From Microglena sp. YARC (taxonomy: Eukaryota > Chlorophyta > Chlorophyceae > Chlamydomonadales > Chlamydomonadaceae), in assembly GCA_022414725.1 (NCBI GenBank), contig CM039464.1, positions 1,178,001 to 1,242,000 of the forward strand: a stretch of DNA of 64,000 nucleotides, in the 5' to 3' direction. Each line of letters opens with the position of its first letter. The first letter of the stretch is position 1. Shown one piece after another: positions 1 to 64,000 of the stretch. Below the pieces are notes generated by a model. It was not told the origin of the DNA. It searched no databases and saw only the letters and a program-made list of their open reading frames with translations. The position numbers and the translations under genes were made by a program.

Positions 1-485
1 GAGTTGTTGGTGTTGGACGGGCTGCATGCACAAAGCATCATTGATAGCTACAAGACATCAGAGTTGCTTTCAACATATGTGGTTGGCAGCAGGGTGTGGC
101 TCTACCAGCGCATCACCCATTGGTTGGACACCGTAGCTCCAATGCCCGCTCGGTCATCAGCCGGCGCTGCCATCCCTGCCAACCTTCTCAACCTAGACGC
201 ACAATCCCGCATGTTCCTTCTGCTCGGAGGGCCGGGCATGGGCAAGAGCGTCTTCAGCGCTATTGTGAAGAGCAAGCTTGTTGTGCGCAACAATGCTGGT
301 GGGGGTATGGTTGCCGTCCAACATTTCTTTAAGGTGGGCCAACCCCGGGGGCAGGCAAAGGCCATGGTGATGAGTCTTGCATACCAGCTTGCGGTGCAGC
401 TGCCAGGCATGTCTTCCCTCATTGCCCCAGTGGTGGTTGAGCACGGTGCAGGCGGCTCCCTCTCCCTGTTGCAAGCCTTTGAGCG
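1..485 (+). CDS. NACHT gene exon 1 (Walker A), 5' partial
   Basis: The reading frame is open from the first base, so the true start lies upstream. GGPGMGKS is encoded at about 226-249. The following QHFFKVGQPRGQ and SLAYQLAVQLP segments are typical of the NACHT core after the P-loop. The exon ends at GAGCG|GTGAGT in phase 2. The next exon supplies the G that completes an Arg codon. Confidence 0.85.
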
Positions 486-3400
486 GTGAGTTGCAGTACG
501 CTGTCATGCACCGTTTGCATGTGAATGGGAGAGAGGACAAAATGAAGCCAAAGAGATTTGCTTTTACCCTCATTGGCACCCATCGTTCTACCCTAACACT
601 CATAACCCTAACCCACTCATTGCACTTCCACTCAATCACCCTACAACTCACCACCCATCCAATCAATACTATGCCACTCATCACACTACTGCCACTCATT
701 ACACTTCCACTCATCACCTAGCCACCAACTCCCCGCCCCCCTCCCTACTCACACCCTCCCTCCCTCCCTCCCTCCCCCTCCCTCCCTCCCTCCCTCCCTC
801 CCTCCTACCGCTCATGTACCTTCTTAATCCCTTTCACGCCCTGTCACCCCTTCCCCCCCCCCCCTCCTTCCCTTTCCCCCCTAATGTAACTTCTCAAGCC
901 CCTTCAAGCCTTGTCCTAACTTCCCTCTCCTCCCCTCCCCTCCTCCCTCCCCTTCTCTCTCACCTTCTCCCTCCTCCTACCCCTCATGTATCTTCTTGAG
1001 CCCCTTCACGCCCTGTCACCCCTCCTCCCTCCCTTCCCCCCTACTTCCCTTTTTCCCCCTCATGTACCTTCTGGAGCCCCTTCAAGCCTCGTCTCAACCT
1101 CCACCTCCTCACCTCCCCTCCTCCCTCCCCTTCTCCCTCCCCTTCTCCCTCCTACCCTCATGTACCTTCTTGGGCCCCTTAACGCCCTGTCACCCCCCTC
1201 CCTCCTCCCCCCCCCTCCCTCCTCCCCCCCCTCCTTCCCTTTTCCCCCTCATGTACCTTCTTGGGCCCCTTAACGCCCTGTCACCCCCCCTCCCTCCTCC
1301 CCCCCCTCCTTCCCTTTTCCCCCTCATGTACCTTCTCGAGCCCCTTCACGCCTTGTCACAACCCCCCCTACTCCCCTCCCCTCCTCCCTCCCTTTCCCCT
1401 TCCCTCCCTGCCCCACAGGTACCTTCTTGAGCCCCTTCAAGCCTTGTTTCCCCTCCCCCCCCCCCCCCCCCCTCCTCCCCTTCCCTCTTCCCTCCCCTTC
1501 TCCCTCCCTCCTTCCCCTCAGGTACCTTCTTGAGCCCCTTCAAGCCTTGTTTCCCCTCTACCCCCTCCTCCCTCCCTCCTGCCCCTAATGAACTTTCTTG
1601 AGCCCCTTCAAGCCTTGTAACACACACTCCCCTCCTCCCTCCCCTCCTCCCTTCCTCCTCCCCCTCAGGTACCTTCTTGAGCCCCTTCAAGCTTTGTAAC
1701 ACACACTCCCCCTCCTCCCTCCCCTCCTCCCTTCCTCCTCCCCCTCAGGTACCTTCTTGAGCCCCTTCAAGCCTTGTAACACACACTCCCCTCCTCCCTC
1801 CCCTCCTCCCTTCCTCCTCCCCCTCAGGTACCTTCTTGAGCCCCTTCAAGCCCTGGGTAAGAAGGGCCCTACCCCACCTTCAGTGCTCTTCCTCTTGGAT
1901 GCTCTTGACGAAGCTGACGATGCGGGGCGGGGTTGGCTCCCGGTAGCAGCGTTGGTGGCCAAGGAATTTTCCCGCCTACCCCCGTTCGTCAGGATCATCC
2001 TCACCAGCAGGCCCGAGGCCTCCCATGATGCGGCCTCCTCAAGTCCAGAGGGGCAGCCACAAGTGGCTGACATGTTTAAAGCGTGGGAACCTGTGCAGAT
2101 CCATCCCGGGTCCCAGGTAGGGGGGAGTAGAAGAGAGGGGATTCAGTTGGTGTTGTAGGTAGGAAGGAGGGGGAAAGAGGAGATTCAATTGGTAATGTAG
2201 GTAGGAGGGAGGGCGAAAGAGGAGATTTAATTGGTGCAGTACATAGGAGGGAGGGAGAGAGAGGAGATTCAGCCAATATTGCTGGTAGGAGGGAGGGGAT
2301 GAGAGGAGATCCAATCTAGGTCGCAGGCAGGGGGGAGGGGCAGTTTAGAGACTATGCACGGCTATTTTGAGTGTTCTTTGGGACCCTTTATTTTGAGTGG
2401 TCTGCAAGTGCACGGGGATCTGAAGTTAAATGACACATTTTGCGCCAACTACAATATAATACAAGTATCGGGTGTGATGGATGCAGGGTATTTCCCCTTC
2501 CAAGCGGTTTAAATGGCGATGCAGTGGACACACCCCCAGCTGAGGGGAAGGATGGAGGGGCGGCTCCTCCATAGGAGCGCATGATGGATGCAGGGTACTT
2601 CCATTGACCAAATTGGCCAGCACTTTAATGCACTTGAAAACATAAAACTGCGCTTTGTAGTGCAAAAAGTGCAAAAATTGCTTGCTGCGCCCACAGGGGG
2701 TGGCAAAAAACTGCGCGAAAACCGCAGTGGGGCTCAAAAAGGCAGCGCGCCAGCATGCAAAAGCGCGCGCTTGGAAGTAACCCGATGGCATGGTCCTTGC
2801 GCTAACCAACATGGTACATAATAACAGTTTACGTAACTACGGTATTCAAATATAGTATGGTTGCATTGTCGTGAAGGGCTTTCGTAATACCAGCGCTCTC
2901 TCAAATGTGTTTGAAAATGTGTTTGAAAATGTGTTTGAAAATGTGTTTGAAAATGTGTTTGAAAATGCGTTTGAAAATGTGTTTGAAAATGTGTTTGAAA
3001 ATGTGTTTGAAAATGTGTTTGAAAATGTGTTTGAAAAAATGTGTTTGATAACAACCCCAAATTCCGCCAGGGGTATTGGAAATAATTTGCACGTTGGGGA
3101 GGCAGAGTGCGATGGGGTCCAAAATAATTAATCTCAAGCACTACAAATTTGAACCTAAGGTTCCCGAAGTTTGTTTTGTGGGTGTGTGTGTGTGAATGTG
3201 AGGTGTGTTTCCTCCGGCTGAGGAAAGTTCCACAGACAAAACCCTGACCCAAACAAACAACATTTATTGTGAGTGAGTGTGTGTGTATGTGTGCTTGTGT
3301 GTGTGTTTGCGTTTTGTGTGTGTGTGTGTACATGTGTATGTGGAGAGAGGCTGGGGCGGCACACTTGTTTGTTTGGGTGTGTGGGTGTACGTGGGTGTTG

Positions 3401-4906
3401 GTGTGGTTGTGCTTCTGTGTTTATGTGATCCATTTCTTTGATCCATTTTATTTTTGAGTTTTGTGTTTCCCCCCCATTTCAATGAGATGTCAAATGATTT
3501 ATAAACCCTGAGTCCAATTTCAATACAGTGGCCTTATCTTTGACCCCTAGTAAGATTTTTAAGACATCTAGAAACATTGTCTGAAGTAGAACTTTGCTAG
3601 ACAAGTTAATCTGTAGTAATAGAACCGTATATTTTGTACACATACTGTTTGAAGAAAACAATGTCTTATGTACTTTTCCAGAAAAACAACAGTGTCTGCT
3701 GTACGTATTCAGACATCTAGAAACAATGTCTTATGTACTTTTCCAGAAAAAACAAGTGTCTGCTGTACGTATTCAGACATCTAGAAACATTGTCTTAAGT
3801 AATACAACAAAATTATGTACTCGCTTGAAGGATTTGTCTTCTTTTTCAATCCCCATTGCGCAAAATCTTCCAAGAAAGTGCAAACCCCTCTGACAAGTGC
3901 GCATTAAAGTCCACACAAGTCCATCACACCAATCCAACCCTTGGGGCATCAAACGTCAGAGGGTTTCGACAAGGGATATGGCTAACCCAGACATAAGCTC
4001 CACCCAACCTGACAGGTCATCCCCATCCAGGACATGATCATGCCAGGTCACATCTCCCTCAATATTAAGAGCCACCGGCCAGAGGCCACCGAACTTTATC
4101 TCATCAGGCCGGCTACCAACTAGGGTCTACACCCATCCATCGCTCCAAGTCCAGCATGTAGCTTTATTATTTCTCGTTAAACCTATCACCAACTATCAAC
4201 CCACAATCCACAACCCCTGAGCCACAAGTTCCCTGAGCCACAACCCCCGCACCCTCCGGAGCTCATCCTCTACATTATCAACCTATGAGCACTAATTCCT
4301 CGGTTCCACAGGGTAGCCATGTCAGGCCATTGTCATGCCAAGTTATATACAATGGCTTAAACCGACCTGTAGCCAAGAGGAAAGGGTCGGAAATCAGGTA
4401 TTAATTAATTTATAATTGGTTGGGTGAGCTGAGCCCCTTGGGTTATATCCTAATAATATATAACGGGTTTCATTAGTTACGGATTCACATATAAGGTTTC
4501 CATTTAACTAGGTTTCCATTTAACTAGATGTAAAACTAATAAAGACTTGGAAGAAAGTAAAAAAATAAATAGAAAACGTCTAATTCGAATACAATTACAG
4601 GGTAGCCATGTCAGGCCATTGTCATGCCATGGCTACCCTGTTGAGCTAAAGGTAATGATAACGCCTGGTGGGGCGTGGTGTTAAGGGAGCCCGTCGTACG
4701 AGGGTGGGGAGCAGTCTCCTACCTCAACTGGACAAGCTACCATCGTGGTTGATGATTACCCGCAACGCCAAGAGCGACCAAAGGGGGAGTCGAACCCCCG
4801 ACTCTTCTTCCTCAAGCGATCTGGTCTACCACTAGACCATTGTATATAACTGAAAGGGGCTACCCTGTTGAGCTTTCCAAAGAGGCCCTCACGTACCTGG
4901 ACTCCC

Positions 4907-4944
<38 letters not shown>

Positions 4945-6762
4945 CCCCCCCCCCCTATTTGTATTGTGCAGGAGAACCTCGCAGATATGGAGTTGGTGTT
5001 GAGGTTTCGTCTGAAGGAGGGGCACATCGTTGAGGAGGAGGACTTGACAAAGGCCGTGGCTATCATGTTGCACAAGAGTATGGTGAGGGGAGGGGGGCCA
5101 GGGGGTGGGATTCATTGTTTACGTGTGGGCTTGATGGAGGAACCTGGGTCCACGTCTAGGCCGTGGCTATCATGTTGCACAAGAGCATGGTGAGGGGAGG
5201 GAGGCTCCTGGTGTCTTGTGTACAGAGATGGACAGGAAGTTTTCCTAGTCTCTTATATGGAGAGAAGGATTTAAGTATTCATGGTATCTTGTCTTATCTA
5301 TGGAAAGACAGACGTGAGGTATCATTGTTCTCTTGTGTGATCTGGGGACAGACAGACATGGAGTATTCCTGGACCCTTGTGTGGAGGGACCGCCTAGATG
5401 TTTACTAGTACCTTCTGGATCTGTGGAGGGACCTGGGGCCACGTCTACTACATTATTTGTGACCCAGGTTCCTCCACGGGCTGCCAGATCAGGAAGGATC
5501 CCTTGCTGGGAAGAGCTTTTGTTTCCCGTTGTCGTCGGCTGTGCCTGCAGAGTGTGTATGAGTGTGTGTGTGTGTGTGTGTGTGGTGGTGGTGGGGGGAG
5601 TGGCGTGAGTGTGGGGGCGGATGGGATGGGATGGGTTTAGGGTTTAGTTGTTATAGCTAGGGTTGGGCCGACGTATGAACGTATACTCATATGTTTATAA
5701 GCTCATACGTATATATACGCCGTATGTTGTTTCTCGAAACGTATGAGTATACACGTATACAAGCGTATGAGTTGTACTTCGAAAAGTTCCCTGCACATAA
5801 TTTTCTCGGTTTTCATTCAATTTATCATTTACATAGCTCATCAGAAAGCTGTTGACCTCCTCTATCAAAATATGCAATTCAATTAATCGTTCAAACATAC
5901 CATTTTTGTATATGTGGCCTACAGTTTGATTTAGATAACCAGGATGGCACACATATCAGAGCGCCATCTAGCCTTCCATTCCACAAGTTGTGCTCCTACG
6001 TGGGCTTGATGGATTGATGGTGAAAGCAATGCAATGTGAAGATGGACAATATTGCAATATATTTATATACTGATATTATTATAACCTGTAGCTGTCTCAT
6101 AGAGCTGCCTAGAAGCTGCTGCACACTTGGTCTGAAACCTGTAGCTGACTTACAGAGCTGCCTAGAAGCTGCTACACACTTGGTCTGAAACCTGTAGCTG
6201 ACTCACAGAGCTGCCAAGAAGCTGCTGCACACTTAGTCTATAACCAGTAGCTGACTTAGGGAGCTGCGTTTAAATACTGATGTGAACATGGAAAATATTA
6301 ATGTAATATTGGCATTGAATGGATCCCTTAGATTGGCACCGCGCTTCTTGGTCGACGTCCTTTCTGGCCAAGATTTATTTTTCTGAGATATGGGCAACAT
6401 AAAATTGCCAGAGTATTTTTTTGATAGTTTATATGTGAAGCCAATGAAATTAGCAACGTGGCAATACCTTTAAACCCATGTAAAAATCTTTTCCCAAGAA
6501 GTGCAATAATTACTCATACGTTTTAATACGTTTATATGCATACGTTTATACGTTCATACGTTTATACGGCATATAAAAATGAAAATATACGTTTGCTTCC
6601 CAACCCTAGTTATAGCTGAGTTGTGATGGCCAGCCTGGGGAGCTTATAAGCTGCATGATTTGGGACCCAGGTTCCTCCACGGGGTGCCAGATCAGGAAGG
6701 ATCCCTTGCTGGGAAGAGCTTTTCTTTCCTGTTGTCGCAGGCTGTGCCTGCAGAGTGTGCAT

Positions 6763-6793
<31 letters not shown>

Positions 6794-8909
6794 GTGGGGG
6801 GGGAGTGGCGTGTGTGTGGGGCGGGGATGGGATGGGGATGGGTTTAGGGTTTAGTTGTTATAGCTGAGTTGTGATGGCCAGCCTGGGCAGCCTACAAGCT
6901 GCATGATTTGGGACCCAGGTTCCTCCACATGCATGTTTATGAAGCTAGGCCACAGGTGGAGGAACCTGGGGCCACGTCTAGGCTGTGGCTATCATGTTTA
7001 CACACTAGAGTGCTTTGTGTGGTGGGGGGGGGATGAACAGTGGTTAGCTGGACAGTGGGGTGGGGTGGACAGTGTATGTGTGTGCGTGTTGGGGGTGGCT
7101 GCCATGTTGCACAATAGCATGGTGAGGGGAGGGAGGCCAGGGGTTGGGTTTTGTTGTGTACGCGTGGGCGTGGTGGAGTTGGGGTGGTGGTCAAGGGGGG
7201 CAGCAGAAAGAGACTTAAGTGCAAAGGTACATGACAGTATCACTAGTAAATTTAGCACCAAAACTGCACCATTATTGTGGCCTGGACAGTGGGTTGGATA
7301 GTGCAATTGTTATGGTGCATAATAATTAAAAAACATTGCGCAAATAACCTACTTTGCACTGTTGAAATATGTGCATGCACCAGGAGCATCCAATGGGCCA
7401 TAGAAGTCCACACACAGCTGGTCTAGGGTATACTGACAATGGTTTGGGGATGGGAAGAAAAATGGTGTATTTGAAAGGTCTCAGCGAGATTGGCTGAGCT
7501 GTGTTTACAGTCGAGGTTCATTTATATCTTGACATTTGGTGGGCCATTTCTTCCATTTGGGACATGCCCTTCAATTTCCAGTGTGGCAAGTTTTTCCCTT
7601 CCAAACTGCCCCCCTTCTCCCCCTTGATAAAACCTCAACCCTTGAACGGTGATCAAAGCTTGGACGCCAGGACCACAAGAAACACCCCAACCCATAAACT
7701 TTAGAACCTCAAACCTTGAACTGTAAACCCCAAACCCTTAAAACCTAAACTTGAGCTCCCGAACCCCATAATCTAATCATGAACCTAACCCCCAAATATT
7801 GAAACATTGAACACCATACCTTAATGGAAAAAAATCAACCTTGTATAAACTCAAACCATAAACAATAAACCCTAAACTATCAACCTTGAATAACAGAACC
7901 TCAAATCATAAACCTAAACCCTAAACCCTAACAATCAAGCCTTGTTAACCTCGAACTATAAACACTAAAAGAATAATCAACATACTTGATGCTCCAAACA
8001 AACTGCAACCCCTGCCAAAAATCACAACCATCACAAACCACATGCATTCGCGCAAACATCACTACCAAGCCTCGCGCCTTGAACTCTTGAACCTTGAACC
8101 ATCAAACCCTATCACTTTTAATTAGGAAATGACACCCCCGTGTGCATAGCATATTTTGTGTGCACTTGTGTGGCAATGTGTGTTTTTGTGGCATCACCTT
8201 GCCTTTGTGCCTAACCATGCCCCCCCCACCCACCACCCACCCTCCGCCCACCCTCCCCCACCCTCTCCCCAACCACCTCCAGGGCCAGTTTGTGTGGCTC
8301 AAGTTTGCATTCGACCAACTCTCTGAACGTCCAGGCTTCTGGAGGTTGGACGAGCTTGTTCTGATACTGCCGGAGGGGCTGAATGGCACGTACCGCTACT
8401 TGCTGGGCAGGGTGCGTCGTACGCTACAGGCTGGAACCCCTGAGCAACAACGCTTGTGGGATTTGTTGCATGAGCGCACGCTTCCGGTGTTGTTGGTGGC
8501 CCGGGAGGCACTATCGGTAGCTAAGTTGGCGTGGTTGGCAGGGGTGCGGCCAGAGGATGCCAGGCAAGGTGTGGAGCTGTTGGGAAGCTTGTTCCCTTAC
8601 CACGTAGGGCAAGACCGCATCCTCCCCTACCACAAGAGTGTGCTAGACTGGCTGGGGTCGGAGGTGGATGCAGGCGTGGAGTTGGTTGTGAGGCGGGAGG
8701 TCGGCCACCACCTGTCTGGTGCTGCATGCCTCAACGTGGCCATGGGCTTGCAAGCCTCGTTGTATGCCCCGCCTGTTGCTGAAGCGCCTTCAGAGGAAGC
8801 ATTGAAAGAGCAGTATGCGCTTCGGCACTGTATTCCACACCTGGTGAAGGCAGGCGATGGATCGTGGGCAAGCATTGACAGCTTGGCATTACAGTTTGGC
8901 TTCGTGCAG
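1..8909 (+). CDS. NACHT-type STAND NTPase gene, partial (four exons recovered)
   Basis: This is an intracellular P-loop NTPase of the NACHT/STAND class, a signalling switch family whose C-terminal repeats normally sense a ligand. The exons are 1-485, 1828-2116, 4972-5082 and 8283-8909. They join with compatible phases (2, 0, 0, 0) into one 504-codon frame. Seen in order: Walker A GGPGMGKS, a YLLEPLQAL segment, Walker B LFLLDALDEADD, a sensor-like IILTSRPEA motif, then the helical region with KSMGQFVWLKF and YHKSVLDWL, which matches the usual spacing of fungal and animal NACHT proteins. The frame is open at base 1 and exon 4 ends at a GT donor, so both gene ends are missing. The ligand-sensing repeats probably lie in or beyond the N gap, but I found no later exon. 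The NACHT identity is firm; the biological role is not known. Confidence 0.85.
490..806 (+). other. Intron 1 of the NACHT gene, 5' part
   Basis: Intronic sequence that becomes rich in CATCAC/CTCATCACC short repeats and then in CCCT repeats from about 730. I see no coding signal. It leads into the array of exon-2 acceptor copies. Confidence 0.6.
807..1827 (+). repeat. Array of about 12 degenerate copies of the exon-2 acceptor and exon start
   Basis: A C/T-rich tract in which TACCTTCTTGAGCCCCTTCA, the first bases of exon 2, recurs in degraded form near 817, 886, 988, 1064, 1153, 1254, 1328, 1420, 1522, 1590, 1670 and 1750. The copies are 66-100 bp apart. The copies near 1419, 1522, 1669 and 1749 keep an intact CAG|GTACC acceptor. 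The real exon is the most 3' copy, at 1828. Several copies run into a stop soon after the YLLEPLQAL-like codons, so using them would truncate the protein. Confidence 0.85.
1828..2116 (+). CDS. NACHT gene exon 2 (Walker B)
   Basis: Acceptor CCCCTCAG|G and donor TCCCAG|GTAGGG. The exon encodes YLLEPLQAL, the Walker B block LFLLDALDEADD and IILTSRPEA. It is 289 nt: one base completes the split Arg codon and 96 codons follow, ending in phase 0. Only this copy of the repeated exon start continues into an open frame. Confidence 0.88.
2117..2345 (+). repeat. Echoes of the exon-2 donor side (about 60-bp units)
   Basis: Purine-rich units of GTAGG(A/G)GGGAG...GAGGAGATTCAATTGG repeat four to five times after the donor. 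The last, near 2306-2340, also resembles the exon end: AGATCCAATCTAGGTCGCAG against AGATCCATCCCGGGTCCCAG. Some exonic sequence was therefore carried along. Confidence 0.6.
2591..2783 (+). mobile_element. hAT-type MITE, family 1, degraded copy
   Basis: Starts CAGGGTACTTCCA and ends TTGGAAGTAACCC, an eroded inverted repeat. The interior matches the better-preserved copy at 43,079-43,252, sharing the AAACTGCGCTTTG and GGGGCTCAAAAAGGCAGCGC blocks. The flanks GATGGATG and GATGGCATG look like a damaged 8-bp target duplication. It encodes no transposase. Confidence 0.75.
2902..3036 (+). repeat. 12-bp minisatellite, about 11 copies
   Basis: Near-perfect tandem repeat of AAAATGTGTTTG, with one copy carrying GCG. 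Because 12 is a multiple of 3, both strands look open (FENV and FKHI repeats), but nothing else suggests coding. Confidence 0.9.
3176..3440 (+). repeat. GT-rich simple sequence
   Basis: Imperfect (GT)n with ATG and TTT interruptions inside NACHT intron 2. It holds no gene signal. Confidence 0.8.
3654..3790 (+). repeat. Tandem duplication of about 66 bp
   Basis: Two adjacent copies of a unit containing AATGTCTTATGTACTTTTCC and GTATTCAGACATCTAGAAAC. A fragment of the same unit lies upstream near 3560. Confidence 0.8.
3880..4598. other. NACHT intron 2, no gene seen
   Basis: Mostly unique, moderately AT-rich sequence. An 'AGGGTAGCCATGTCAGGCC' block near 4310 recurs at about 4600. I see no exon, RNA gene or long repeat. 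Confidence 0.5.
4599..4641. repeat. Short perfect hairpin
   Basis: CAGGGTAGCCATG and its reverse complement CATGGCTACCCTG enclose a short loop. The right arm is also the first half of the SINE target duplication just downstream. Confidence 0.7.
4631..4874 (-). mobile_element. tRNA-derived SINE family A with 17-bp target duplication
   Basis: The body is 4648-4857, minus strand. The head carries A box TGGTCTAGTGGTAGACC and a B-box-like GGGGGTTCGACTCCC. The tail ends CAGGCGTTATCATTACC. Identical copies of GGCTACCCTGTTGAGCT flank it at 4631-4647 and 4858-4874, a target duplication expected of LINE-driven insertion. It lies about 100 bp upstream of NACHT exon 3, in the intron. Confidence 0.9.
4909..4955 (+). 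repeat. Poly-C tract acting as polypyrimidine tract of exon 3
   Basis: A nearly uninterrupted C run followed by TATTTGTATTGTGCAG. It sits where the polypyrimidine tract of the exon-3 acceptor is expected. Confidence 0.8.
4972..5082 (+). CDS. NACHT gene exon 3
   Basis: Acceptor TTGTGCAG|GAG and donor AGTATG|GTGAGG enclose 37 codons, phase 0 at both ends. The encoded ENLADMELVLRFRL...AVAIMLHKSM runs directly into GQFVW of exon 4. This gives the usual NACHT sequence in which a short helix pair precedes a K-S-x-G-x-F-x-W motif. Confidence 0.85.
5138..5200 (+). repeat. Echo of the exon-3 end and donor
   Basis: CCGTGGCTATCATGTTGCAC...AGCATG|GTGAGGGGAGG repeats the last codons of exon 3 together with its donor, about 110 bp into the intron. 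A similar copy is at about 7096-7135, and a fragment with CACGTCTAGGCTGTGGCTATCATG lies at 6973-6993. Confidence 0.85.
5459..5657 (+). repeat. Copy 1 of a 200-bp intronic duplication
   Basis: Runs from GACCCAGGTTCCTCCACGGG through a (TG)n tract to GTTTAGGGTTTAGTTGTTATAGC. It matches 6658-6863. Here it is interrupted at its end by the hAT-like element at 5658-6608. Confidence 0.85.
5658..6608. mobile_element. hAT-type non-autonomous element, 951 bp, with 8-bp TSD and empty site
   Basis: Terminal inverted repeats TAGGGTTGGG and CCCAACCCTA. Identical 8-bp GTTATAGC flanks lie at 5650-5657 and 6609-6616. The duplicated flank at 6856-6863 shows the uninterrupted site. Subterminal regions carry many CATACGTTTATACG-type motifs in both orientations, as hAT subterminal binding sites do. 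No transposase frame is seen. The middle has three roughly 60-bp units with GAGCTGCCTAGAAGCTGCT (about 6080-6265), a motif shared with other intronic repeats in the window. Confidence 0.9.
6658..6866 (+). repeat. Copy 2 of the 200-bp duplication (empty site for the hAT element)
   Basis: Matches 5459-5657, and its TTAGTTGTTATAGCTGAGTT is uninterrupted, so it preserves the pre-insertion target. Confidence 0.85.
6957..7140 (+). repeat. Further echoes of the exon-3 donor region
   Basis: Contains GGCTGTGGCTATCATG (about 6980) and GTGGCTGCCATGTTGCAC with AGCATGGTGAGG (about 7096-7135), degraded versions of the exon-3 end and donor. Confidence 0.75.
7310..7640. other. NACHT intron 3, nothing recognised
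   Basis: Unique sequence without coding, RNA or repeat signals that I can support. Confidence 0.4.
7640..8110 (+). repeat. Degenerate AACCTTGAAC / CCCTAAACC repeat
   Basis: Short motifs such as AAACCCTAAACC, AACCTTGAAC and TCAAACC recur irregularly. Some match the plant-type telomere unit CCCTAAA, but the array is far too degenerate to be a telomere. Confidence 0.6.
8283..8909 (+). CDS. NACHT gene exon 4 (post-NTPase helical region)
   Basis: Acceptor CACCTCCAG|GGCCAG and donor GTGCAG|GTGTGT enclose 209 codons, phase 0. It starts GQFVWLKFAFDQL, contains a run of Leu-rich helices and ends with a YHKSVLDWL motif and YALRHCIPHLVKAG. Both motifs are common between the NACHT domain and the repeat domain of such proteins. 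The sensor repeats expected next are not in the assembled sequence. Confidence 0.85.
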
Positions 8910-9030
8910 GTGTGTGTGTGGGGCGTGCATGTAGCATTTTGGCAGGTGTGTGGGGGGAGGGCGTGCATGCATGCATTTTGGCAGGTGTGTGTGTATTTGT
9001 GTGTGTGAAAGCATGTGTGTGTATGATATG

Positions 9031-9054
9031 GAGGGGGGGGGGGGGGGGGGGGGG

Positions 9055-9116
<62 letters not shown>

Positions 9117-9119
9117 GGG
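9031..9119 (+). repeat. Poly-G run of about 85 bases
   Basis: Almost pure G with three single-base A interruptions. A second G run with two C interruptions is at 9557-9602. The length is likely unreliable, because such runs are a known weak point of sequencing. Confidence 0.85.
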
Positions 9120-9121
9120 GG

Positions 9122-9400
9122 AGGCAATGCACTTCAGAAGATGCATTGCAAGAGCTGTTATGCGCTTCGGTACTGTAATTCCACACCTACTGAAGGCAGG
9201 TGAATGATGGATCGTGGGAAGCATTGACGGCTTGGCATTACAGTTAGGCTTGTGCTTGTGTGGGGGATAAGGCATGCATGCATGCATTTTGGCAATGTGT
9301 GTGGGGAGGGCGCGCATGCACGTGGCATTTTGGCGGGGTGATGGATTGTGGGCAAGCATTGACGGCTTTGTCATTGTAGTTTGGCTTCGTACAGATGTGT
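9122..9400 (+). repeat. Two echoes of the exon-4 end and donor
   Basis: 9125-9250 repeats the exon-4 codons around LRHCIPHLVKAG...DSLALQ with several disabling changes. 9338-9395 repeats GGATTGTGGGCAAGCATTGAC through TTGGCTTCGTACAG. GCATGCATGCATTTTGGCA repeats between them. The functional exon is the 5'-most copy. Confidence 0.85.
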
Positions 9401-9954
9401 GTGGGGGGGGTGCATGCATGCATTTTGGCAGGTGTGTGTGTTTGTGTGCGTGAATGCATGTATGTTTATGAGTGTGTGTGTGAAGTGAAGTGTTGTGGGT
9501 TTGGGTGGGTGTTATGTGGTGGGTGGGTGGGTGTGGGTGGGTGGGTGGGTGAGTGGGGGGGGGGGGGGGGGCGGGCGGGGGGGGGGGGGGGGGGGGGGGG
9601 GCGGGGCATGATGTTAGTATGATAAGTTTGAGGAATGGAGTGGCATGTGTGGTACCTATGCCTGGAGGGCAAGGGTTGGGGGTAGTAACAAATGAAGGGG
9701 TAGGGTAAAAGGTAGGGATAGTAACAGATAAGGGTAAGTAAAGGAGTAGGGAAGGTTGCCATGGGGGGGAGATCATTTCATTTTGGGGTGTGGGAATTTC
9801 TGTGAGCATAGTGTTGTGTGTAGGGTAAGGTGGGGATCAGATTTTGTTTGTGTTCCGTTCATGGGCCTGCCCCCCCCCCCCCTTCAGATATGAATGTTGT
9901 CACACAAGCACACACACCACACGTACAGACGCAACACACACATTCACCTGACCA

Positions 9955-10260
9955 ACCCACCCAAACAACCAAACAAAACCAACAAACCAAACCAAACCAA
10001 ACCAAACGCAAAACCAACCAAACCCAAAGCCAACCAAACCAAACCAAACCAAACCAAACCAAAACCAACCAAACCATACAAACCAAACAAACAAACCAAC
10101 ATACCAAACCAAACAACCAACCATCCAAACCAAAACCAAACAAAACCAAAACCAAAACCAAACAAGACCGGACCAGCCAGACCAAAACAAACCAAACTAA
10201 ACCCAAACCCAAACCCAAAACCAAACCCAAAAACCTAATCCCTAAATCCAATCTTAACCC
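9955..10260 (+). repeat. (CCAAA)n-type satellite
   Basis: Imperfect AACCAAACCAAACC tandem repeat, drifting into ACCCAAACCC near the gap. The open frames in it are by-products of the base composition. Confidence 0.9.
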
Positions 10261-10338
10261 AAACCCACATCCAAATCAAACCAACAGCAATGCCTATGCA
10301 AGTGGATCGGATCCTCTGTATTGCGTGACTCTGATCAG

Positions 10339-11338
10339 NNNNNNNNNNNNNNNNNNNNNNNNNNNNNNNNNNNNNNNNNNNNNNNNNNNNNNNNNNNNNN
10401 NNNNNNNNNNNNNNNNNNNNNNNNNNNNNNNNNNNNNNNNNNNNNNNNNNNNNNNNNNNNNNNNNNNNNNNNNNNNNNNNNNNNNNNNNNNNNNNNNNNN
10501 NNNNNNNNNNNNNNNNNNNNNNNNNNNNNNNNNNNNNNNNNNNNNNNNNNNNNNNNNNNNNNNNNNNNNNNNNNNNNNNNNNNNNNNNNNNNNNNNNNNN
10601 NNNNNNNNNNNNNNNNNNNNNNNNNNNNNNNNNNNNNNNNNNNNNNNNNNNNNNNNNNNNNNNNNNNNNNNNNNNNNNNNNNNNNNNNNNNNNNNNNNNN
10701 NNNNNNNNNNNNNNNNNNNNNNNNNNNNNNNNNNNNNNNNNNNNNNNNNNNNNNNNNNNNNNNNNNNNNNNNNNNNNNNNNNNNNNNNNNNNNNNNNNNN
10801 NNNNNNNNNNNNNNNNNNNNNNNNNNNNNNNNNNNNNNNNNNNNNNNNNNNNNNNNNNNNNNNNNNNNNNNNNNNNNNNNNNNNNNNNNNNNNNNNNNNN
10901 NNNNNNNNNNNNNNNNNNNNNNNNNNNNNNNNNNNNNNNNNNNNNNNNNNNNNNNNNNNNNNNNNNNNNNNNNNNNNNNNNNNNNNNNNNNNNNNNNNNN
11001 NNNNNNNNNNNNNNNNNNNNNNNNNNNNNNNNNNNNNNNNNNNNNNNNNNNNNNNNNNNNNNNNNNNNNNNNNNNNNNNNNNNNNNNNNNNNNNNNNNNN
11101 NNNNNNNNNNNNNNNNNNNNNNNNNNNNNNNNNNNNNNNNNNNNNNNNNNNNNNNNNNNNNNNNNNNNNNNNNNNNNNNNNNNNNNNNNNNNNNNNNNNN
11201 NNNNNNNNNNNNNNNNNNNNNNNNNNNNNNNNNNNNNNNNNNNNNNNNNNNNNNNNNNNNNNNNNNNNNNNNNNNNNNNNNNNNNNNNNNNNNNNNNNNN
11301 NNNNNNNNNNNNNNNNNNNNNNNNNNNNNNNNNNNNNN
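10339..11338. other. Assembly gap of exactly 1,000 N
   Basis: The exact round length suggests a placeholder and not a measured size. Any NACHT sensor-domain exons could be inside or beyond it, and the join across it should not be trusted. Confidence 0.98.
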
Positions 11339-11426
11339 AGACGCAGTCGCACTCAGTAGAGTAGACACATAGTTCGGCTTTTATGCCCACAAGGTCTGGG
11401 TTTAGGTATGTCGAGACACAGGCAGT

Positions 11427-14400
11427 CGGCCCCTCCAGTGGGAATTTAGAAGTCCTGTTTGGGGTTGGGGAGTGGGGTAGTAGTTGTTTCCTTTCGATTT
11501 ATGGTGAATTGAGTGGGCTGGGTATTAGCCTTGCAGTTTGTATAGACTTGCAGATGTAACCAAGCCGGCTCACAATCTTATCTTGAATTTTCCCACGAGT
11601 GATAAATTTCAAGCGAACCTTTCAGTCCAATCATGTTGCAGTACAAAATTCTATTGAAGTCCTTTTTATGCGTTTTACTATTTTTCCAAAAGGTGTGGAC
11701 AAAATAGGAATTATTATATATATAACTATGGTTATGTACATACTAACCTTCTATAGTTATAATGCAAGGCTGATGTCTCACTTTGTGGTTTACGAGATTA
11801 TTGCTCCGTAACAATTTAACTTTGAGTCTAGTGATTTTTTCGGTTGCTGCGAGGTTTTGCAGGGATTTGCTTGTGGTTAGCGCTTGTGTGTCTTGAGGTG
11901 CTATGGAGTTTGCCTTGGTGCGGTGTCGGGCGATAACCACCTCTAGATGTTTTTATACGTTGCTGCCGTAGACGGGGATTTTAATGACTAATGTATCGCT
12001 GTGTGCATATAAAAAGGTCTTCTTACTTCCATCTTTGAGTAAGAAACCAGTTCCAATCATGTTTTTTTCATCAGTCCCAACCTAGTCATGAATTCTATGC
12101 TAAGAATAGTTTTAAGGTAGTGATTATTCCATCGACTTTATTTTCAACATCGTAGACTTTAGTGTCCCCTTTGTCTGCGTCCTCCGTGTCTGCGTCTTTA
12201 GGCTTTGATTCTCTTCCTGGTGGTGCTTGCTCTGGGTCTCACATGTGTGGATGAGTAGACAGTGTCCGAGGAGTTTCTAGATCTCTTTGAGCTCTTTGGG
12301 TTATGTGATTGTGATTGGCGTGATGGTTCCTATTCCGGGGATCGGGGGTTTTCTATACCGTTGTTCCCCAACTTTGATATTCGGTTTTTCATCTTTGCTA
12401 CCTTGGCAAAAATTTGTTTTTGCCCTTGTTCAATTCCTATCCTTTAACCCTTTGGGTTCAATTTTCAAGTGATGGTTATAGGGCGCGTCGGTTTCTTTTT
12501 GTGCGAGTGTCTTAGTTAGTATTCGTTCATATGCTATATTGATGCGTATGAGTTTCTGTTGTATTTCTAGATGCACTTAATAGTGTTGTACGAGACTAGC
12601 ACACACATTATGGGGTGACTCTCTGTCTACAAACTAGAGAGACGTTTTATGACTGGGTGACTAACTTATTTTAACTTCCTTAGAACTATCTGGCTGCTGC
12701 CAGTACTGTATGCACAAGCTTTCCTGTAGTGACAGCTTCCTGTTGGCTTTGGTCACGGTTCTATTGACACTGCTGTCTTGCCCTCCGGCTTAAGATTCCT
12801 GCTTAGGTTCTGAGTCAGGGTTAAAAGGCTGCCGCCCTTACCAGCTGGTGCCCTTAATGGGTCCTCCTGTGCTTGTAACGTATTCTCGTCTACCGTGTAT
12901 GATTGGCCGCGTCTGCTTCACGCAAGCATGCTCTGTTCCAGCCTCTGGAGTGTATTCAAGCGAATAGGTCATTGGGTCCATCGTGGTACCACGCTGTTGA
13001 AATGCCATCTTATGCGTCCGTCCCTCTACTTGGCTTTCGAACAGCTCATATCTGGAAAGTTCGAATTCTGACATGACGACAAATTGGCTAGACGATTGCG
13101 CGACCACGGGCCTCTTGCAAGTCCTGAGGATCCTTCGCAATCGTGGACAGCACACCCCCCCCAGTCATTCCTCCACTTCCTCTTCCTTTCCTCCCCTGCT
13201 GCCGTCCGCCTCCTCTCCGTCTGTCGTAGATACTGTGCGTGCGCAGACTCAAGACGGCGATAGCCGACAAGTCGTGTGAGGAAACCTGTCTTCGTCTGCC
13301 GGCGTCCTGACGTCGCTATCTTATGATCTCCGGGTTTTGAGGCTTCAATGCCTGCTCATACCGAGGTTGCCAAGCGACCAAAGCCTACCTGCTGATGTCC
13401 TACGTGTCATGTCCCACCTTTGCTTTGCCCAGCCGATCGTCGCTTACTGGCAGTGAGCTTAGCCGCTCGTAGTGGCTCTGTGCTACCTTCTGGAAGAATT
13501 TTTTTGATCGAGCCTGGCGACTCGCCGGCACGGCCGTAGGGTTCGCAGACTACGCCGCTCTGGGCCTGGAGATATGGAGGTGGTAAGACAGCAGGGGGGT
13601 ATGGTCAGCTACCCTACAGGGTGCTGCTCTCCTTAATCCCCCACCGGTTGGAGTCGGAGCGATCAGAGGGGGGGACTTTGGGATTGACTGATGCATCGAC
13701 GGAAGGCTATCTAGGACCTTTACATGCCTGGTCGTCTTTTCGCATCCTACGCGATAAGATTTTCGAATTCTGCGCTTGCGATTTTGCGATTTTCCTGCAT
13801 TGGTGCGAATTTATCTGCACAGTGCGACTGTGCTGAGTCAGCTTGTCATTCTCGTCTCCGTTTTTCCCAACCTCAAATATCGACTTCGCTCTAACGCTTT
13901 TCCCGCACCTTGCTGTGATCCCAAGGTCTGCAGCGCCGGCACTCTCGGCCCATCTACAGCCGAAGTGGCGCCCCTGTCCTGAGCCCTGATATCCAGCGAC
14001 CGTGGAGGTTCTTTGGCATGATAGTCCCTCTCGGTGTCTACTTTCCTCCCTTAGGATCCTTTGGACCTGGGTGCGTTCACGTGGTTCGACAGAGGTCGCC
14101 TCTTAGTCTTACCCGTGCCCTGCGTTCCCTCTTTTAAGGTTGTAAGCATCAGCTACGTGAGTTTTGGGTTCAAGTGTTTGAGTTCCTGAAAGGGCTTAGG
14201 AAAGTTTAGTTAATGGTATAGGAGGCGTCGGTGTGATCTCGATTAGTTGGGGCAAGTCATGGAGCTTGTTTTGATGAAGACACTGCTCAGGTCAGAGTGC
14301 TAGTGTGTTAATCTTCGCAATTCGGCTGTTCAAACTAGGGAGACAATACTCCTTTTGGAGCTGTTTCTTTGGGTTTGCACCTGATGTGTCGTTGTTGTGT

Positions 14401-15047
14401 TTTGTTGTTCCCTTGCTATTCCACCTTAGTATGGGAAGTAACGCAACAAGCTAGTTAAAAGGCATATTGGTAGACTTGGTTGGGTATTCCTGGTGAGTAA
14501 GGGTTTTATTATATTTGGGGTTTCCGATGTTGCGCCAGTTAGTATGGGTCGTGATGTACTCTCTTATCTCCAGTTCAGTCTAAACTGTCTTTCTGGTTAT
14601 CTCCCATTAAGTATGGTCCCCGTGCCCGCTTGCATCCCTCCTGTCATCAAACGGTGATATGTTTATGTGTTACCGAATTCTACGCCCTTTAACGACCCCA
14701 ATTGTTGTTGCTGGCCCTGGCTGGGATGTATCCCAGATTGCATTCCAGACCAGGGCCTGATCTTGCTGTATTGTGTTGTGAAGTTTTAGGGCGGGTGGGA
14801 AGTTGGATACTCAAACTATGAGATTTAGCGAATCTTCAGGGGGTCGCACAGCCTCCTCTGTGCCATTGTTTTATGGGGTGAACTTTAGGATTAAGACAGC
14901 CTTCGATCATAAGTGGTACCTGGATCAGGTCCATTGGCCTAATTAGTCCCAATCCTCCGACCACCTCTGATGGCTCCGCCGGTGTCGTTAATCCCTTCGC
15001 CTCCTGTCATCTCCTGGTGGGATTATTTCGGGGTCAAGCCCATGTGA
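11427..15047. repeat. Long direct repeat, copy A
   Basis: A 3.6-kb sequence that recurs at 15,475-18,834. Matching landmarks include GGCCCCTCCAGTG at the left end and GGTCAAGCCCATGTG at the right end. The copies differ mostly by one- to three-base insertions and deletions, about one every 10-20 bases. Its composition lacks the C/G runs seen elsewhere. It may be a mobile element, but no termini or known domain are visible. Confidence 0.85.
11650..13160 (-). pseudogene. Frameshifted coding-like region in copy A, family not recognised
   Basis: On the minus strand, protein-like stretches follow one another in shifting frames: one with FESQVEGRTHKMAFQQRG (about 12,980), one with KNMIGTGFLLKDGSKK (about 12,040) and one with VIARHRTKANSIAPQDTQAL (about 11,910). 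Copy B keeps related stretches such as FLSIEFM and KSLKDGRQEDATTG-like sequence. The aspartic-protease region of an LTR element is one possible reading of FLSIEFM, but it is weak. The frameshifts may be sequencing errors and not real decay. Confidence 0.35.
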
Positions 15048-15474
15048 TGATGTACCGTCTACCTGAACGTGTACCACGCTGAGATCTTGAACACTGTCTA
15101 GGCTTTGATTACTGCGTATGGCTGGGGGTGTTCAGTCAACCCAGGATCATTGTTTTACGGTTGCTGGGCTGGTTCTCATTCACGATAGGTTAAAGCATGG
15201 CCCTATGTGGGTGGCCTATTTCCCTCAGCACCGCCTATGAATGTCTTAGTAAGGGTAAGTCTAGATTGGTGGACGTTAACGACCTGTTGTTTTAGGCGCT
15301 TCCTTTCAGCTGTCGTTTCTTGGTTTTGGTGGAAGGTGGTAATTAATTTCAGACCACCGTTATGGCGTTCTTGATGGGTTTCTGGTCTCTTAAGTTCATA
15401 GGCAGTGGTTCATTCGGTGGAGCTCATCAATAGATAAGCTATTTCTTTTTACTCCACACTGTTTTAGATCACCA

Positions 15475-18400
15475 GCCCCTCCAGTGACTTAGAGATTTTT
15501 TGTGGAGTGTACGTAGTTGTTTCCCTTCGGATTTTATGTGAATGGTGGGGCTGGGTAATCTTGCAGTTGTACCTTGCAGATGTAACTCGCCGCTCACCTC
15601 TTTCTTGTTTTCGAGTGTATTGTCAAGCGCCCTTTCCATCCATCCTTTGCAGTCAATTCTTTGAAGTCCTTTTAAATGCGTTTTACTATTTTTTCAAAGT
15701 GGACAATAGGTTTTAATGTAGCTATGGATGTACATTCTAACCTTCTTATGTTCATTGAACTGTGTTTCTTTGGTTTGGTTTTTTACGATTTTCTTGAAAT
15801 TTTAACTTTGCAATCCTTTGGATTTTTTCGGTGTGCAGCAAGGTTTGTTTGCTTGTGGTTAGGCGCTGTGTGTTGTCCTTGAGTGCATGAGTTCTTTGCG
15901 GTGCGATACCCACCGCCTCCTAGAATGTTTTAGTTATGTGCGAGCTGGGATTTATGATAATTACTTTGCATAATCTTCTTACTTTCATCTTTGAGTAAAG
16001 AAGACCAGTTATCATGTTTTTTTCATCCCAACCTAACGTCATGAATTCTATGCTCAAGAATATTTTTAAGGTAGTGTATTTTTCCATCGACTTTATTTTT
16101 TCCATCGTAGACTTTAGTGTCCCCGTTGTTGCGTCCTCTTGTCTGCCGTCCTTTAGGCTTTGATTCTCTCGTGGCTTTGCTCTCATCACGATATTTTCAA
16201 TCTGTCTCTTTGTTATCTTGATCTGGCGTTAGGTTTCCTATTCCGGATCGGGTTTCTTATACCGTTGTTCCCACTTTTGATATTCGTTTTTTCATCCTTT
16301 GCTACCTGGCAAAAATTTTGTTTTGGCCTTGTTTCATTCTTCCTTTAACCTTGGGTTTCATTCAAGTTCTCTCGATTTTTCGGAGTTTCTTTTTTGATTT
16401 TTTTTTATCTGTTACATATAGTTCTATTCCCCAGTCCCTAGTGGAGAAGTTATATGTATGTCACCTTTGTGTCATAAGGTGGAGTTGTCAGCATGAATTT
16501 GCGGTGCTCTCAGCGTTTTATGATTGGTGAACTACTTATTTACCTTCCTTAGTAACTTATCGCTCTGCATACTGTGCCAGCTTCCTGTAGTGACAGCTTC
16601 CATGTTGGCTGGCGTCACCGTTCATATTGACACGTGCTGTTCTTGCCCGATCCCGGCTTAAAGATTCCTGGCTAGGTTCAGAGTCAGGTTACAGGCTGCC
16701 CTGCCCTTGACCGCGGTGCCTCCTTAATGGGTTTCTCCTGTGCTTGTACACGTTATTCTCGCTCCGTGTATAGATTGGGCGCGTCTGCTTCACGCAAGCA
16801 TCTCGTGTCACTCTCTGGAGTGTATCAAGTGATAGGTTCATGGGTCCCATCGTGGTACCACACTGCTTTAGAAATGCATCTTATGCGTCGTCCTGCTACT
16901 TGGCTTCAACGAGCTTCAATCTGGAAGTTCCGAAGTCCTGACATGACGACAAATTGCTAGACGATTGCCGCGAACCAGCGGCCTCTGCTAACGGTCATGA
17001 GGACCTTCGCATCGGGTGGAAGCCACCCCCGCCCATCATTCCTCCATGCTTTCTCTCCTTTTCCTCCCCTGCGTCTGTCGCCCTCCTCCCGTCTGTCGTA
17101 GATGACTGTGACGTGCAGACTCAAGACGCGACTAGCCTGGACATCGGTGAGAAACCCTGTCTTCGTCTGCTCCGTCCTTGACGTCGCTATCAATATCTCC
17201 GGTGTTTGAGGCTCTGCCTGCATACCGAGAGTTGCCAACCGACCAAGCTCCCTGCTGATGTTTACGTCGTCGTGTCCCCTTGCTTTGCCCAGCCGACGGT
17301 CGGCTACTGGCATGAGCTTGCGCTCTAGTGGCTCTGTGCTACCTTCTGGAGAATTTTTTTGATCGAGCTGGCGGATCGCCGGCACTGCCGTAGGGTTCGC
17401 CAGACCTACGCGTCTGGCCCTGGAGATTCTGGAGGTGGTAGGAAGCAGGGGGGTATGGTCAGCACCACTACGGGTGCTGCTCCCTCTACCCCCCAACCGG
17501 GTGAGTCGAGCGATAGAGGGGGGGACTTGGGATTGACTGATCATCGACGGAAGGCTATTAGGACCTTTACATGCCTCGGCTCTGCTTTTCGCATACCTAG
17601 CGATAATTTTCGAATTCTGCCCTTGCGATTTGCGATTTTCTGCCATGGTGCGATTTTCTGCACCAGGTGCGACTTGCTGCACTGTCATTCTCGTCTCCTT
17701 TTTCCCATACCTCAAATCTCGACTTCGCCCTAACGCTTCCCCACCTTCTGTGATCCCAGGTCTCGCAGCGCCGGACTTCGCCATGCTAAAGCCGAAGTGG
17801 ACGCCGTCCTGGCCCTATTCCAGCGACGTGGAGGTTCTTGGCATGATATCTTGGTGGATATTTTTCTCCTTAGGATCCTTGGGACCCCTGGGTGCGTTCC
17901 GTGGTTCGACAGAGGTCGCTACTTAGTCTTACCGTGCCCCTGGTTCCCTCTTTAGGTGTATGCATCAGCTACGTGAGTTTGGGTTCAAGTGTTTGAGTTC
18001 TGATAGGGCTTAGGAATATTTAGTTAAGTGGTATAGAGGCGTGGTTGATCTCGATTAGTTGGGGCAGTCATGAGTTGTTGATGATGACACTGCTCAGCAG
18101 AGTGCTAGTGTGTTATCTTCGCAATCGGCTGTTCAACTAGGGAGACAATACTCCTTTGGAGCTGTTCTTTGGGTTTGCACCTGATGTGTCGTTGTTGTGT
18201 TTGTTTGGTTGCCCTTGCTATGTCACCTTAGTATTGGGAAGTAACGCAACAAGCTAGTTAAAAAGGCATTATTTGGTAGACTGGTTGGTATTCCCTGGTG
18301 AGTAAGGTTATTATATTGGGTTCCGATGTTGCGCCAGTTAGTAGTGGGTCGTGATGTACTCTCTATCTCCAGTTAGTCTAAACTGTCTTTCTGGGTTCTC

Positions 18401-18834
18401 CCATTAGTATGGGTCCCGTGCCCGCTTGCATCCCTCCTGTCATCAAACGGTGATATGTTATGTGTTTACCGGTAATTCCCTACGCCCCTTTAACGACCCC
18501 AATTGTTGTTGGCTGGCCTGGCTGGGATGTATCCAGATTGCATTCCAGACCAGGGCCTGATCTTGCTGTATTTGTGTGTGAAGTTTTAGGGCGGGTGGAG
18601 TTGGATATCCAAACTATAATTTAGCCGAATCTCAGGGGGTCGCCAGGCCCTCCTCTGTTGCCATGTTTTATGGGTGAAGCTTTAGGATTAAGACAGCCTT
18701 CGATCATAGTGGTACCTGGATCAGGTCCATTGCCTAATAGTCGCCAACCTCCGACCACCTCGGATGGCTCGCAGGTGTCGTTAATCCCTTCGCCTCCTGT
18801 CATCCCTGGTGGATTATTCGGGTCAAGCCCATGT
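15475..18834. repeat. Long direct repeat, copy B
   Basis: Second copy of 11,427-15,047, about 260 bp shorter through many small deletions. A 427-bp segment unique to the junction (15,048-15,474) separates the two copies. Its right end joins unrelated CA-rich sequence at about 18,835. Confidence 0.85.
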
Positions 18835-18839
18835 GTCAA

Positions 18840-19095
18840 GCTGATAACCATCACAACAACACACACACTCCCCCCACCTCACCCTGCACCGGACCCCCAC
18901 ACCGCACACGTGCCCCCCCAAATCATCCTCCCCACCCCAACTTGGACTAAGACCCCCTAATCCTAACTCTGTGCAAACTGCGTAGGTAGACCTTGTGCTG
19001 GAGCGCAGCCTTATGTCCAGCAAGTATGAAGTACGCTTTACAAATTGTGCAGGTGGATACTTGTTTTACTGTCTCGTCCGAGCATTTGGACACTT
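18840..19095. other. Short unique stretch, no gene seen
   Basis: CA/CCCC-rich sequence followed by unique sequence. I see nothing to annotate. Confidence 0.4.
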
Positions 19096-19256
19096 CGCCA
19101 CTTAGAACGATATATATGGTACGATACAGCACACGTTAAAACTCTACACCAGCACGATATATCCCGGTAAACCAGATATATCGTACGATAATCCCGGAAA
19201 TATCGTACGGTACACGATAAAATAAATATCATACGATACTAAGTGTGACAGCCCTA
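19095..19256. mobile_element. Probable hAT-like MITE remnant
   Basis: The right end reads GTGTGACAGCCCTA, the complement of TAGGGCTGTCACAC, a hAT-like terminus. Inside, ATATATCGTACGATA motifs recur in both orientations, as in hAT subterminal regions. No clear matching left terminus is present, so this is probably a truncated copy. Confidence 0.45.
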
Positions 19257-19414
19257 TTTAGGGTTTAGGGATTAGGCATTGACAATGCTTCATCTTTTCA
19301 AGCCCCTCCTATCACGGTTGGGCAAGTCCCTTAAATATATTTGGCCTAGCCCTGGACTAGAACATAAATACATACAATCGGTTCATGCGATATACTGGTA
19401 GTAGCAAAGCACTG

Positions 19415-19485
19415 CCACTTCATAACTTGAACTTGGTTAAATGGCTCCAGCCAGCAATTTGGCTGCTCGCCATCTTTGTATTTTT
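19415..19485 (-). repeat. Dispersed GGCGAGCAGC...TGGCTGGAGCC repeat
   Basis: On the minus strand it reads GATGGCGAGCAGCC, then AATTGCTGGCTGGAGCC, then AACCAAGTTCAAGTT. Related copies lie near 27,880-27,965, 36,505-36,640, 36,760-36,815, 42,185-42,240 and 61,295-61,400. It is probably part of a retroposon tail. Confidence 0.65.
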
Positions 19486-19555
19486 TACGCATCATACCAG
19501 GATTGTTCAAAATGTGTGTGATACACACATTTTTGAGGTTTTTGTTTATGCTTGT

Positions 19556-19556
<1 letters not shown>

Positions 19557-19617
<61 letters not shown>
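19557..19617 (+). repeat. (GA)n microsatellite, about 30 units
   Basis: Uninterrupted GA dinucleotide repeat. Confidence 0.95.
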
Positions 19618-19619
<2 letters not shown>

Positions 19620-19621
<2 letters not shown>

Positions 19622-20340
19622 CGTTACATACGTTGAATGCAACAGTGTTGCGCGCGTGCGGCCCAGAACATCTAAGGGCATCACAGACCGGTTATTGCCT
19701 CACACTTCCATTGCCTAAACGACAATAGTCCCTCTAAGAAGTCGGACGGCTACAAAAAAGTAGCCGTGACTATTTAGCAGGCTGAGGTCTCGTTCGTTAC
19801 CGGAATCAACCTGACAAGGCAACCCACCAACTAAGAACGGCCATGCACCACCACCCACAGAATCAAGAAAGAGCTTACAATCTGTCAATCCTCCCCGTGT
19901 CTGGACCTGGTAAAAACTCAGCAAATCACTGCCGAGACTGGACAGCAGCACAGCCTGCCGATCATCCAATTTTATAACACGGAAGCACGAGGGTTTTGAA
20001 GGCACCCCCACAAACCTGAAAACAAACTAGGTCAAGTCCCAAAAAAGGAAACAAACTAGGGGCGTAAAGGAGAGCGGAAAGGGGAGGGATGCAAAAGTAA
20101 GCAATCCAGAACACCAAGCCCATCAACCACAAGAGAGGAAGGCCAAACTAAAAGAACTAAATACCACCCAAGGGCATGCGCTATGAGCACCTTAATATGC
20201 GGCGATCATGCCCTCAAAGGAAGAGAGCACAAGACAACCCGACACAACCAACTTGCAGAAAAGGACCAACTTGCAGAGAAGGAGTTGTGAAAGGAATGGC
20301 ACTCCAGGAGGTGGGTCTCCCGTAGTCCCGTGCACTATGT
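19620..20340. other. No gene recognised
   Basis: Unique sequence. Short open frames on both strands have no recognisable product. Confidence 0.4.
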
Positions 20341-20353
20341 GTTAAAGGAGTAT

Positions 20354-20553
20354 CCCCTTTCAGTGATATTCAATGGTCTAGTGGTAGACCAGATCGCTTG
20401 AGGATGAAGAGTCGGGGGTTCGCCTCCCCTTCGGTCGCTCTTGGCGTTGCAGGTCGTTGTCAACCGCGATGGTAGCTTGTCCAGTTGAGGTAGGAGACCG
20501 CTCCCCACCCGCGTAAGACGGGCTCCCTTACCACCAGGCGTTGTCATTATAAG
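20354..20553 (+). mobile_element. tRNA-derived SINE family A
   Basis: Near full-length: head CCCCTTTCAGTGATAT, A box TGGTCTAGTGGTAGACC, B-box-like GGGGGTTCGCCTCCCC, tail CAGGCGTTGTCATTAT. Short AAAGGAGT flanks on both sides suggest a target duplication. Confidence 0.85.
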
Positions 20554-20659
20554 AAAGGAGTGTCAAAGGCGTGCAGAAAAGGTGCCGAAGAACCCCTAAA
20601 TTTCCAGCGATTCCCCACCACCTGCTGCTATGTCTCTAGTGAAACTCTGTGCCATGGTG

Positions 20660-21003
20660 GTATTGTTCAGACCTGCTAGGGAGCTCCTAAGGGCAGAAAC
20701 AACAGTGAACCCTATCTATGGTAGGCAGCAGGGTAGTCCAAGACGCACGTCCTTGCGTCCCAGGACGCAACATGGGGAGGGCCGTTGCGTCCCAGGACGC
20801 AACATTGGCAGGGTCGGTTGCGTCCCGGACGCAGCCTCATAGATTGGTTGCGTCCGGGACGCAGGTTTTGGAAGTTGGTTGCGTCTCACTTCATTACCCT
20901 GCGCTCTCATGCGTCCCAATGCGCCCCAGTGCGTCTGATGCGTCCGACTCGAGAGTGTCTCAGTGGGTGGTGCAGGACGCAAAGGACTCTCTCAGCCACA
21001 TAA
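20660..21003 (+). repeat. GGACGCAAC-rich repeat block (also holds the empty Copia site)
   Basis: Dense copies of the palindromic motif TGCGTCC(CA)GGACGCA. The block 20,728-21,003 is repeated at 21,757-21,830 plus 25,847-26,066, the two halves being split by the LTR element. At about 20,785-20,820 the sequence GACGCAACATTGGCAGGG is the uninterrupted target. Confidence 0.85.
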
Positions 21004-21156
21004 TTTGAACGGACTCGAACCTAAAAATCCCCCACGTGCCCCCAGGCCCTGAGTGGATGAGCGGGGTTCAAACAGCACCCTAGTCTAAAGCCTACAATTT
21101 TTTGATGTGATCGATTTATTCTGGTCGATCTCTCCAAAAATATTCGAACCGTCAAA

Positions 21157-21226
21157 ATGCAATCTCGCGGCACGCCCAATGCTCCGACCAAGCAGCGAAG
21201 GTTGGATGAATTTTTGGTTGCCAAGC

Positions 21227-21257
<31 letters not shown>

Positions 21258-21600
21258 GACGCATCAAGCATGGAGAAAAATTGAGACGCAGTGGGCCGCA
21301 GTGGGACGCATCAAGCATGGAGAAAAATTGAGACGCAGTGGGACGCAGTGGGACGCATCAAGCTGCTGTTGCTGTGGGAGGGGAAAGAGGATTTTTTGGG
21401 ACGCAACCTTCAAACTTTACTGCGTCCCAGGACGCAACCTACGAAATTGGCTGCGTCCCTGGACGCAACCTCCCCATTTAGGTGCGTCCCAGGAAGCAAC
21501 TCCTGGGGCCCGTTTGGACAACCCTGGTAGGCAGTTGGTGCGACCCAGAGGCACATGTGAGATAGGCAAATGTAAACCCTGGTGGGCGGCGGTTGCGTGA
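21157..21600 (+). CDS. Small open frame with PCNA-binding-like motif, probably a captured gene start
   Basis: The 147-codon frame begins ATGCAATCTCGCGGC and encodes QRRLDEFL near residue 14, close to a PIP box (Q-x-x-L-x-x-F-F, here ending F-L). A (GCT)n-encoded poly-Ala run follows, and then repeat sequence with GACGCA motifs. PIP boxes at an N-terminus are typical of replication and repair proteins. The rest of the frame is repeat-derived, so at most this is the captured 5' end of such a gene. Confidence 0.3.
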
Positions 21601-21825
21601 GTAGTGCAGTTGAGGCGAATATGTTCGCGGATGGTCCTGCCCAGAGGCCCTCTATCCCCCGACCCTGGCTGAAAAACAGGTGAAAGACTGGGTGAAAGAG
21701 CCCCTCAGTCCCTCTCAGAGTCTGTGGAGTGAAATGGTATCGCTATACTACACCAGGGTAGTCCAAGACGCGCGTCCTTGCGTCCCAGGACGCAACATGG
21801 GGAGGGCCAATGCGTCCCAGGACGC

Positions 21826-21830
21826 AACAT
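21826..21830. repeat. Left target-site duplication of the LTR element
   Basis: AACAT, repeated at 25,847-25,851 on the other side. The paralogous empty site at about 20,800 has a single copy. Confidence 0.9.
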
Positions 21831-22050
21831 TTTCAATCAATAGAGTTGTTACACAATGAAGACTAAAGAGCAGATAGCTTATCATCGCAACTCGTGCGGC
21901 TATATAGAAAAGGAAGTCTTCAGGAAGGTTCCGAAGACACGTGCGGGCCATAGCTAGCCTATGGCCCGGCGGCAGGCAACCCGGGTCCTGGAGCCACAGG
22001 ACCACGCGTGGGCTATGCCAACTTAGTGTCCGACTCGACGGACAATAACA
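21831..22050 (-). repeat. 3' LTR of the Copia-like element (220 bp)
   Basis: Matches 25,627-25,846 with about two differences, so the insertion is recent. In element orientation the LTR begins TGTTATTGTC and ends GATTGAAA. Confidence 0.92.
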
Positions 22051-22060
22051 TCCCCCCCAA
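22051..22060 (-). promoter_or_regulatory. Polypurine tract
   Basis: In element orientation TTGGGGGGGA directly abuts the 3' LTR (TGTTATTG...), the expected primer site for plus-strand DNA. Confidence 0.8.
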
Positions 22061-22706
22061 TTCAAGGTATTCTTGGGTACAAGAATCCCTGGAATTAGCT
22101 GAGGGGCATAAAGAGAATACAGTAGTATAAGGGCTGACAGGGCTATTAGATATGCTAACGGCTGGCAAGAGGAACTGTAAATAATAAATTATTTGGGACA
22201 GTCCAAAGGGGTGTGGCACATTGAAGGCAGGGATTTTTAGGTCAATATCTGCTAGGGGCCAGGAACGAGAGGGACTAGGAGTATAAAGGACTGACTGGCT
22301 GTAAGCAACTGCTTTTAGGTAGACGTCCCCCGCTGGCTCATGTAATCAATCCAGATGGAGAGATATGCTGAGATACTTCCAAAGTCATCTATAAGGTAGC
22401 TTTAACTCAGAGAAGACTATTAATACTATGAACTATGCTTAAGAGATATGGCAGCCTAGGAGTCAGGTTGAGGCACAGGAGAAGCTGCCAGGTAGCTGCC
22501 AGTGGGACTGCCAGGATGTCTGTCAGATAGAACTGATTCCCCCCATAATTTGGGATTACCCTAAATTAGAGAATTGAAGACATGCTGTAGAAGCTTAAGA
22601 AAGAGATACTAAAGAACTAAAAAACAGCAGTGCATGGGGAAGTACAGTGCAGTACATTAATCCTAGAGTGTTCATGGCTAAAACAAGAATGTCAACTATG
22701 ATCAAG

Positions 22707-23981
22707 TTAGGTGCCAGATGCTGGGTAACCATCAAGGTCCAGCTGGGTGTGGAGTTTCTCCAGGAGGGTGGAGAAAGATTTCCTAGACATTTTTGGGGTG
22801 TCCAGCATGTTGATGAATGTGAAATCCATAGGGCTCCAGTGCATGCTGAGGTTGTTGACACACATTACTCTGCCCCCAGGATACACACAGCTGATGGGGT
22901 GCATAAGCATCTTGGGCCAGGAAACCAGTACCCTTGCATGTGCTTGGACCATAGCTGCTTGGAGGCATATGGCCCACTGAATGGTGGGCCTTGCAGCTGT
23001 GGAGACAGTGGGGTATATGTGTACCATGTGTTGCAATCTGTTGACATGCTTGAGGAGGGGTCCACAGACTGAGATGTGACTGTTGTGCATCTGTCTGCTG
23101 GGAAACCTGGACATTTCAGCAGCCAGAAGGGCAGGGAACTTGGTAGCTAGCTGGTCAATGAGGATAGGGATAGGTTGTCTAGGTCTGATGCTGAAGGCTC
23201 TAAGGGAGGAAGGGGAATTGTTGAGGGTGTTTAGCAGGGCTCCAAACTTGGTCCTGGAGAGGCCAGAGTTGTTCAGGAAATGGACTGGGTGGGTGTTCAT
23301 ATTGACATGAGCTAGGGGCTGATCAGGAGAGAGAGAGGTAGCTGAGGGAATCCATTGGTCAAATCTAAGGGCTTGGGATAGCTCCTGTTGGGTGCAGGAC
23401 CCCTGTCCATCAATGGGATAGGGATTTTCATAGCTGGTTCTGGCTTGGTCCAGCAGGAGGTCCATCTCTCTTCTGGCTTGTGCTTCTGTCAGGTTACACA
23501 GCTCATCATGGGGAACAGTGGGCATCTGCTGGCTAGGAGCTGTGGAGTAATCAGTATCTGGGATGAAGTCATGGGATGATGTGGTACACAAGTCATCTTC
23601 CAGCAGGTCATGTTGGTGTGGTGAGAATTCCCCCCCATTGTCTGACTGGATCATGGAGGGCATGATGGGTTGAACAAGGTCAGGCATGTCATCCTCACCA
23701 TTTGCAGAAACCAGGTCTGGTAGGCTGCCGGAGCTGCTGGCAGTGTCATGGGGAATGGTGCAACTGGCGGCAGCATCATCATTGTAGCAGATGTTCTTGG
23801 GGTCTTGCTGGGTGACCATCATGATGACAGAAGGGAGGGTATTACAGGGGTATGGGGAAGGGGGAGGGATCTTAGAGGTGCTAGTGATGTATAGGCCATT
23901 TTGTTTAGGGCATAAGAGAATAGTCTTGGAGCCTTTGGCAGTTGGGAGGGAGAGTGTAGCAGCAGCATTAGATGCATGGAG
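22707..23981 (-). pseudogene. Pol remnant of the Copia-like element
   Basis: This lies in the same frame as gag and is separated from it by a single TAA at 23,982-23,984. The first part reads LLCPKQNGLYITS, fitting the gag-pre-integrase domain (a GLY motif). Later IQSDNGGEF resembles the integrase-core SDNGGEF motif. The integrase HHCC finger, reverse transcriptase and RNase H are not seen. The remaining 300 codons match nothing that I recognise. An internal deletion with filler coding sequence is the simplest reading. Confidence 0.65.
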
Positions 23982-25565
23982 TTAGAGGTTGGGGCAGAGT
24001 TTGTGTGCTGCATGCACACTGAGTATGTTGACCACAGTCAAGGTTGGAGCAAGGAGCACATCGTTGAGTGTGATCATGGATCCAAGGTGACCCCTGATGT
24101 TGGCTTTTCCCTTCTGGAGGCAGAGCACTGGTGATGCTCCAAGGTCTGCCAGGTGGAGGCTAATAGGCTGGGGGAGATCCTGAATGTCATGCAAGATGGA
24201 CGGGTTACTGGTGCAGTGGGAGTGGGCTGCACGGTCTAAAATCCACTCTGTCAGGAGGGCTGTCTGGAACTGGGCATGAGCACCCTTATCATCATCATCA
24301 TCAGAGGTGCCATCACTGGAAACTAGGGCTGGCATAGACTCATTTCTCCTACTATGGCAAGCATCAGGATCAGGTGTGGGTCCAGGGAAAGCAGTGTCAT
24401 CCATGGGAGCATGTGGGTCAGACAGGGGTTTGGACTTGCCTCTTGAGTCTGCAAACTGGAGGGGCTGTGGGTCATCAGAAGTTAAGGCCATGAAGTTGTG
24501 CTCATCCTCATTGTCTGTTGTGGACTGGGATGTGGAACAGTCACCGTCTGCAACATGGGCATGCCCACGTCTGTCACGGCGTCCTCTGGTGTCTCTGGCA
24601 GATGCTCTGCTGTCTCTCCTAGGAGACTTGGACTTGCTGGATGACCTCTTGGCTGCATCCTTGGGGGGTGATGAGGATCCTCGACGTGCAGAGGTGGAGG
24701 AGAATGGTGGTGGCCTGTACTTCAGCTCTGTGGTGGGGCTAGGGCAATTGATTGAGTTGTGCCCATAGCCATTGCAGTTCCAGCATGTCATCTGAGTAGA
24801 TGGGAGACGGTCCTTTCTTGGGCGGCCTTGGAAAGCAGCAGCTGCCATGTGCTCAGTCTCTTCTGGAGAGATGCTGGAATCAGAGATCTGGTTAGACACC
24901 TGGTACCTGATGATCTGGGTCTGAAAGGAGGGAAAATCAGGGCATACACAGTTGTGGAAGGAAAACCTGAATCCATTGTATTCTGGACGAGGTGTAAGTC
25001 CTTGAACAATTATGCTGAGGAATGCTGGGATGGAGGTGTTTCTGACCCCATTCACTTGGGGAAGCAAGGTATAGAGCTCATAACTGCGAGAGAGGTAGGT
25101 TTGTAGTGGCTCAGTAGTTGACATGCTGAGGTTGTACATGGATCTCACTGCCCCTGTCTCAAGGTCAGAGTTCCTCTCTCCATATGAGGTCTTGAGAAAC
25201 CTGTAGGCTTTAGCAGCAACGTTAGTGTTAGCTATGATGGCCTGTTGGATGGGTTCAGAACAATGCTTGAGGATCTCATTCAGTGCAACAGCGTTCTTTA
25301 CCATGTTGATTGGGTAGGGAACAGCACGAGCCGCAATAGCTGCATTAGCATTGTCCACATTCGGGTAGTGAGACTCCTCCAGCGGGTATCCGTCGGCATC
25401 TGCTGGCTCATTTGCGGGGACAACGTCCTTCGCTGCCTCAATGGCAACGGAGATGCACCCCGGGTGGGACCTGAGGTGGCGGAGAAGGAAGGGTCCAAAC
25501 TTGTGCCATGGGACAGCAGGTGTGCCGTCGAAGACGAGTGCCGGGGGCTTGGCTGGAGTCGCCAT
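23982..25565 (-). CDS. Gag-protease polyprotein of the Copia-like element (527 aa)
   Basis: Gag packages the element RNA, and the zinc knuckle binds nucleic acid. Residues about 40-230 look like a Copia-type gag with TEPLQTYLSRSYEL. A CCHC knuckle CWNCNGYGHNSINC spans residues 261-274, followed by a basic Ser/Arg-rich stretch. The retropepsin position reads WILDRAAHSH (residues 441-450) instead of the usual W-x-x-D-S/T-G-A, so the protease is probably inactive. The start at 25,565 is the first ATG in this frame. An out-of-frame ATG lies in a 29-bp tandem copy just upstream. Confidence 0.85.
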   Translation of the reverse strand: MATPAKPPALVFDGTPAVPWHKFGPFLLRHLRSHPGCISVAIEAAKDVVPANEPADADGYPLEESHYPNVDNANAAIAARAVPYPINMVKNAVALNEILKHCSEPIQQAIIANTNVAAKAYRFLKTSYGERNSDLETGAVRSMYNLSMSTTEPLQTYLSRSYELYTLLPQVNGVRNTSIPAFLSIIVQGLTPRPEYNGFRFSFHNCVCPDFPSFQTQIIRYQVSNQISDSSISPEETEHMAAAAFQGRPRKDRLPSTQMTCWNCNGYGHNSINCPSPTTELKYRPPPFSSTSARRGSSSPPKDAAKRSSSKSKSPRRDSRASARDTRGRRDRRGHAHVADGDCSTSQSTTDNEDEHNFMALTSDDPQPLQFADSRGKSKPLSDPHAPMDDTAFPGPTPDPDACHSRRNESMPALVSSDGTSDDDDDKGAHAQFQTALLTEWILDRAAHSHCTSNPSILHDIQDLPQPISLHLADLGASPVLCLQKGKANIRGHLGSMITLNDVLLAPTLTVVNILSVHAAHKLCPNL

Positions 25566-25593
25566 GGTGCCGGGGGCTTGCCTGGAGTCGCCA

Positions 25594-25626
25594 TGGCGCA
25601 GTGGTTAGCGTGATGGGCCCATAACC
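25594..25626 (-). promoter_or_regulatory. Primer-binding site matching an internal part of initiator tRNA-Met
   Basis: It directly abuts the 5' LTR. The plus strand reads TGGCGCAGTGGTTAGCG then TGATGGGCCCATAACC, which is the D-arm to anticodon-arm part of initiator tRNA-Met, including the CAT anticodon. The 3' end of a tRNA is not matched. Drosophila copia uses a 5' half of this tRNA as primer, and this site has the same layout. Confidence 0.88.
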
Positions 25627-25846
25627 TTTCAATCAATAGAGTTGTTACACAATGAAGACTAAAGAGCAGATAGCTTATCATCGCAACTCGTGCGGCTATA
25701 TAGAAAAGGAAGTCTTCAGGAAGGTTCCGAAGACACGTGCGGGCCATAGCTAGCCTATGGCCCGGCGGCAGGCAACCCGGGTCCTGGAGCCACAGGACCA
25801 CGCGTGCGCTATGCCAACTCAGTGTCCGACTCGACGGACAATAACA
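25627..25846 (-). repeat. 5' LTR of the Copia-like element (220 bp)
   Basis: See the 3' LTR; the copies differ at two positions near their right end. The AACAT duplication follows at 25,847-25,851. Confidence 0.92.
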
Positions 25847-25851
25847 AACAT

Positions 25852-26066
25852 TGGCAGGGTCGGTTGCGTCTCAGACGCAGCCTCATAGATTGGTTGCGTC
25901 CAAGACGCAGGTTTTGGAATTTGGTTGTGTCTCACTTCATTACCCTGCGTTCTCATGCGTCCCAATGCGCCTCAATGCGCGCCAGTGCGTCTGATGCGTT
26001 TGACTCGAGAGTGTCTCAGTGGGTGGTGCAGGACGCAAAGGACTCTCTCAGCCACATAATTTGAAA
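25852..26066 (+). repeat. GGACGCA-rich block, right half of the interrupted copy
   Basis: Matches 20,804-21,003, down to the shared GCCACATAATTTGAA end. A third fragment with GTGGGACGCATCAAGCTGCTG lies at about 26,640-26,712. Confidence 0.85.
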
Positions 26067-26111
26067 ATGGTTAATTGCCGACACTGTTCATTTTTCATAT
26101 GTGAGTCATAT

Positions 26112-26150
26112 TTCAATTGAAATTGAAATTGAAATTGAAATTGAAATTGT
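26112..26150 (+). repeat. (GAAATT)n microsatellite
   Basis: About six copies of the hexamer AATTGA. Confidence 0.9.
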
Positions 26151-26630
26151 TACATCCGTGTAATACCGTTACTCACAGGACGTGAAGTTAAGGACACCAT
26201 AGCGTAAGTCATATTTCAATGTGAACCTTTGAGGTTTACAATTATTTCTGGATGGTGGGATACTGAGATCCTTTAATTAACTCTGTATAATTTGTTGCAG
26301 AAATTTCCGGCAAAGAATGCCATGATCGGTCTCGTTCCTAACAAGCCTGCAAAGTGATTTTCGGGGTTTCTTTTGAGTTCCAATTATTTGCTGCTCATGT
26401 TTTTTTCCTGCATCTTGCTTATGCTCCACAGAATCTTGTAATTTGTGATTTGGTTTTTTACACTAGCGGAAGTATGAGACGCGTAGCACGTGTCACCAAC
26501 TTGTCACCTGTCTCTAGAATAGTTACTTCGTTATCTGGCGTACTTAAAGTAACTTCTGGTATACTTTACACTGTGTAGAAAAATGTAACCAAGTTGTCCA
26601 GAAACATTATGTATAAGACTCAATTCATGG
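26151..26630. other. No gene recognised
   Basis: AT-richer unique sequence. A 74-codon open frame at 26,354-26,578 has no recognisable motif. Confidence 0.4.
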
Positions 26631-26778
26631 AATGGATGGAATGGGACGCAGTGGGACGCATCAAGCTGCTGTTGCTGTGGGAGGGGGAAAGAGGAATTTT
26701 TGGGACGCAACCAAGGGGGGGGCAAAAAAAAAAGTGATAGAACCCATCCCCAAAAAGTGCTGAGGCACCCTTCTGCAG

Positions 26779-26815
<37 letters not shown>
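26779..26815 (+). repeat. Poly-C run
   Basis: About 35 consecutive C. Confidence 0.9.
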
Positions 26816-26816
<1 letters not shown>

Positions 26817-27024
26817 CTCCAGAACCCACTGTGCAGTCACTATCTCAGCCACCACTTAGTGTAATGGTGTCTAATTAGGCTCATTTTACAGGGTTTTCAA
26901 AGGCCTATCCATTGAGGTTAGTCTAGAGACCATTGGGAATGTTTTAAACATAGAAAATCATCATCATCAATGTTACATTGTTTGGTGGGGCTTGGGGGTC
27001 ACGGTCCCTTGGCCCCTAATGCGC

Positions 27025-27180
27025 CCACCTTCAATATTCTTCAATAATCAGTTCTTCAATCCAAGCTTCAATCAGGCATTTGATAATCAGGCCTTCAATC
27101 CAAGTTTCAACCGGGCATTAAATAATCAGCTCTTCAATCCAAGTTTCAATCAGGCATGAAATAATCAGGTCTTCAATAAT
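27025..27180 (+). repeat. TCTTCAATCCAAGTTTCAATC repeat, three to four copies
   Basis: Units of about 45 bp containing ATAATCAG(G/C)(C/T)CTTCAATCC and TCAA(C/T)C(A/G)GGCAT repeat in tandem. Confidence 0.75.
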
Positions 27181-27234
27181 TACTAATGTATGTATGGCTG
27201 AAGGGCACAATGTAGTCCTTTACAACATGTGGTC

Positions 27235-27615
27235 TTAGTCGGTGACATCATCGACCACCATTTTCCAGAACAATGCCGGCGCATCTATAAGGGATGCCTC
27301 GAGCCGCACTTGATCTCGCTCCCTTTGCACACACTGCTCACGCCCTCTGACATTGACCTCCTTGGCAACCACCCCCTCAAACTCAGCCACCTTCAAAGAT
27401 AATTGATTGATGTCGTCCTCGCTGACTTGCTGGCCTGGGTGCACAGACTGCATGGGGTGGAGGAAGTGGTAGCTCCACACGTGCGTGCGAGTCGTGCCAG
27501 CATCGCTTTGACAAATGGGGCATGCCACTGGCCTATTGGTGCAAGGGTTGGTGGCAGATCCCTTCTCAGCTGAAGCGTAGGACATCTTGTGCTTTAGTGG
27601 GCAATTAGACTCCAC
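27235..27615 (-). CDS. Putative zinc-binding coding fragment (at most 126 aa)
   Basis: A minus-strand frame with an ordered Cys/His pattern: CPLKH, then NPCTNRPVACPIC and WSYHFLHPMQSVHPG. It is followed by a Glu/Lys-rich helix and a stop at 27,235. The C-T-N-R-P-x-x-C-P-x-C ... W-x-Y-x-x-x-H order resembles zinc fingers found beside transposase-like genes in fungi and algae, but I cannot name the family. The frame is open upstream of 27,615 without an ATG, so this is probably the last exon or a fragment of a larger gene, possibly transposon-borne. Confidence 0.45.
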   Translation of the reverse strand: MESNCPLKHKMSYASAEKGSATNPCTNRPVACPICQSDAGTTRTHVWSYHFLHPMQSVHPGQQVSEDDINQLSLKVAEFEGVVAKEVNVRGREQCVQRERDQVRLEASLIDAPALFWKMVVDDVTD

Positions 27616-27982
27616 TATATACTCACAGGACGCCGGCTATACAATTGGTTGCGTCTCAGGCAGAAGAGCTTGGGGTCCTCCTTAAGTCCCCTGATAGGTA
27701 GTACAACCTTACATGTCGGATGTACCCTACCCTAGTAAGAGCGAGGATATCATCCCGATCCCTGCTACCTGATGTAAGATCATAAACCCAATCTTCGATA
27801 ACCTTCCACATCTGGATTTCATTTCAAGTGATGTAGAACTTCTTGAACTTGGACTCGGTAACATACATGGACCCAAAGCTCCAGGCAGTAAGTAAGTAAT
27901 TGGGCTGCTCGCCCTCTTTGGCAGTAGCATTATCTTGAACTTGCGCTTGGTTACATGACTCCAGCCTTTATTAAGGCTAATA

Positions 27983-28201
27983 GCCCCTTTCAGTGATATA
28001 CATTGGTCAAGTGGTAGACCAAATCACACTGAGCATGAAGAGTCGGGGGTTCGATCCCCTCTTCGTTCGCTCTTGGCGTTGCAGGTCGTTGTCCACCGCG
28101 ATGGTAGCTTGTCCAGTTGAGGTAGGCGACCGTGCCCTACGTACCCGCGTACGACGGGCTTCCTTAACACCACGCCCCACCAGGCGTTATCATTACCTTT
28201 T
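27983..28201 (+). mobile_element. tRNA-derived SINE family A
   Basis: Head GCCCCTTTCAGTGATATACA, A-box-like TGGTCAAGTGGTAGACC, perfect B box GGTTCGATCCC, tail CACCAGGCGTTATCATTACC. The target duplication is not clear. Confidence 0.85.
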
Positions 28202-29160
28202 AATGCTACCGAACAGAACTGATCCCCAAACAGTCGTTTTACCGGGGGGGAAGATTATGAAAAGCCTGTAAAAGCAACTATCAGCTGACTTCCAGAAATG
28301 TACGGAATGCTAACATCCAGGGTACTTCAGGAGGGTCCCCAGCTCTGCTGCCTGAGACCTAACCAATTATAGCCTGCGCCCTGCAACGCAACGGACCCCT
28401 CCTTCTGGTCAACGGACTCTCCCCACGTAACCACGTTGCGTCTTTCAACACAACGGACCCGTCGACGTTGCGTCTGCAATGGAGGACGCAGCATCCTGAA
28501 CAACCGTGCCCCTCACACGTGAAGGAAAAGAGAATGAAAAACCCGCAACTATCAGCTGACTTTCAGAAATGTACGAAATGCTAACATACTACCGGCATCA
28601 GCTTAAACACTTCAGGAGTGAAGGGACGAATAGCAGCGGCAGCACGCAGATATCCAAAACATAATGAGGTAACTTACAGACAGGTGGAAACACCTTACAG
28701 GAAAACACCAGCGGTGGTACCAGGGTTAGAGACAGCAGGGTCTAGACCCTGGCTATATATACAGCGCGGTCAATAGTGGGCAAGGAAGCTGTCACTGTGT
28801 CATAGAAGCTGACACAGTACGACAGAAAAGCTGTTATTGTCCATCAGAGATCGTTCGAAGGACATACAAAAGAAGTCAGCAAGGCATAAACAGCGGGTGT
28901 AACACACCAGATGCTGATACATACCAAATAATTCGATTGGATTCTGAGGTGGATTGTTACATGGATTTTCAGCCAACTCAAAGCACCGAGCCTCCGACAC
29001 CTTAGTTGGCTTGGCTCTAGGTTTAGGCTTGATTGGCCTTATGGCTTCTCACCCTCTGGGGCTCTGGGAGGATTAAACAAGGAAAGATGGGACACCATAA
29101 CTGCCTTGGTTCTAGGTTAATGCTTCGCTTGATGAGCCATGTGGCTGCTCACCCTCTGAA
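28202..29160. other. No gene recognised; short repeats
   Basis: Two copies of CAACTATCAGCTGACTT(C/T)CAG...GAAATGCTAACAT lie near 28,275 and 28,543, and TCTCACCCTCTG recurs at about 29,047 and 29,147. I see no coding signal. Confidence 0.45.
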
Positions 29161-29174
29161 AAGGTGCCATTGTT

Positions 29175-29420
29175 CTGACCTGCAAGGGAGCTCCTAAGGG
29201 CAGGAAAAACAGTGAACCCTAAGCAATGGTAGGCAGTTGGTGCGAACCAGAGGCGCATGTGAATTAGTTGTAAAATGTAAACCCTAACAGTGGTGGGAGG
29301 CAGTTGCTGGTGTAATCGTATGCGTCTGCATATGGTCCTGCCCAGAGGCCCTGTACCCCGGGCCCTGGCTGAAATACAAGTGAAAGACTGGGTGAAAGAG
29401 CCCCTCACAGCTTGTTTCCA
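29175..29420 (+). repeat. Dispersed repeat shared with 20,660-20,720 and 21,527-21,720
   Basis: Shares GGGAGCTCCTAAGGGCAG, GTAGGCAGTTGGTGCGA and TGGTCCTGCCCAGAGGCCCT, in the same order, with the earlier block. Confidence 0.75.
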
Positions 29421-29511
29421 ACCAGTTAGGGGTCCGGTGAAGGATTGTGTTTTGGAGGGTTTAGGCTGAATTACAGATGAAGGACTCTGTCCCTCTGCGA
29501 AGTGTACGGGT

Positions 29512-30172
29512 ACGCTATACGTGACCTTGAACGTGACCTTGACTGACGTCTTCGATGCTGGGGGGGCGGCCCCCGGGCGGGACCCCCTCGCCCTCCAGTG
29601 GGGGTCCGCAGCGAAGTAGCGCTGGAGTCATGCGAATTCTGTTTACTTGGCTCTTCAGCGAATTGTCAATTGCGCAAATTAAGAGAGCTGAAGGTGGTAG
29701 GGTTGGTGGGATTGACCTACTGGTCACGCTAGGGCTGCCTCGGTATGGAGGCAGCGATATGGGAGTTACAAGGCTGACACGTGAAGGCCGAAGCAAGTCG
29801 CCGAGGTTCAATGGTCCAGACAACGTCGCCAGGCGAAGGTATTAATGGATGACATCTGGAAAACTGCTGGGAATTATCAAGCGTGCCTGATTATTGCTGG
29901 AGCACCTGTAACTCGCATGCATTGTCCACAACTGATTTCCCTGCTGCTTCAAGCGCTTTCGAGCAGCTGCCCTAGTTTCTCCCATATCGCTGCCTCCATA
30001 CCGAGGCAGCCCTAGCGTGACCAGTGGTCTATCGCACCAACCCCACCACCTTCAGTTATCTTAATTTGCGGCATTGAAAATTCGCTGTCGAGTCAACGGA
30101 ATTCGCCCCAGTCCCCCAGCCCTGCTGACGTCATTATTGATAAAGGCCACGTTCAAGGCGAAGTATAGCGGT
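29512..30172. mobile_element. Foldback element, copy 1 (long inverted arms)
   Basis: Arms of roughly 200-250 bp (29,512-29,765 and 29,979-30,172) are inverted copies, pairing GCTGCCTCGGTATGGAGGCAG with its complement. The ends read CGCTATAC...CCTTGAACGTG and CACGTTCAAGG...GTATAGCG. The loop is about 210 bp. No transposase lies inside. The whole is part of a 1.55-kb unit that is duplicated downstream. Confidence 0.8.
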
Positions 30173-30286
30173 GCCCTGAGTGAAATCGGAATGAGAAGGG
30201 AATCCATATCACCCACACCCATCCACTTCTGACTTCATCAAATGTTGCATCTAGGAGTCCCCCTCAGGGACCCTGGCCAGGTCACA

Positions 30287-30773
30287 CTACTGTGATCCCC
30301 AACCGCTAGGTTTTGTGAGTTTGGCGGGCGCGCCCAACCTTATCCTGCTCGCACTTGCCCCGCCCTCATTGCCCCTTTGCTTTCGCATTTCCTGGGCTAA
30401 TGACTCTCCATCTACATCCTGAATCATGTCCGTCGCTGTTATCGCCTTGCGTTTGATTGAGTCCGTCTCTGCATCCCCTATCGCACCCTTGGCCAAGGAC
30501 ATGATGCGCTTTTGTGGACAAATCAAGTCCACCTCAAAGATAGCATACCAAGCGCATGCGACTGTCGCTGCATTCAAGGATGCCAAATCCCCGCCCACGC
30601 CTATCATGCGCCTGTGTCAGCGAATCTGGGCCTTCGCCCAGGTTGCCTACAGCGTTTTTGAGCTTGTCGGTGCACTGAAGGCTGCCCAACCAGCTGCTAC
30701 GTCAAGCTGGGCACATGTGCGTACGTGCAATTGTCCCACTTCACGATCATCAGAACGGCCTTGCGCTCGATGA
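30287..30773. CDS. Conserved open frames of unknown function in duplicated unit, copy 1
   Basis: Both strands are open. The plus-strand frame (30,426-30,773) reads MSVAVIALRLIESVSASP and AYSVFELVGALKAAQPA. The minus-strand frame (30,287-30,607) reads MIGVGGDLASLNAATVACAW. Both survive largely intact in the second copy at 31,981-32,353, with mostly substitutions. I recognise neither and cannot tell which strand is coding, if either. Confidence 0.3.
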
Positions 30774-31105
30774 TAGAATCGCGGCGTGATCACTCGCATG
30801 GCTTTCCGCCCATCAAGAATTCTGCATGCTCGGCGCCTGTATGGGGCCATGGGGATGGGGGTGCGGCAGGGGCACTGCTGGTAGTGCAGCCGATGAGGCT
30901 AAGAAGGTGGGACAGTAAGGGGAAGGGTGGGGTTGGGCGCTGGGGGGGCAGGGTCGCTGCTGCTAGCGAATTCATTAAGGCTGAGAAGGTGGGGTTGGAG
31001 GGGGGCAGGGGTGCTGCTGCTTCCGCCCACCCGTGCTTGCAGTCTCTCTCCTGCCTCCTCAAGCACTAACGCAAGCTGGGGCTGGGGACGGTTTGGACAG
31101 CCCTG

Positions 31106-32656
31106 TACTACACCTTGAACGTGACCTTTAATGACGTCAGCGAGGCTGGGGAGCGGCCCCCCCTCCAGGGGGGTCCGCAGCGAAGCAGCGCAGGACTCAG
31201 GCGAATTCGGTTGACTTGGCTCTTCAGCGAATTGTCAAATTGCGCAAATTAAGAGAGCTGAAGGTGTTAGGGTTGGTGGGATTGACCTACTGGTCACGCT
31301 AGGGCTGCCTCGGTATGGAGGCAGCGATATGGGAGTTACAAGGCTGACACGTGAAGGCCGAAGCAAGTCGCCGAGGTTCAATGGCCCAGACAACGTCGCC
31401 AGGCGAAGCTCTTAATAGATGATACCTGGAAATTACTGGGGAATATCAAGCATGCCTGATAACTGCAGGAGCACCTGTAACTCGCATGCCTTGTTCACAA
31501 CTGATTTCCCTGCTGCTTGAAGCGCTTTCGAGCAGCTGCCCTAGTTACTCCCATATCGCTGCCTCCATACCGAGGCATCCCTAGCGTGACCAGTGGTATA
31601 CCGCACCAACCCCACCACCTTCAGCTCTCTTAATTTGAAAATTCGCTGTCGAGCCAACGGAATTCGCCCCAGTCCCCCAGCCCTGCTGACGTCATTATTG
31701 ATAAAGGCCACGTTCAAGGCGAAGTATAGCGGTGCCCTGAGTGAAATCGGAATGTGAAGGGAATCCATATCACCCACACCCATCCACTTCTGACTTCATC
31801 AAATGTGTTGCACGTAGGAGCCCCCCTAGACCAGGGCCTCGGGCCCTTGGCGGGGCCCGGGTCACACTACTGTGATCCGCAACCGCTAGGTTTTGTGAGT
31901 TTGGCGGGCGCGCCCAACCTTATCCTGCTCGCGCTTGCCCCGCCCTCATTGCCCCTTTGCTTTCGCATTTCCTGAGCTAATTACTCTCCATCTACATCCT
32001 GAATCATTTCCGTCGCTGTTATCGCCTTGCGTTTGATTGAGTCCGTCTCTGCATCCCCTATCGCACCCTTGGCCAAGGACATGATGCGCGTTTGTGGACA
32101 AATCAAGTCCGCCTCAAAGATAGCATACCAAGCGCATGCGACTGTCGCTGCATTCAAGGATGCCAAATCCCCGCCCACGCCTATCATGCGCCTGTGTCAG
32201 CGAATCTGGGCCTTTGCCCAGGTTGCCTACAGCGTTTTTGAGCTTGTCGGTGCACTGAAGGCTGCCCAACCAGCTGCTACGTCAAGCTGGACACAGGTGC
32301 GTGCGTGCAACTGTCCCACTTCACGATCATCAGAACGGCCTTGCGCTCGATGATAGAATCGCGGCGTGATCACTCGCATGGCATTCCGCCCATCAAGAAT
32401 TCTGCATGCTCGGCGCCTGTATGGGGCCATGGGGGTGGGGGTGCGGCAGGGGCACCGCTGCTAGTGCAGCCGATGAGGCTAAGAAGGTAGGACAGTAAGG
32501 GGAAGGGTGGGGTTGGGCGCTGGGGGGGCAGGATTACTGCTGCTAGCGAATTCAATAAGGCTGAGAAGGTGGGGTTGGGGGGGCAGGGGTGCTGCTGCTT
32601 TTGCCCATCCGTACTTGCAGTCTCTCTCCTGCCTCCTCAAGCACTAACGCAAGCTA
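31106..32656. repeat. Second copy of the 1.55-kb unit
   Basis: Matches 29,516-31,075 from ACCTTGAACGTGACCTT to CAAGCACTAACGCAAGCT. It includes a second foldback element (about 31,110-31,735) and the conserved open frames (31,981-32,353). The copies are separated by only about 30 bp. Confidence 0.88.
31981..32353. CDS. Conserved open frames of unknown function in duplicated unit, copy 2
   Basis: Counterparts of the frames in copy 1. The plus-strand frame (32,027-32,353) shares AYSVFELVGALKAAQPA and the minus-strand frame (31,981-32,187) shares MIGVGGDLASLNAATVACAW. The minus frame now stops earlier, so it is less likely to be under constraint. Confidence 0.25.
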
Positions 32657-32692
32657 TCCCTCTTCACACGTAGGCTAAAGGCATGTGAACAG

Positions 32693-32901
32693 GCCTTGCT
32701 GCCTACCTTTGGACACGCCCCACAACCTCGGCGGCATCTGCCACGCCTCCTGAGGCATCTGCCCTTCCCGCAGCCTCTGCCATTTCTTCTGGCCCCCCCC
32801 CTCCACCATCAGCTACTCTCCCCGCTAGGGCCCTGGCTGCCACCATCTCCAGTGATGATGCGTCAAGCAGCAGTGGCAACTCATCAGATGATGATGACTG
32901 G
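32693..32901 (+). CDS. Putative exon, Ala/Ser-rich with acidic tail
   Basis: The frame reads ATPPEASALPAASAISSG, then ISSDDASSSSGNSSDDDDW, and ends at a good donor GACTGG|GTAAGT in phase 0. The next putative exon at 33,172 begins in phase 0. The start is uncertain: an in-frame TGA at 32,686 limits it, and an acceptor at 32,774 (TTCCCGCAG) is possible. The product is unknown. Confidence 0.4.
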
Positions 32902-33171
32902 GTAAGTCATGTGCCTCTAATGTCCTCTCTGTTCCCCAATAAATATCAGACTGCTTACATGCTTTGATTGTCTGGTCCATCAGCCTTTAGACTGCTTACT
33001 GTCTGTGGGTGGAGTAGGACACATGGGTGGTATGAACAAACACTACTACAGCACAGACTGCTTTCACATGGGTGTAGACAATTTAAACACGTCTCCAGGT
33101 ATATATGCTCCCCAACAGCCACACATAACCCACCTCTCACTTGTCCCTTTTACCCCTCTCCCCGAGTGCAG

Positions 33172-33272
33172 AGCGATGCACAGGCAGACTTTAAAGCAAA
33201 CTTGCCGAAGATCAGGTCCTGGGCCTCAGTGGGGCGCAACTTGGCCTCATGGGGGAGGACCTTGACCATCAT
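33172..33272 (+). CDS. Putative 33-codon internal exon, duplicated
   Basis: Acceptor CCCGAGTGCAG|AGC and donor CATCAT|GTGAGC. The exon encodes SDAQADFKANLPKIRSWAS then VGRNLASWGRTLTI and ends in phase 2. The copy at 37,200-37,300 has one amino-acid change (K to N) and the same splice sites, and the frame is intact in both. Degraded copies of its 3' edge plus donor follow in both introns. I do not recognise the family. Confidence 0.55.
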
Positions 33273-33665
33273 GTGAGCAAGAAGGATATGAACTATGTAC
33301 TACTCACATGGGGGCCGGACCTTGACAATCACGTGAGCAAGCAGGATATGTACTATGTACTACACACAAGTTTTGAGCAAGCAGGGTTTTTACAAGGTAC
33401 TACTCACACATTGTGACCAAGCGGGGTATGTACTGCATACGACTCACAAGTTGTGAGCAAGCAGGTTTTTTACGCCATGCTAATCACAAGGTGTGAGCAA
33501 GCAGGATACATATTATGTCCTTCTCACAAGTTGTGAGCAAGCGGGATTTTTACGACGGACTACTCACAAGGTGTGAAGCAAGCAGGATTTTTACGACGGA
33601 CTACTCACAAGGTGTGAGACAGCAGGGGATGTACCAGCATCATGTGAGCAAGCAGGTTGTCATAC
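33273..33665 (+). repeat. Donor-side echo array and derived minisatellite, copy 1
   Basis: The exon edge plus donor reappears at about 33,308-33,345 (CATGGGGGCCGGACCTTGAC then AATCACGTGAGCAAG) and then erodes into units of ACTACTCACAAGGTGTGAGC and AAGCAGGATTTTTACGA. In total there are about nine units of 35-60 bp. Confidence 0.8.
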
Positions 33666-33768
33666 TAGATCGAGGTTGGTTGGTTGGTTCTTCTGGTTGA
33701 AGTTGTACTACCACAGCAAGGTTGTACTACTACAGTGAGGCTGTACTACTTGTTGAGGTTGTACTTTT

Positions 33769-34080
33769 GTGGATTATTGCCTCGTGCAAGTTTCACTGAT
33801 GTGGATGCACCACAATTTTCTGCGGTCATCTGGCTGGCAGTCGTCTTGGGTTGCTTTATACAGAAAGAGTCTTCTCGATGGCCTAATGGATGATCAGACC
33901 AGCTCTGGTTGTGTGCACAGGAGGAGACAGCCTTGGTGCCCTGGTCCATGCCCAAGCTAAAAAAAAATTGACAATCGTGCCCACGCCACCTGTCATTACT
34001 CAGGATGGTGACTCTTAAGAGGAGCTCGCCCCTGAATCTGAATTCGTGCTCCTGTGCAAGTTTCACTTATTTGGTCAAGT
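33769..34080 (-). CDS. Open frame conserved in both duplicates, function unknown
   Basis: The minus-strand frame reads ELLLRVTILSNDR and SLGMDQGTKAVSSCAHNQSW. Copy 2 at 38,270-38,539 keeps the same frame with substitutions and no frameshift. There is no recognised domain, and the conservation could be simple recency of the duplication. Confidence 0.25.
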
Positions 34081-34254
34081 CGTAGAATTAAATTATCACT
34101 GTAGGTTGGTTAGGGCAGATGCTCCCGTGAAAATATGTAAAGCCTAGACTGGGCAGGCATGGGGCGCAACAAGTATAATAAATACAAGTATACTGTACAT
34201 GTGCAAATTCCTGTGTATATATACGTACATACGGGGTATAGGCCCCTTGTTTGG

Positions 34255-34700
34255 GGTTCCTCCTGATCGTTGCTGAGTTCTCAGATTGTTGCTGGGTTAT
34301 CTATCAGATATAACGTTGCTGTGTGAGTACATTGTTTCTGGGTTAGTACATCATTGCTGTGTGAGTACATCGTTGTTGGGTTACCACTTACCAGATATAT
34401 CATTGCTGGGTTGGTAGATACTTGCTGGGTGATTAAATCGTTGCTGTGTGAGTACATTGTTGCTGTGTTAGTAGATCATTGCTGTGTTACTACATCGTTG
34501 ATGGGTTATCAGATGTATCATTGCTGGGTTGGTAGATACTTGCTGGGTGATTAAATCGTTGCTGTGTGAGTACATCATTGCTGTGTTACTACATCGTTGA
34601 TGGGTTAACGGATGTATCGGTGCTGGGTTGGCAGATATTTACTGGGTGATTAAATCGTTGCTGGTTCAGTACATTGTTGCTGGTTCAGTACATCGTCCTT
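34255..34700 (+). repeat. GTTGCTGGGTTAGTACATC minisatellite, copy 1
   Basis: Irregular 20-45 bp units built from (G/A)TTGCTG(T/G)GT(T/G)AGTACATC and TATCAGATATATC. The counterpart is at 38,755-39,025, with a different unit number. Confidence 0.85.
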
Positions 34701-34720
34701 CCGGCTTCATTTCCTATGAG

Positions 34721-34908
34721 TAGGGAACGGCAAATCATATGATGTTGACCAAAGACGAGTATGATATCATATGATATCATACAAAAATCATATGATTTAA
34801 TATCATGTGATATGGTGCCCCAGGCCAAAGTTACCTAGTCAGACCGCCGTCATCATATGATATCATATGATGACATGATATCATTTGATATCATATTGCC
34901 GATCCCTA
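34721..34908. mobile_element. hAT-like MITE rich in ATATCATATGAT palindromes, 188 bp
   Basis: Ends TAGGGAACGGCAAATCATA and the complement of TAGGGATCGGCAATATGAT. It is absent from the duplicate, where CCCTATAAGACATGGGTAG is uninterrupted (about 39,040). The flanks CCTATGAG and CCTATTTC may be a diverged 8-bp duplication. The interior is almost wholly TATCATATGATATC motifs. Confidence 0.8.
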
Positions 34909-35539
34909 CCTATTTCAACATGGGTAGTATAAACACTATTACTACCACATGTCTGACTCCTACATGAAATTACATGGTCGAAGACAGTTGGTGGTAGATG
35001 ATGGCTGCGTCTCTACCGCACTGCTCCACTACATTTTGTTTGAATTGCTTGCGACCAATACGGTATTGGTTGTTCTGTTGTTACCCGGATCGCGCGCTTC
35101 CGCCGGCTCAGGACCGGGAGCCTGTCTGTCCTAGTCACTACGCTTGGTAGTGGTGAAATCAAGTCTGGTGGATTGTGGGTCGGTATCTCCTGCCGTCCCA
35201 GAGGGTGCCTACTTGCTAGGAGGAGTGGCCTTGCCTTTCTATCTATACACTCCATGCCGCTGTTTTTTGCCTAGGGACCCACCTCCTAGGGTGAGGCCCA
35301 CCTGGTACAAATCATTTTTGTGTTACTGCTGTTGTGTTCACGAACTGTGACACATGCACGTCAGCATTATCAGTTGAGGTTTGATGCCCGTTTATGAAGT
35401 TGGGTTTGATGCTACAAAACATGTTGTGTTCATACTCTAGTGCTGCTGTATCAGCTATGTTCGCAAACTGTGTCACGTCAGTATAACCTGTTGGGATTCG
35501 ATGCCCATGTACAAAATTTGATTTGGCGCAACAAGGTAC

Positions 35540-35815
35540 ATATTTATGCCCTGCCACGGGGTGCTACAAGGTACATATAGGTACATGGCGCTACAAGGTA
35601 CATAGTTATGCCCTGCCACGGGGCGCTACAAGGTACATATAGGTACATGGCACTACAAGGTACATAGTTATGCCCTGCCACGGGGTGCTACAAGGTACAT
35701 ATAGGTACATGGCGCTACAAGGTACATAGTTATGCCCTGCCACGGGGTGCTACAAGGTACATATAGGTACATGGCGCTACAAGGTACATAGTTATGCCTT
35801 GCCACGGGGCATGCG
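35540..35815 (+). repeat. 62-64 bp tandem repeat, four to five copies
   Basis: Units of CTACAAGGTACATATAGG, then TACATGGCGCTACAAGG and TACATAGTTATGCCCTGCCA. Copy 2 of the duplication has a single unit near 39,680, so the array expanded after the duplication, or contracted in copy 2. Confidence 0.88.
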
Positions 35816-36120
35816 GTAGAAGAAACCCTCCCGTTGGCAAGCACCGTACATAATGGAAAATGACTACTCTAGGTTTGGGTTTGATGGCCTTGTATGTTTG
35901 AGGCTTGATGCCCATTTATTAATTGTTGTTTGATGCTGTACATATAGAGTTATGTCAGCATTAGCTGTATTATGGCCATTCCTGTATTGTCTGCCCGCGT
36001 CCCCTCTGGGGCCGTCCCCTTAGGACCATCCCCCTCGGGATCCTAATATCTGAGCTATACCCTAAACTGTGAGAGTCGGATCCCTTCAGGGCCGACTCCC
36101 AAGATTGTAAGCTGTCCTAG

Positions 36121-36273
36121 TTCTTTCTCATTACGCTCTCTTCCATTCGACTGTCCTCATCTGCTGACAAGAGTTCTTCCATCGCTTGTGTTGACCGCGC
36201 CTGTGTGCCCCTTGAGCACCACCTTGACCTCCCCCGTCGCACAATCCCATATCCTGGACAATCAGAAGATGAG
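36121..36273 (+). CDS. Putative 51-codon exon
   Basis: Acceptor GTCCTAG|TTC and donor GATGAG|GTAAGA enclose a fully open 153-nt frame. It encodes DKSSSIACVDRACVPLEHHL, then DLPRRTIPYPGQSEDE. The duplicate at about 40,050 keeps only the first third, so that copy cannot encode it. The product is unknown. It may belong to the same gene as the exons at 32.7-33.3 kb. Confidence 0.4.
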
Positions 36274-36475
36274 GTAAGAGGAACCGTAGGGCACAAGTCA
36301 CATATGATCCGATGTCAGGCGGATCAATCCCTGAACTTGACTATCTTCGCTAGATATTCATTGTTATCATGCTATTTTGTTCTATGCGCAATTGCGCATG
36401 ATAATGTTTGACATTTCTTCCGGCATTTGCACTCTTGCATATTATTTGCCATGAAATATGTAAAAGCACACTACC

Positions 36476-37026
36476 AGACAGTGTCCTCAGTCCCCCTTAA
36501 TGAGGATGGCGAGCAGCCTTAGAGGAAGGCTGGAGCCGTGTAGATAGGCAAGTAAGCATATTCCCCAGACTCCACTCTCATAATACATTAACTATTTGAG
36601 AGTCTTGAACTCGAGATTGATTACAATATTTGACCCCAGCCTGTTAAGGCTACTTGCCGTTCATGCCTCCTCGAAATGTATAAACGAGTACACGACACAT
36701 TCACACTCATGTTATTTTACACGACTTCGAACTGTTCAATGGGAACATCATCTCTATTCTTGAACTCGTAATTTGGTGCATGGCTCCATCGTTTAAGGCT
36801 ACTCGCCGTCATTGGCAGTAACATAATCAAAGCATTCAAATCAAAGAATTCTCATAAAAACACTTGATACAATCTCCTCAGTCAATTATTGATAGGCAAC
36901 GGCAACTTCTCACGAACTTTGTTATAGAGTAGGTAGCAGGGTTGTTCAGGACACGGCGTCCTCCGTCGCAGATGCATCGTCGAAGGTATCCGTTGCATGG
37001 CAGGGTGCAACGTGTGGAGGGTCCGC
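36476..37026. other. Between the duplicates: dispersed repeats only
   Basis: Holds two copies of the GGCGAGCAGC/CTTGAACT dispersed repeat (36,505-36,640 and 36,760-36,815) and a GACACGGCGTCC stretch near 36,950. No gene seen. Confidence 0.5.
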
Positions 37027-37199
37027 TAACTGTGTGTGGGTGGACACATGGGTGATCTGAACAAACACATCAACTGCAGCACAGACTGCTACCACATGGG
37101 TGTAGACAATTTAAACACGTCTCCAGGTCTATCTGCCCCCAAACAGCCACACATAACCCACCTCTCACTTGTCCCTTGTACCCCTCTCCCCGAGTGCAG

Positions 37200-37300
37200 A
37201 GCGATGCACAGGCAGACTTTAACGCAAACTTGCCGAAGATCAGGTCCTGGGCCTCAGTGGGGCGCAACTTGGCCTCATGGGGGCGGACCTTGACCATCAT
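37200..37300 (+). CDS. Duplicate of the 33-codon exon
   Basis: Same splice sites and frame as 33,172-33,272, with one residue changed. It suggests that the duplicated gene part is still intact at this exon. Confidence 0.5.
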
Positions 37301-38160
37301 GTGAGAAAGCAGCTTATATTGATATATACTATGTACTACTTACATGGGGGCGCACCTTGACAATCATCTGAGCAAGCAGTATATGTACTTCGTACTACTC
37401 ACATGGAGGCCGGACCTTGACAATCACGTGAGCAAGCAGGATATGTACTACGTACTTCTCACATGGGGGCCGGATCTTGACAATCATGTGAGCAAGCAGG
37501 ATGTATACTTGGAACTACTCACATGGGGCGGACTATGACCATCATGTGAGAAAGCATCATATGTACTACATCCTACTCACATGGGGGCGCACCTTGACCA
37601 TCATGTGAGCAAGCAGGATATGCACTATGTGCTACACACAAGTTTTGAGCAAGCAGGATTTTTATAAGGTACTACTCACACATTGTGACCAAGCGGGATA
37701 TATATACTACATACGACTCACAAGGTGTGAGCAAGCAGGATATATATTATGCACTTCTCACAAGTTGTGAGCAAGCAGGATTTTTACAACTTACGACTCA
37801 CAAGGTGTGAGCAAGCAGGATTTTAACGACGTACTACCCTGCGTACTACTCACGAATTGTGGGCTAGCAGAGGATAAACTACGGAATACTCACACGTTGT
37901 GAGCAAGCAGGATTTGTATGATGTACGACTCACAAAATGTGAGCATCACGTGAGCAAGCAGGGGTTGTTATACGTACTACTCACAAGGTGTAAGCAGGTG
38001 GTGTACAAGCAGGGGCTGTACCAGCATCATGTAAGCAAGCATGATGATATACTACATCGAGGTTGTACTACTCACAAGGTGTAAGCATGTGGTGTACAAG
38101 CAGGGGCTGTACCAGCATCACGTAAGCAAGCAGGTTGATATACTACATCAAGTTGTACTA
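37301..38160 (+). repeat. Donor-side echo array, copy 2 (five clear exon-edge copies)
   Basis: CATGGGGGC...CTTGACCATCATGTGAG-type exon-edge copies recur near 37,345, 37,401, 37,464, 37,520 and 37,580. They then decay to ACTCACAAGGTGTGAGCAAG units through 38,130. Copy 1 has only about one clear copy, so this array changes quickly. Confidence 0.85.
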
Positions 38161-38269
38161 CTTGTTGAGGTTTTACTATTACAGCGTGGTTGTAGTACCA
38201 CATCGAGCCTGTACTACTCCAACAAGGTTGTACTACTACAGCAAGGTTGTACTACTTGTTGGGGTTGTG

Positions 38270-38539
38270 CTATTGTTGATTCTTGCCTCGTGCAACTTCC
38301 ACTGATGTGGATGCAGCAAAGTTGTATGCAGTCACCTGGCCGACAGTCGTCTTGAATTGCATTATATAGAAGGAGTCTGCTCGACGGCCTAATGGATGAT
38401 CAGACCAGCTCTGGTTGTGTGCACAGGAGGATACAGCCTTGGTGCCCTGGTCCATGCCCAAGCTAACATTTTGTTGACAATCGTGCCCACGGCACCTGTC
38501 ATTACTCAGGATGGTGATTCTTAAGAGGAGCTCGCCCAT
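38270..38539 (-). CDS. Duplicate of the unknown minus-strand open frame
   Basis: Counterpart of 33,769-34,080, sharing SLGMDQGTKAVSSCAHNQSW. It remains open. Confidence 0.25.
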   Translation of the reverse strand: MGELLLRITILSNDRCRGHDCQQNVSLGMDQGTKAVSSCAHNQSWSDHPLGRRADSFYIMQFKTTVGQVTAYNFAASTSVEVARGKNQQ

Positions 38540-38754
38540 GGATCTGAATTCTTGCTCCTGTGCAAGTTTAACTTATTTGGTCAAGTCATAGAATTAAATT
38601 ATCACTGTAGGTTGGTTAGGGCAGATGCTACCGTGAAAATATGTGAAGCCTGGACTGGGTAGGCATGGGGCACAACAAGTACAACAAATACAAGAGTGCT
38701 GTACGCAAATTGCTGTGTTTATATACATACATACGGGGTATATGCCCCTTGTTT

Positions 38755-39025
38755 GGGGTTCCTCCTGATTGTTGCTGAGTTATCAGATCGTTGCTGGGTT
38801 AGTACATCGTTGCTGGGTTATCAGATATATCGTTGCTGTTTGAATACATCATTGCTGGGTGATTAAATCGTTGCTGTGTGTGTACATCCTTGCTGGGTTA
38901 GCACATCATTGCTGTGTATGTACATTGTTGTTGGGTTATCAGATATATCGTTGCTGGGTTACTACATCATTGCTGGGTTGGCAGATACTTACTGGGTGAT
39001 GAAATTGTTGCTGGTTTAGTAGATC
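38755..39025 (+). repeat. GTTGCTGGGTTA minisatellite, copy 2
   Basis: Counterpart of 34,255-34,700 with fewer units. Confidence 0.85.
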
Positions 39026-40116
39026 GGCCTTCAGGCTTCATTCCCTATAAGACATGGGTAGTATAAGCACTACTAGTACACATGTCTGACTCCTTGATGA
39101 AATAACATGGTTGAAGATGATAACTGCGTCTCTACCGCCCTGCTTCACTTCATTTTGATTGGATTGCTTGCGGCCAATACGGTATTGGTTGTTCTGTTAG
39201 TTGTTATCCAGATCGCGCGCTTTGCCTGCTCAGGACAGAGAGCCTGCCTGTCCTAGTCACTACGCTTGGTAGTGGTGAAATCAAGTCTGGTAGATTGTGG
39301 GTCGGTATCTCCCGCCGTCCCAGAGGGTGCCTACTTGCTAGGAGGAGTGGCCTTGCCTTTCTATCTATACACTTCATGCCGCTGTTTTTTGCCGAGGGAC
39401 CCACCTCTTTGGGTGAGGCTCACCTGGTGCAAAGCATTTTTTTGTTACTGCTGTTGTGTTCACAAACTGTGGCACATGCACGTCAGCACTATCAGTTGAG
39501 GTTTGATGCCCATTTATGAAGTTGGGTTTGATGCTACAAAACATGTTGTGTTCATTATATAGTGCTGATGTATCAGCTCTGTTCGCAAACTGTGACACAC
39601 GTCAGCATAACCTGTTGAGGTTTGGTGCCTATTTATGAAGTTGGGATTCGATGCCCATGTACACAATTTGATTTGCCGCGACAAGGTGTATGGTTATGCC
39701 CTGCCACGGGGCACGAGGTTGAAGGAACCCACCCGTTCGCGTGCACCGTACATAATGGAGAATGGCTACTATGGTTTTGGGTTTGATGCCCATGTATGTT
39801 GAGGCTTGATGCCCATTTATGATTTTTTGTTTGATGCTGCAAGGTACATATAGAGTTCTGTCAGCATTAGCTGTATTATTGCCATTCCCGTCTTTTATGC
39901 CCGCGTCCCCTCTGGGGCCGTCCCCTTAGGACCGCCCCCCTCGGGACCGTAGTCTCTGATCTATACCCCGAACTGTGAGAGTCGGATCCCTTCAGGGCTG
40001 ACTCCCAAACTTGTAAGCTGTCCTAGTTCTTTCTCATTATGCTCTCTTCCATTCGGCTGTCCTGATTCGCTGACAAGCTACTTATGATCTGATATCAGGT
40101 GGATCAATCCCTGCAC

Positions 40117-40279
40117 CAGGGTACTACTAAGTGCGCGCGGCAGCGCTGTGCCGCGCTGCCTTTTTGAGCCCCTCTGCGCGTTTCGCGCAGTTTTTTCACC
40201 TCCCTGTGGGCGCAGCGCTTACCAATTTGACGTTTGTGCGCTTTACGCGCTGACCAATTTGGCAAGAAGTAGTACCCTG
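40117..40279. mobile_element. hAT-type MITE, family 1 variant, 163 bp, with TSD and empty site
   Basis: Inverted ends CAGGGTACTACT and AGTAGTACCCTG. Perfect 8-bp CCCTGCAC flanks lie at 40,109-40,116 and 40,280-40,287. The duplicate near 36,330 reads ATCCCTGAACTTGAC with no insert, showing the original site. The interior shares GCTGCCTTTTTGAGCCCC and GCGCAG blocks with the copies at 2591 and 43,079, here inverted. Confidence 0.93.
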
Positions 40280-40338
40280 CCCTGCACCTGACTTTCTATG
40301 TTGGATATTCATTGTTATCGTGCTATTTTGTTCGACGC

Positions 40339-40873
40339 CAGGAGTATTAAAAACAATTTGGGGACACCTATCCCTAAAAAAACTGAGGAGGGCTGACCCC
40401 CCCCCCCCCCCCCCCCTTAATTAGAAATACCTATTTTTTGAGCAACTAAGATATGGATTCTGGGGGGTTACAATATGGCGCACACAATGGCATCCTCGGA
40501 ATTCCCACGCAGGGCTTGGGCCATACCACCCATACTCATCCATTCACCCACCCAGCCTCCCACCCATCCACCCACCCAAGGGGTAGATACTTATTGCACA
40601 AGTTCCAAAATAGTGCCAATGGACTGCCCTTGCCAAGGCCTACTTATGGCTGGTCTCAGAATTTCATTTGGAGGTCTGAGTAAAAAGTTAGAAAACAACC
40701 TGAGGAGGGCTGACCCCCCCCCCGCCCCCCCCCTAAATAATGTGCTCAGAATGACCTGAAAAATGTCTCATAATATTGTCTCATAATATTGCCATGTTGC
40801 ATGTCATTACAGCCCCATTATCAGAAAAAAACGATCGGGAGAAGTAAACAATTTGAGGCCTTGACACTTCCTG
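40339..40873. mobile_element. Possible hAT-type element, 535 bp
   Basis: Ends CAGGAGTATTAAAAACAATTTG and, inverted, CAGGAAGTGTCAAGGCCTC. TCGACGC flanks it at 40,332-40,338 and 40,874-40,880. The duplicate near 36,395 lacks the insert. The inside has two ACTGAGGAGGGCTGACCCCC-like blocks with poly-C and a CCATCCACCCACCC tract. It holds no transposase. Confidence 0.7.
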
Positions 40874-40961
40874 TCGACGCGCATGAGAATGTTTGATATT
40901 TCTTCCGGCATTTGTACTTTTGCTTACATGCTATGAAATGGGTAAAAGCATCAGACAGTGT

Positions 40962-41168
40962 CCCAGCGAATGGCTCAATGGCAGAGCTCTTTGAACGACG
41001 AAGGTACCTGGTTTGAATCATCAAGGGTGCGCCTTAGTGTTCGCGATCGATGTCAACCGCCATGGTAGCTTTATCCAGGTAAAGTAGCAGCCCGTTCCCT
41101 ACCGCCAAAAGAGGGCGCCCCCTTAACACCAGTATACCACGCCCCACCAGGCGTTATCATTACTTTTT
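40962..41168 (+). mobile_element. tRNA-derived SINE family B
   Basis: Head GCGAATGGCTCAATGGCAGAGC gives a clear A box, and GGTTTGAATCATC a weak B box. The body (TCAACCGCCATGGTAGCTT) and tail (CACCAGGCGTTATCATTAC) are shared with family A, so the two families have different tRNA heads on a common body. Confidence 0.8.
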
Positions 41169-41169
41169 G

Positions 41170-41470
41170 GACTTTCCCCGATATATTAGTAGTATATGGC
41201 GATGCTCACTTCCACGAATCCTCGAATTCAGCGTTTTCAAAAATCCGAATCTCCTACTTTTAAGGCTTCTTAGTCTTAGTTACTTATTACATTCTATGAA
41301 AGCATATGCTAAATTAAGCTGACTTATACAATTTTAGCTGCTAAATAAATTACTATCAAAACCGACATATTAGTAGGATACCCGCCTTTCGTTATTAACA
41401 CTCAGTAGGCGCTTTTTCGTGCGCAGGGTGTACGCAAGGCTTTGACAATCTCTCCCCCCAGGGGGTGCTC
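41170..41470. other. No gene recognised
   Basis: AT-rich unique sequence. Confidence 0.4.
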
Positions 41471-41514
41471 AACCATTGCGCCAAGATTCGCCAAAGGAGT
41501 TCTATAGATGTCAG

Positions 41515-41670
41515 AGCACCGATTCCCTTGTACATAAAGCACTGTCTCAACCGTCTCAACTGATTCCCTTGTACACAGAGCACTGTCTCAACCGATTCCC
41601 TTGTACATACAGCACTGTCTCAACCGTCTCAACCGATTCCCTTGTACATAGAGCACTGTCTCGACCACAA
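41515..41670 (+). repeat. CGATTCCCTTGTACATA minisatellite
   Basis: About four units of 34-45 bp containing CCCTTGTACA(T/C)A(A/G)AGCACTGTCTCAACC. The open frame across it is low-complexity. Confidence 0.85.
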
Positions 41671-43070
41671 CGTTACACCCACTCCCTGAAGTGGAAATCC
41701 TTTCAAACAACCAAGTGTCTGACATTCTGGTCAGCTCATGTTTGCCTTTCAAAGGTCGAGGCCATGTACCGTAAACTAACATCAAGTACCCTTTCACCCC
41801 AGACGAGTCATAAGTTAGAGCTACTAATGGTAGCCTACTATCCTTGTACGACAATAAAGCACCAACAAGCGATACGACCTGGGCAAGTCTTTAAACTGTC
41901 TACCGGTATTATGTTTTGTATGCTCCTTGTTTTTCTGGGGACATCTCATAGGATCAGAAATGGTGAGCAGCCCAGAGTTGGACGGAGAACTATGTAACAA
42001 TCCATGATTCCTCTATAGTATCTGATGTGCAATTCAGAAGTGTAAGGTCGTGCGAAGATACCTTAGTATACCAATGAATGCATGAAAATATTGGATCAGG
42101 CATATTTTGATAAGAACGCGTATATTTTCGATAGCTTTCACAACGCCTACCTTTCTCATATTAATTAATTTGACTGTCAAAGACGGCGAGCAGCCTAATT
42201 GCTGGCTGGGGCTCTGTAACCAAGTTCAAGTAACGATCCAAACCAAATACAAGGTGTTGAGTACGTTGTAAGTTTTACAATGTTGGAAACAAACTATTAT
42301 ATGAAGCACATTGCTTAAAGGACGCAAGTGGAAAATTGGGCGTTATATAACACAACGTAGATAGGGCTGCATGTGTCTTGCCGCATCAGACGAATGTCTT
42401 GGTGCATGGGACAAAAAATAGCAGGCCACCAGCTTAGCCCAGCATGCTTCCATGCGACTAATGTGGACTGGGTGATGATCCACAAGTTTACTTTCCACGC
42501 TGCAAGGGGAGAATGTGTTGGTGTCAGTGCCGTCGAAAAAAAATTGTTTGGATGTTCAGTTCATCAATGTTTTTCATATTAAGCCCTTTCTATCACGGTT
42601 GGGCAAGTCCCTTCAGCGTATTTGACCTACCCCTGGACTACGGGTTGGCCTACCCCTGGACCAGAGGTATAACATACACACATGGTGTCAGTACGGAGAT
42701 TTATGAGTTCACTACTGTTTCAGTCTCTAACTTGCCACAATGCAGGGACGAATCAAGGTGTGCTGGTATCAGGATTATGTGTATGTGGGTTTATGGGTGG
42801 GTGGGTGTGTATGGGTGGATGTATGTGGGTGATTAGGTGTATGTGTATGAGGGTGTACATGTATGTGGGTGTATGTGTAAAAGGGATCATGTGCATCTAT
42901 TTCTTAGGTAGTGACCTACGTTGTTATGTTTTGTTTATGTCCGTGAACCTAGTTATTCCTTGGCATGTTTCTCCACTTGCTTGTTCAGCCAGGGTAGTCT
43001 TCTGAATTTATAATGCAAACATTCATGTATTCAATTTGCCCTCCATGTATATCATATTATACATCTAGTA
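41670..43070. other. Intergenic, no gene recognised
   Basis: Contains one GGCGAGCAGCC dispersed-repeat copy (42,185-42,240), a TGGGTGTATG-rich stretch (42,775-42,890) and otherwise unique sequence. The missing last L6 exon would be expected in this direction, but I could not find it. Confidence 0.45.
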
Positions 43071-43078
43071 TTCTCAAT

Positions 43079-43252
43079 CAGGGTACTTCCATTGACAAAA
43101 TTGGCCACCGCTTTAGTGCACTTGAAAACAAAAAACTGCGCTTTGAAGTGCAAAAAGCACACAAATTGCTTGCTGCGCCCACATGGGCTTACAAAAAACT
43201 GTTTGAAACGCGCAGTGGGGCTCAAAAAGGCAGCGCGCCTGGAAGTACCCTG
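43079..43252. mobile_element. hAT-type MITE, family 1, 174 bp, perfect TSD, beside an L6 splice donor
   Basis: Inverted ends CAGGGTACTTCCA and TGGAAGTACCCTG, with identical 8-bp TTCTCAAT flanks at 43,071-43,078 and 43,253-43,260. The right flank touches the six-base donor GTAAGC of L6 exon 5 (minus strand, 43,261-43,266). It shares its interior with the copy at 2591-2783. Confidence 0.93.
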
Positions 43253-43266
43253 TTCTCAATGCTTAC

Positions 43267-43419
43267 CTTGCCCTCCTTGAGCTTGATGATCTCTCCCAAG
43301 AACCGGATACCCTTGCCCTTGTAAGGCTCAGGAGGCCTGTTCTTCCTCACTTTAGCGACAAAGTCGCCAAGAGCCACCTTATCGTAACCGCTAATGAGCA
43401 AAGTGGTTGTCTTGTCAAC
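43267..43419 (-). CDS. RPL6: L6 exon 5
   Basis: Acceptor GATTTCAG|GTTGAC and donor GGCAAG|GTAAGC on the minus strand. The exon encodes [14 protein letters not shown] through [13 protein letters not shown] to KLKEGK, phase 0. If the donor were ignored, translation would stop inside the neighbouring MITE after about 12 extra residues. Confidence 0.92.
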
Positions 43420-46332
43420 CTGAAATCGGCAAAGTTGTAAAAAATGGCATAGTGGTTGTATTGTCAACCTGAAATGTGCGTGATGGTGGTGGTGGGGGGA
43501 TTGGGAGGAGTGGGTGTGGTGGTGGTAGGAGTGGTAGTGGGGGTCTACACCACTACCATCACTACGCCAATATGCCATCACCATCAATCAAATGGTATTG
43601 GACAGTATCCCTCAACTCAACAGTGATACCCTTGGGGATGAGGAGTGGTAGTGGTAGGAGTAGGTGGTGTTTGGGCGTGATAGTGATGGGAGGAGGATTG
43701 GGAAAGGAAGTAGGATTGAGAGGAGTGGTAGAAGGAGGAGTGGTGGTGGTAGGAGTGGTAGTGGGGGTCTACACCACCCTACATCACCATCAATCATTTT
43801 ACATTGGACAGTGTCCCTCACCTTAACAGAGATACCCTTAGGGATGGTCATCACTCGGGGGTTACTGTAACCAACGTTCAAAGTCAACTGGTCACCGGCA
43901 ACAGTAGACCTGTATCCAGTTCCAACCAGCACCAGTGTCTTGGAGAATCCCTCAGACACTCCGACCACCATGTTGTTTGCCAAGGACCTGTCAGGTGGGA
44001 GGGCAAACGAGGTTAGGGGGGGTGGGGGGGGGGGGGCAAGGGGGGATTAGAATCCCTCTTACACTCCGACCACCATGTTGTCTGCCAAGGACCTGAGAGG
44101 TGAGGGGGCCAAGGAGGTTAGGGGTGGGGGGTGGGGCAAGGGGGGGATTGGAGGGGTGAGAGGTGAGGGGGTCGAAGACCTGTATCCGGTTGCAACCAGC
44201 ACCAGTGTCTTGGAGAATCCCTCGGACACTCCAACCACCATGTTGTTTGCCAAGGACCTGTCAGGTGAGGGGGCCAAGGAGGTTAGGGGTGGGGCCAGGG
44301 GAGGGGGGGGGGGGGGGGGGAAAGGACCTGCCAGGTCAGGGAATAGGCCAACTCAGGAGTTTGAGCATGGTTAGATGCATGGCTGTTCTTTACAGCTACG
44401 AACAGCAGCTTCTAGACAGCTCCCCTGACTGCCTAGTCAGCTAAACCTGATGCAACCTAATGCACCTTGAAGCTGACACAACCAGCTTTCCTTAAGTCGA
44501 TATCAGGAGGCTTGGCCCAGTGGCTGACCCAGGGAGCTGCCTAAACGCTGCTGCTACAGCTTAAAAGAAAAGCTATGATTACATGGCTCAAGCCTGATTT
44601 GCTTGAGGATGAAGAGTCGGGGGTTTGACTCTTCATTTGCTTGAGGATGAAGAGTCAAACCAATCTGGTCTACCACTAGACCATTGAATATCGCTGAAAG
44701 GGGCTTTGCAGCTCTATGTAGCTGAGCCAACCACAGTACCCGCATTCTTCAATTATAAAATATGATATCCAGTCTATTAGTACAATCATTGACATCCCGT
44801 TGCGACTAATGGCTCGATGGTAGAGCTCGTTGAAACAAGGTGCGGGGTTCAAATCCTTACACGTGCCCTTCTGTGTTTGCGGTCGCTGTCACCCGCCATG
44901 GTATCTTTCATCAGGTAAAGCAGCAGCCTGATATCTAGCGCTGTAAGACAGGGCTCCCTTGATACCTCGCCTAACCAGGCGATATCATTACTTCTTTTTA
45001 GTGGGATGGCGTAGAGTAGTGGTGTGTGTTTATGTTTGGATGTGCATGGTGCAAGGATGGATGGTGCATGGGGCCGTGCATGGGACATTTCATTCCAGTC
45101 ATTCATCAACCTAGGCAACTGTTCTAGATACCCAGATTCACTGTGCCATTTATGGGTTACTTCTGGCAGCTTCACGCCAGCTCCAACAGCTAGCAACTGG
45201 GCCAAACACAAACTTTCAGCTGCATTGGAATGCTTGTCGTATCAGCTTTCAGACACACTGGCCAGATTCAGGTTTGGATCAAGGACAGGGAAAGGGAGCT
45301 GCCTAGAAGCTACTACACAAAGTCAAAATAAGGAACAGTCAAAACTCCACATCAACTAGTGAAGCTGAATATTGTTTCCCTCTATGTTGCAGGGCATGCC
45401 ACTGTTTCTTTTTTGGGTGACCCATAGCAAATTCTAGGCAGCTCCTTCCCCTGGTCCTTTGGTCAAACCTGAATCCAGCCAGTGCTTCTGAAAGCTGATA
45501 CGACAAGCATTCCAATGCAGCTGAAACTTAGGGTACGACCCAGTTGCTGGCCATTGGAGCTGGAGGGAAGCTGCCACAAGTAGCCCATAAATGGCACAGT
45601 GAATTTGGGCTAATGTGTCAAGAGACGAGTTCTAGGCAGCTCCTTTCCCTGGTCCTCTGATCAAACCTGAAGCTAGCTAATGTGTCAAGAGACACGAGGG
45701 GCATTCCAATACAGCTGAAAGCTTCGGGATTGACTCAATGTCTGCCTCATGGAGCTGACTGGAAGACTGGGACAAATATATAACCTGTCTTGTGTGCTTC
45801 ATGGTTTCTGTGGGTTATGCATGGGGGGGGGGCTTGGAATCGGAAGACAGTGACCAGCCCAGAGAAAAATACATATAACAATTCAAATTCATAAGTCAAG
45901 ACCAGTTAATGAAAACCTTGCTTTCAGCCCAGGGTTTTCTTGTTGGCTTCTCCCAGCAGCTTCTTGGCAAACACTGCGCCGGTCTCTGGGCCACACCAAA
46001 CTATTTTGGCAGTTCTGGACAGCAGATCATGCCAGCTCCAAGGTGCTCGACTTTGCGCCAGGTTAGATGAGCTGCCTAGAAGCTGCTGCTGGTAGCTCAA
46101 AAGAAAAACACCGATCCTAACAGCCTTCGGGATGCTACCAGCAGCTTTGTTGTCCCCTCAAACAACCCCAGGAGACTGTCAACTGGCACACACAAAAAAC
46201 AACTTTCATATTGTTGCAAATGTACCACAAGTAGCACCATAGGGGCTTAGCATAGCGTTTGGTCAACAAGGGCACTCCCAAGGGTTGTGTCATAGTATTT
46301 TCAACCAGGCACAGCCATCACTGTATCAAGGC

Positions 46333-46377
<45 letters not shown>

Positions 46378-49300
46378 CAAAACCTTAAATATAAGCTTAA
46401 GGGTTGCGTAAAAATATTAAATATAAGCTTGTAAGCTTGAAAGCGGTCATACCTGCTCAGGCCATGCTGGGCCATTCCCATGCGGGTGTCCTCAGTCTTA
46501 GACACATTCAGGATACCATCAGCCTGCACGCAAAGTAAATGAATAATTGATTAAATAATAAATAATTAGTTAATAAGATAAATAAATAATTAACGGAGCC
46601 CACATCAGGGCTGTGAGATATTGATGCGCATGTATGTGAGATATTGATGCGTGCGTATGTGAGATATTGATGCGTACGTATGTGAGATATTGATGCGTAT
46701 GTATGTGAGATATTGATGCGTACGTATGTGAGATATTGATGAGTATGTATTTGAGAACATATTTTACAATATTATTTGCCAGCACACATACGTCCAAAAA
46801 TAGAACGATGGATTTTGTTTTTTTGTTATTGAAAACGACAAACGATGTTTCCTGGAAGATTATTTCACCTCAGCCAGCCAATAGGTCAAGTCCCAAGATT
46901 TCAACATTTTTGGAAGGGTGATGCTGCCAGCTTCCACACGCGCAATCTTGCTTAAACTGTACATGCTAATTTGCAGAGAAACACACAGAAGATTTTTATG
47001 AGCCCATTCAATTGTATGGGCTTCAACCATCAAGATAATTTTGGAACAGCCCCCCCCCCCCTTCTGGGAAGGAGCCCCCAGGGTCACCCCGGTGTCCGTC
47101 CGTAAGTAACTGGCTCCGGTCAGCTCAATTCCATTGCTACCACTCTCCGCCTATTTCCCACGTCGCAAGCGACGCTGTCTAGAACATATGCATGCTCCAT
47201 AAGTAGGAAGTTAACTAGCTGGGTCTCCCTACACTAGCCCTGGACTCTGTGTGTGCGTGTTTGCGTGAGTGTGTGTGTATGTGCGTGCTCCTGGGTGTGT
47301 GTGTTCGAGTGTGTAAGTGTGTATCTGTGTGTATGCGTGTATGTGCGTGTGTAAGTGTGTGTGTGTATCTGTGTGTGCGCGTGTTGGACAGGATCGGTTG
47401 TGATGTGGCGGAGCTTTTCCTACTCAGAACGAGAGTGTAGGAGCCTTTCGGCGGCGGGAGGAGCTGACCCATGAATCATGCATTAACAAATGCACAACCT
47501 TGCTTTAGATTTGAGTGGGTAGCAATTCTAGAAGCTGCTCCTTGTAGCTGAAAGGAAAAGCTCGTGGCTAACAAGAAAGTCTCTATCCGTCCTGTCTCCG
47601 CTGCCTCCCCACACACAGCAAATATGATTTACCTCCCAATGAGATAGCTACCCCCTCTGCGACCCCACATTATTGTACACCCTATACAGGAGTAGTGTAC
47701 CCCATACTTAAAACCCCACTGTACCCCCACTGTGCTGCCCCCCCTATTTTTAACCCCGTGGTACCCCCATTTTACTGTACACCCTACACTGTAGTACTGT
47801 AACCCCTATTCACACCACTGCACCCCTACACTTTAGCCCCTACAATGGAGTACTGCAAACTCCCTGTACTATCCACATGACACACATGACTTCCTGTACT
47901 ACTATTACTTCACCTTCCTGCACTCACCAAACGACCCCTGTAATACTACTAATGCACCCCCCTGTACTCTTCACATGAATCCCTTTACTTCTACTAAAGC
48001 ACCCCCCATGTACTACCCACATGACTCCCTGCGCTACTATTACCCCCCCCCCCCTTTTACTGCCCACATGACTCCCTTTACTTCTACTAAAGCCCCCCCC
48101 ATGTACTACCTCCATGACTCCTGCACAACTATTACCCCCCCCCCCCCCCTCTTGGGGGCGAGCCCTTTAGGGTCAAATATGGTCACAAAAAAACATTTGT
48201 GTAACCATATTTAGAGAGAGCAATAGCAAACACCCCCTTTACTGCCCACATGACCCACCTGCTTGAAAGCCACCTGGGAGAGGAATGTAGCCTCAAGCTC
48301 ACCCAAAGGGCCCTGGGTACAACAAGTGCATACGAGTGAGATAGAAGCTGGCGCATTTTAGTGATCCTTATTTTCTTTGTTGCTTTGTATTCAGGTTCTG
48401 CGGTATGTGTTAAGGCTGTGAGGTATGGATGTGAGGTGTGAGGTGTGGCTGCGAGGTATGGCTGTGACTCTGTGAGGTGTTGGGTGTGGGTGCGAGGTAT
48501 GGCTGTGAGGTGTGGGTATGAGTTCTGGGGTATAGGTGTGAGGATCGGGTGCGAGGTATGGCTGTAATGTGTGGGTGTAAGGTATGGCTGTGAGGTATGG
48601 GTATGAGTTTTGGGGTATGGGTGTGAGGTGTGGGTGCCAGGTATGGCTGTGAGGTATGGGTCAAGGTATGGCTGTGAGGTGTGGGTATAAGTTTTGGGGT
48701 ATGGGTGTAAGGTGTGGGGTGTCGGTGCGAGGTATGGCTGTGAGGTGCGGACATGAGTTTAGGGGTGTGAGTGTGGGGTATGGCTGTGAGGTGTGGGAGT
48801 GCGTTTAGGGTGTGTGTGCGTTTTGGGTGTGTAGTGCGGGTGTGCGTTTTGGGTGGGAGGTGTGTGTGTGTGGGGGGGGGGCGAGTGGAAGACAGGAACA
48901 GGGCCAGATATAGGATTACACCATCTCCCCAAGCAAGCAGGTAGAGGTAGCTGGATAATGGTAGATGGCCCCATCTACTGGGTTTGGATGTCGCAAATCT
49001 GCGAGTGTTCTGGGAAATGTTCAATTGTGCACGTGCGGCTGGACAAGTAATGTTGACTGTATCGAACTTTATCATGGATGCAATCGAGAATGGTAGAGAG
49101 AAGACAGGTGAGGGGGGTGGGGGGGGTGGGGAGGATAGGGGGGGGGGGCAGGGTGGGGGGGGGTTGAGGTTGGTGAGGGGGGGGCCAAGAGGGCAATTGT
49201 ACACATCAGTAGACCAAGCCAGCTGCTGACTAATGCATCGCGACCAGCCCCGTAATGCATCGTTCTGGCAATCGGATGGACTGCTCATCATTTCGCGAGC

Positions 49301-49698
49301 TCGTCAAGGTGTTAGAGGCTCACCACCGCCATGACCGTCACAATCAAGTTCTCCACCACAGGATAGGTGCAAAAAATGCGGAGCAGTAAATCGGGACCGC
49401 AGGCGATCGAAGTAAGCATTGATATCGAATTTCTTCTTAACAAGCGCAAGTCTCACGTTCAGAGCAGCCGAAAACAAAGCTTCCAAAATCCCGACCCTGA
49501 ACTGCCCAGGCCGCCGCAATTATAGCAGTATCGCACCTTAACCTTCAAGTGCTCGCCCTTGATGGTTACAGTGACACCCTTGGGTATGGGGATAGGCTTG
49601 GAGCCAATACGAGACTCGCGAGCCACGACGGACAGGTTCACCCTGGTGAACGCGGCGCGCTGGCAGGTGCCATTGGCAAAGGCTCGTTGCTGCAACAT
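43267..49698 (-). CDS. RPL6: Plastid 50S ribosomal protein L6 (uL6c), nuclear gene, last exon not found
   Basis: uL6 is a large-subunit protein near the peptidyl-transferase side of the ribosome, here for the plastid. Exons on the minus strand are 49,698-49,537, 48,312-48,259, 46,523-46,453, 43,987-43,822 and 43,419-43,267. Phases agree throughout and give 202 codons. Landmarks match bacterial/plastid L6: [84 protein letters not shown] and [16 protein letters not shown]. The first 25 or so residues ([20 protein letters not shown]) are a short, Arg/Ala-rich, acid-free leader consistent with a transit peptide. The usual few C-terminal residues are missing and presumably lie in one more exon. 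Confidence 0.93.
43451..43478 (-). repeat. Echo of the L6 exon-5 acceptor and start
   Basis: The minus strand reads ATTTCAGGTTGACAATACAACC, a degraded copy of the exon-5 acceptor and first codons, on the intron side of the real exon. Confidence 0.8.
43580..43645 (-). repeat. Echo of the L6 exon-4 end and donor
   Basis: The minus strand encodes [20 protein letters not shown], matching exon 4 IPKGISVK plus the first intron bases (GTGAGGGACACTGTCC). The donor is mutated here to TTGAGGG. Confidence 0.85.
43822..43987 (-). CDS. RPL6: L6 exon 4
   Basis: Acceptor CCTGACAG|G and donor GTTAAG|GTGAGG. One base completes an Arg codon, then [14 protein letters not shown] through [10 protein letters not shown] follows. 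It is the only copy of this region with the complete frame. Confidence 0.93.
44050..44262 (-). repeat. Two echoes of the L6 exon-4 acceptor and start
   Basis: A short copy (44,054-44,095: [13 protein letters not shown]) and a longer one (44,177-44,262: [20 protein letters not shown] plus VATGYRS) lie upstream of the real exon. Each is preceded by C-rich tracts on the minus strand. The longer copy loses the frame after YRS. Confidence 0.88.
44585..44707 (-). mobile_element. SINE family A head fragment, rearranged
   Basis: Contains CTTGAGGATGAAGAGTC twice and, on the minus strand, TGGTCTAGTGGTAGACC followed by a broken B-box region. It is a partial copy with an internal duplication. Confidence 0.7.
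44806..44997 (+). mobile_element. tRNA-derived SINE family B
   Basis: A box TGGCTCGATGGTAGAGC and perfect B box GGTTCAAATCC. The tail ACCAGGCGATATCATTAC is shared with both families. Confidence 0.82.
45118..45612. repeat. Large inverted repeat (foldback) in L6 intron 3
   Basis: Arms of about 185 bp (45,118-45,310 and 45,425-45,612) are inverted copies, pairing GCATTGGAATGCTTGTCGTA with TACGACAAGCATTCCAATGC. They are separated by a loop of about 115 bp. The arms contain the GAGCTGCCTAGAAGCT motif that is dispersed in the window. Confidence 0.85.
46336..46376 (+). repeat. Poly-G run
   Basis: About 40 consecutive G in L6 intron 3 (poly-C in the sense of the gene). Confidence 0.9.
46453..46523 (-). 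CDS. RPL6: L6 exon 3
   Basis: Acceptor GCGTGCAG|GCTG and donor GAGCAG|GTATGA enclose 71 nt encoding [20 protein letters not shown] and GLS, ending in phase 2. Confidence 0.92.
46610..46755 (+). repeat. 23-bp minisatellite, six copies
   Basis: Units of GAGATATTGATGCGTACGTAT followed by GT, in L6 intron 2. Confidence 0.9.
46760..47230. other. L6 intron 2, nothing recognised
   Basis: Unique sequence with one short poly-C run (47,050). A (GT)n-rich tract follows at 47,248-47,385. Confidence 0.5.
47640..48135 (+). repeat. TACTACCCACATGACTCCC minisatellite
   Basis: Irregular 40-100 bp units with TGTACTAC(C/T)CACATGACTCC and poly-C. They include copies of TACTGCCCACATGAC, which also lies just beyond the L6 exon-2 donor (48,240-48,254), so this array is probably a donor-side echo that kept only intronic sequence. 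Confidence 0.75.
48259..48312 (-). CDS. RPL6: L6 exon 2
   Basis: An 18-codon exon: acceptor TACCCAG|GGCC, donor AAGCAG|GTGGGT, encoding [18 protein letters not shown]. It continues KVK of exon 1 exactly as in other L6 proteins (KVKGPxGEL). Confidence 0.92.
48415..48870 (+). repeat. GTGAGGTATGGCTGTGAGG minisatellite
   Basis: Irregular units of about 30-60 bp in L6 intron 1. The open frames on the opposite strand are low-complexity. Confidence 0.88.
49537..49698 (-). CDS. RPL6: L6 exon 1 (start codon and leader)
   Basis: ATG at 49,698, donor GTTAAG|GTGCGA, 54 codons. The leader is followed by [17 protein letters not shown]. The start is the only ATG that gives a short leader before the conserved ESRIG. 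Confidence 0.9.
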
Positions 49699-50398
49699 GA
49701 TGGATTAGGAGAGTGGACGACGCCCGTGTGTGAAGGCTAGATAAGGTGAGGTACAGACGTACTGGGTGACATATTGGAAAGAGTACTCGGGCGGCAAAGA
49801 AATAGAGGGCGGCAACGAAGCCACGCCACCTGCCCCCCCCCCCCCCCCCCCCCCCAGGCCTAGTTCGCCCTACTACCTAGAGTAGGCTAGGTTCACTCTG
49901 ATCAGGACCCTTACTCTGATCACCAGGGCGCTGATCACCCACCCGCGGGCTTCAAACGAAGGTAGTAGGAAGCTGGCCAAAGCGCAGCCCCCACTCACCC
50001 TACCCACCCCACCCCAGACTTCAAAAGCAGCACGCGATCCTGCGTGTCAGAGACGCACCATCACTCCCACCAGAAGCTCGCATACCAGATCAAGTTATTC
50101 ATCTGTATCCCTCGTCCCCGTTAGCGTTTTATTCTGGCACAAGATCAGGCCCGACGCTCTGACTAGATAGATAAAACCAGGGAATTGAACAACCGACTTC
50201 CTGACCCATTGGCGCTATCGGCCAGGCTACTTACTTTTTAGACCTCCTCGTACCTCTCTACTATACCCTGGGCAAACGGCTCGCCTTGTAAATCGCCCCC
50301 CACGAAACCAAAACCCGAGCTGGTACAGTTTCGACACCACCCTTCACCCAACACCATAAAACTGACGATAGGTCGACTTTCAGAGTCTCTGCCTGACC
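49699..50398. promoter_or_regulatory. Shared 700-bp intergenic region of two divergent genes
   Basis: L6 starts leftward at 49,698 and the F-box/ankyrin gene rightward at 50,399. The region has a poly-C run (49,832-49,856) and repeats of ACTCTGATCA (about 49,896-49,935). I see no clear TATA box. A bidirectional promoter is inferred from geometry only. Confidence 0.5.
50165..50245 (-). other. Possible tRNA-derived remnant
   Basis: The minus strand has GGTTGTTCAATTCCC, near a B box, and TGGCCGATAGCGCC upstream, near an A box. I could not fold a full cloverleaf. Confidence 0.25.
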
Positions 50399-50610
50399 AT
50401 GGCTACAACAACTACGGATACAACAAGCCTTGTTGAACACCCTACTGCTGACACTAGACAAGAGCTGGATTTGAATCAGCTGGCTCCTTTCAGTGATGAC
50501 ACAGTCGCAGCCAAGGATGCTCTTGACGAGCTTCCCATGCAGCTTTGGTGCCAAGTTATTGGACACATAGATAATCCTCGGGACCTCTCTTCTCTGACAG
50601 CTGTGTGCAG
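50399..50610 (+). CDS. F-box/ankyrin gene exon 1 (F-box)
   Basis: ATG at 50,399 and donor GTGCAG|GTGAGC, phase 2. The N-terminus is Thr-rich, followed by the F-box-like helix set. The match is by pattern only (L-P-x-x-x-W ... V-I-x-x-I ... L-S-S-L-x-x-V-C-R). Confidence 0.8.
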
Positions 50611-53600
50611 GTGAGCAGCTTGTGCACCCAGGCTCACGTGTGGGCCATACACTGAGCCACAAACACTGAAACAAGTACACATATTGGTGCTGCTTCACAG
50701 CCCTGAGGTGTGTTCCAAGGTATTGGTCACATAAATAATCCTCATTCCAAGTTATTAGCTGTGTGCAAGTATGTAGCTTCCTGATTCAGGCACTTGTGTG
50801 GGCCACCCTCCACCACCTCCCATCACCCTCCATCACCCTCCCCCTTCCACTCTCCACCACCCTCCACCACCTCCCATCACCCTCCATCACCCTCCCCCTT
50901 CCACTCCCCGCCACTCTCCACATTCATCACCCTCCATCACCCTCCCCTTCCATTCTCCACCACCCTCCACCACCCTCCCCCTTCCACTCTCCACCACCCT
51001 CCACCACCTTCCATCACCCTCCACCACCCTCTCCCTTCCACTCCCCACCACCCTCCACCACCTTCCATCACCCTCCACCACCCTCCCCCTTCCACTCCCA
51101 CCACCCTCCACCACCTTCCATCACCCTCCATCACCCTCCCCTTCCACTCTCCACCTCCCTCCACCACCTTCCATCACCCTCCATCACCTCCCCTTCCACT
51201 CTCCACCATCCTCCACCAACTTCCATCAGCCTCCATCACCCTCCCCCTTCCACTCTCCACCACCCTCCACCACCTTCCATCACCTTCCATCACCCTCACC
51301 CTTCCACTCTCCACCACCCTCCTCCACCTTCCATCACCCTCCATCACCCTCACCCTTCCACTCTCACACACCTCCACCACCTTCCATCATCCTCCATCAC
51401 TCTCACCCTTCCACTCCCCACCACCCTCCACCACCTTCCATCACCCTCCATCACCCTCCCCCTTCCACTCTCCACCACTCTCCACCACCCTCCACCACCT
51501 TCCATCACCCTCCATCACCCTCACCCTTCCACTCTCCACCACCCTCCACCACCTTCCATCACCCTCCATCACCCTTCCCTTCACTCTCCACCACCCTCCA
51601 CCACCTTCCATCACCCTCCACCACCCCCTTCCACTCTACGCCACCCTCCACCACCCTCCACCACTTCCATCACCCTCCACCACCATCCCCCTCCCACCCT
51701 CCACCATCCCGAGGAATTTACACACACACTTCGGAAGCAAATGTAGATACTCCACCCTCCATCACCCTCCACCACCATCCTCCTTACAGCCTCCACCATC
51801 CCAAGGAATTTACACACATACTTAGGAAGCAAACATAGATACTCCACCCTCCATCACCCTCCACCACCACCCCCTCCCACCTCCACCATCCCGAAGAATT
51901 TACACACACACTTCGGAAGCAAACATAGATACTCCACCCTCCACCACCCTCCCTCTTCCACCCTCCACCATCCTCAGGAATTTGCACACACTACGGCGGC
52001 AAGCATAGATAATCCACCCTCTACCACCCTCCACCCCCCATCCGCTTCCACCCTACCCATTCAACTAGCTACCACCCTCCACAACCCTCCCCTGCCACCC
52101 TCCACCACCCTCCACCCTCCATTCCGCTTCCACCCTACCCATTCAACTCGCCACCACCCTCCATAACCCTCCCCCTGCACCCTCCACCACCCCCCACCTC
52201 CATCCGCTTCACCCTACCCATTCAACTCGCCACCACCTCCATAACCCTCCCCCTGCACCCTCCCACCCCCACCCTCCATCCGCTTCCACCCTACCATTCA
52301 ACTCGCCACCACCCTCCACAACCCTCCCCCTGCCACCCTCCACCACCCTCCACCCTCCATCCGCTTCCACCCTACCCATTCAACTAGCCACCACCCTCCA
52401 CAACCCTCCCCCTGCCACCCTCCACCACCCTCCACCCTCCATCCGCTTCCACCCTACCCATTCAACTCGCCACCACCCTTCACAACCCTCGCTCTTCCAC
52501 CCTCCACCACTTTCCCCTGCACACCCTCCACCATCCTCAGTATTTCCACACACTACGGCAGCAAGCAGGGATATTCCACCTCCACCACCCTGCACCTTTA
52601 TCCACCTCCCTCCACCCTCCACCTCCACCACCCTCCACCACCCTCCACCAACCTTCTTCAACCTTTCCCTCCACCCTCCACCCTCCACCCTCCACTCTCC
52701 ACCCTCCACCCTCCACCCTCCACCACCTCCGCCCTCCACCACCCTCCGCCTCCACCCTCACCCTCCACTCACCACCACCCTCCCCTCCGCCCCTCCACCC
52801 TCCCAGTGAAATGTATTCCCTAAGGCAGCAAGCATGGGGTACAAAGCCCTGGATCTAATGCTCCATCGGTCTTTTGGGCTTACCTGCGGGCGAGGGCCGA
52901 TGCGCATGCCTCCACCCTCCACCAACCTCCACCCACCACCAACCTCCACCCTCCCCAGTGATCTGTATTCCCTAAGGCAGCAAGCATGGGTACAAGCCCT
53001 GGGTCTAATGCTCCATCGGACTCCTGAGGCTTACCTGCGGGTGAGGGCCGATGCACATGTGTGGGATGCACGTCTGGTAAACACCCTCATGGAGCATTCC
53101 ACACAGAGGGAGCTTGAAAGCACTGCCCCTCCGTTGCTCCTGGCAGATTGGATGCGCACACGCTTTGGGCGGAAGACTTTGGCAGAGTACTTGGAGCTTG
53201 AGCAGGGCGGTTGGACAGGTGAGTGGTTGAATTGAATTGAAGTGTGGGGACTGTGGGGTGTGGGGTGGTGGTGGACTGCCTCTTCGTTGCTCCTGGCAGA
53301 TTGGATGCGCACATGCTTTGGGCGGAAGACTTGGAGCTTGAGCAGGGCGGTTAGACAGGTAAGTGGTAAAATTGGTTTGAATTAGTTTGACAGAGTAGTT
53401 GGAGCTTGAGCAGGGCGGTTGGCCAGGTAATTGGTTGAATTGGTTTGAACTGGTTTGGCAGAGTTCTTGGAGCTTGAGCAGGGCGGTTGGCCAGGTAAGT
53501 GGTTGAATTGGTTTGGCAGAGTACTTGGAGGTTGAGCAGGGCGGTTGGCCAGGTAAGTGTTGCATTGGTTTGAATTGGTTTGGCAGAGGGACAGGTGAGT

Positions 53601-56600
53601 GGTTGAATTGGTTTGAATTAGTTTGGCAGAGTACTTGGAGCTTGAGCAGGGCGGTTGGGTTGTTAAGTGGTTGATGAGGAGGATGATATTTATGAGGAGG
53701 GGGGTGAGGGGGGTTATATCATCTTGCTGCTTTAATGGGCTCCAACTATGCCCGCACATTGGCAAAGGGACAGGAGGAACCTGTGAGCACTACATGCAAA
53801 ACGTGAAAAACAAAGCCTACATATGTCCTCTGGTTAATGCTGTGTAGGTGTGGTAGAGGCTCATCAGGTGCAGAGAGTGACCTTAGGCAGGACTGCCCTT
53901 CATTGTGCCTCCTACTTCATTATCTCACCACTCCACTGTTATTGTCACCCCTCACCTAGCCCTGTGCTGTGCTGCTGATATTGCCTTGCTCTAGCACAAG
54001 CCAGATACCTAAACATGTTGTGCTGATTCTGTGTAGGTGTGGTAGAGGCTCAGGTGAAGAGAGTGCCCCTAGGCAGGACCGCCCTTCATTGGGCTTCCTA
54101 CTTGACTACTTCACCACTCCACTTGTATTGTCACCTATCCCCTAGCCCTGTGCTGTGCTGCTGATATTGCCTTGCTCTAGCACAAGCCATATACCTAAAC
54201 ATGTTGTGCTGATTCTGTGTAGGTGTGGTAGAGGCTCAGGTGAAGAGAGTGAACCAAGGCAGGACAGCCCTTCAGTGTGCCTCCTACTTCATTATCTCAC
54301 CACTCCACTGTTATTGTCACCCCTCACCTAGCCCTGTGCTGTGCTGCTGATATTGCCTTACTCTAGCGCAATCCAGATACTGAAACATGTTTTGCTGGTG
54401 CTGTGTAGGTGTGGTAGAGGCTCAGGTGAAGAGAGTGCCCCTAGGCAGGACGCCCTTCATTGGGCTTCCTACTTGACTACTTCACCACTCCACTTGTATT
54501 GTCACCTATCCCCTAGCCCTGTGCTGTGCTGCTGATATTGCCTTGCTCTAGCACAAGCCAGATACCTAAACATGTTGTGCTGATTCTGTGTAGGTGTGGT
54601 AGAGGCTCAGGTGAAGAGAGTGCCCCTAGGCAGGACCGCCCTTCATTGGGCTTCCTACTTGACTACTTCACCACTCCACTTGTATTGTCACCTATCCCCT
54701 AGCCCTGTGCTGTGCTGCTGATATTGCCTTGCTCTAGCACAAGCCATATACCTAAACATGTTGTGCTGATTCTGTGTAGGTGTGGTAGAGGCTCAGGTGA
54801 AGAGAGTGAACCAAGGCAGGACAGCCCTTCAGTGTGCCTCCTACTTCATTATCTCACCACTCCACTGTTATTGTCACCCCTCACCTAGCCCTGTGCTGTG
54901 CTGCTGATATTGCCTTACTCTAGCGCAATCCAGATACTGAAACATGTTTTGCTGGTGCTGTGTAGGTGTGGTAGAGGCTCAGGTGAAGAGAGTGCCCCTA
55001 GGCAGGACCGCCCTTCATTGGGCCTCCTACCATGGTTTCACTATTCTGGTCAACTCCTTCCTAGCCCTGTGCTGTGCTGTTGATATTTCCATGTGCTGTA
55101 GTACTCTAGTTCAACCCTGATACTGAAACATGTTGTGCTGATGCTGTGTAGGTGTGGTAGAGGCCCAAGTGAAAAGGGTGACCCAAGGCAGGACCGCCCT
55201 TCATTGTGTCTCCTAATTCACCATTTCACCACTCCACTTGTATTGTCACCTATCCTCTAGCCCTGTGCTGTGCTGCTGATATTGCCTCGCTCTATCACAA
55301 GCCAGATACCTAAACATGTTGTGCTGATTCTGTGTAGGTGTGGTAGAGGCCCAGGTGAAGAGAGTGACCCAAGGCAGGACCGCCCTTCATTGGGCCTCTT
55401 ACCATGGTTTCACTATTCTGGTTAACTGCTTCCTAGCCCTGGGCTGTGCTGTTGATACAACCGACATCAAGAACAAGACACCCCTCTTCCTGGCCTGCGA
55501 AAGGGGCCATCTGGACACGGTGCAAACGCTTTTGGATGCAGGTACGCCAATAAATATATATCGAGGTCCAGGGGTAACCATCATCTATGTTGTGTGAAAG
55601 GGGCCATCTGGACACGGTGCACACGCTTTTCGGTGCAGGTACGCCAATTAAAATAAAATACATAAAGAATTAAATAAATATGGTACGGCTTTTTTAGGAG
55701 GTGGGGGGTGAGGGGGGCAGCCCGTTTGCTTGCACTGGGGGCCAACCACCTTTGTGAAAGGGGTCACCCGGACACCGTCCAAACGCTTTAGGGTGATGGT
55801 GCGCCAATAAATATATAAATAAATGAATGGTACGCCTTTCTAGGAGGTGTGGGGTTGAGGGGGCCAGCCCATTTGCTTGCACTGGGGGCCAACCACCTTT
55901 GTGAAAGAGGTCACCCAGGCACCGTCCAAACGCTTTAGGATGCGGGTGTGCCAATAAATATATATTGAGGTCCAGGGGTAACCATCATCTATGTTGTGTG
56001 AAAGGGGCCCCTGGACATGGTGCACACGCTTTTGGATGCAGATTGGCCAATAAAAATATAAATGATTAAATAAATAAATGGTACGCCTTTCTAGGAGGTG
56101 TGGGGTTATTTTCTTGAATGCAATTCTTGCTCGGGCCCTCTAGCCCAACAACCCCTAGCCTCAATATGATTATAATATGTAACACCTTCATAGATACTTA
56201 TCAGTCACATTTCCCATGCAGGTGCCTCAACAACTGTCGAATGTGATTCGTGCACACGTCCTCTATCCCAAACATGAATAAAATATGTAACACCTTCAGA
56301 GATACTTATCAATCACATTTTCTATTCAGGTGCCTCAACAACTGTCGAATGTGATACGTGCACGGGGGCTCTGGCCTAAGCCTGTCTAGCAGGCCACATC
56401 AAGACCGTGGAGCTGATCCTCTTGTTTTTCCTTCCACATTAAATGCATGGAATATCTAACCAATCATGGATCAACCTCGTTACGCAGGTGCTTCAACAAC
56501 TGTTGAATGTGATACATGCAAGGGCCCTCTAGCCCAGCAACCCTTAGCCCCAATATGAATAGAATATTGAACTCCTTAATAGATACTTATCCTTCACATT

Positions 56601-59215
56601 TCCCATGCAGGTGCGTGTACAACTGTCGAATGTGATACGTGCGCAGGAGCTTTGGACCAAATATGAATATCTTTTGTAACATTTTCAGAGATACTTATCA
56701 ATCACATGCAGGTGCCTCAACAACTGTCGAATGTGATACTTGCACGGGAGCTTTGGCCCAAGCCTGTCTCGCAGGCCACATCAAGACTGTGGAGCTGCTC
56801 CTGAGAGCCGGCGCTCCTGTGTTGACCGACTTTTGCTACCACAGCCCGCTGCACTGCGCTAGTGTGATGGGCCATGCCGACATCATAGCTCTCCTTGTAC
56901 ACCATGTGCGCCATGGCTGTGGGAGTGTCTCTGGTAGTGATGCTGCAACCTCGTACACAGGCTCGTGCAGTGTTGGTGTCCTGGGCGTAGAAGTCGGGGA
57001 AGGTGTTGTGGGAGGCGCAGCCATTGACTTGCCTGGTAATGATCCAGCAACCTCGAACACAAGCTTGGGCAGTGTTGGTGTCCTGGACGTAGAAGCTGGG
57101 GGAGGTGTTGTGGGAGGCGCAGCCATTCACCTGCCTGGTAATGATCTAGCAACCTCGGATGCAGGCTTGTGCAGTGTTGGTGTCCTGGACGTAGTAGTCG
57201 GGGAAGGTGTTGTGGAAGGTGCAGCAATTGATTTGTCTGGTGATTATCTAGAACCCTCGGAAGCAGTTTCGGGGAGGGCCGATGTCCCAGGTGTCGATGT
57301 TGCTGCCACATGCGTCGATATCCCTCGTGTCGATATCCCTCGTGTTGATGTCCTTGGTGTAGATGTCCCAAGTGCAGACGTCCCTACTGTATATACTGAA
57401 GAGCACATTGCGGGAGAAGCAGGTTCAGGGAGTGTCGGTGTTGCAGGTGTTGGTGTCCCAGGTGTAACCGTCTATGCTGTAGATGCTGAGGATCACGTTA
57501 TGGCAGAAGCAGGTGCAGGGAGTGTTGGTGTTGCTGGTGTTGGTGCCCCAGGTGCAACCGTCTATGCTGTAGATGCTGAGGAGCACGTTGTGGGGGAATC
57601 AGGTTCAGGGAGTGTCGGTGTTGCTGGTGTCGATGTCCCAAGTGCAACCGTCTATGCTGTAGATGCTGAGGAGCACGTTGTGGGGGAAGTAGGTTCAGGG
57701 AGTGTCGGTGTTGCTGGTGTTGGTGCCCCAGGTGTAACCGTCACTGCTGTAGATGCTGAGGAGCACGTTGTGGGGGATGCACTCGATGATGATGATGAGG
57801 GGGATACCGGCACCGAGCATTGTCACTACATCCCGTGTCAGTTGGATGCTGACCCGCTGATGGTGTTGGGCTTGGGCAGCCTGCTCTGCTCCCAACTCAA
57901 CTACAGCCTGGACAAGGCGGTACGCGGCAGTTACAACGAAGCAGTACAGCTGCTGCTTGACCTGGGGGCCAAGGTGTACTGCCAGGGCAGCGATCCACTG
58001 GAGTGGTCCCACTGTCCAACCATTTTGAGCGGTGATGCAGACATGCTGCAGACCTTGCTGGCGGCCAAGTCACTCGACCAAGAGCAGCTGGGCTCACTCC
58101 TGTGCCTAGCATGCTCCATTGGAACCTTGGGACAGTTTGCATACCCAGGCAAGTCACTGCTCTTATTTTAGTGTATATATATACACTAAAATTGTCTGTG
58201 TAACCCTCTGCCCCGCCTCTGCCCCCCGCCCCCCTGTGACACAAGGAACAAACGAAAAAAGATGGCGAAATCTCTGTATGTTAACATATATATAGATATA
58301 TCATTCATTTTCTTTTTTGTTCGGGAGATTTCAATCAGCGGGGGTCTAGTAATCATCTGGAAGTCGCTGCTCTTTATTTCTTTTGTTTTTGCCATTTTTG
58401 TTCAGGAGATTGAATTTTAAATGATTCTGTCTTTTTTGTCTGGGAGATTGTTTTTTTTATGTTATTTTGTCTTTTTTGTTCGGGAGATTTCAGTCAGTGG
58501 TGGTCTATAATTCATTTGTCTCTATCTTTCGCCTCCTCTAATTGTTGATTTTTCTTTTCGAAAGATCAAACTCAGATCCCTAAATCCCTAGATCGCACTG
58601 CCAGAAAATAAGCTTGTATTTGTTTATCCCCCCTCCCCCACACCACCACCACCACCATCCAACCCCACCCAACCCAATTCACACCCCACACCCCACAACC
58701 CACACACACCCCATGCATACCCAGGCTGTAGTGATGTTGAGCGTCTGGTAGTGATCAAGGCCTTGCTAGCAGCAGGAGCCCCTATGACAGCAACAGCACG
58801 ACAATGGGGCCACAACAGTAACTTCCATGTCACTGAGGATACCCCACCCCACGTCCCCCACATGCCACCCCACCCACCCACACCCCATGCACCCCCAGAC
58901 TGTAGAGATGTTGAGCGTCTGGTAGTGATCAAGGCCTTGCTGGCAGCAGGATCCCCTGTGACGGCAACAGCGCCACAGTGGGGCCACAACGGCAACTTTC
59001 ATTTCACTGGGGATACCCCACTCCACTTCGCCATCCGTCATGGGGACCTTGAAACCGTGCAGCTGCTGATGGATGCAGGGGCGGCTGTGCATGTGGCTGG
59101 CTGCTTCGTTGCTGAGGATGACGCCCACAAGCGATTTGGATCAACACCGCTGGAACTTGCACGCATCTACAACTGCTCTGAGGCTATTCTAAAGGCTCTG
59201 GCTGCAAAAGCCTAG
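50399..59215 (+). CDS. F-box-like / ankyrin-repeat protein with an internal repeat insert
   Basis: Five exons: 50,399-50,610, 52,977-53,218, 55,338-55,541, 56,712-58,148 and 58,725 (or 58,899) to 59,215. Phases agree (2, 1, 1, 1), giving 861 (or 803) residues. Residues about 44-70 (LPMQLWCQVIGHIDNPRDL then SSLTAVCR) fit an F-box, which binds Skp1 in SCF ubiquitin ligases. Ankyrin repeats (GRTALHWASYHG, KTPLFLACERGH, SPLHCASVMGHA, DTPLHFAIRHGD) would bind the substrate. Within the array, about 260 residues of Val/Gly-rich repeats are inserted. An F-box plus ankyrin architecture suggests a substrate adaptor for ubiquitination, which is inference. The head-to-head neighbour is plastid L6. Confidence 0.85.
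50703..50812 (+). repeat. Two echoes of the exon-1 end and donor
   Basis: Copies of CCAAG(T/G)TATTGG(A/T)CACATA(G/A)ATAATCCTC and of TTAGCTGTGTGCAAGTATGTAGCTT repeat the exon-1 end, the donor and the following intron in degraded form. Confidence 0.8.
50800..52800 (+). repeat. CCACCCTCCAC satellite, about 2 kb, in intron 1
   Basis: Strand-asymmetric pyrimidine-rich repeat of CACCCTCCA(C/T)CACC with longer units of about 60-90 bp (CCTTCCATCACCCTCC...CTTCCACTC). All three plus-strand frames stay open for over 300 codons because TA-containing stops cannot occur. That is not evidence of coding. Confidence 0.9.
51700..52910 (+). repeat. Echoes of the exon-2 acceptor and start
   Basis: Degraded forms of GTATTCCCTAAG|GCAGCAAGCATGG lie near 51,712, 51,802, 51,893, 51,972 and 52,536. 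A nearly perfect 80-bp copy is at 52,825-52,905 (GCAGCAAGCATGGGGTACAA through TACCTGCGGGCGAGGGCCG). They become more similar to the real exon toward it. Confidence 0.85.
52977..53218 (+). CDS. F-box/ankyrin gene exon 2
   Basis: Acceptor TCCCTAAG|G and donor TGGACAG|GTGAGT. It encodes QQAWVQALGLMLHRTPEAYL through ADWMRTRFGRKTLAEYLELE, a helical linker that I do not recognise. It starts by completing an Arg codon and ends in phase 1. Confidence 0.8.
53270..53670 (+). repeat. Five to six echoes of the exon-2 end and donor
   Basis: TTGGAGCTTGAGCAGGGCGG followed by TT(G/A)G(C/A)CAGGTAA(G/T)TGG recurs near 53,332, 53,399, 53,470, 53,525 and 53,636. A longer copy from GCTCCTGGCAGATTGGATGC begins near 53,289. 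Units are 65-110 bp and most keep a GT donor. Confidence 0.88.
53845..55337 (+). repeat. Array of eight echoes of the exon-3 acceptor and ankyrin start, about 186 bp each
   Basis: Copies begin near 53,847, 54,036, 54,222, 54,409, 54,593, 54,779, 54,963 and 55,150. Each has CTGTGTAG|GTGTGGTAGAGGC and then codons for AQVKRV..GRTALH. 54,036-54,592 and 54,593-55,149 are near-identical 557-bp triplets, so the array also expanded in blocks. The copy at 54,963 already resembles the real exon further into HGFTIL. Confidence 0.9.
55338..55541 (+). CDS. F-box/ankyrin gene exon 3 (ankyrin 1-2)
   Basis: Acceptor CTGTGTAG|GT and donor GATGCAG|GTACGC, phases 1 and 1. The two repeats read GRTALHWASYHGFTILVNCF and NKTPLFLACERGHLDTVQTL. 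Only this member of the array has the complete frame. Confidence 0.88.
55580..56110 (+). repeat. Echoes of the exon-3 end and donor
   Basis: GTGAAAGGGGCCATCTGGAC followed by ACACGCTTTT..GTGCAG|GTACGCC recurs near 55,595, 55,755, 55,895 and 55,998, each followed by AATAAATATATA-like intron sequence. Degradation is heavier than in the 5' array. Confidence 0.85.
56215..56711 (+). repeat. Four echoes of the exon-4 acceptor and start
   Basis: CAG|GTGCCTCAACAACTGTCGAA lies near 56,220, 56,329, 56,487 and 56,610. The copy at 56,329 runs about 90 bp into the exon (through GGCCACATCAAGACCGTGGA), with a stop where exon 4 has Gln. Confidence 0.9.
56712..58148 (+). CDS. F-box/ankyrin gene exon 4 (ankyrins with inserted repeats)
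   Basis: Acceptor CATGCAG|GT and a GC donor ACCCAG|GCAAGT, phase 1 at both ends. It encodes ASTTVECDTCTGALAQACL, two ankyrin repeats, a Val/Gly-rich insert, then further ankyrin-like repeats with EAVQLLLDLGAKV and ADMLQTLLAAK. The insert has three units of 34 residues (SVGVLDVEAGGGVVGGAAI...), a VDIPR/VDVLG pentad run and four units of 30 residues (GSGSVGVAGV..VYAVDAEEHVVG). Confidence 0.87.
56960..57270 (+). repeat. In-frame 102-bp coding repeat, three units
   Basis: Each 34-residue unit starts SVGVL(G/D)VE and ends near GNDxATS. Differences are mostly substitutions, and the frame is kept. Confidence 0.88.
57420..57780 (+). repeat. In-frame 90-bp coding repeat, four units
   Basis: Units begin at about 57,421, 57,511, 57,601 and 57,691. 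Each encodes 30 residues with GSVGVAGV, VPxxTVYAVDAE and EHVVGE. No stops or frameshifts. Confidence 0.92.
58149..58724 (+). other. GC-AG intron bounded by a 13-bp direct repeat
   Basis: TGCATACCCAGGC occurs at 58,138-58,150, spanning the donor, and at 58,714-58,726, spanning the acceptor. The body includes TTGTTCGGGAGATT repeats (58,318-58,490) and a CACCACCACC/CCCACACC tract. Confidence 0.75.
58725..59215 (+). CDS. F-box/ankyrin gene last exon, with in-frame 174-bp duplication
   Basis: Either acceptor is possible, both in phase 1: 58,725 (ACCCAG|GC) or 58,899 (CCCCAG|AC). The 174 bp between them is a partial copy of the exon start (DVERLVVIKALLAAG) that stays open through a Pro/His-rich stretch. 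The C-terminus has HFTGDTPLHFAIRHGDLE, TVQLLMDAGAAV and GSTPLELARIYNCSEAIL, then TAG at 59,213-59,215. Confidence 0.82.
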
Positions 59216-59224
59216 ATAAGAAAT

Positions 59225-59875
59225 TGTGGTAGTGTGGTACAGTACTGTTGGACGCAGGGGCGGCAGTGCTTGTGGCTGGTTGCTTCGTTGTTGACAAGGA
59301 TACCCACAAGCGATTTGGATCAATACCGCTGGATCTGGCACGCATGTACAACTGCTCTAAGGGGATTCTTGAGGCCCTAGCTGCGAAAGTGTAGATCAGA
59401 ATTGATGGTACAGTACTGTTGGAGGCAGGGGCGGCTGTGCATGTGGCTGGTTGCTTCGTTGCTGAAGATGACGCCCACATGCGATTTGGATCAACACCGC
59501 TGGATCTTGCACGCATTTACAACTGCTCTGAGGCTATTCTAAAGGCCCTGGCTGCAAAAGCCTAGATAAGAAATTGTGGTAGTGTGGTACAGTACTGTTG
59601 GACGCAGGGGCGGCTGTGCATGTGGCTGGTTGCTTTGTTGCTGATGTTGACGCCCACTAGCGATTTGGGTCAACACCACCGGAACAGGCACGAATCTGCG
59701 ACTGCTCTGAGGCTATTCTTAAGGCCCTGGCTGTGAAAGCATGGATAATAATTGATGGTAGAATACTGTTGGACGTATGGGCGGCTGTGATTGTGGCTGG
59801 TTGCTGTGTTGCTGAGGGTGACGCACACAAGCGATTTGGATCAACACCGCTGGAACTTTATTTTGAGGACTGTAG
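59225..59875 (+). repeat. Four tandem copies of the last exon's 3' end, beyond the stop
   Basis: About 172-bp units starting near 59,247, 59,417, 59,588 and 59,759. Each repeats GGGGCGGC(T/A)GTG(C)...GTGGCTGG, GCGATTTGGATCAA..CCGCTGGA and the stop. They are 3' of the gene or in its 3' UTR, and they carry stops and substitutions. Confidence 0.92.
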
Positions 59876-60520
59876 TTGCATTTTGTGTACCGTATGTGAT
59901 TTACTCAGCAAGTTGAATTGCGTTGTTTACTCTGATTAGGTTGCTGTTGTGGTTGCCATGTTTTGTTGCTCCACAACATCCGGAGAGGGCGTTCTGCCAT
60001 TCGCAGATATCATACCGGTAGAATGTATGTGATTGGCGCAGGAAGTTTATTCCGAGGTCTAGAGTTGCATTTTGTGTACCGTATGTGATTGGCGCAGCAA
60101 GTTGAATTGCATTGTTTACTCTGATTGGGTTGCTGTTGTGGTTGCCGTGTTTTGTTGCTCCACAACATCCGGAGAGGTCGTTCTACCATTCTTCGACATT
60201 ATACCGGTAGAATGTAATCGATTGGCGCATGAAGTGTATTTCAAGGTTGCATCTTGTGTACCATGTGTGATTGGCACAGCAAGTTGAATTGAATTGTTTA
60301 CCCTGATTGGGTTGCTGTTGTGGTTAATGTGTATGTTGCTCCACAACATCCGATGAGGTTGTTCTGCCATTCGTCGGTATTACATGTATGTGATTGGCTT
60401 AGCAAGTTGATTTCGAGGGCTTGAGTTGCCTTTCCCATACCGTTCTGTACCGTTTTGGTATTACATGTATGTGATTGGCACAGCAAGTTAACTTGCGTTT
60501 TTTTACACTAGATGTATATT
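59870..60520 (+). repeat. 180-190 bp tandem repeat, three to four copies
   Basis: Units contain CATTTTGTGTACCGTATGTG, GATTGGCGCAGCAAGTTGAA and GTTGCTCCACAACATCCGG. It begins where the last-exon copies fade out. Confidence 0.88.
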
Positions 60521-60691
60521 TGTAAGTTTTTACAATGGATGTATTTTGACAGTCCACGGACTCCAGGGGTAGCCAAATGGGTCACGCTTGTTTTCGATCT
60601 GCAACAGATGACAATCGAGTTTGGCGGCATGGTATAGCTTGACAATAGGCTAAAAGGGCTTCCCCAACCTGAACAGTACTCAGAAGTGTGC

Positions 60692-60871
60692 TGTAGTAGT
60701 GTTTAAAAAGGTAATGATAACGCCTGGTGGGGCGTGGTGTTAAGGGAGCCCATCGTACGCGGGTGGGGAGCGGTCTCCTACCTCAACTGGACAAGCTACC
60801 ATCGCGGTTGACGACGACCTGCAAGGCTGCAACGCCAGCCAAGAGCGACCAAAGGGGTGTAGTAGTGTTTA
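60692..60871 (-). mobile_element. SINE family A, 5'-truncated, with 14-bp target duplication
   Basis: The body is 60,706-60,857. TGTAGTAGTGTTTA flanks it at 60,692-60,705 and 60,858-60,871. The tRNA head is missing and the tail (GGTAATGATAACGCCTGGTG on the plus strand) is complete, the pattern left by incomplete target-primed reverse transcription. Confidence 0.92.
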
Positions 60872-60937
60872 TACTCCCGGTGTTTACTCCACATGCAGAC
60901 GGCGAGCAGTCCGAGAGCTGATATACCCTACTAAACA

Positions 60938-61165
60938 ATGATATGTGGTGGTGTGTGCATTGGTACACACGTGCAATATACGATGTACTGTGCCATGATA
61001 TGTGGTGGAGCGTGCATGGGTATACATTTACCACACCCCATGTACTACACCATGATATATGGTGGTGTGTGCAAGGGTACACACATACCATATACGATGT
61101 ACTTTACCATGCTAGGTGGTGGTGTGTGCATGGGTACACATATACCACACACCATGTACTATCCA
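60938..61165 (+). repeat. 57-bp tandem repeat, four copies
   Basis: Units of ATGATATGTGGTGGTGTGTG, then CATGGGTACACA and TACCA(C/T)A(C/T)...ATGTACTA. The 19-codon period keeps a frame open by arithmetic. Confidence 0.88.
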
Positions 61166-61199
61166 ATGTAGTACATTCAATTCAGCAATTTCAAGAGGA

Positions 61200-62190
61200 T
61201 TCGTGGGTTGGAGAATGAACAGAGCGACTTCGCAACGATCAATAAATGGACAACCTTGCTCAATAACACCACAGTCCTAATTTGTTTGCTTCCGAAGACG
61301 GCGAGCAGCTAAACTGCTGGCTGAAGCTATGCGACCAAGCTCAAGTTCAAGTTATGTAACCAAGCTCAAGCTATGTAACAAAATTCAAGTTCAAGGCTGA
61401 TATACCATGTAATACAAATGGAAATTGGTATGCCTTACCACGGGGTGTGAGATTGAAGGACCCTAACCGTTCTCTTGCACCGGGGAATGTTACTGTGGGT
61501 TTTGCTTTCGCAGACCGCTACGCGAAAGCACAGAGCAAAGTTATCAGCCTCTCTCAGGGCGGCATGTCAGAAATACCACGTCATCACTGCAATTGCACTT
61601 GTTACAGACCCCATCGGCCGCTTCCACACAGAGGGTACAATGGGACAATAAAAACTGTTTGCTGTACTACATTTGGCATCGTAGAAAGTTGGGGCAGCAT
61701 ATCACCCCCCCCCCCCCCCCCCCCCCCCAACCCAAGTACACAAATATGTGTCCGATAACAGTACTGCCCCCCCACCCCCCCCCCCCCACACACACACAAA
61801 ATATATTTCATACATAAATGTATCTGCTATGTCAAAATCCAATCCAGAAAAAGTGTATGTGATATGTCCAAATATAATCCATACAGCAGTGTGTAGGCCA
61901 ACTAAAACTACAATTCATACAAAACTGTATTTGCTAAGTCAAAATCTAATCCATACAGAGCTGTATCTGCTGTGCAAATCTAATCCATACATAAGTGCAC
62001 ATTCAACTGCACTTCAAGTTCAAGTTCATTCAACTGCAAACAAACTCGATCATAGCTACAAAACTAGGCCAAGCCAAAATTGTAGGCAACAACAAGCAAA
62101 GTGGCTGCTGGCCCTTCAAAGGACTGGCCAAATCTTGAAACTGCCGACAGCAGTCTCGTGATTGGTTGCTGTACAGGGGCTGTACAAAGA
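61200..62190. other. No gene recognised
   Basis: Includes a GGCGAGCAGC dispersed-repeat copy (61,295-61,400), a GATTGAAGGACCC...CACCG block related to 35,800 and 39,720, a poly-C run (61,706-61,728) and AATC(C/T)AATCCATAC repeats (61,835-61,995). Confidence 0.5.
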
Positions 62191-63190
62191 TTTTTTGTAC
62201 AGCTACGATCAGCAGCTTCTAGGCAGCTACCCTGTCTGGCTATCCAGCCAAACTGTGCGCAACCTCGAGCACCATCAAGCTGACATAATCAGCTTTCCAG
62301 AACTGCTAAATTAGTTTAGTGAAGCCCAGTGGTCGGCTCAGGGAGCTACCTATTAGAAGCTGCTATAAAATCCGAAAAGAAAAACCTGCACTGTCCCAGA
62401 CTTAAAGAGTAGTACACGTAGTACAATAAATGAGTAATACAATAAAATGTAAAATAAAAATATAATGTAAAATAAAGTATATAAAATAATACAGGTATAA
62501 TATAATATTCGATATAGTAGTAATATAATATGGGGCAGTAAGCGTAGCATGCGAACAACAGAAGGACAACCCAATATGGTACGCATAGCCTCTTTTCGAG
62601 TTACGTGCGTGAGTCCCCCTTGCTTTCACTCTTTCTTTTTTCGACGACGCGTCGCCATTCTATCGAATGCTACGCCCCCCCTCGGACCCCCTGATATCGA
62701 GTTGCGCTGCCCCCCGACCCCCCCGAGATCCACGCTTAGTGCTCTGACATCCGATGGCTACGGCCGCGGCTGGTACTGGTGCTGGTGCAAGGATTCCTAC
62801 ACAACAATCCTTACATCAGGCTTGAGTAGCCCAAGTAGCTACTCAATCTGGCCTACATACATCTGAAGGAATCAAAACTGCTTGCCTTCACTGTTCCTTT
62901 TTTGAGCTGCGTGTAGCAGCTTCTAGGCAGCTCTCTTTCCCTGTCCTTGAGCCAATCTAAAGCTAGCTAGTGCGTCCTAAAGCTGACATGGCTGGCATTC
63001 CAATGCAGCAGTATTATTTGGACTCGACTCAGTCGCTAGCTAATGGAGCTAGGTGAAAGCTGATACACGTAGCCAAGTGCTAGTGCGTCTGACAGCTGAC
63101 ATGACAGGCATTCCAATGCAGCTGCAAGCATTGGACTTGCCCCTGTGGCTGGCTAATGGAGCTGGTTGGAAGCTTCCAAGAGTAGCCCAA
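62190..63190. repeat. GAGCTGCCTAGAAGCTGCT dispersed repeat, several copies
   Basis: Copies of the same family as in L6 intron 3 (45.1-45.8 kb) at about 62,195-62,375 and 62,905-63,190, with GGCATTCCAATGCAGC(T/A) and GCTAATGGAGCT blocks. AT-rich sequence (62,400-62,530) lies between. Confidence 0.7.
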
Positions 63191-63269
63191 CAATGAAATA
63201 GACTCCCTTGCCTTCAATTGTCAAGCCGCTATGAAAAGCCCTGGGCGGCTGCCAGCGGATTGGTAGCAT

Positions 63270-64000
63270 GTGTATCTTGTCGATCGAGCAGTGAGATGCA
63301 AACTGGGATCGAAAGAGAAGTGAACGCTCTTTTCAAAGTGGTGCCAACTGCCCAACTGCCGGCACATTGTTCTCCGATGTACATCGATGCCTGTTGTGAA
63401 TGGGAATCAACTGGGAGGTGGGCACTCATTTCAAAGCAATGGCGGCAGCAGTACCATTTCCCTGATGCACATCGATGCCTATGGCGAAGTGGGATCGACT
63501 GAGAAGTGAACACTCACATACAAAGCAATGCCAACCGCCAGCACATAGTTCCCTGATGCACAAAAAATCCTGATGTGAAATGGGATCGACTGAGAAGTGT
63601 ACACTCACATACAAAGCAATTCCAACTGCCAGCACATATTTGCTTGATGCACAACGATGCCTGATGCGAACGGGGATCAACTGAGAACTGAACACTCTTT
63701 TCAAAGCAATGCCAACTGCCAGCGCATACTTCCCTGATGCACAACGGTGCCTGATGCAAACGGGGATTGGACGAGAAGCGAACACTCTTTTCAAAGCTGT
63801 GCCAGCTGCCAGCACATACTTCCTTGATGCACAACGATGCCTGATGCAAACGGGGATTGGACGAGAAGCAAACACTCTTTTCAAAGCTGTGCCAACTGCC
63901 AGGGCATATTTCCCTGATGCACAACGATGCCCAATGCACTGAGAACTGAGCACTCACTTCAAAGCGGTGGCGGCAGCAGTGCATAGTTCCCTGATGCAAA
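63270..64000 (-). repeat. 90-bp tandem repeat, about eight copies, open on the minus strand
   Basis: Units of TTCCCTGATGCACAACGATG, GGGATCGA(C)TGAGAAGTGAAC and AAGC(A)(A/T)TGCCAACTGCCAGC. On the minus strand two overlapping frames stay open for over 160 codons with a 30-residue period (CAGSWHSFEKSV...HQASLCIKE). It runs off the window edge, so it could be a coding repeat or only a satellite whose unit is a multiple of three. Confidence 0.75.

Follow-up and report, generated by a model that had tools for sequence, protein, structure and literature searches.

Genes and repeats in the window

The stretch analysed (the window; 64,000 nucleotides, C3:1178001-1242000) belongs to a 568 Mb assembly of the green alga Microglena sp. 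YARC, in which contigs C1 and C3 measure 194.9 Mb and 63.2 Mb. Three genes, with exons set by protein continuity, were identified in it, namely a NACHT gene, the gene for plastid L6 and an ankyrin gene (Table 1). In the introns of each, partial copies of the adjoining exon edge were found, here termed echoes, and the splice sites copied within them are termed decoys.

Table 1. Exons and repeat arrays of the three genes identified in the window
Feature	Position in window	Strand	Basis
NACHT exon a (NPHP3_N; cut by window start)	1-485	+	open frame, PF24883 (E 2.6e-8), splice continuity
NACHT intron 1 acceptor echo array	786-1827	+	exon-edge test, alignment, TRF period 79
NACHT exon b	1828-2116	+	splice continuity
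42-nt array at NACHT intron 2 donor	2115-2315	+	alignment
NACHT exon c	4972-5082	+	splice continuity
NACHT intron 3 donor echo (another at 7095-7151)	5131-5205	+	exon-edge test, alignment
NACHT exon d	8283-8909	+	splice continuity only
NACHT exon d donor echoes (n = 2; exon content up to 120 nt)	9132-9425	+	exon-edge test, alignment
L6 exon 6 (RGK, stop)	42488-42499	-	identity with P0003
L6 exon 5 (acceptor echo at 43451-43475)	43267-43419	-	identity with P0003, exon-edge test
Donor echo of L6 exon 4 (intron 4)	43586-43640	-	exon-edge test, alignment
L6 exon 4	43822-43987	-	identity with P0003, alignment with solved L6 proteins
Two acceptor echoes of L6 exon 4 (intron 3)	44049-44287	-	exon-edge test, alignment
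L6 exon 3 (neither edge with echo)	46453-46523	-	identity with P0003, exon-edge test
L6 exon 2	48259-48312	-	identity with P0003
L6 exon 1 (donor without echo)	49537-49698	-	identity with P0003, exon-edge test
Acceptor echoes before the exon at 52959	51775-52908	+	exon-edge test, alignment
First ankyrin-gene exon in window	52959-53218	+	open frame across splice
Donor echo array, 5-6 copies, ankyrin intron 1	53275-53677	+	exon-edge test, alignment
Acceptor echo array, 8 copies, unit ~186 nt, ankyrin intron 1	53816-55304	+	alignment
Ankyrin-like exon	55338-55541	+	open frame
Donor echo array, 4 copies, ankyrin gene	55593-56060	+	exon-edge test, alignment
Acceptor echo array, 4 copies, all AG/GT, ankyrin gene	56187-56660	+	exon-edge test, alignment
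Ankyrin exon with in-frame tandem repeats	56712-58148	+	Pfam, open frame
Acceptor echo of last ankyrin exon, ~134 nt of exon at 87%	58698-58858	+	exon-edge test, alignment
Last ankyrin exon with stop codon	58899-59215	+	Pfam, open frame
Copies of last-exon end beyond the stop codon	59245-59858	+	alignment

The four exons of the NACHT gene join in an open frame, with no Pfam match found for exon d. Intron 1 was found to contain 12 decoys, each consisting of a pyrimidine tract, AG (or AT) and approximately 28 nt of exon b. The start of this intron, the sole one inspected for an AGGT-type origin, was by eye unlike the downstream exon. The donor of exon a (GAGCG/GTGAG, the slash marking the boundary) bears no echo.

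The six spliced exons of the L6 gene yield a product of 205 amino acids that is identical to EukProt model P0003 over all residues and approximately 60% identical to the plastid-type L6 proteins of Monoraphidium, Haematococcus and Chlamydomonas; without exon 2, the product was aligned with solved plastid L6 proteins. The acceptor echoes of exon 4 hold 44 and 82 nt of that exon at 93-95% identity, and a weak donor-side echo of exon 2 (48051-48097) failed the shuffle test described below.

The exons of the ankyrin gene form one open frame to the stop codon, with Pfam ankyrin repeats in the last two; no Pfam match was found for the exon at 52959, which the first-pass annotation had called F-box. 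Upstream of this exon lie a near copy of its edge (52783-52908) and decayed copies at 52515-52573, 51948-52020 and 51775-51932. Arrays also expand by whole blocks: in intron 1, a second copy of a 557-nt block comprising three units matches the first at 535 of 546 aligned positions. The exon repeats have units of 102 nt (56931-57266) and 90 nt (57342-57781), both in frame. The copies beyond the stop codon, which like these exon repeats were absent from the first-pass annotation, lie at offsets of 179, 350, 529 and 700 with 85-94% identity. Long pyrimidine-rich arrays were also observed at 48417-48795 and 50803-52800, on the coding strand of the adjoining gene; the latter holds decayed exon echoes and may therefore derive from a duplicated polypyrimidine tract.

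A fourth gene, at 33 kb, had been named alongside these three as bearing echoes. The pattern stood for the NACHT, L6 and ankyrin genes, and the evidence did not establish the 33-kb locus as a gene having such a junction: the array there begins CATCAT/GTGAGC, a possible donor, but also holds the in-frame stop of a plausible ORF. It was excluded from every junction count. Elsewhere in the window, minus-strand gag/pol-like ORFs (22707-25604) were found between two 220-bp direct repeats of 99% identity (element at 21831-25846); the ORF at 23982-25604 matches Pol_BBD, and the element is probably a young copia-like retroelement.

Frequency and position of echoes at splice junctions

A second sample of genes was taken from the same genome outside the window by a Pfam family search for chaperonins, which returned multi-exon genes on several contigs. 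Nine loci were taken. L033 and L038 were excluded because their exon matches were not contiguous, and every interval with this defect was dropped from the remaining seven. The boundaries of the 25 introns in the seven genes retained (on contigs C1, C2, C3 and C5) were set from contiguous protein matches together with GT/GC-AG sites. Together, 74 junctions were defined, 24 in the window and 50 in the chaperonin genes; the sample comprises only ten genes, seven of them chaperonins, and covers part of that family, which has further matches in the genome. Two one-sided junctions (NACHT donor 4 and the acceptor at 52959) are included in counts of 74 and are outside counts of 72.

An open frame results when the exons of chaperonin genes B, D, E, H and K are joined, for E and K as two separate pieces. 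In gene F, exons 1-4 are open and the rest is open from inside exon 5, the joined exons having no open frame; the break lies in exon 5 shortly past its acceptor (locus L030, 5663-5705) and is either an assembly error or real. Gene I has frame breaks in two exon stretches of the assembly. The junctions of genes F and I therefore rest on local continuity. Genes H and I are copies of CCT1, which is approximately 79% identical to the CCT1 of Astrephomene and of Chlamydomonas sp. UWO 241. Junctions matched those of EukProt models for 5/5 introns of L6, 4/4 of CCT1 copy H and 2/3 of copy I (P0125 being taken as its model). Two further near-full-length chaperonin matches (C6:13962293-13963762 and C5:11283081-11284901) each consist of a single open frame, unlike the rest of the family.

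Echoes were scored using an exon-edge test, in which 60 nt of exon at the junction was aligned to its own intron and to 200 dinucleotide-preserving shuffles, a pass requiring a score above all 200. The test was passed on the same strand at 37 of 74 junctions (12/24 in the window, 25/50 in the chaperonins) and on the opposite strand at one (0/24 and 1/50); for window junctions, the best of the other introns taken together gave 3/24. Half of the tested junctions were thus without an echo by this test, among them all six of gene B, one of the seven chaperonin genes. In a straddling test, with a query of 30 + 30 nt across the junction and copies counted at a score of at least 36, copies were found on the intron side at 40/74 junctions (13/24 in the window, 27/50 in the chaperonins) and on the exon side at none (0/24 and 0/50). 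The number of copies per junction in the window ranged from 1 to 12, and the arrays stood out most clearly in NACHT intron 1 (12 acceptor copies), ankyrin intron 1 (6 donor and 8 acceptor copies) and L6 introns 3 and 4. These results bear out the first-pass annotation, which had described one to twelve copies of exon edges within their own introns, always on the intron side, and had named the comparison with shuffled introns as a check.

Nine of the ten genes, spread over four contigs, showed the pattern. In intron F4, five donor copies with a period of 188 bp face three acceptor copies (real sites included), and in an HSP70 gene (C3:11606017-11606801) one exon start appears in three copies, as taken from the protein match table only. 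Among the 31 best exon-edge copies (score of at least 36, 74 junctions), 30 cross the junction by at least 5 nt on both sides; in measurements of copy extent, values of 60 nt are lower bounds owing to masking. At 13 of 72 junctions, a TRF array extends 10 nt or more to either side, so that a head-to-tail minisatellite array runs across the exon boundary, and the exon content of these arrays is 17-128 nt. The proposal that copies straddle the exon edge has an exception in the 42-nt donor array of NACHT intron 2, which holds only approximately 2 nt of exon and is therefore mainly an intron-edge repeat.

Similarity had also been said to rise toward the real exon in several arrays. Of six arrays, that of NACHT intron 1 showed such a rise clearly (rho -0.73, p 0.007), two gave a hint of it (p 0.07 for ankyrin donor 1; 3 copies at the acceptor of the exon called F-box) and three showed none; a general age gradient toward the exon was accordingly rejected.

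Duplication at junctions compared with introns and the genome

The raw rate of local copies was found to be similar at junctions and inside introns. In the same 36 introns, 753/1542 interior 60-mers (49%) had a local copy, compared with 38/72 straddling junctions (53%); 35.2 junctions with a copy were expected from their own interiors (P 0.24). In the window, local copies were found for 49/116 exon, 7/16 junction and 176/416 intron 60-mers. Across 20 random 10-kb stretches of C1-C3, 745/2491 complex 60-mers (30%) had a same-strand copy within 2 kb, and only 56/2491 an opposite-strand copy.

When each array was counted once, the interior fraction was 22% and the junction/interior ratio 2.4 (95% interval 1.9-2.9), and for near-identical copies, taken with a stringent score cut, the ratio was 2.8 (interval 1.7-4.5). 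Low-complexity 60-mers were dropped from the interior counts and kept in the junction counts, which may inflate this ratio. A simulation of position-blind duplication with decay and protected exons was run with five parameter sets, two runs each. It gave straddling rates of 0.42-0.54 (0.53 observed) and junction/interior ratios of 1.1-1.8 copy-weighted and 1.4-2.4 for near-identical copies. Most of the copy-weighted excess is therefore expected from blind duplication: as exon sequence is protected, exon copies are recognisable for longer. The measured interval begins just above the top simulated ratio of 1.8, and there may be a modest true preference for junctions, or better retention there. 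This remainder, if real, is small; junctions are at most slightly preferred, strong targeting of them was rejected, and the view of junctions as a special target was not supported in the form proposed.

Exonic 60-mers of the window genes were copied into flanking noncoding DNA in 52% of 23 cases at 0-20 nt from the exon edge, 35% of 37 at 60-120 nt and 0/85 beyond 120 nt. The periods of the junction-crossing TRF arrays range from 58 to 557 bp, and 8/13 are not divisible by three; the two exon-internal repeats measured, those of the ankyrin exon, are multiples of three. The non-triplet periods at junctions, the triplet repeats in the exon, the copies past the stop codon and the limited reach fit duplication that occurs at any position and persists wherever the protein is unaffected.

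The CCT1 paralogues H and I, whose exons are 81-83% identical over the three stretches compared, differ in which shared junctions bear echoes (in one individual), and two pairs of introns at matching positions show no alignable similarity, their best local scores of 23 and 31 lying below the 24 and 35 of reversed controls. At the larger end of the local duplication habit, kilobase-scale tandem duplications of approximately 72-92% identity were observed in the window at 11465-18835, 29524-32655 and 32994-40077.

Decoy splice sites and choice of site

At 35 of 74 junctions, 105 decoy sites were identified. The splice dinucleotide is preserved in 79 of these, and 38 are identical to the real site across nine bases. 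The real dinucleotide is present in 31 of the 44 decoy donors, 11 being identical from -3 to +6, and AG in 48 of the 61 decoy acceptors, 27 being identical from -6 to +3. Protein continuity identified the real site in every case as the exon-side one, namely the first donor and the last acceptor, and together with the gene models this indicates that the exon-side site is probably the one used in RNA. As the real site is first among donors but last among acceptors, the choice would most likely be made by exon definition: a simple first-come rule fits the donors and not the acceptors, whereas exon definition fits both and is thus favoured. By exon definition, a decoy acceptor would be passed over as having no paired downstream donor, and a decoy donor as having no paired upstream acceptor.

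Each array amounts to a natural competition between splice sites in which sequence is near constant and position differs. With 38 of the decoys matching the real site over nine bases, choice among equal sites becomes directly testable.

Origin of the echoes

The best explanation is considered to be frequent tandem duplication that takes little regard of genes and leaves exon-edge copies in introns, where they are kept as splicing would remove them (probability roughly 0.77). The duplications would mostly span approximately 60-210 bp, with copies head to tail where arrays are intact, and may have been made by replication slippage or unequal exchange. Duplication across an acceptor would give two successive units of intron tail and exon head; only the second runs on into the exon, and the first would therefore stay in the intron, with the mirror image at donors. 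Copies on the intron side would be retained because splicing would cut them out. Their restriction to that side is a necessary outcome of this geometry together with selection on exons, and alone is no sign of a junction mechanism. There is good support for the earlier proposal that local duplication recurs across junctions and is concealed by splicing, and the chaperonin sample shows that it extends beyond the window.

Splicing or transcription at the junction could instead make or guide the copies, through R-loops, pyrimidine tracts or reverse-spliced RNA. The 2.4-fold copy-weighted excess over interiors, lying just above the simulated range, is in keeping with such targeting, as is its persistence at 2.8-fold for near-identical copies. 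However, raw rates are equal at junctions and interiors, blind duplication in the simulation reaches 1.8-fold (2.4-fold for near-identical copies), and local copies of complex 60-mers are common in random genomic stretches. A like footprint lies past the ankyrin stop codon, and the exon content of the copies in the 13 TRF arrays varies, with no common breakpoint seen. Junction targeting is accordingly judged unlikely.

A functional role for the decoys, with AG/GT units serving as zero-length exons for recursive splicing or as regulated alternative sites, is considered highly improbable. The retention of the splice dinucleotide noted above would agree with it, as would the finding that window acceptors with a GT-starting exon were echoed in 5/5 cases, compared with 2/7 of the others; this link fails in the chaperonins (5/11 and 9/14), and recursive splicing via GT-starting exons was rejected. 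AG is also lost in 8/12 NACHT decoys. Within the 13 arrays of the window, variable columns made up 13/52 of the four-column splice-site cores and 220/992 elsewhere. Decoy sites thus decay at the same pace as their flanks, selection for decoy AG/GT was rejected as no excess conservation was seen, and the selective upkeep of AG/GT within introns that marks a recursive-splicing ratchet was not seen in these arrays. An assembly artefact, in which haplotypes or sequencing errors were joined in tandem, is the least credible of the alternatives. The arrays were read from the assembly, the window holds 1000 N bases and some exon frame breaks are perhaps assembly errors. Against this, the best exon-edge copies diverge by 4-23% from the real edge, and substitutions are shared and nested among copies, unlike those of stacked haplotypes or read errors. 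Furthermore, the pattern recurs in nine of ten genes on four contigs, and on one strand but for a single junction.

Position-blind tandem duplication thus remains the preferred reading. Its extension to the whole genome, by which boundary-crossing duplication would be a main engine of intron growth, with decoys at approximately half of all junctions and a spliceosome that reliably picks the first donor and the last acceptor, is put forward tentatively, its chances being set a little short of even. If true, such decoys would amount to a natural experiment on exon definition spanning the whole genome of a green alga.

Comparison with known systems

Growth of introns is usually credited to transposons. 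In this alga much of the intron sequence consists of local repeats, part of which derives, at half of the tested junctions, from the gene's own exon edges, and such echoes are frequent enough to be counted.

Events of this kind are already known from published single duplications across boundaries; what is new is the scale and recurrence. A junction-crossing tandem duplication has been described in the potato RdRp gene (Ma, Lan and Niu 2016, PMC4974935), where a single event gave rise both to a new intron and to an insertion of exon sequence; in the alga the copies stay in an existing intron, up to 12 times, at half of the tested junctions. Variable internal tandem repeats at exon-intron boundaries have also been reported for human segmental-duplication genes (PMC2812944). 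That account resembles the present case in its minisatellite-like boundary arrays and in similar repeats within exons. Counting exon and intron cases jointly, it covers approximately 7% of the genes that lie in primate segmental duplications, and describes novel introns as well as alternative splicing. In the alga, by comparison, housekeeping genes are hit and the exon product appears unchanged.

The Rogers/Hellsten model, outlined in a review (PMC3443670), holds that introns are gained when an exon segment with AGGT is duplicated in tandem. Local tandem duplication and an extra copy hidden by splicing are common to that model and the alga; the model makes a new intron from exon, whereas in the alga it is introns already present that lengthen, through copies of their edges. 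Introners (PMC9860276) are likewise reported to bring about large-scale intron change in a genome, but insert copies of themselves into many genes, whereas the echoes match their own exon only. Sequence shared by introns of unrelated genes, the hallmark of introners, was not found when exon edges were compared: at echo junctions of the chaperonin set, own-intron scores reached 115 and the best score against introns of other genes was at most 29 (the H/I pair not being intercompared). No account of recurrent junction echoes at such a scale was found in the literature searched, which is not proof of absence, as many subscription papers lay outside the search.

Gene finders may be misled by echoes. 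The EukProt CCT1 model P0123 ends exactly at an echo-bearing donor (locus L035, 9003-9621), as if the intron had been read through. In CCT1 copy I (locus L032), model P0125 is without 20 conserved residues before the echo-bearing donor of the exon preceding intron I2; this gap possibly reflects a model error, an effect of the frame breaks of this gene, one of which lies in that exon in the assembly, or use of another splice site.
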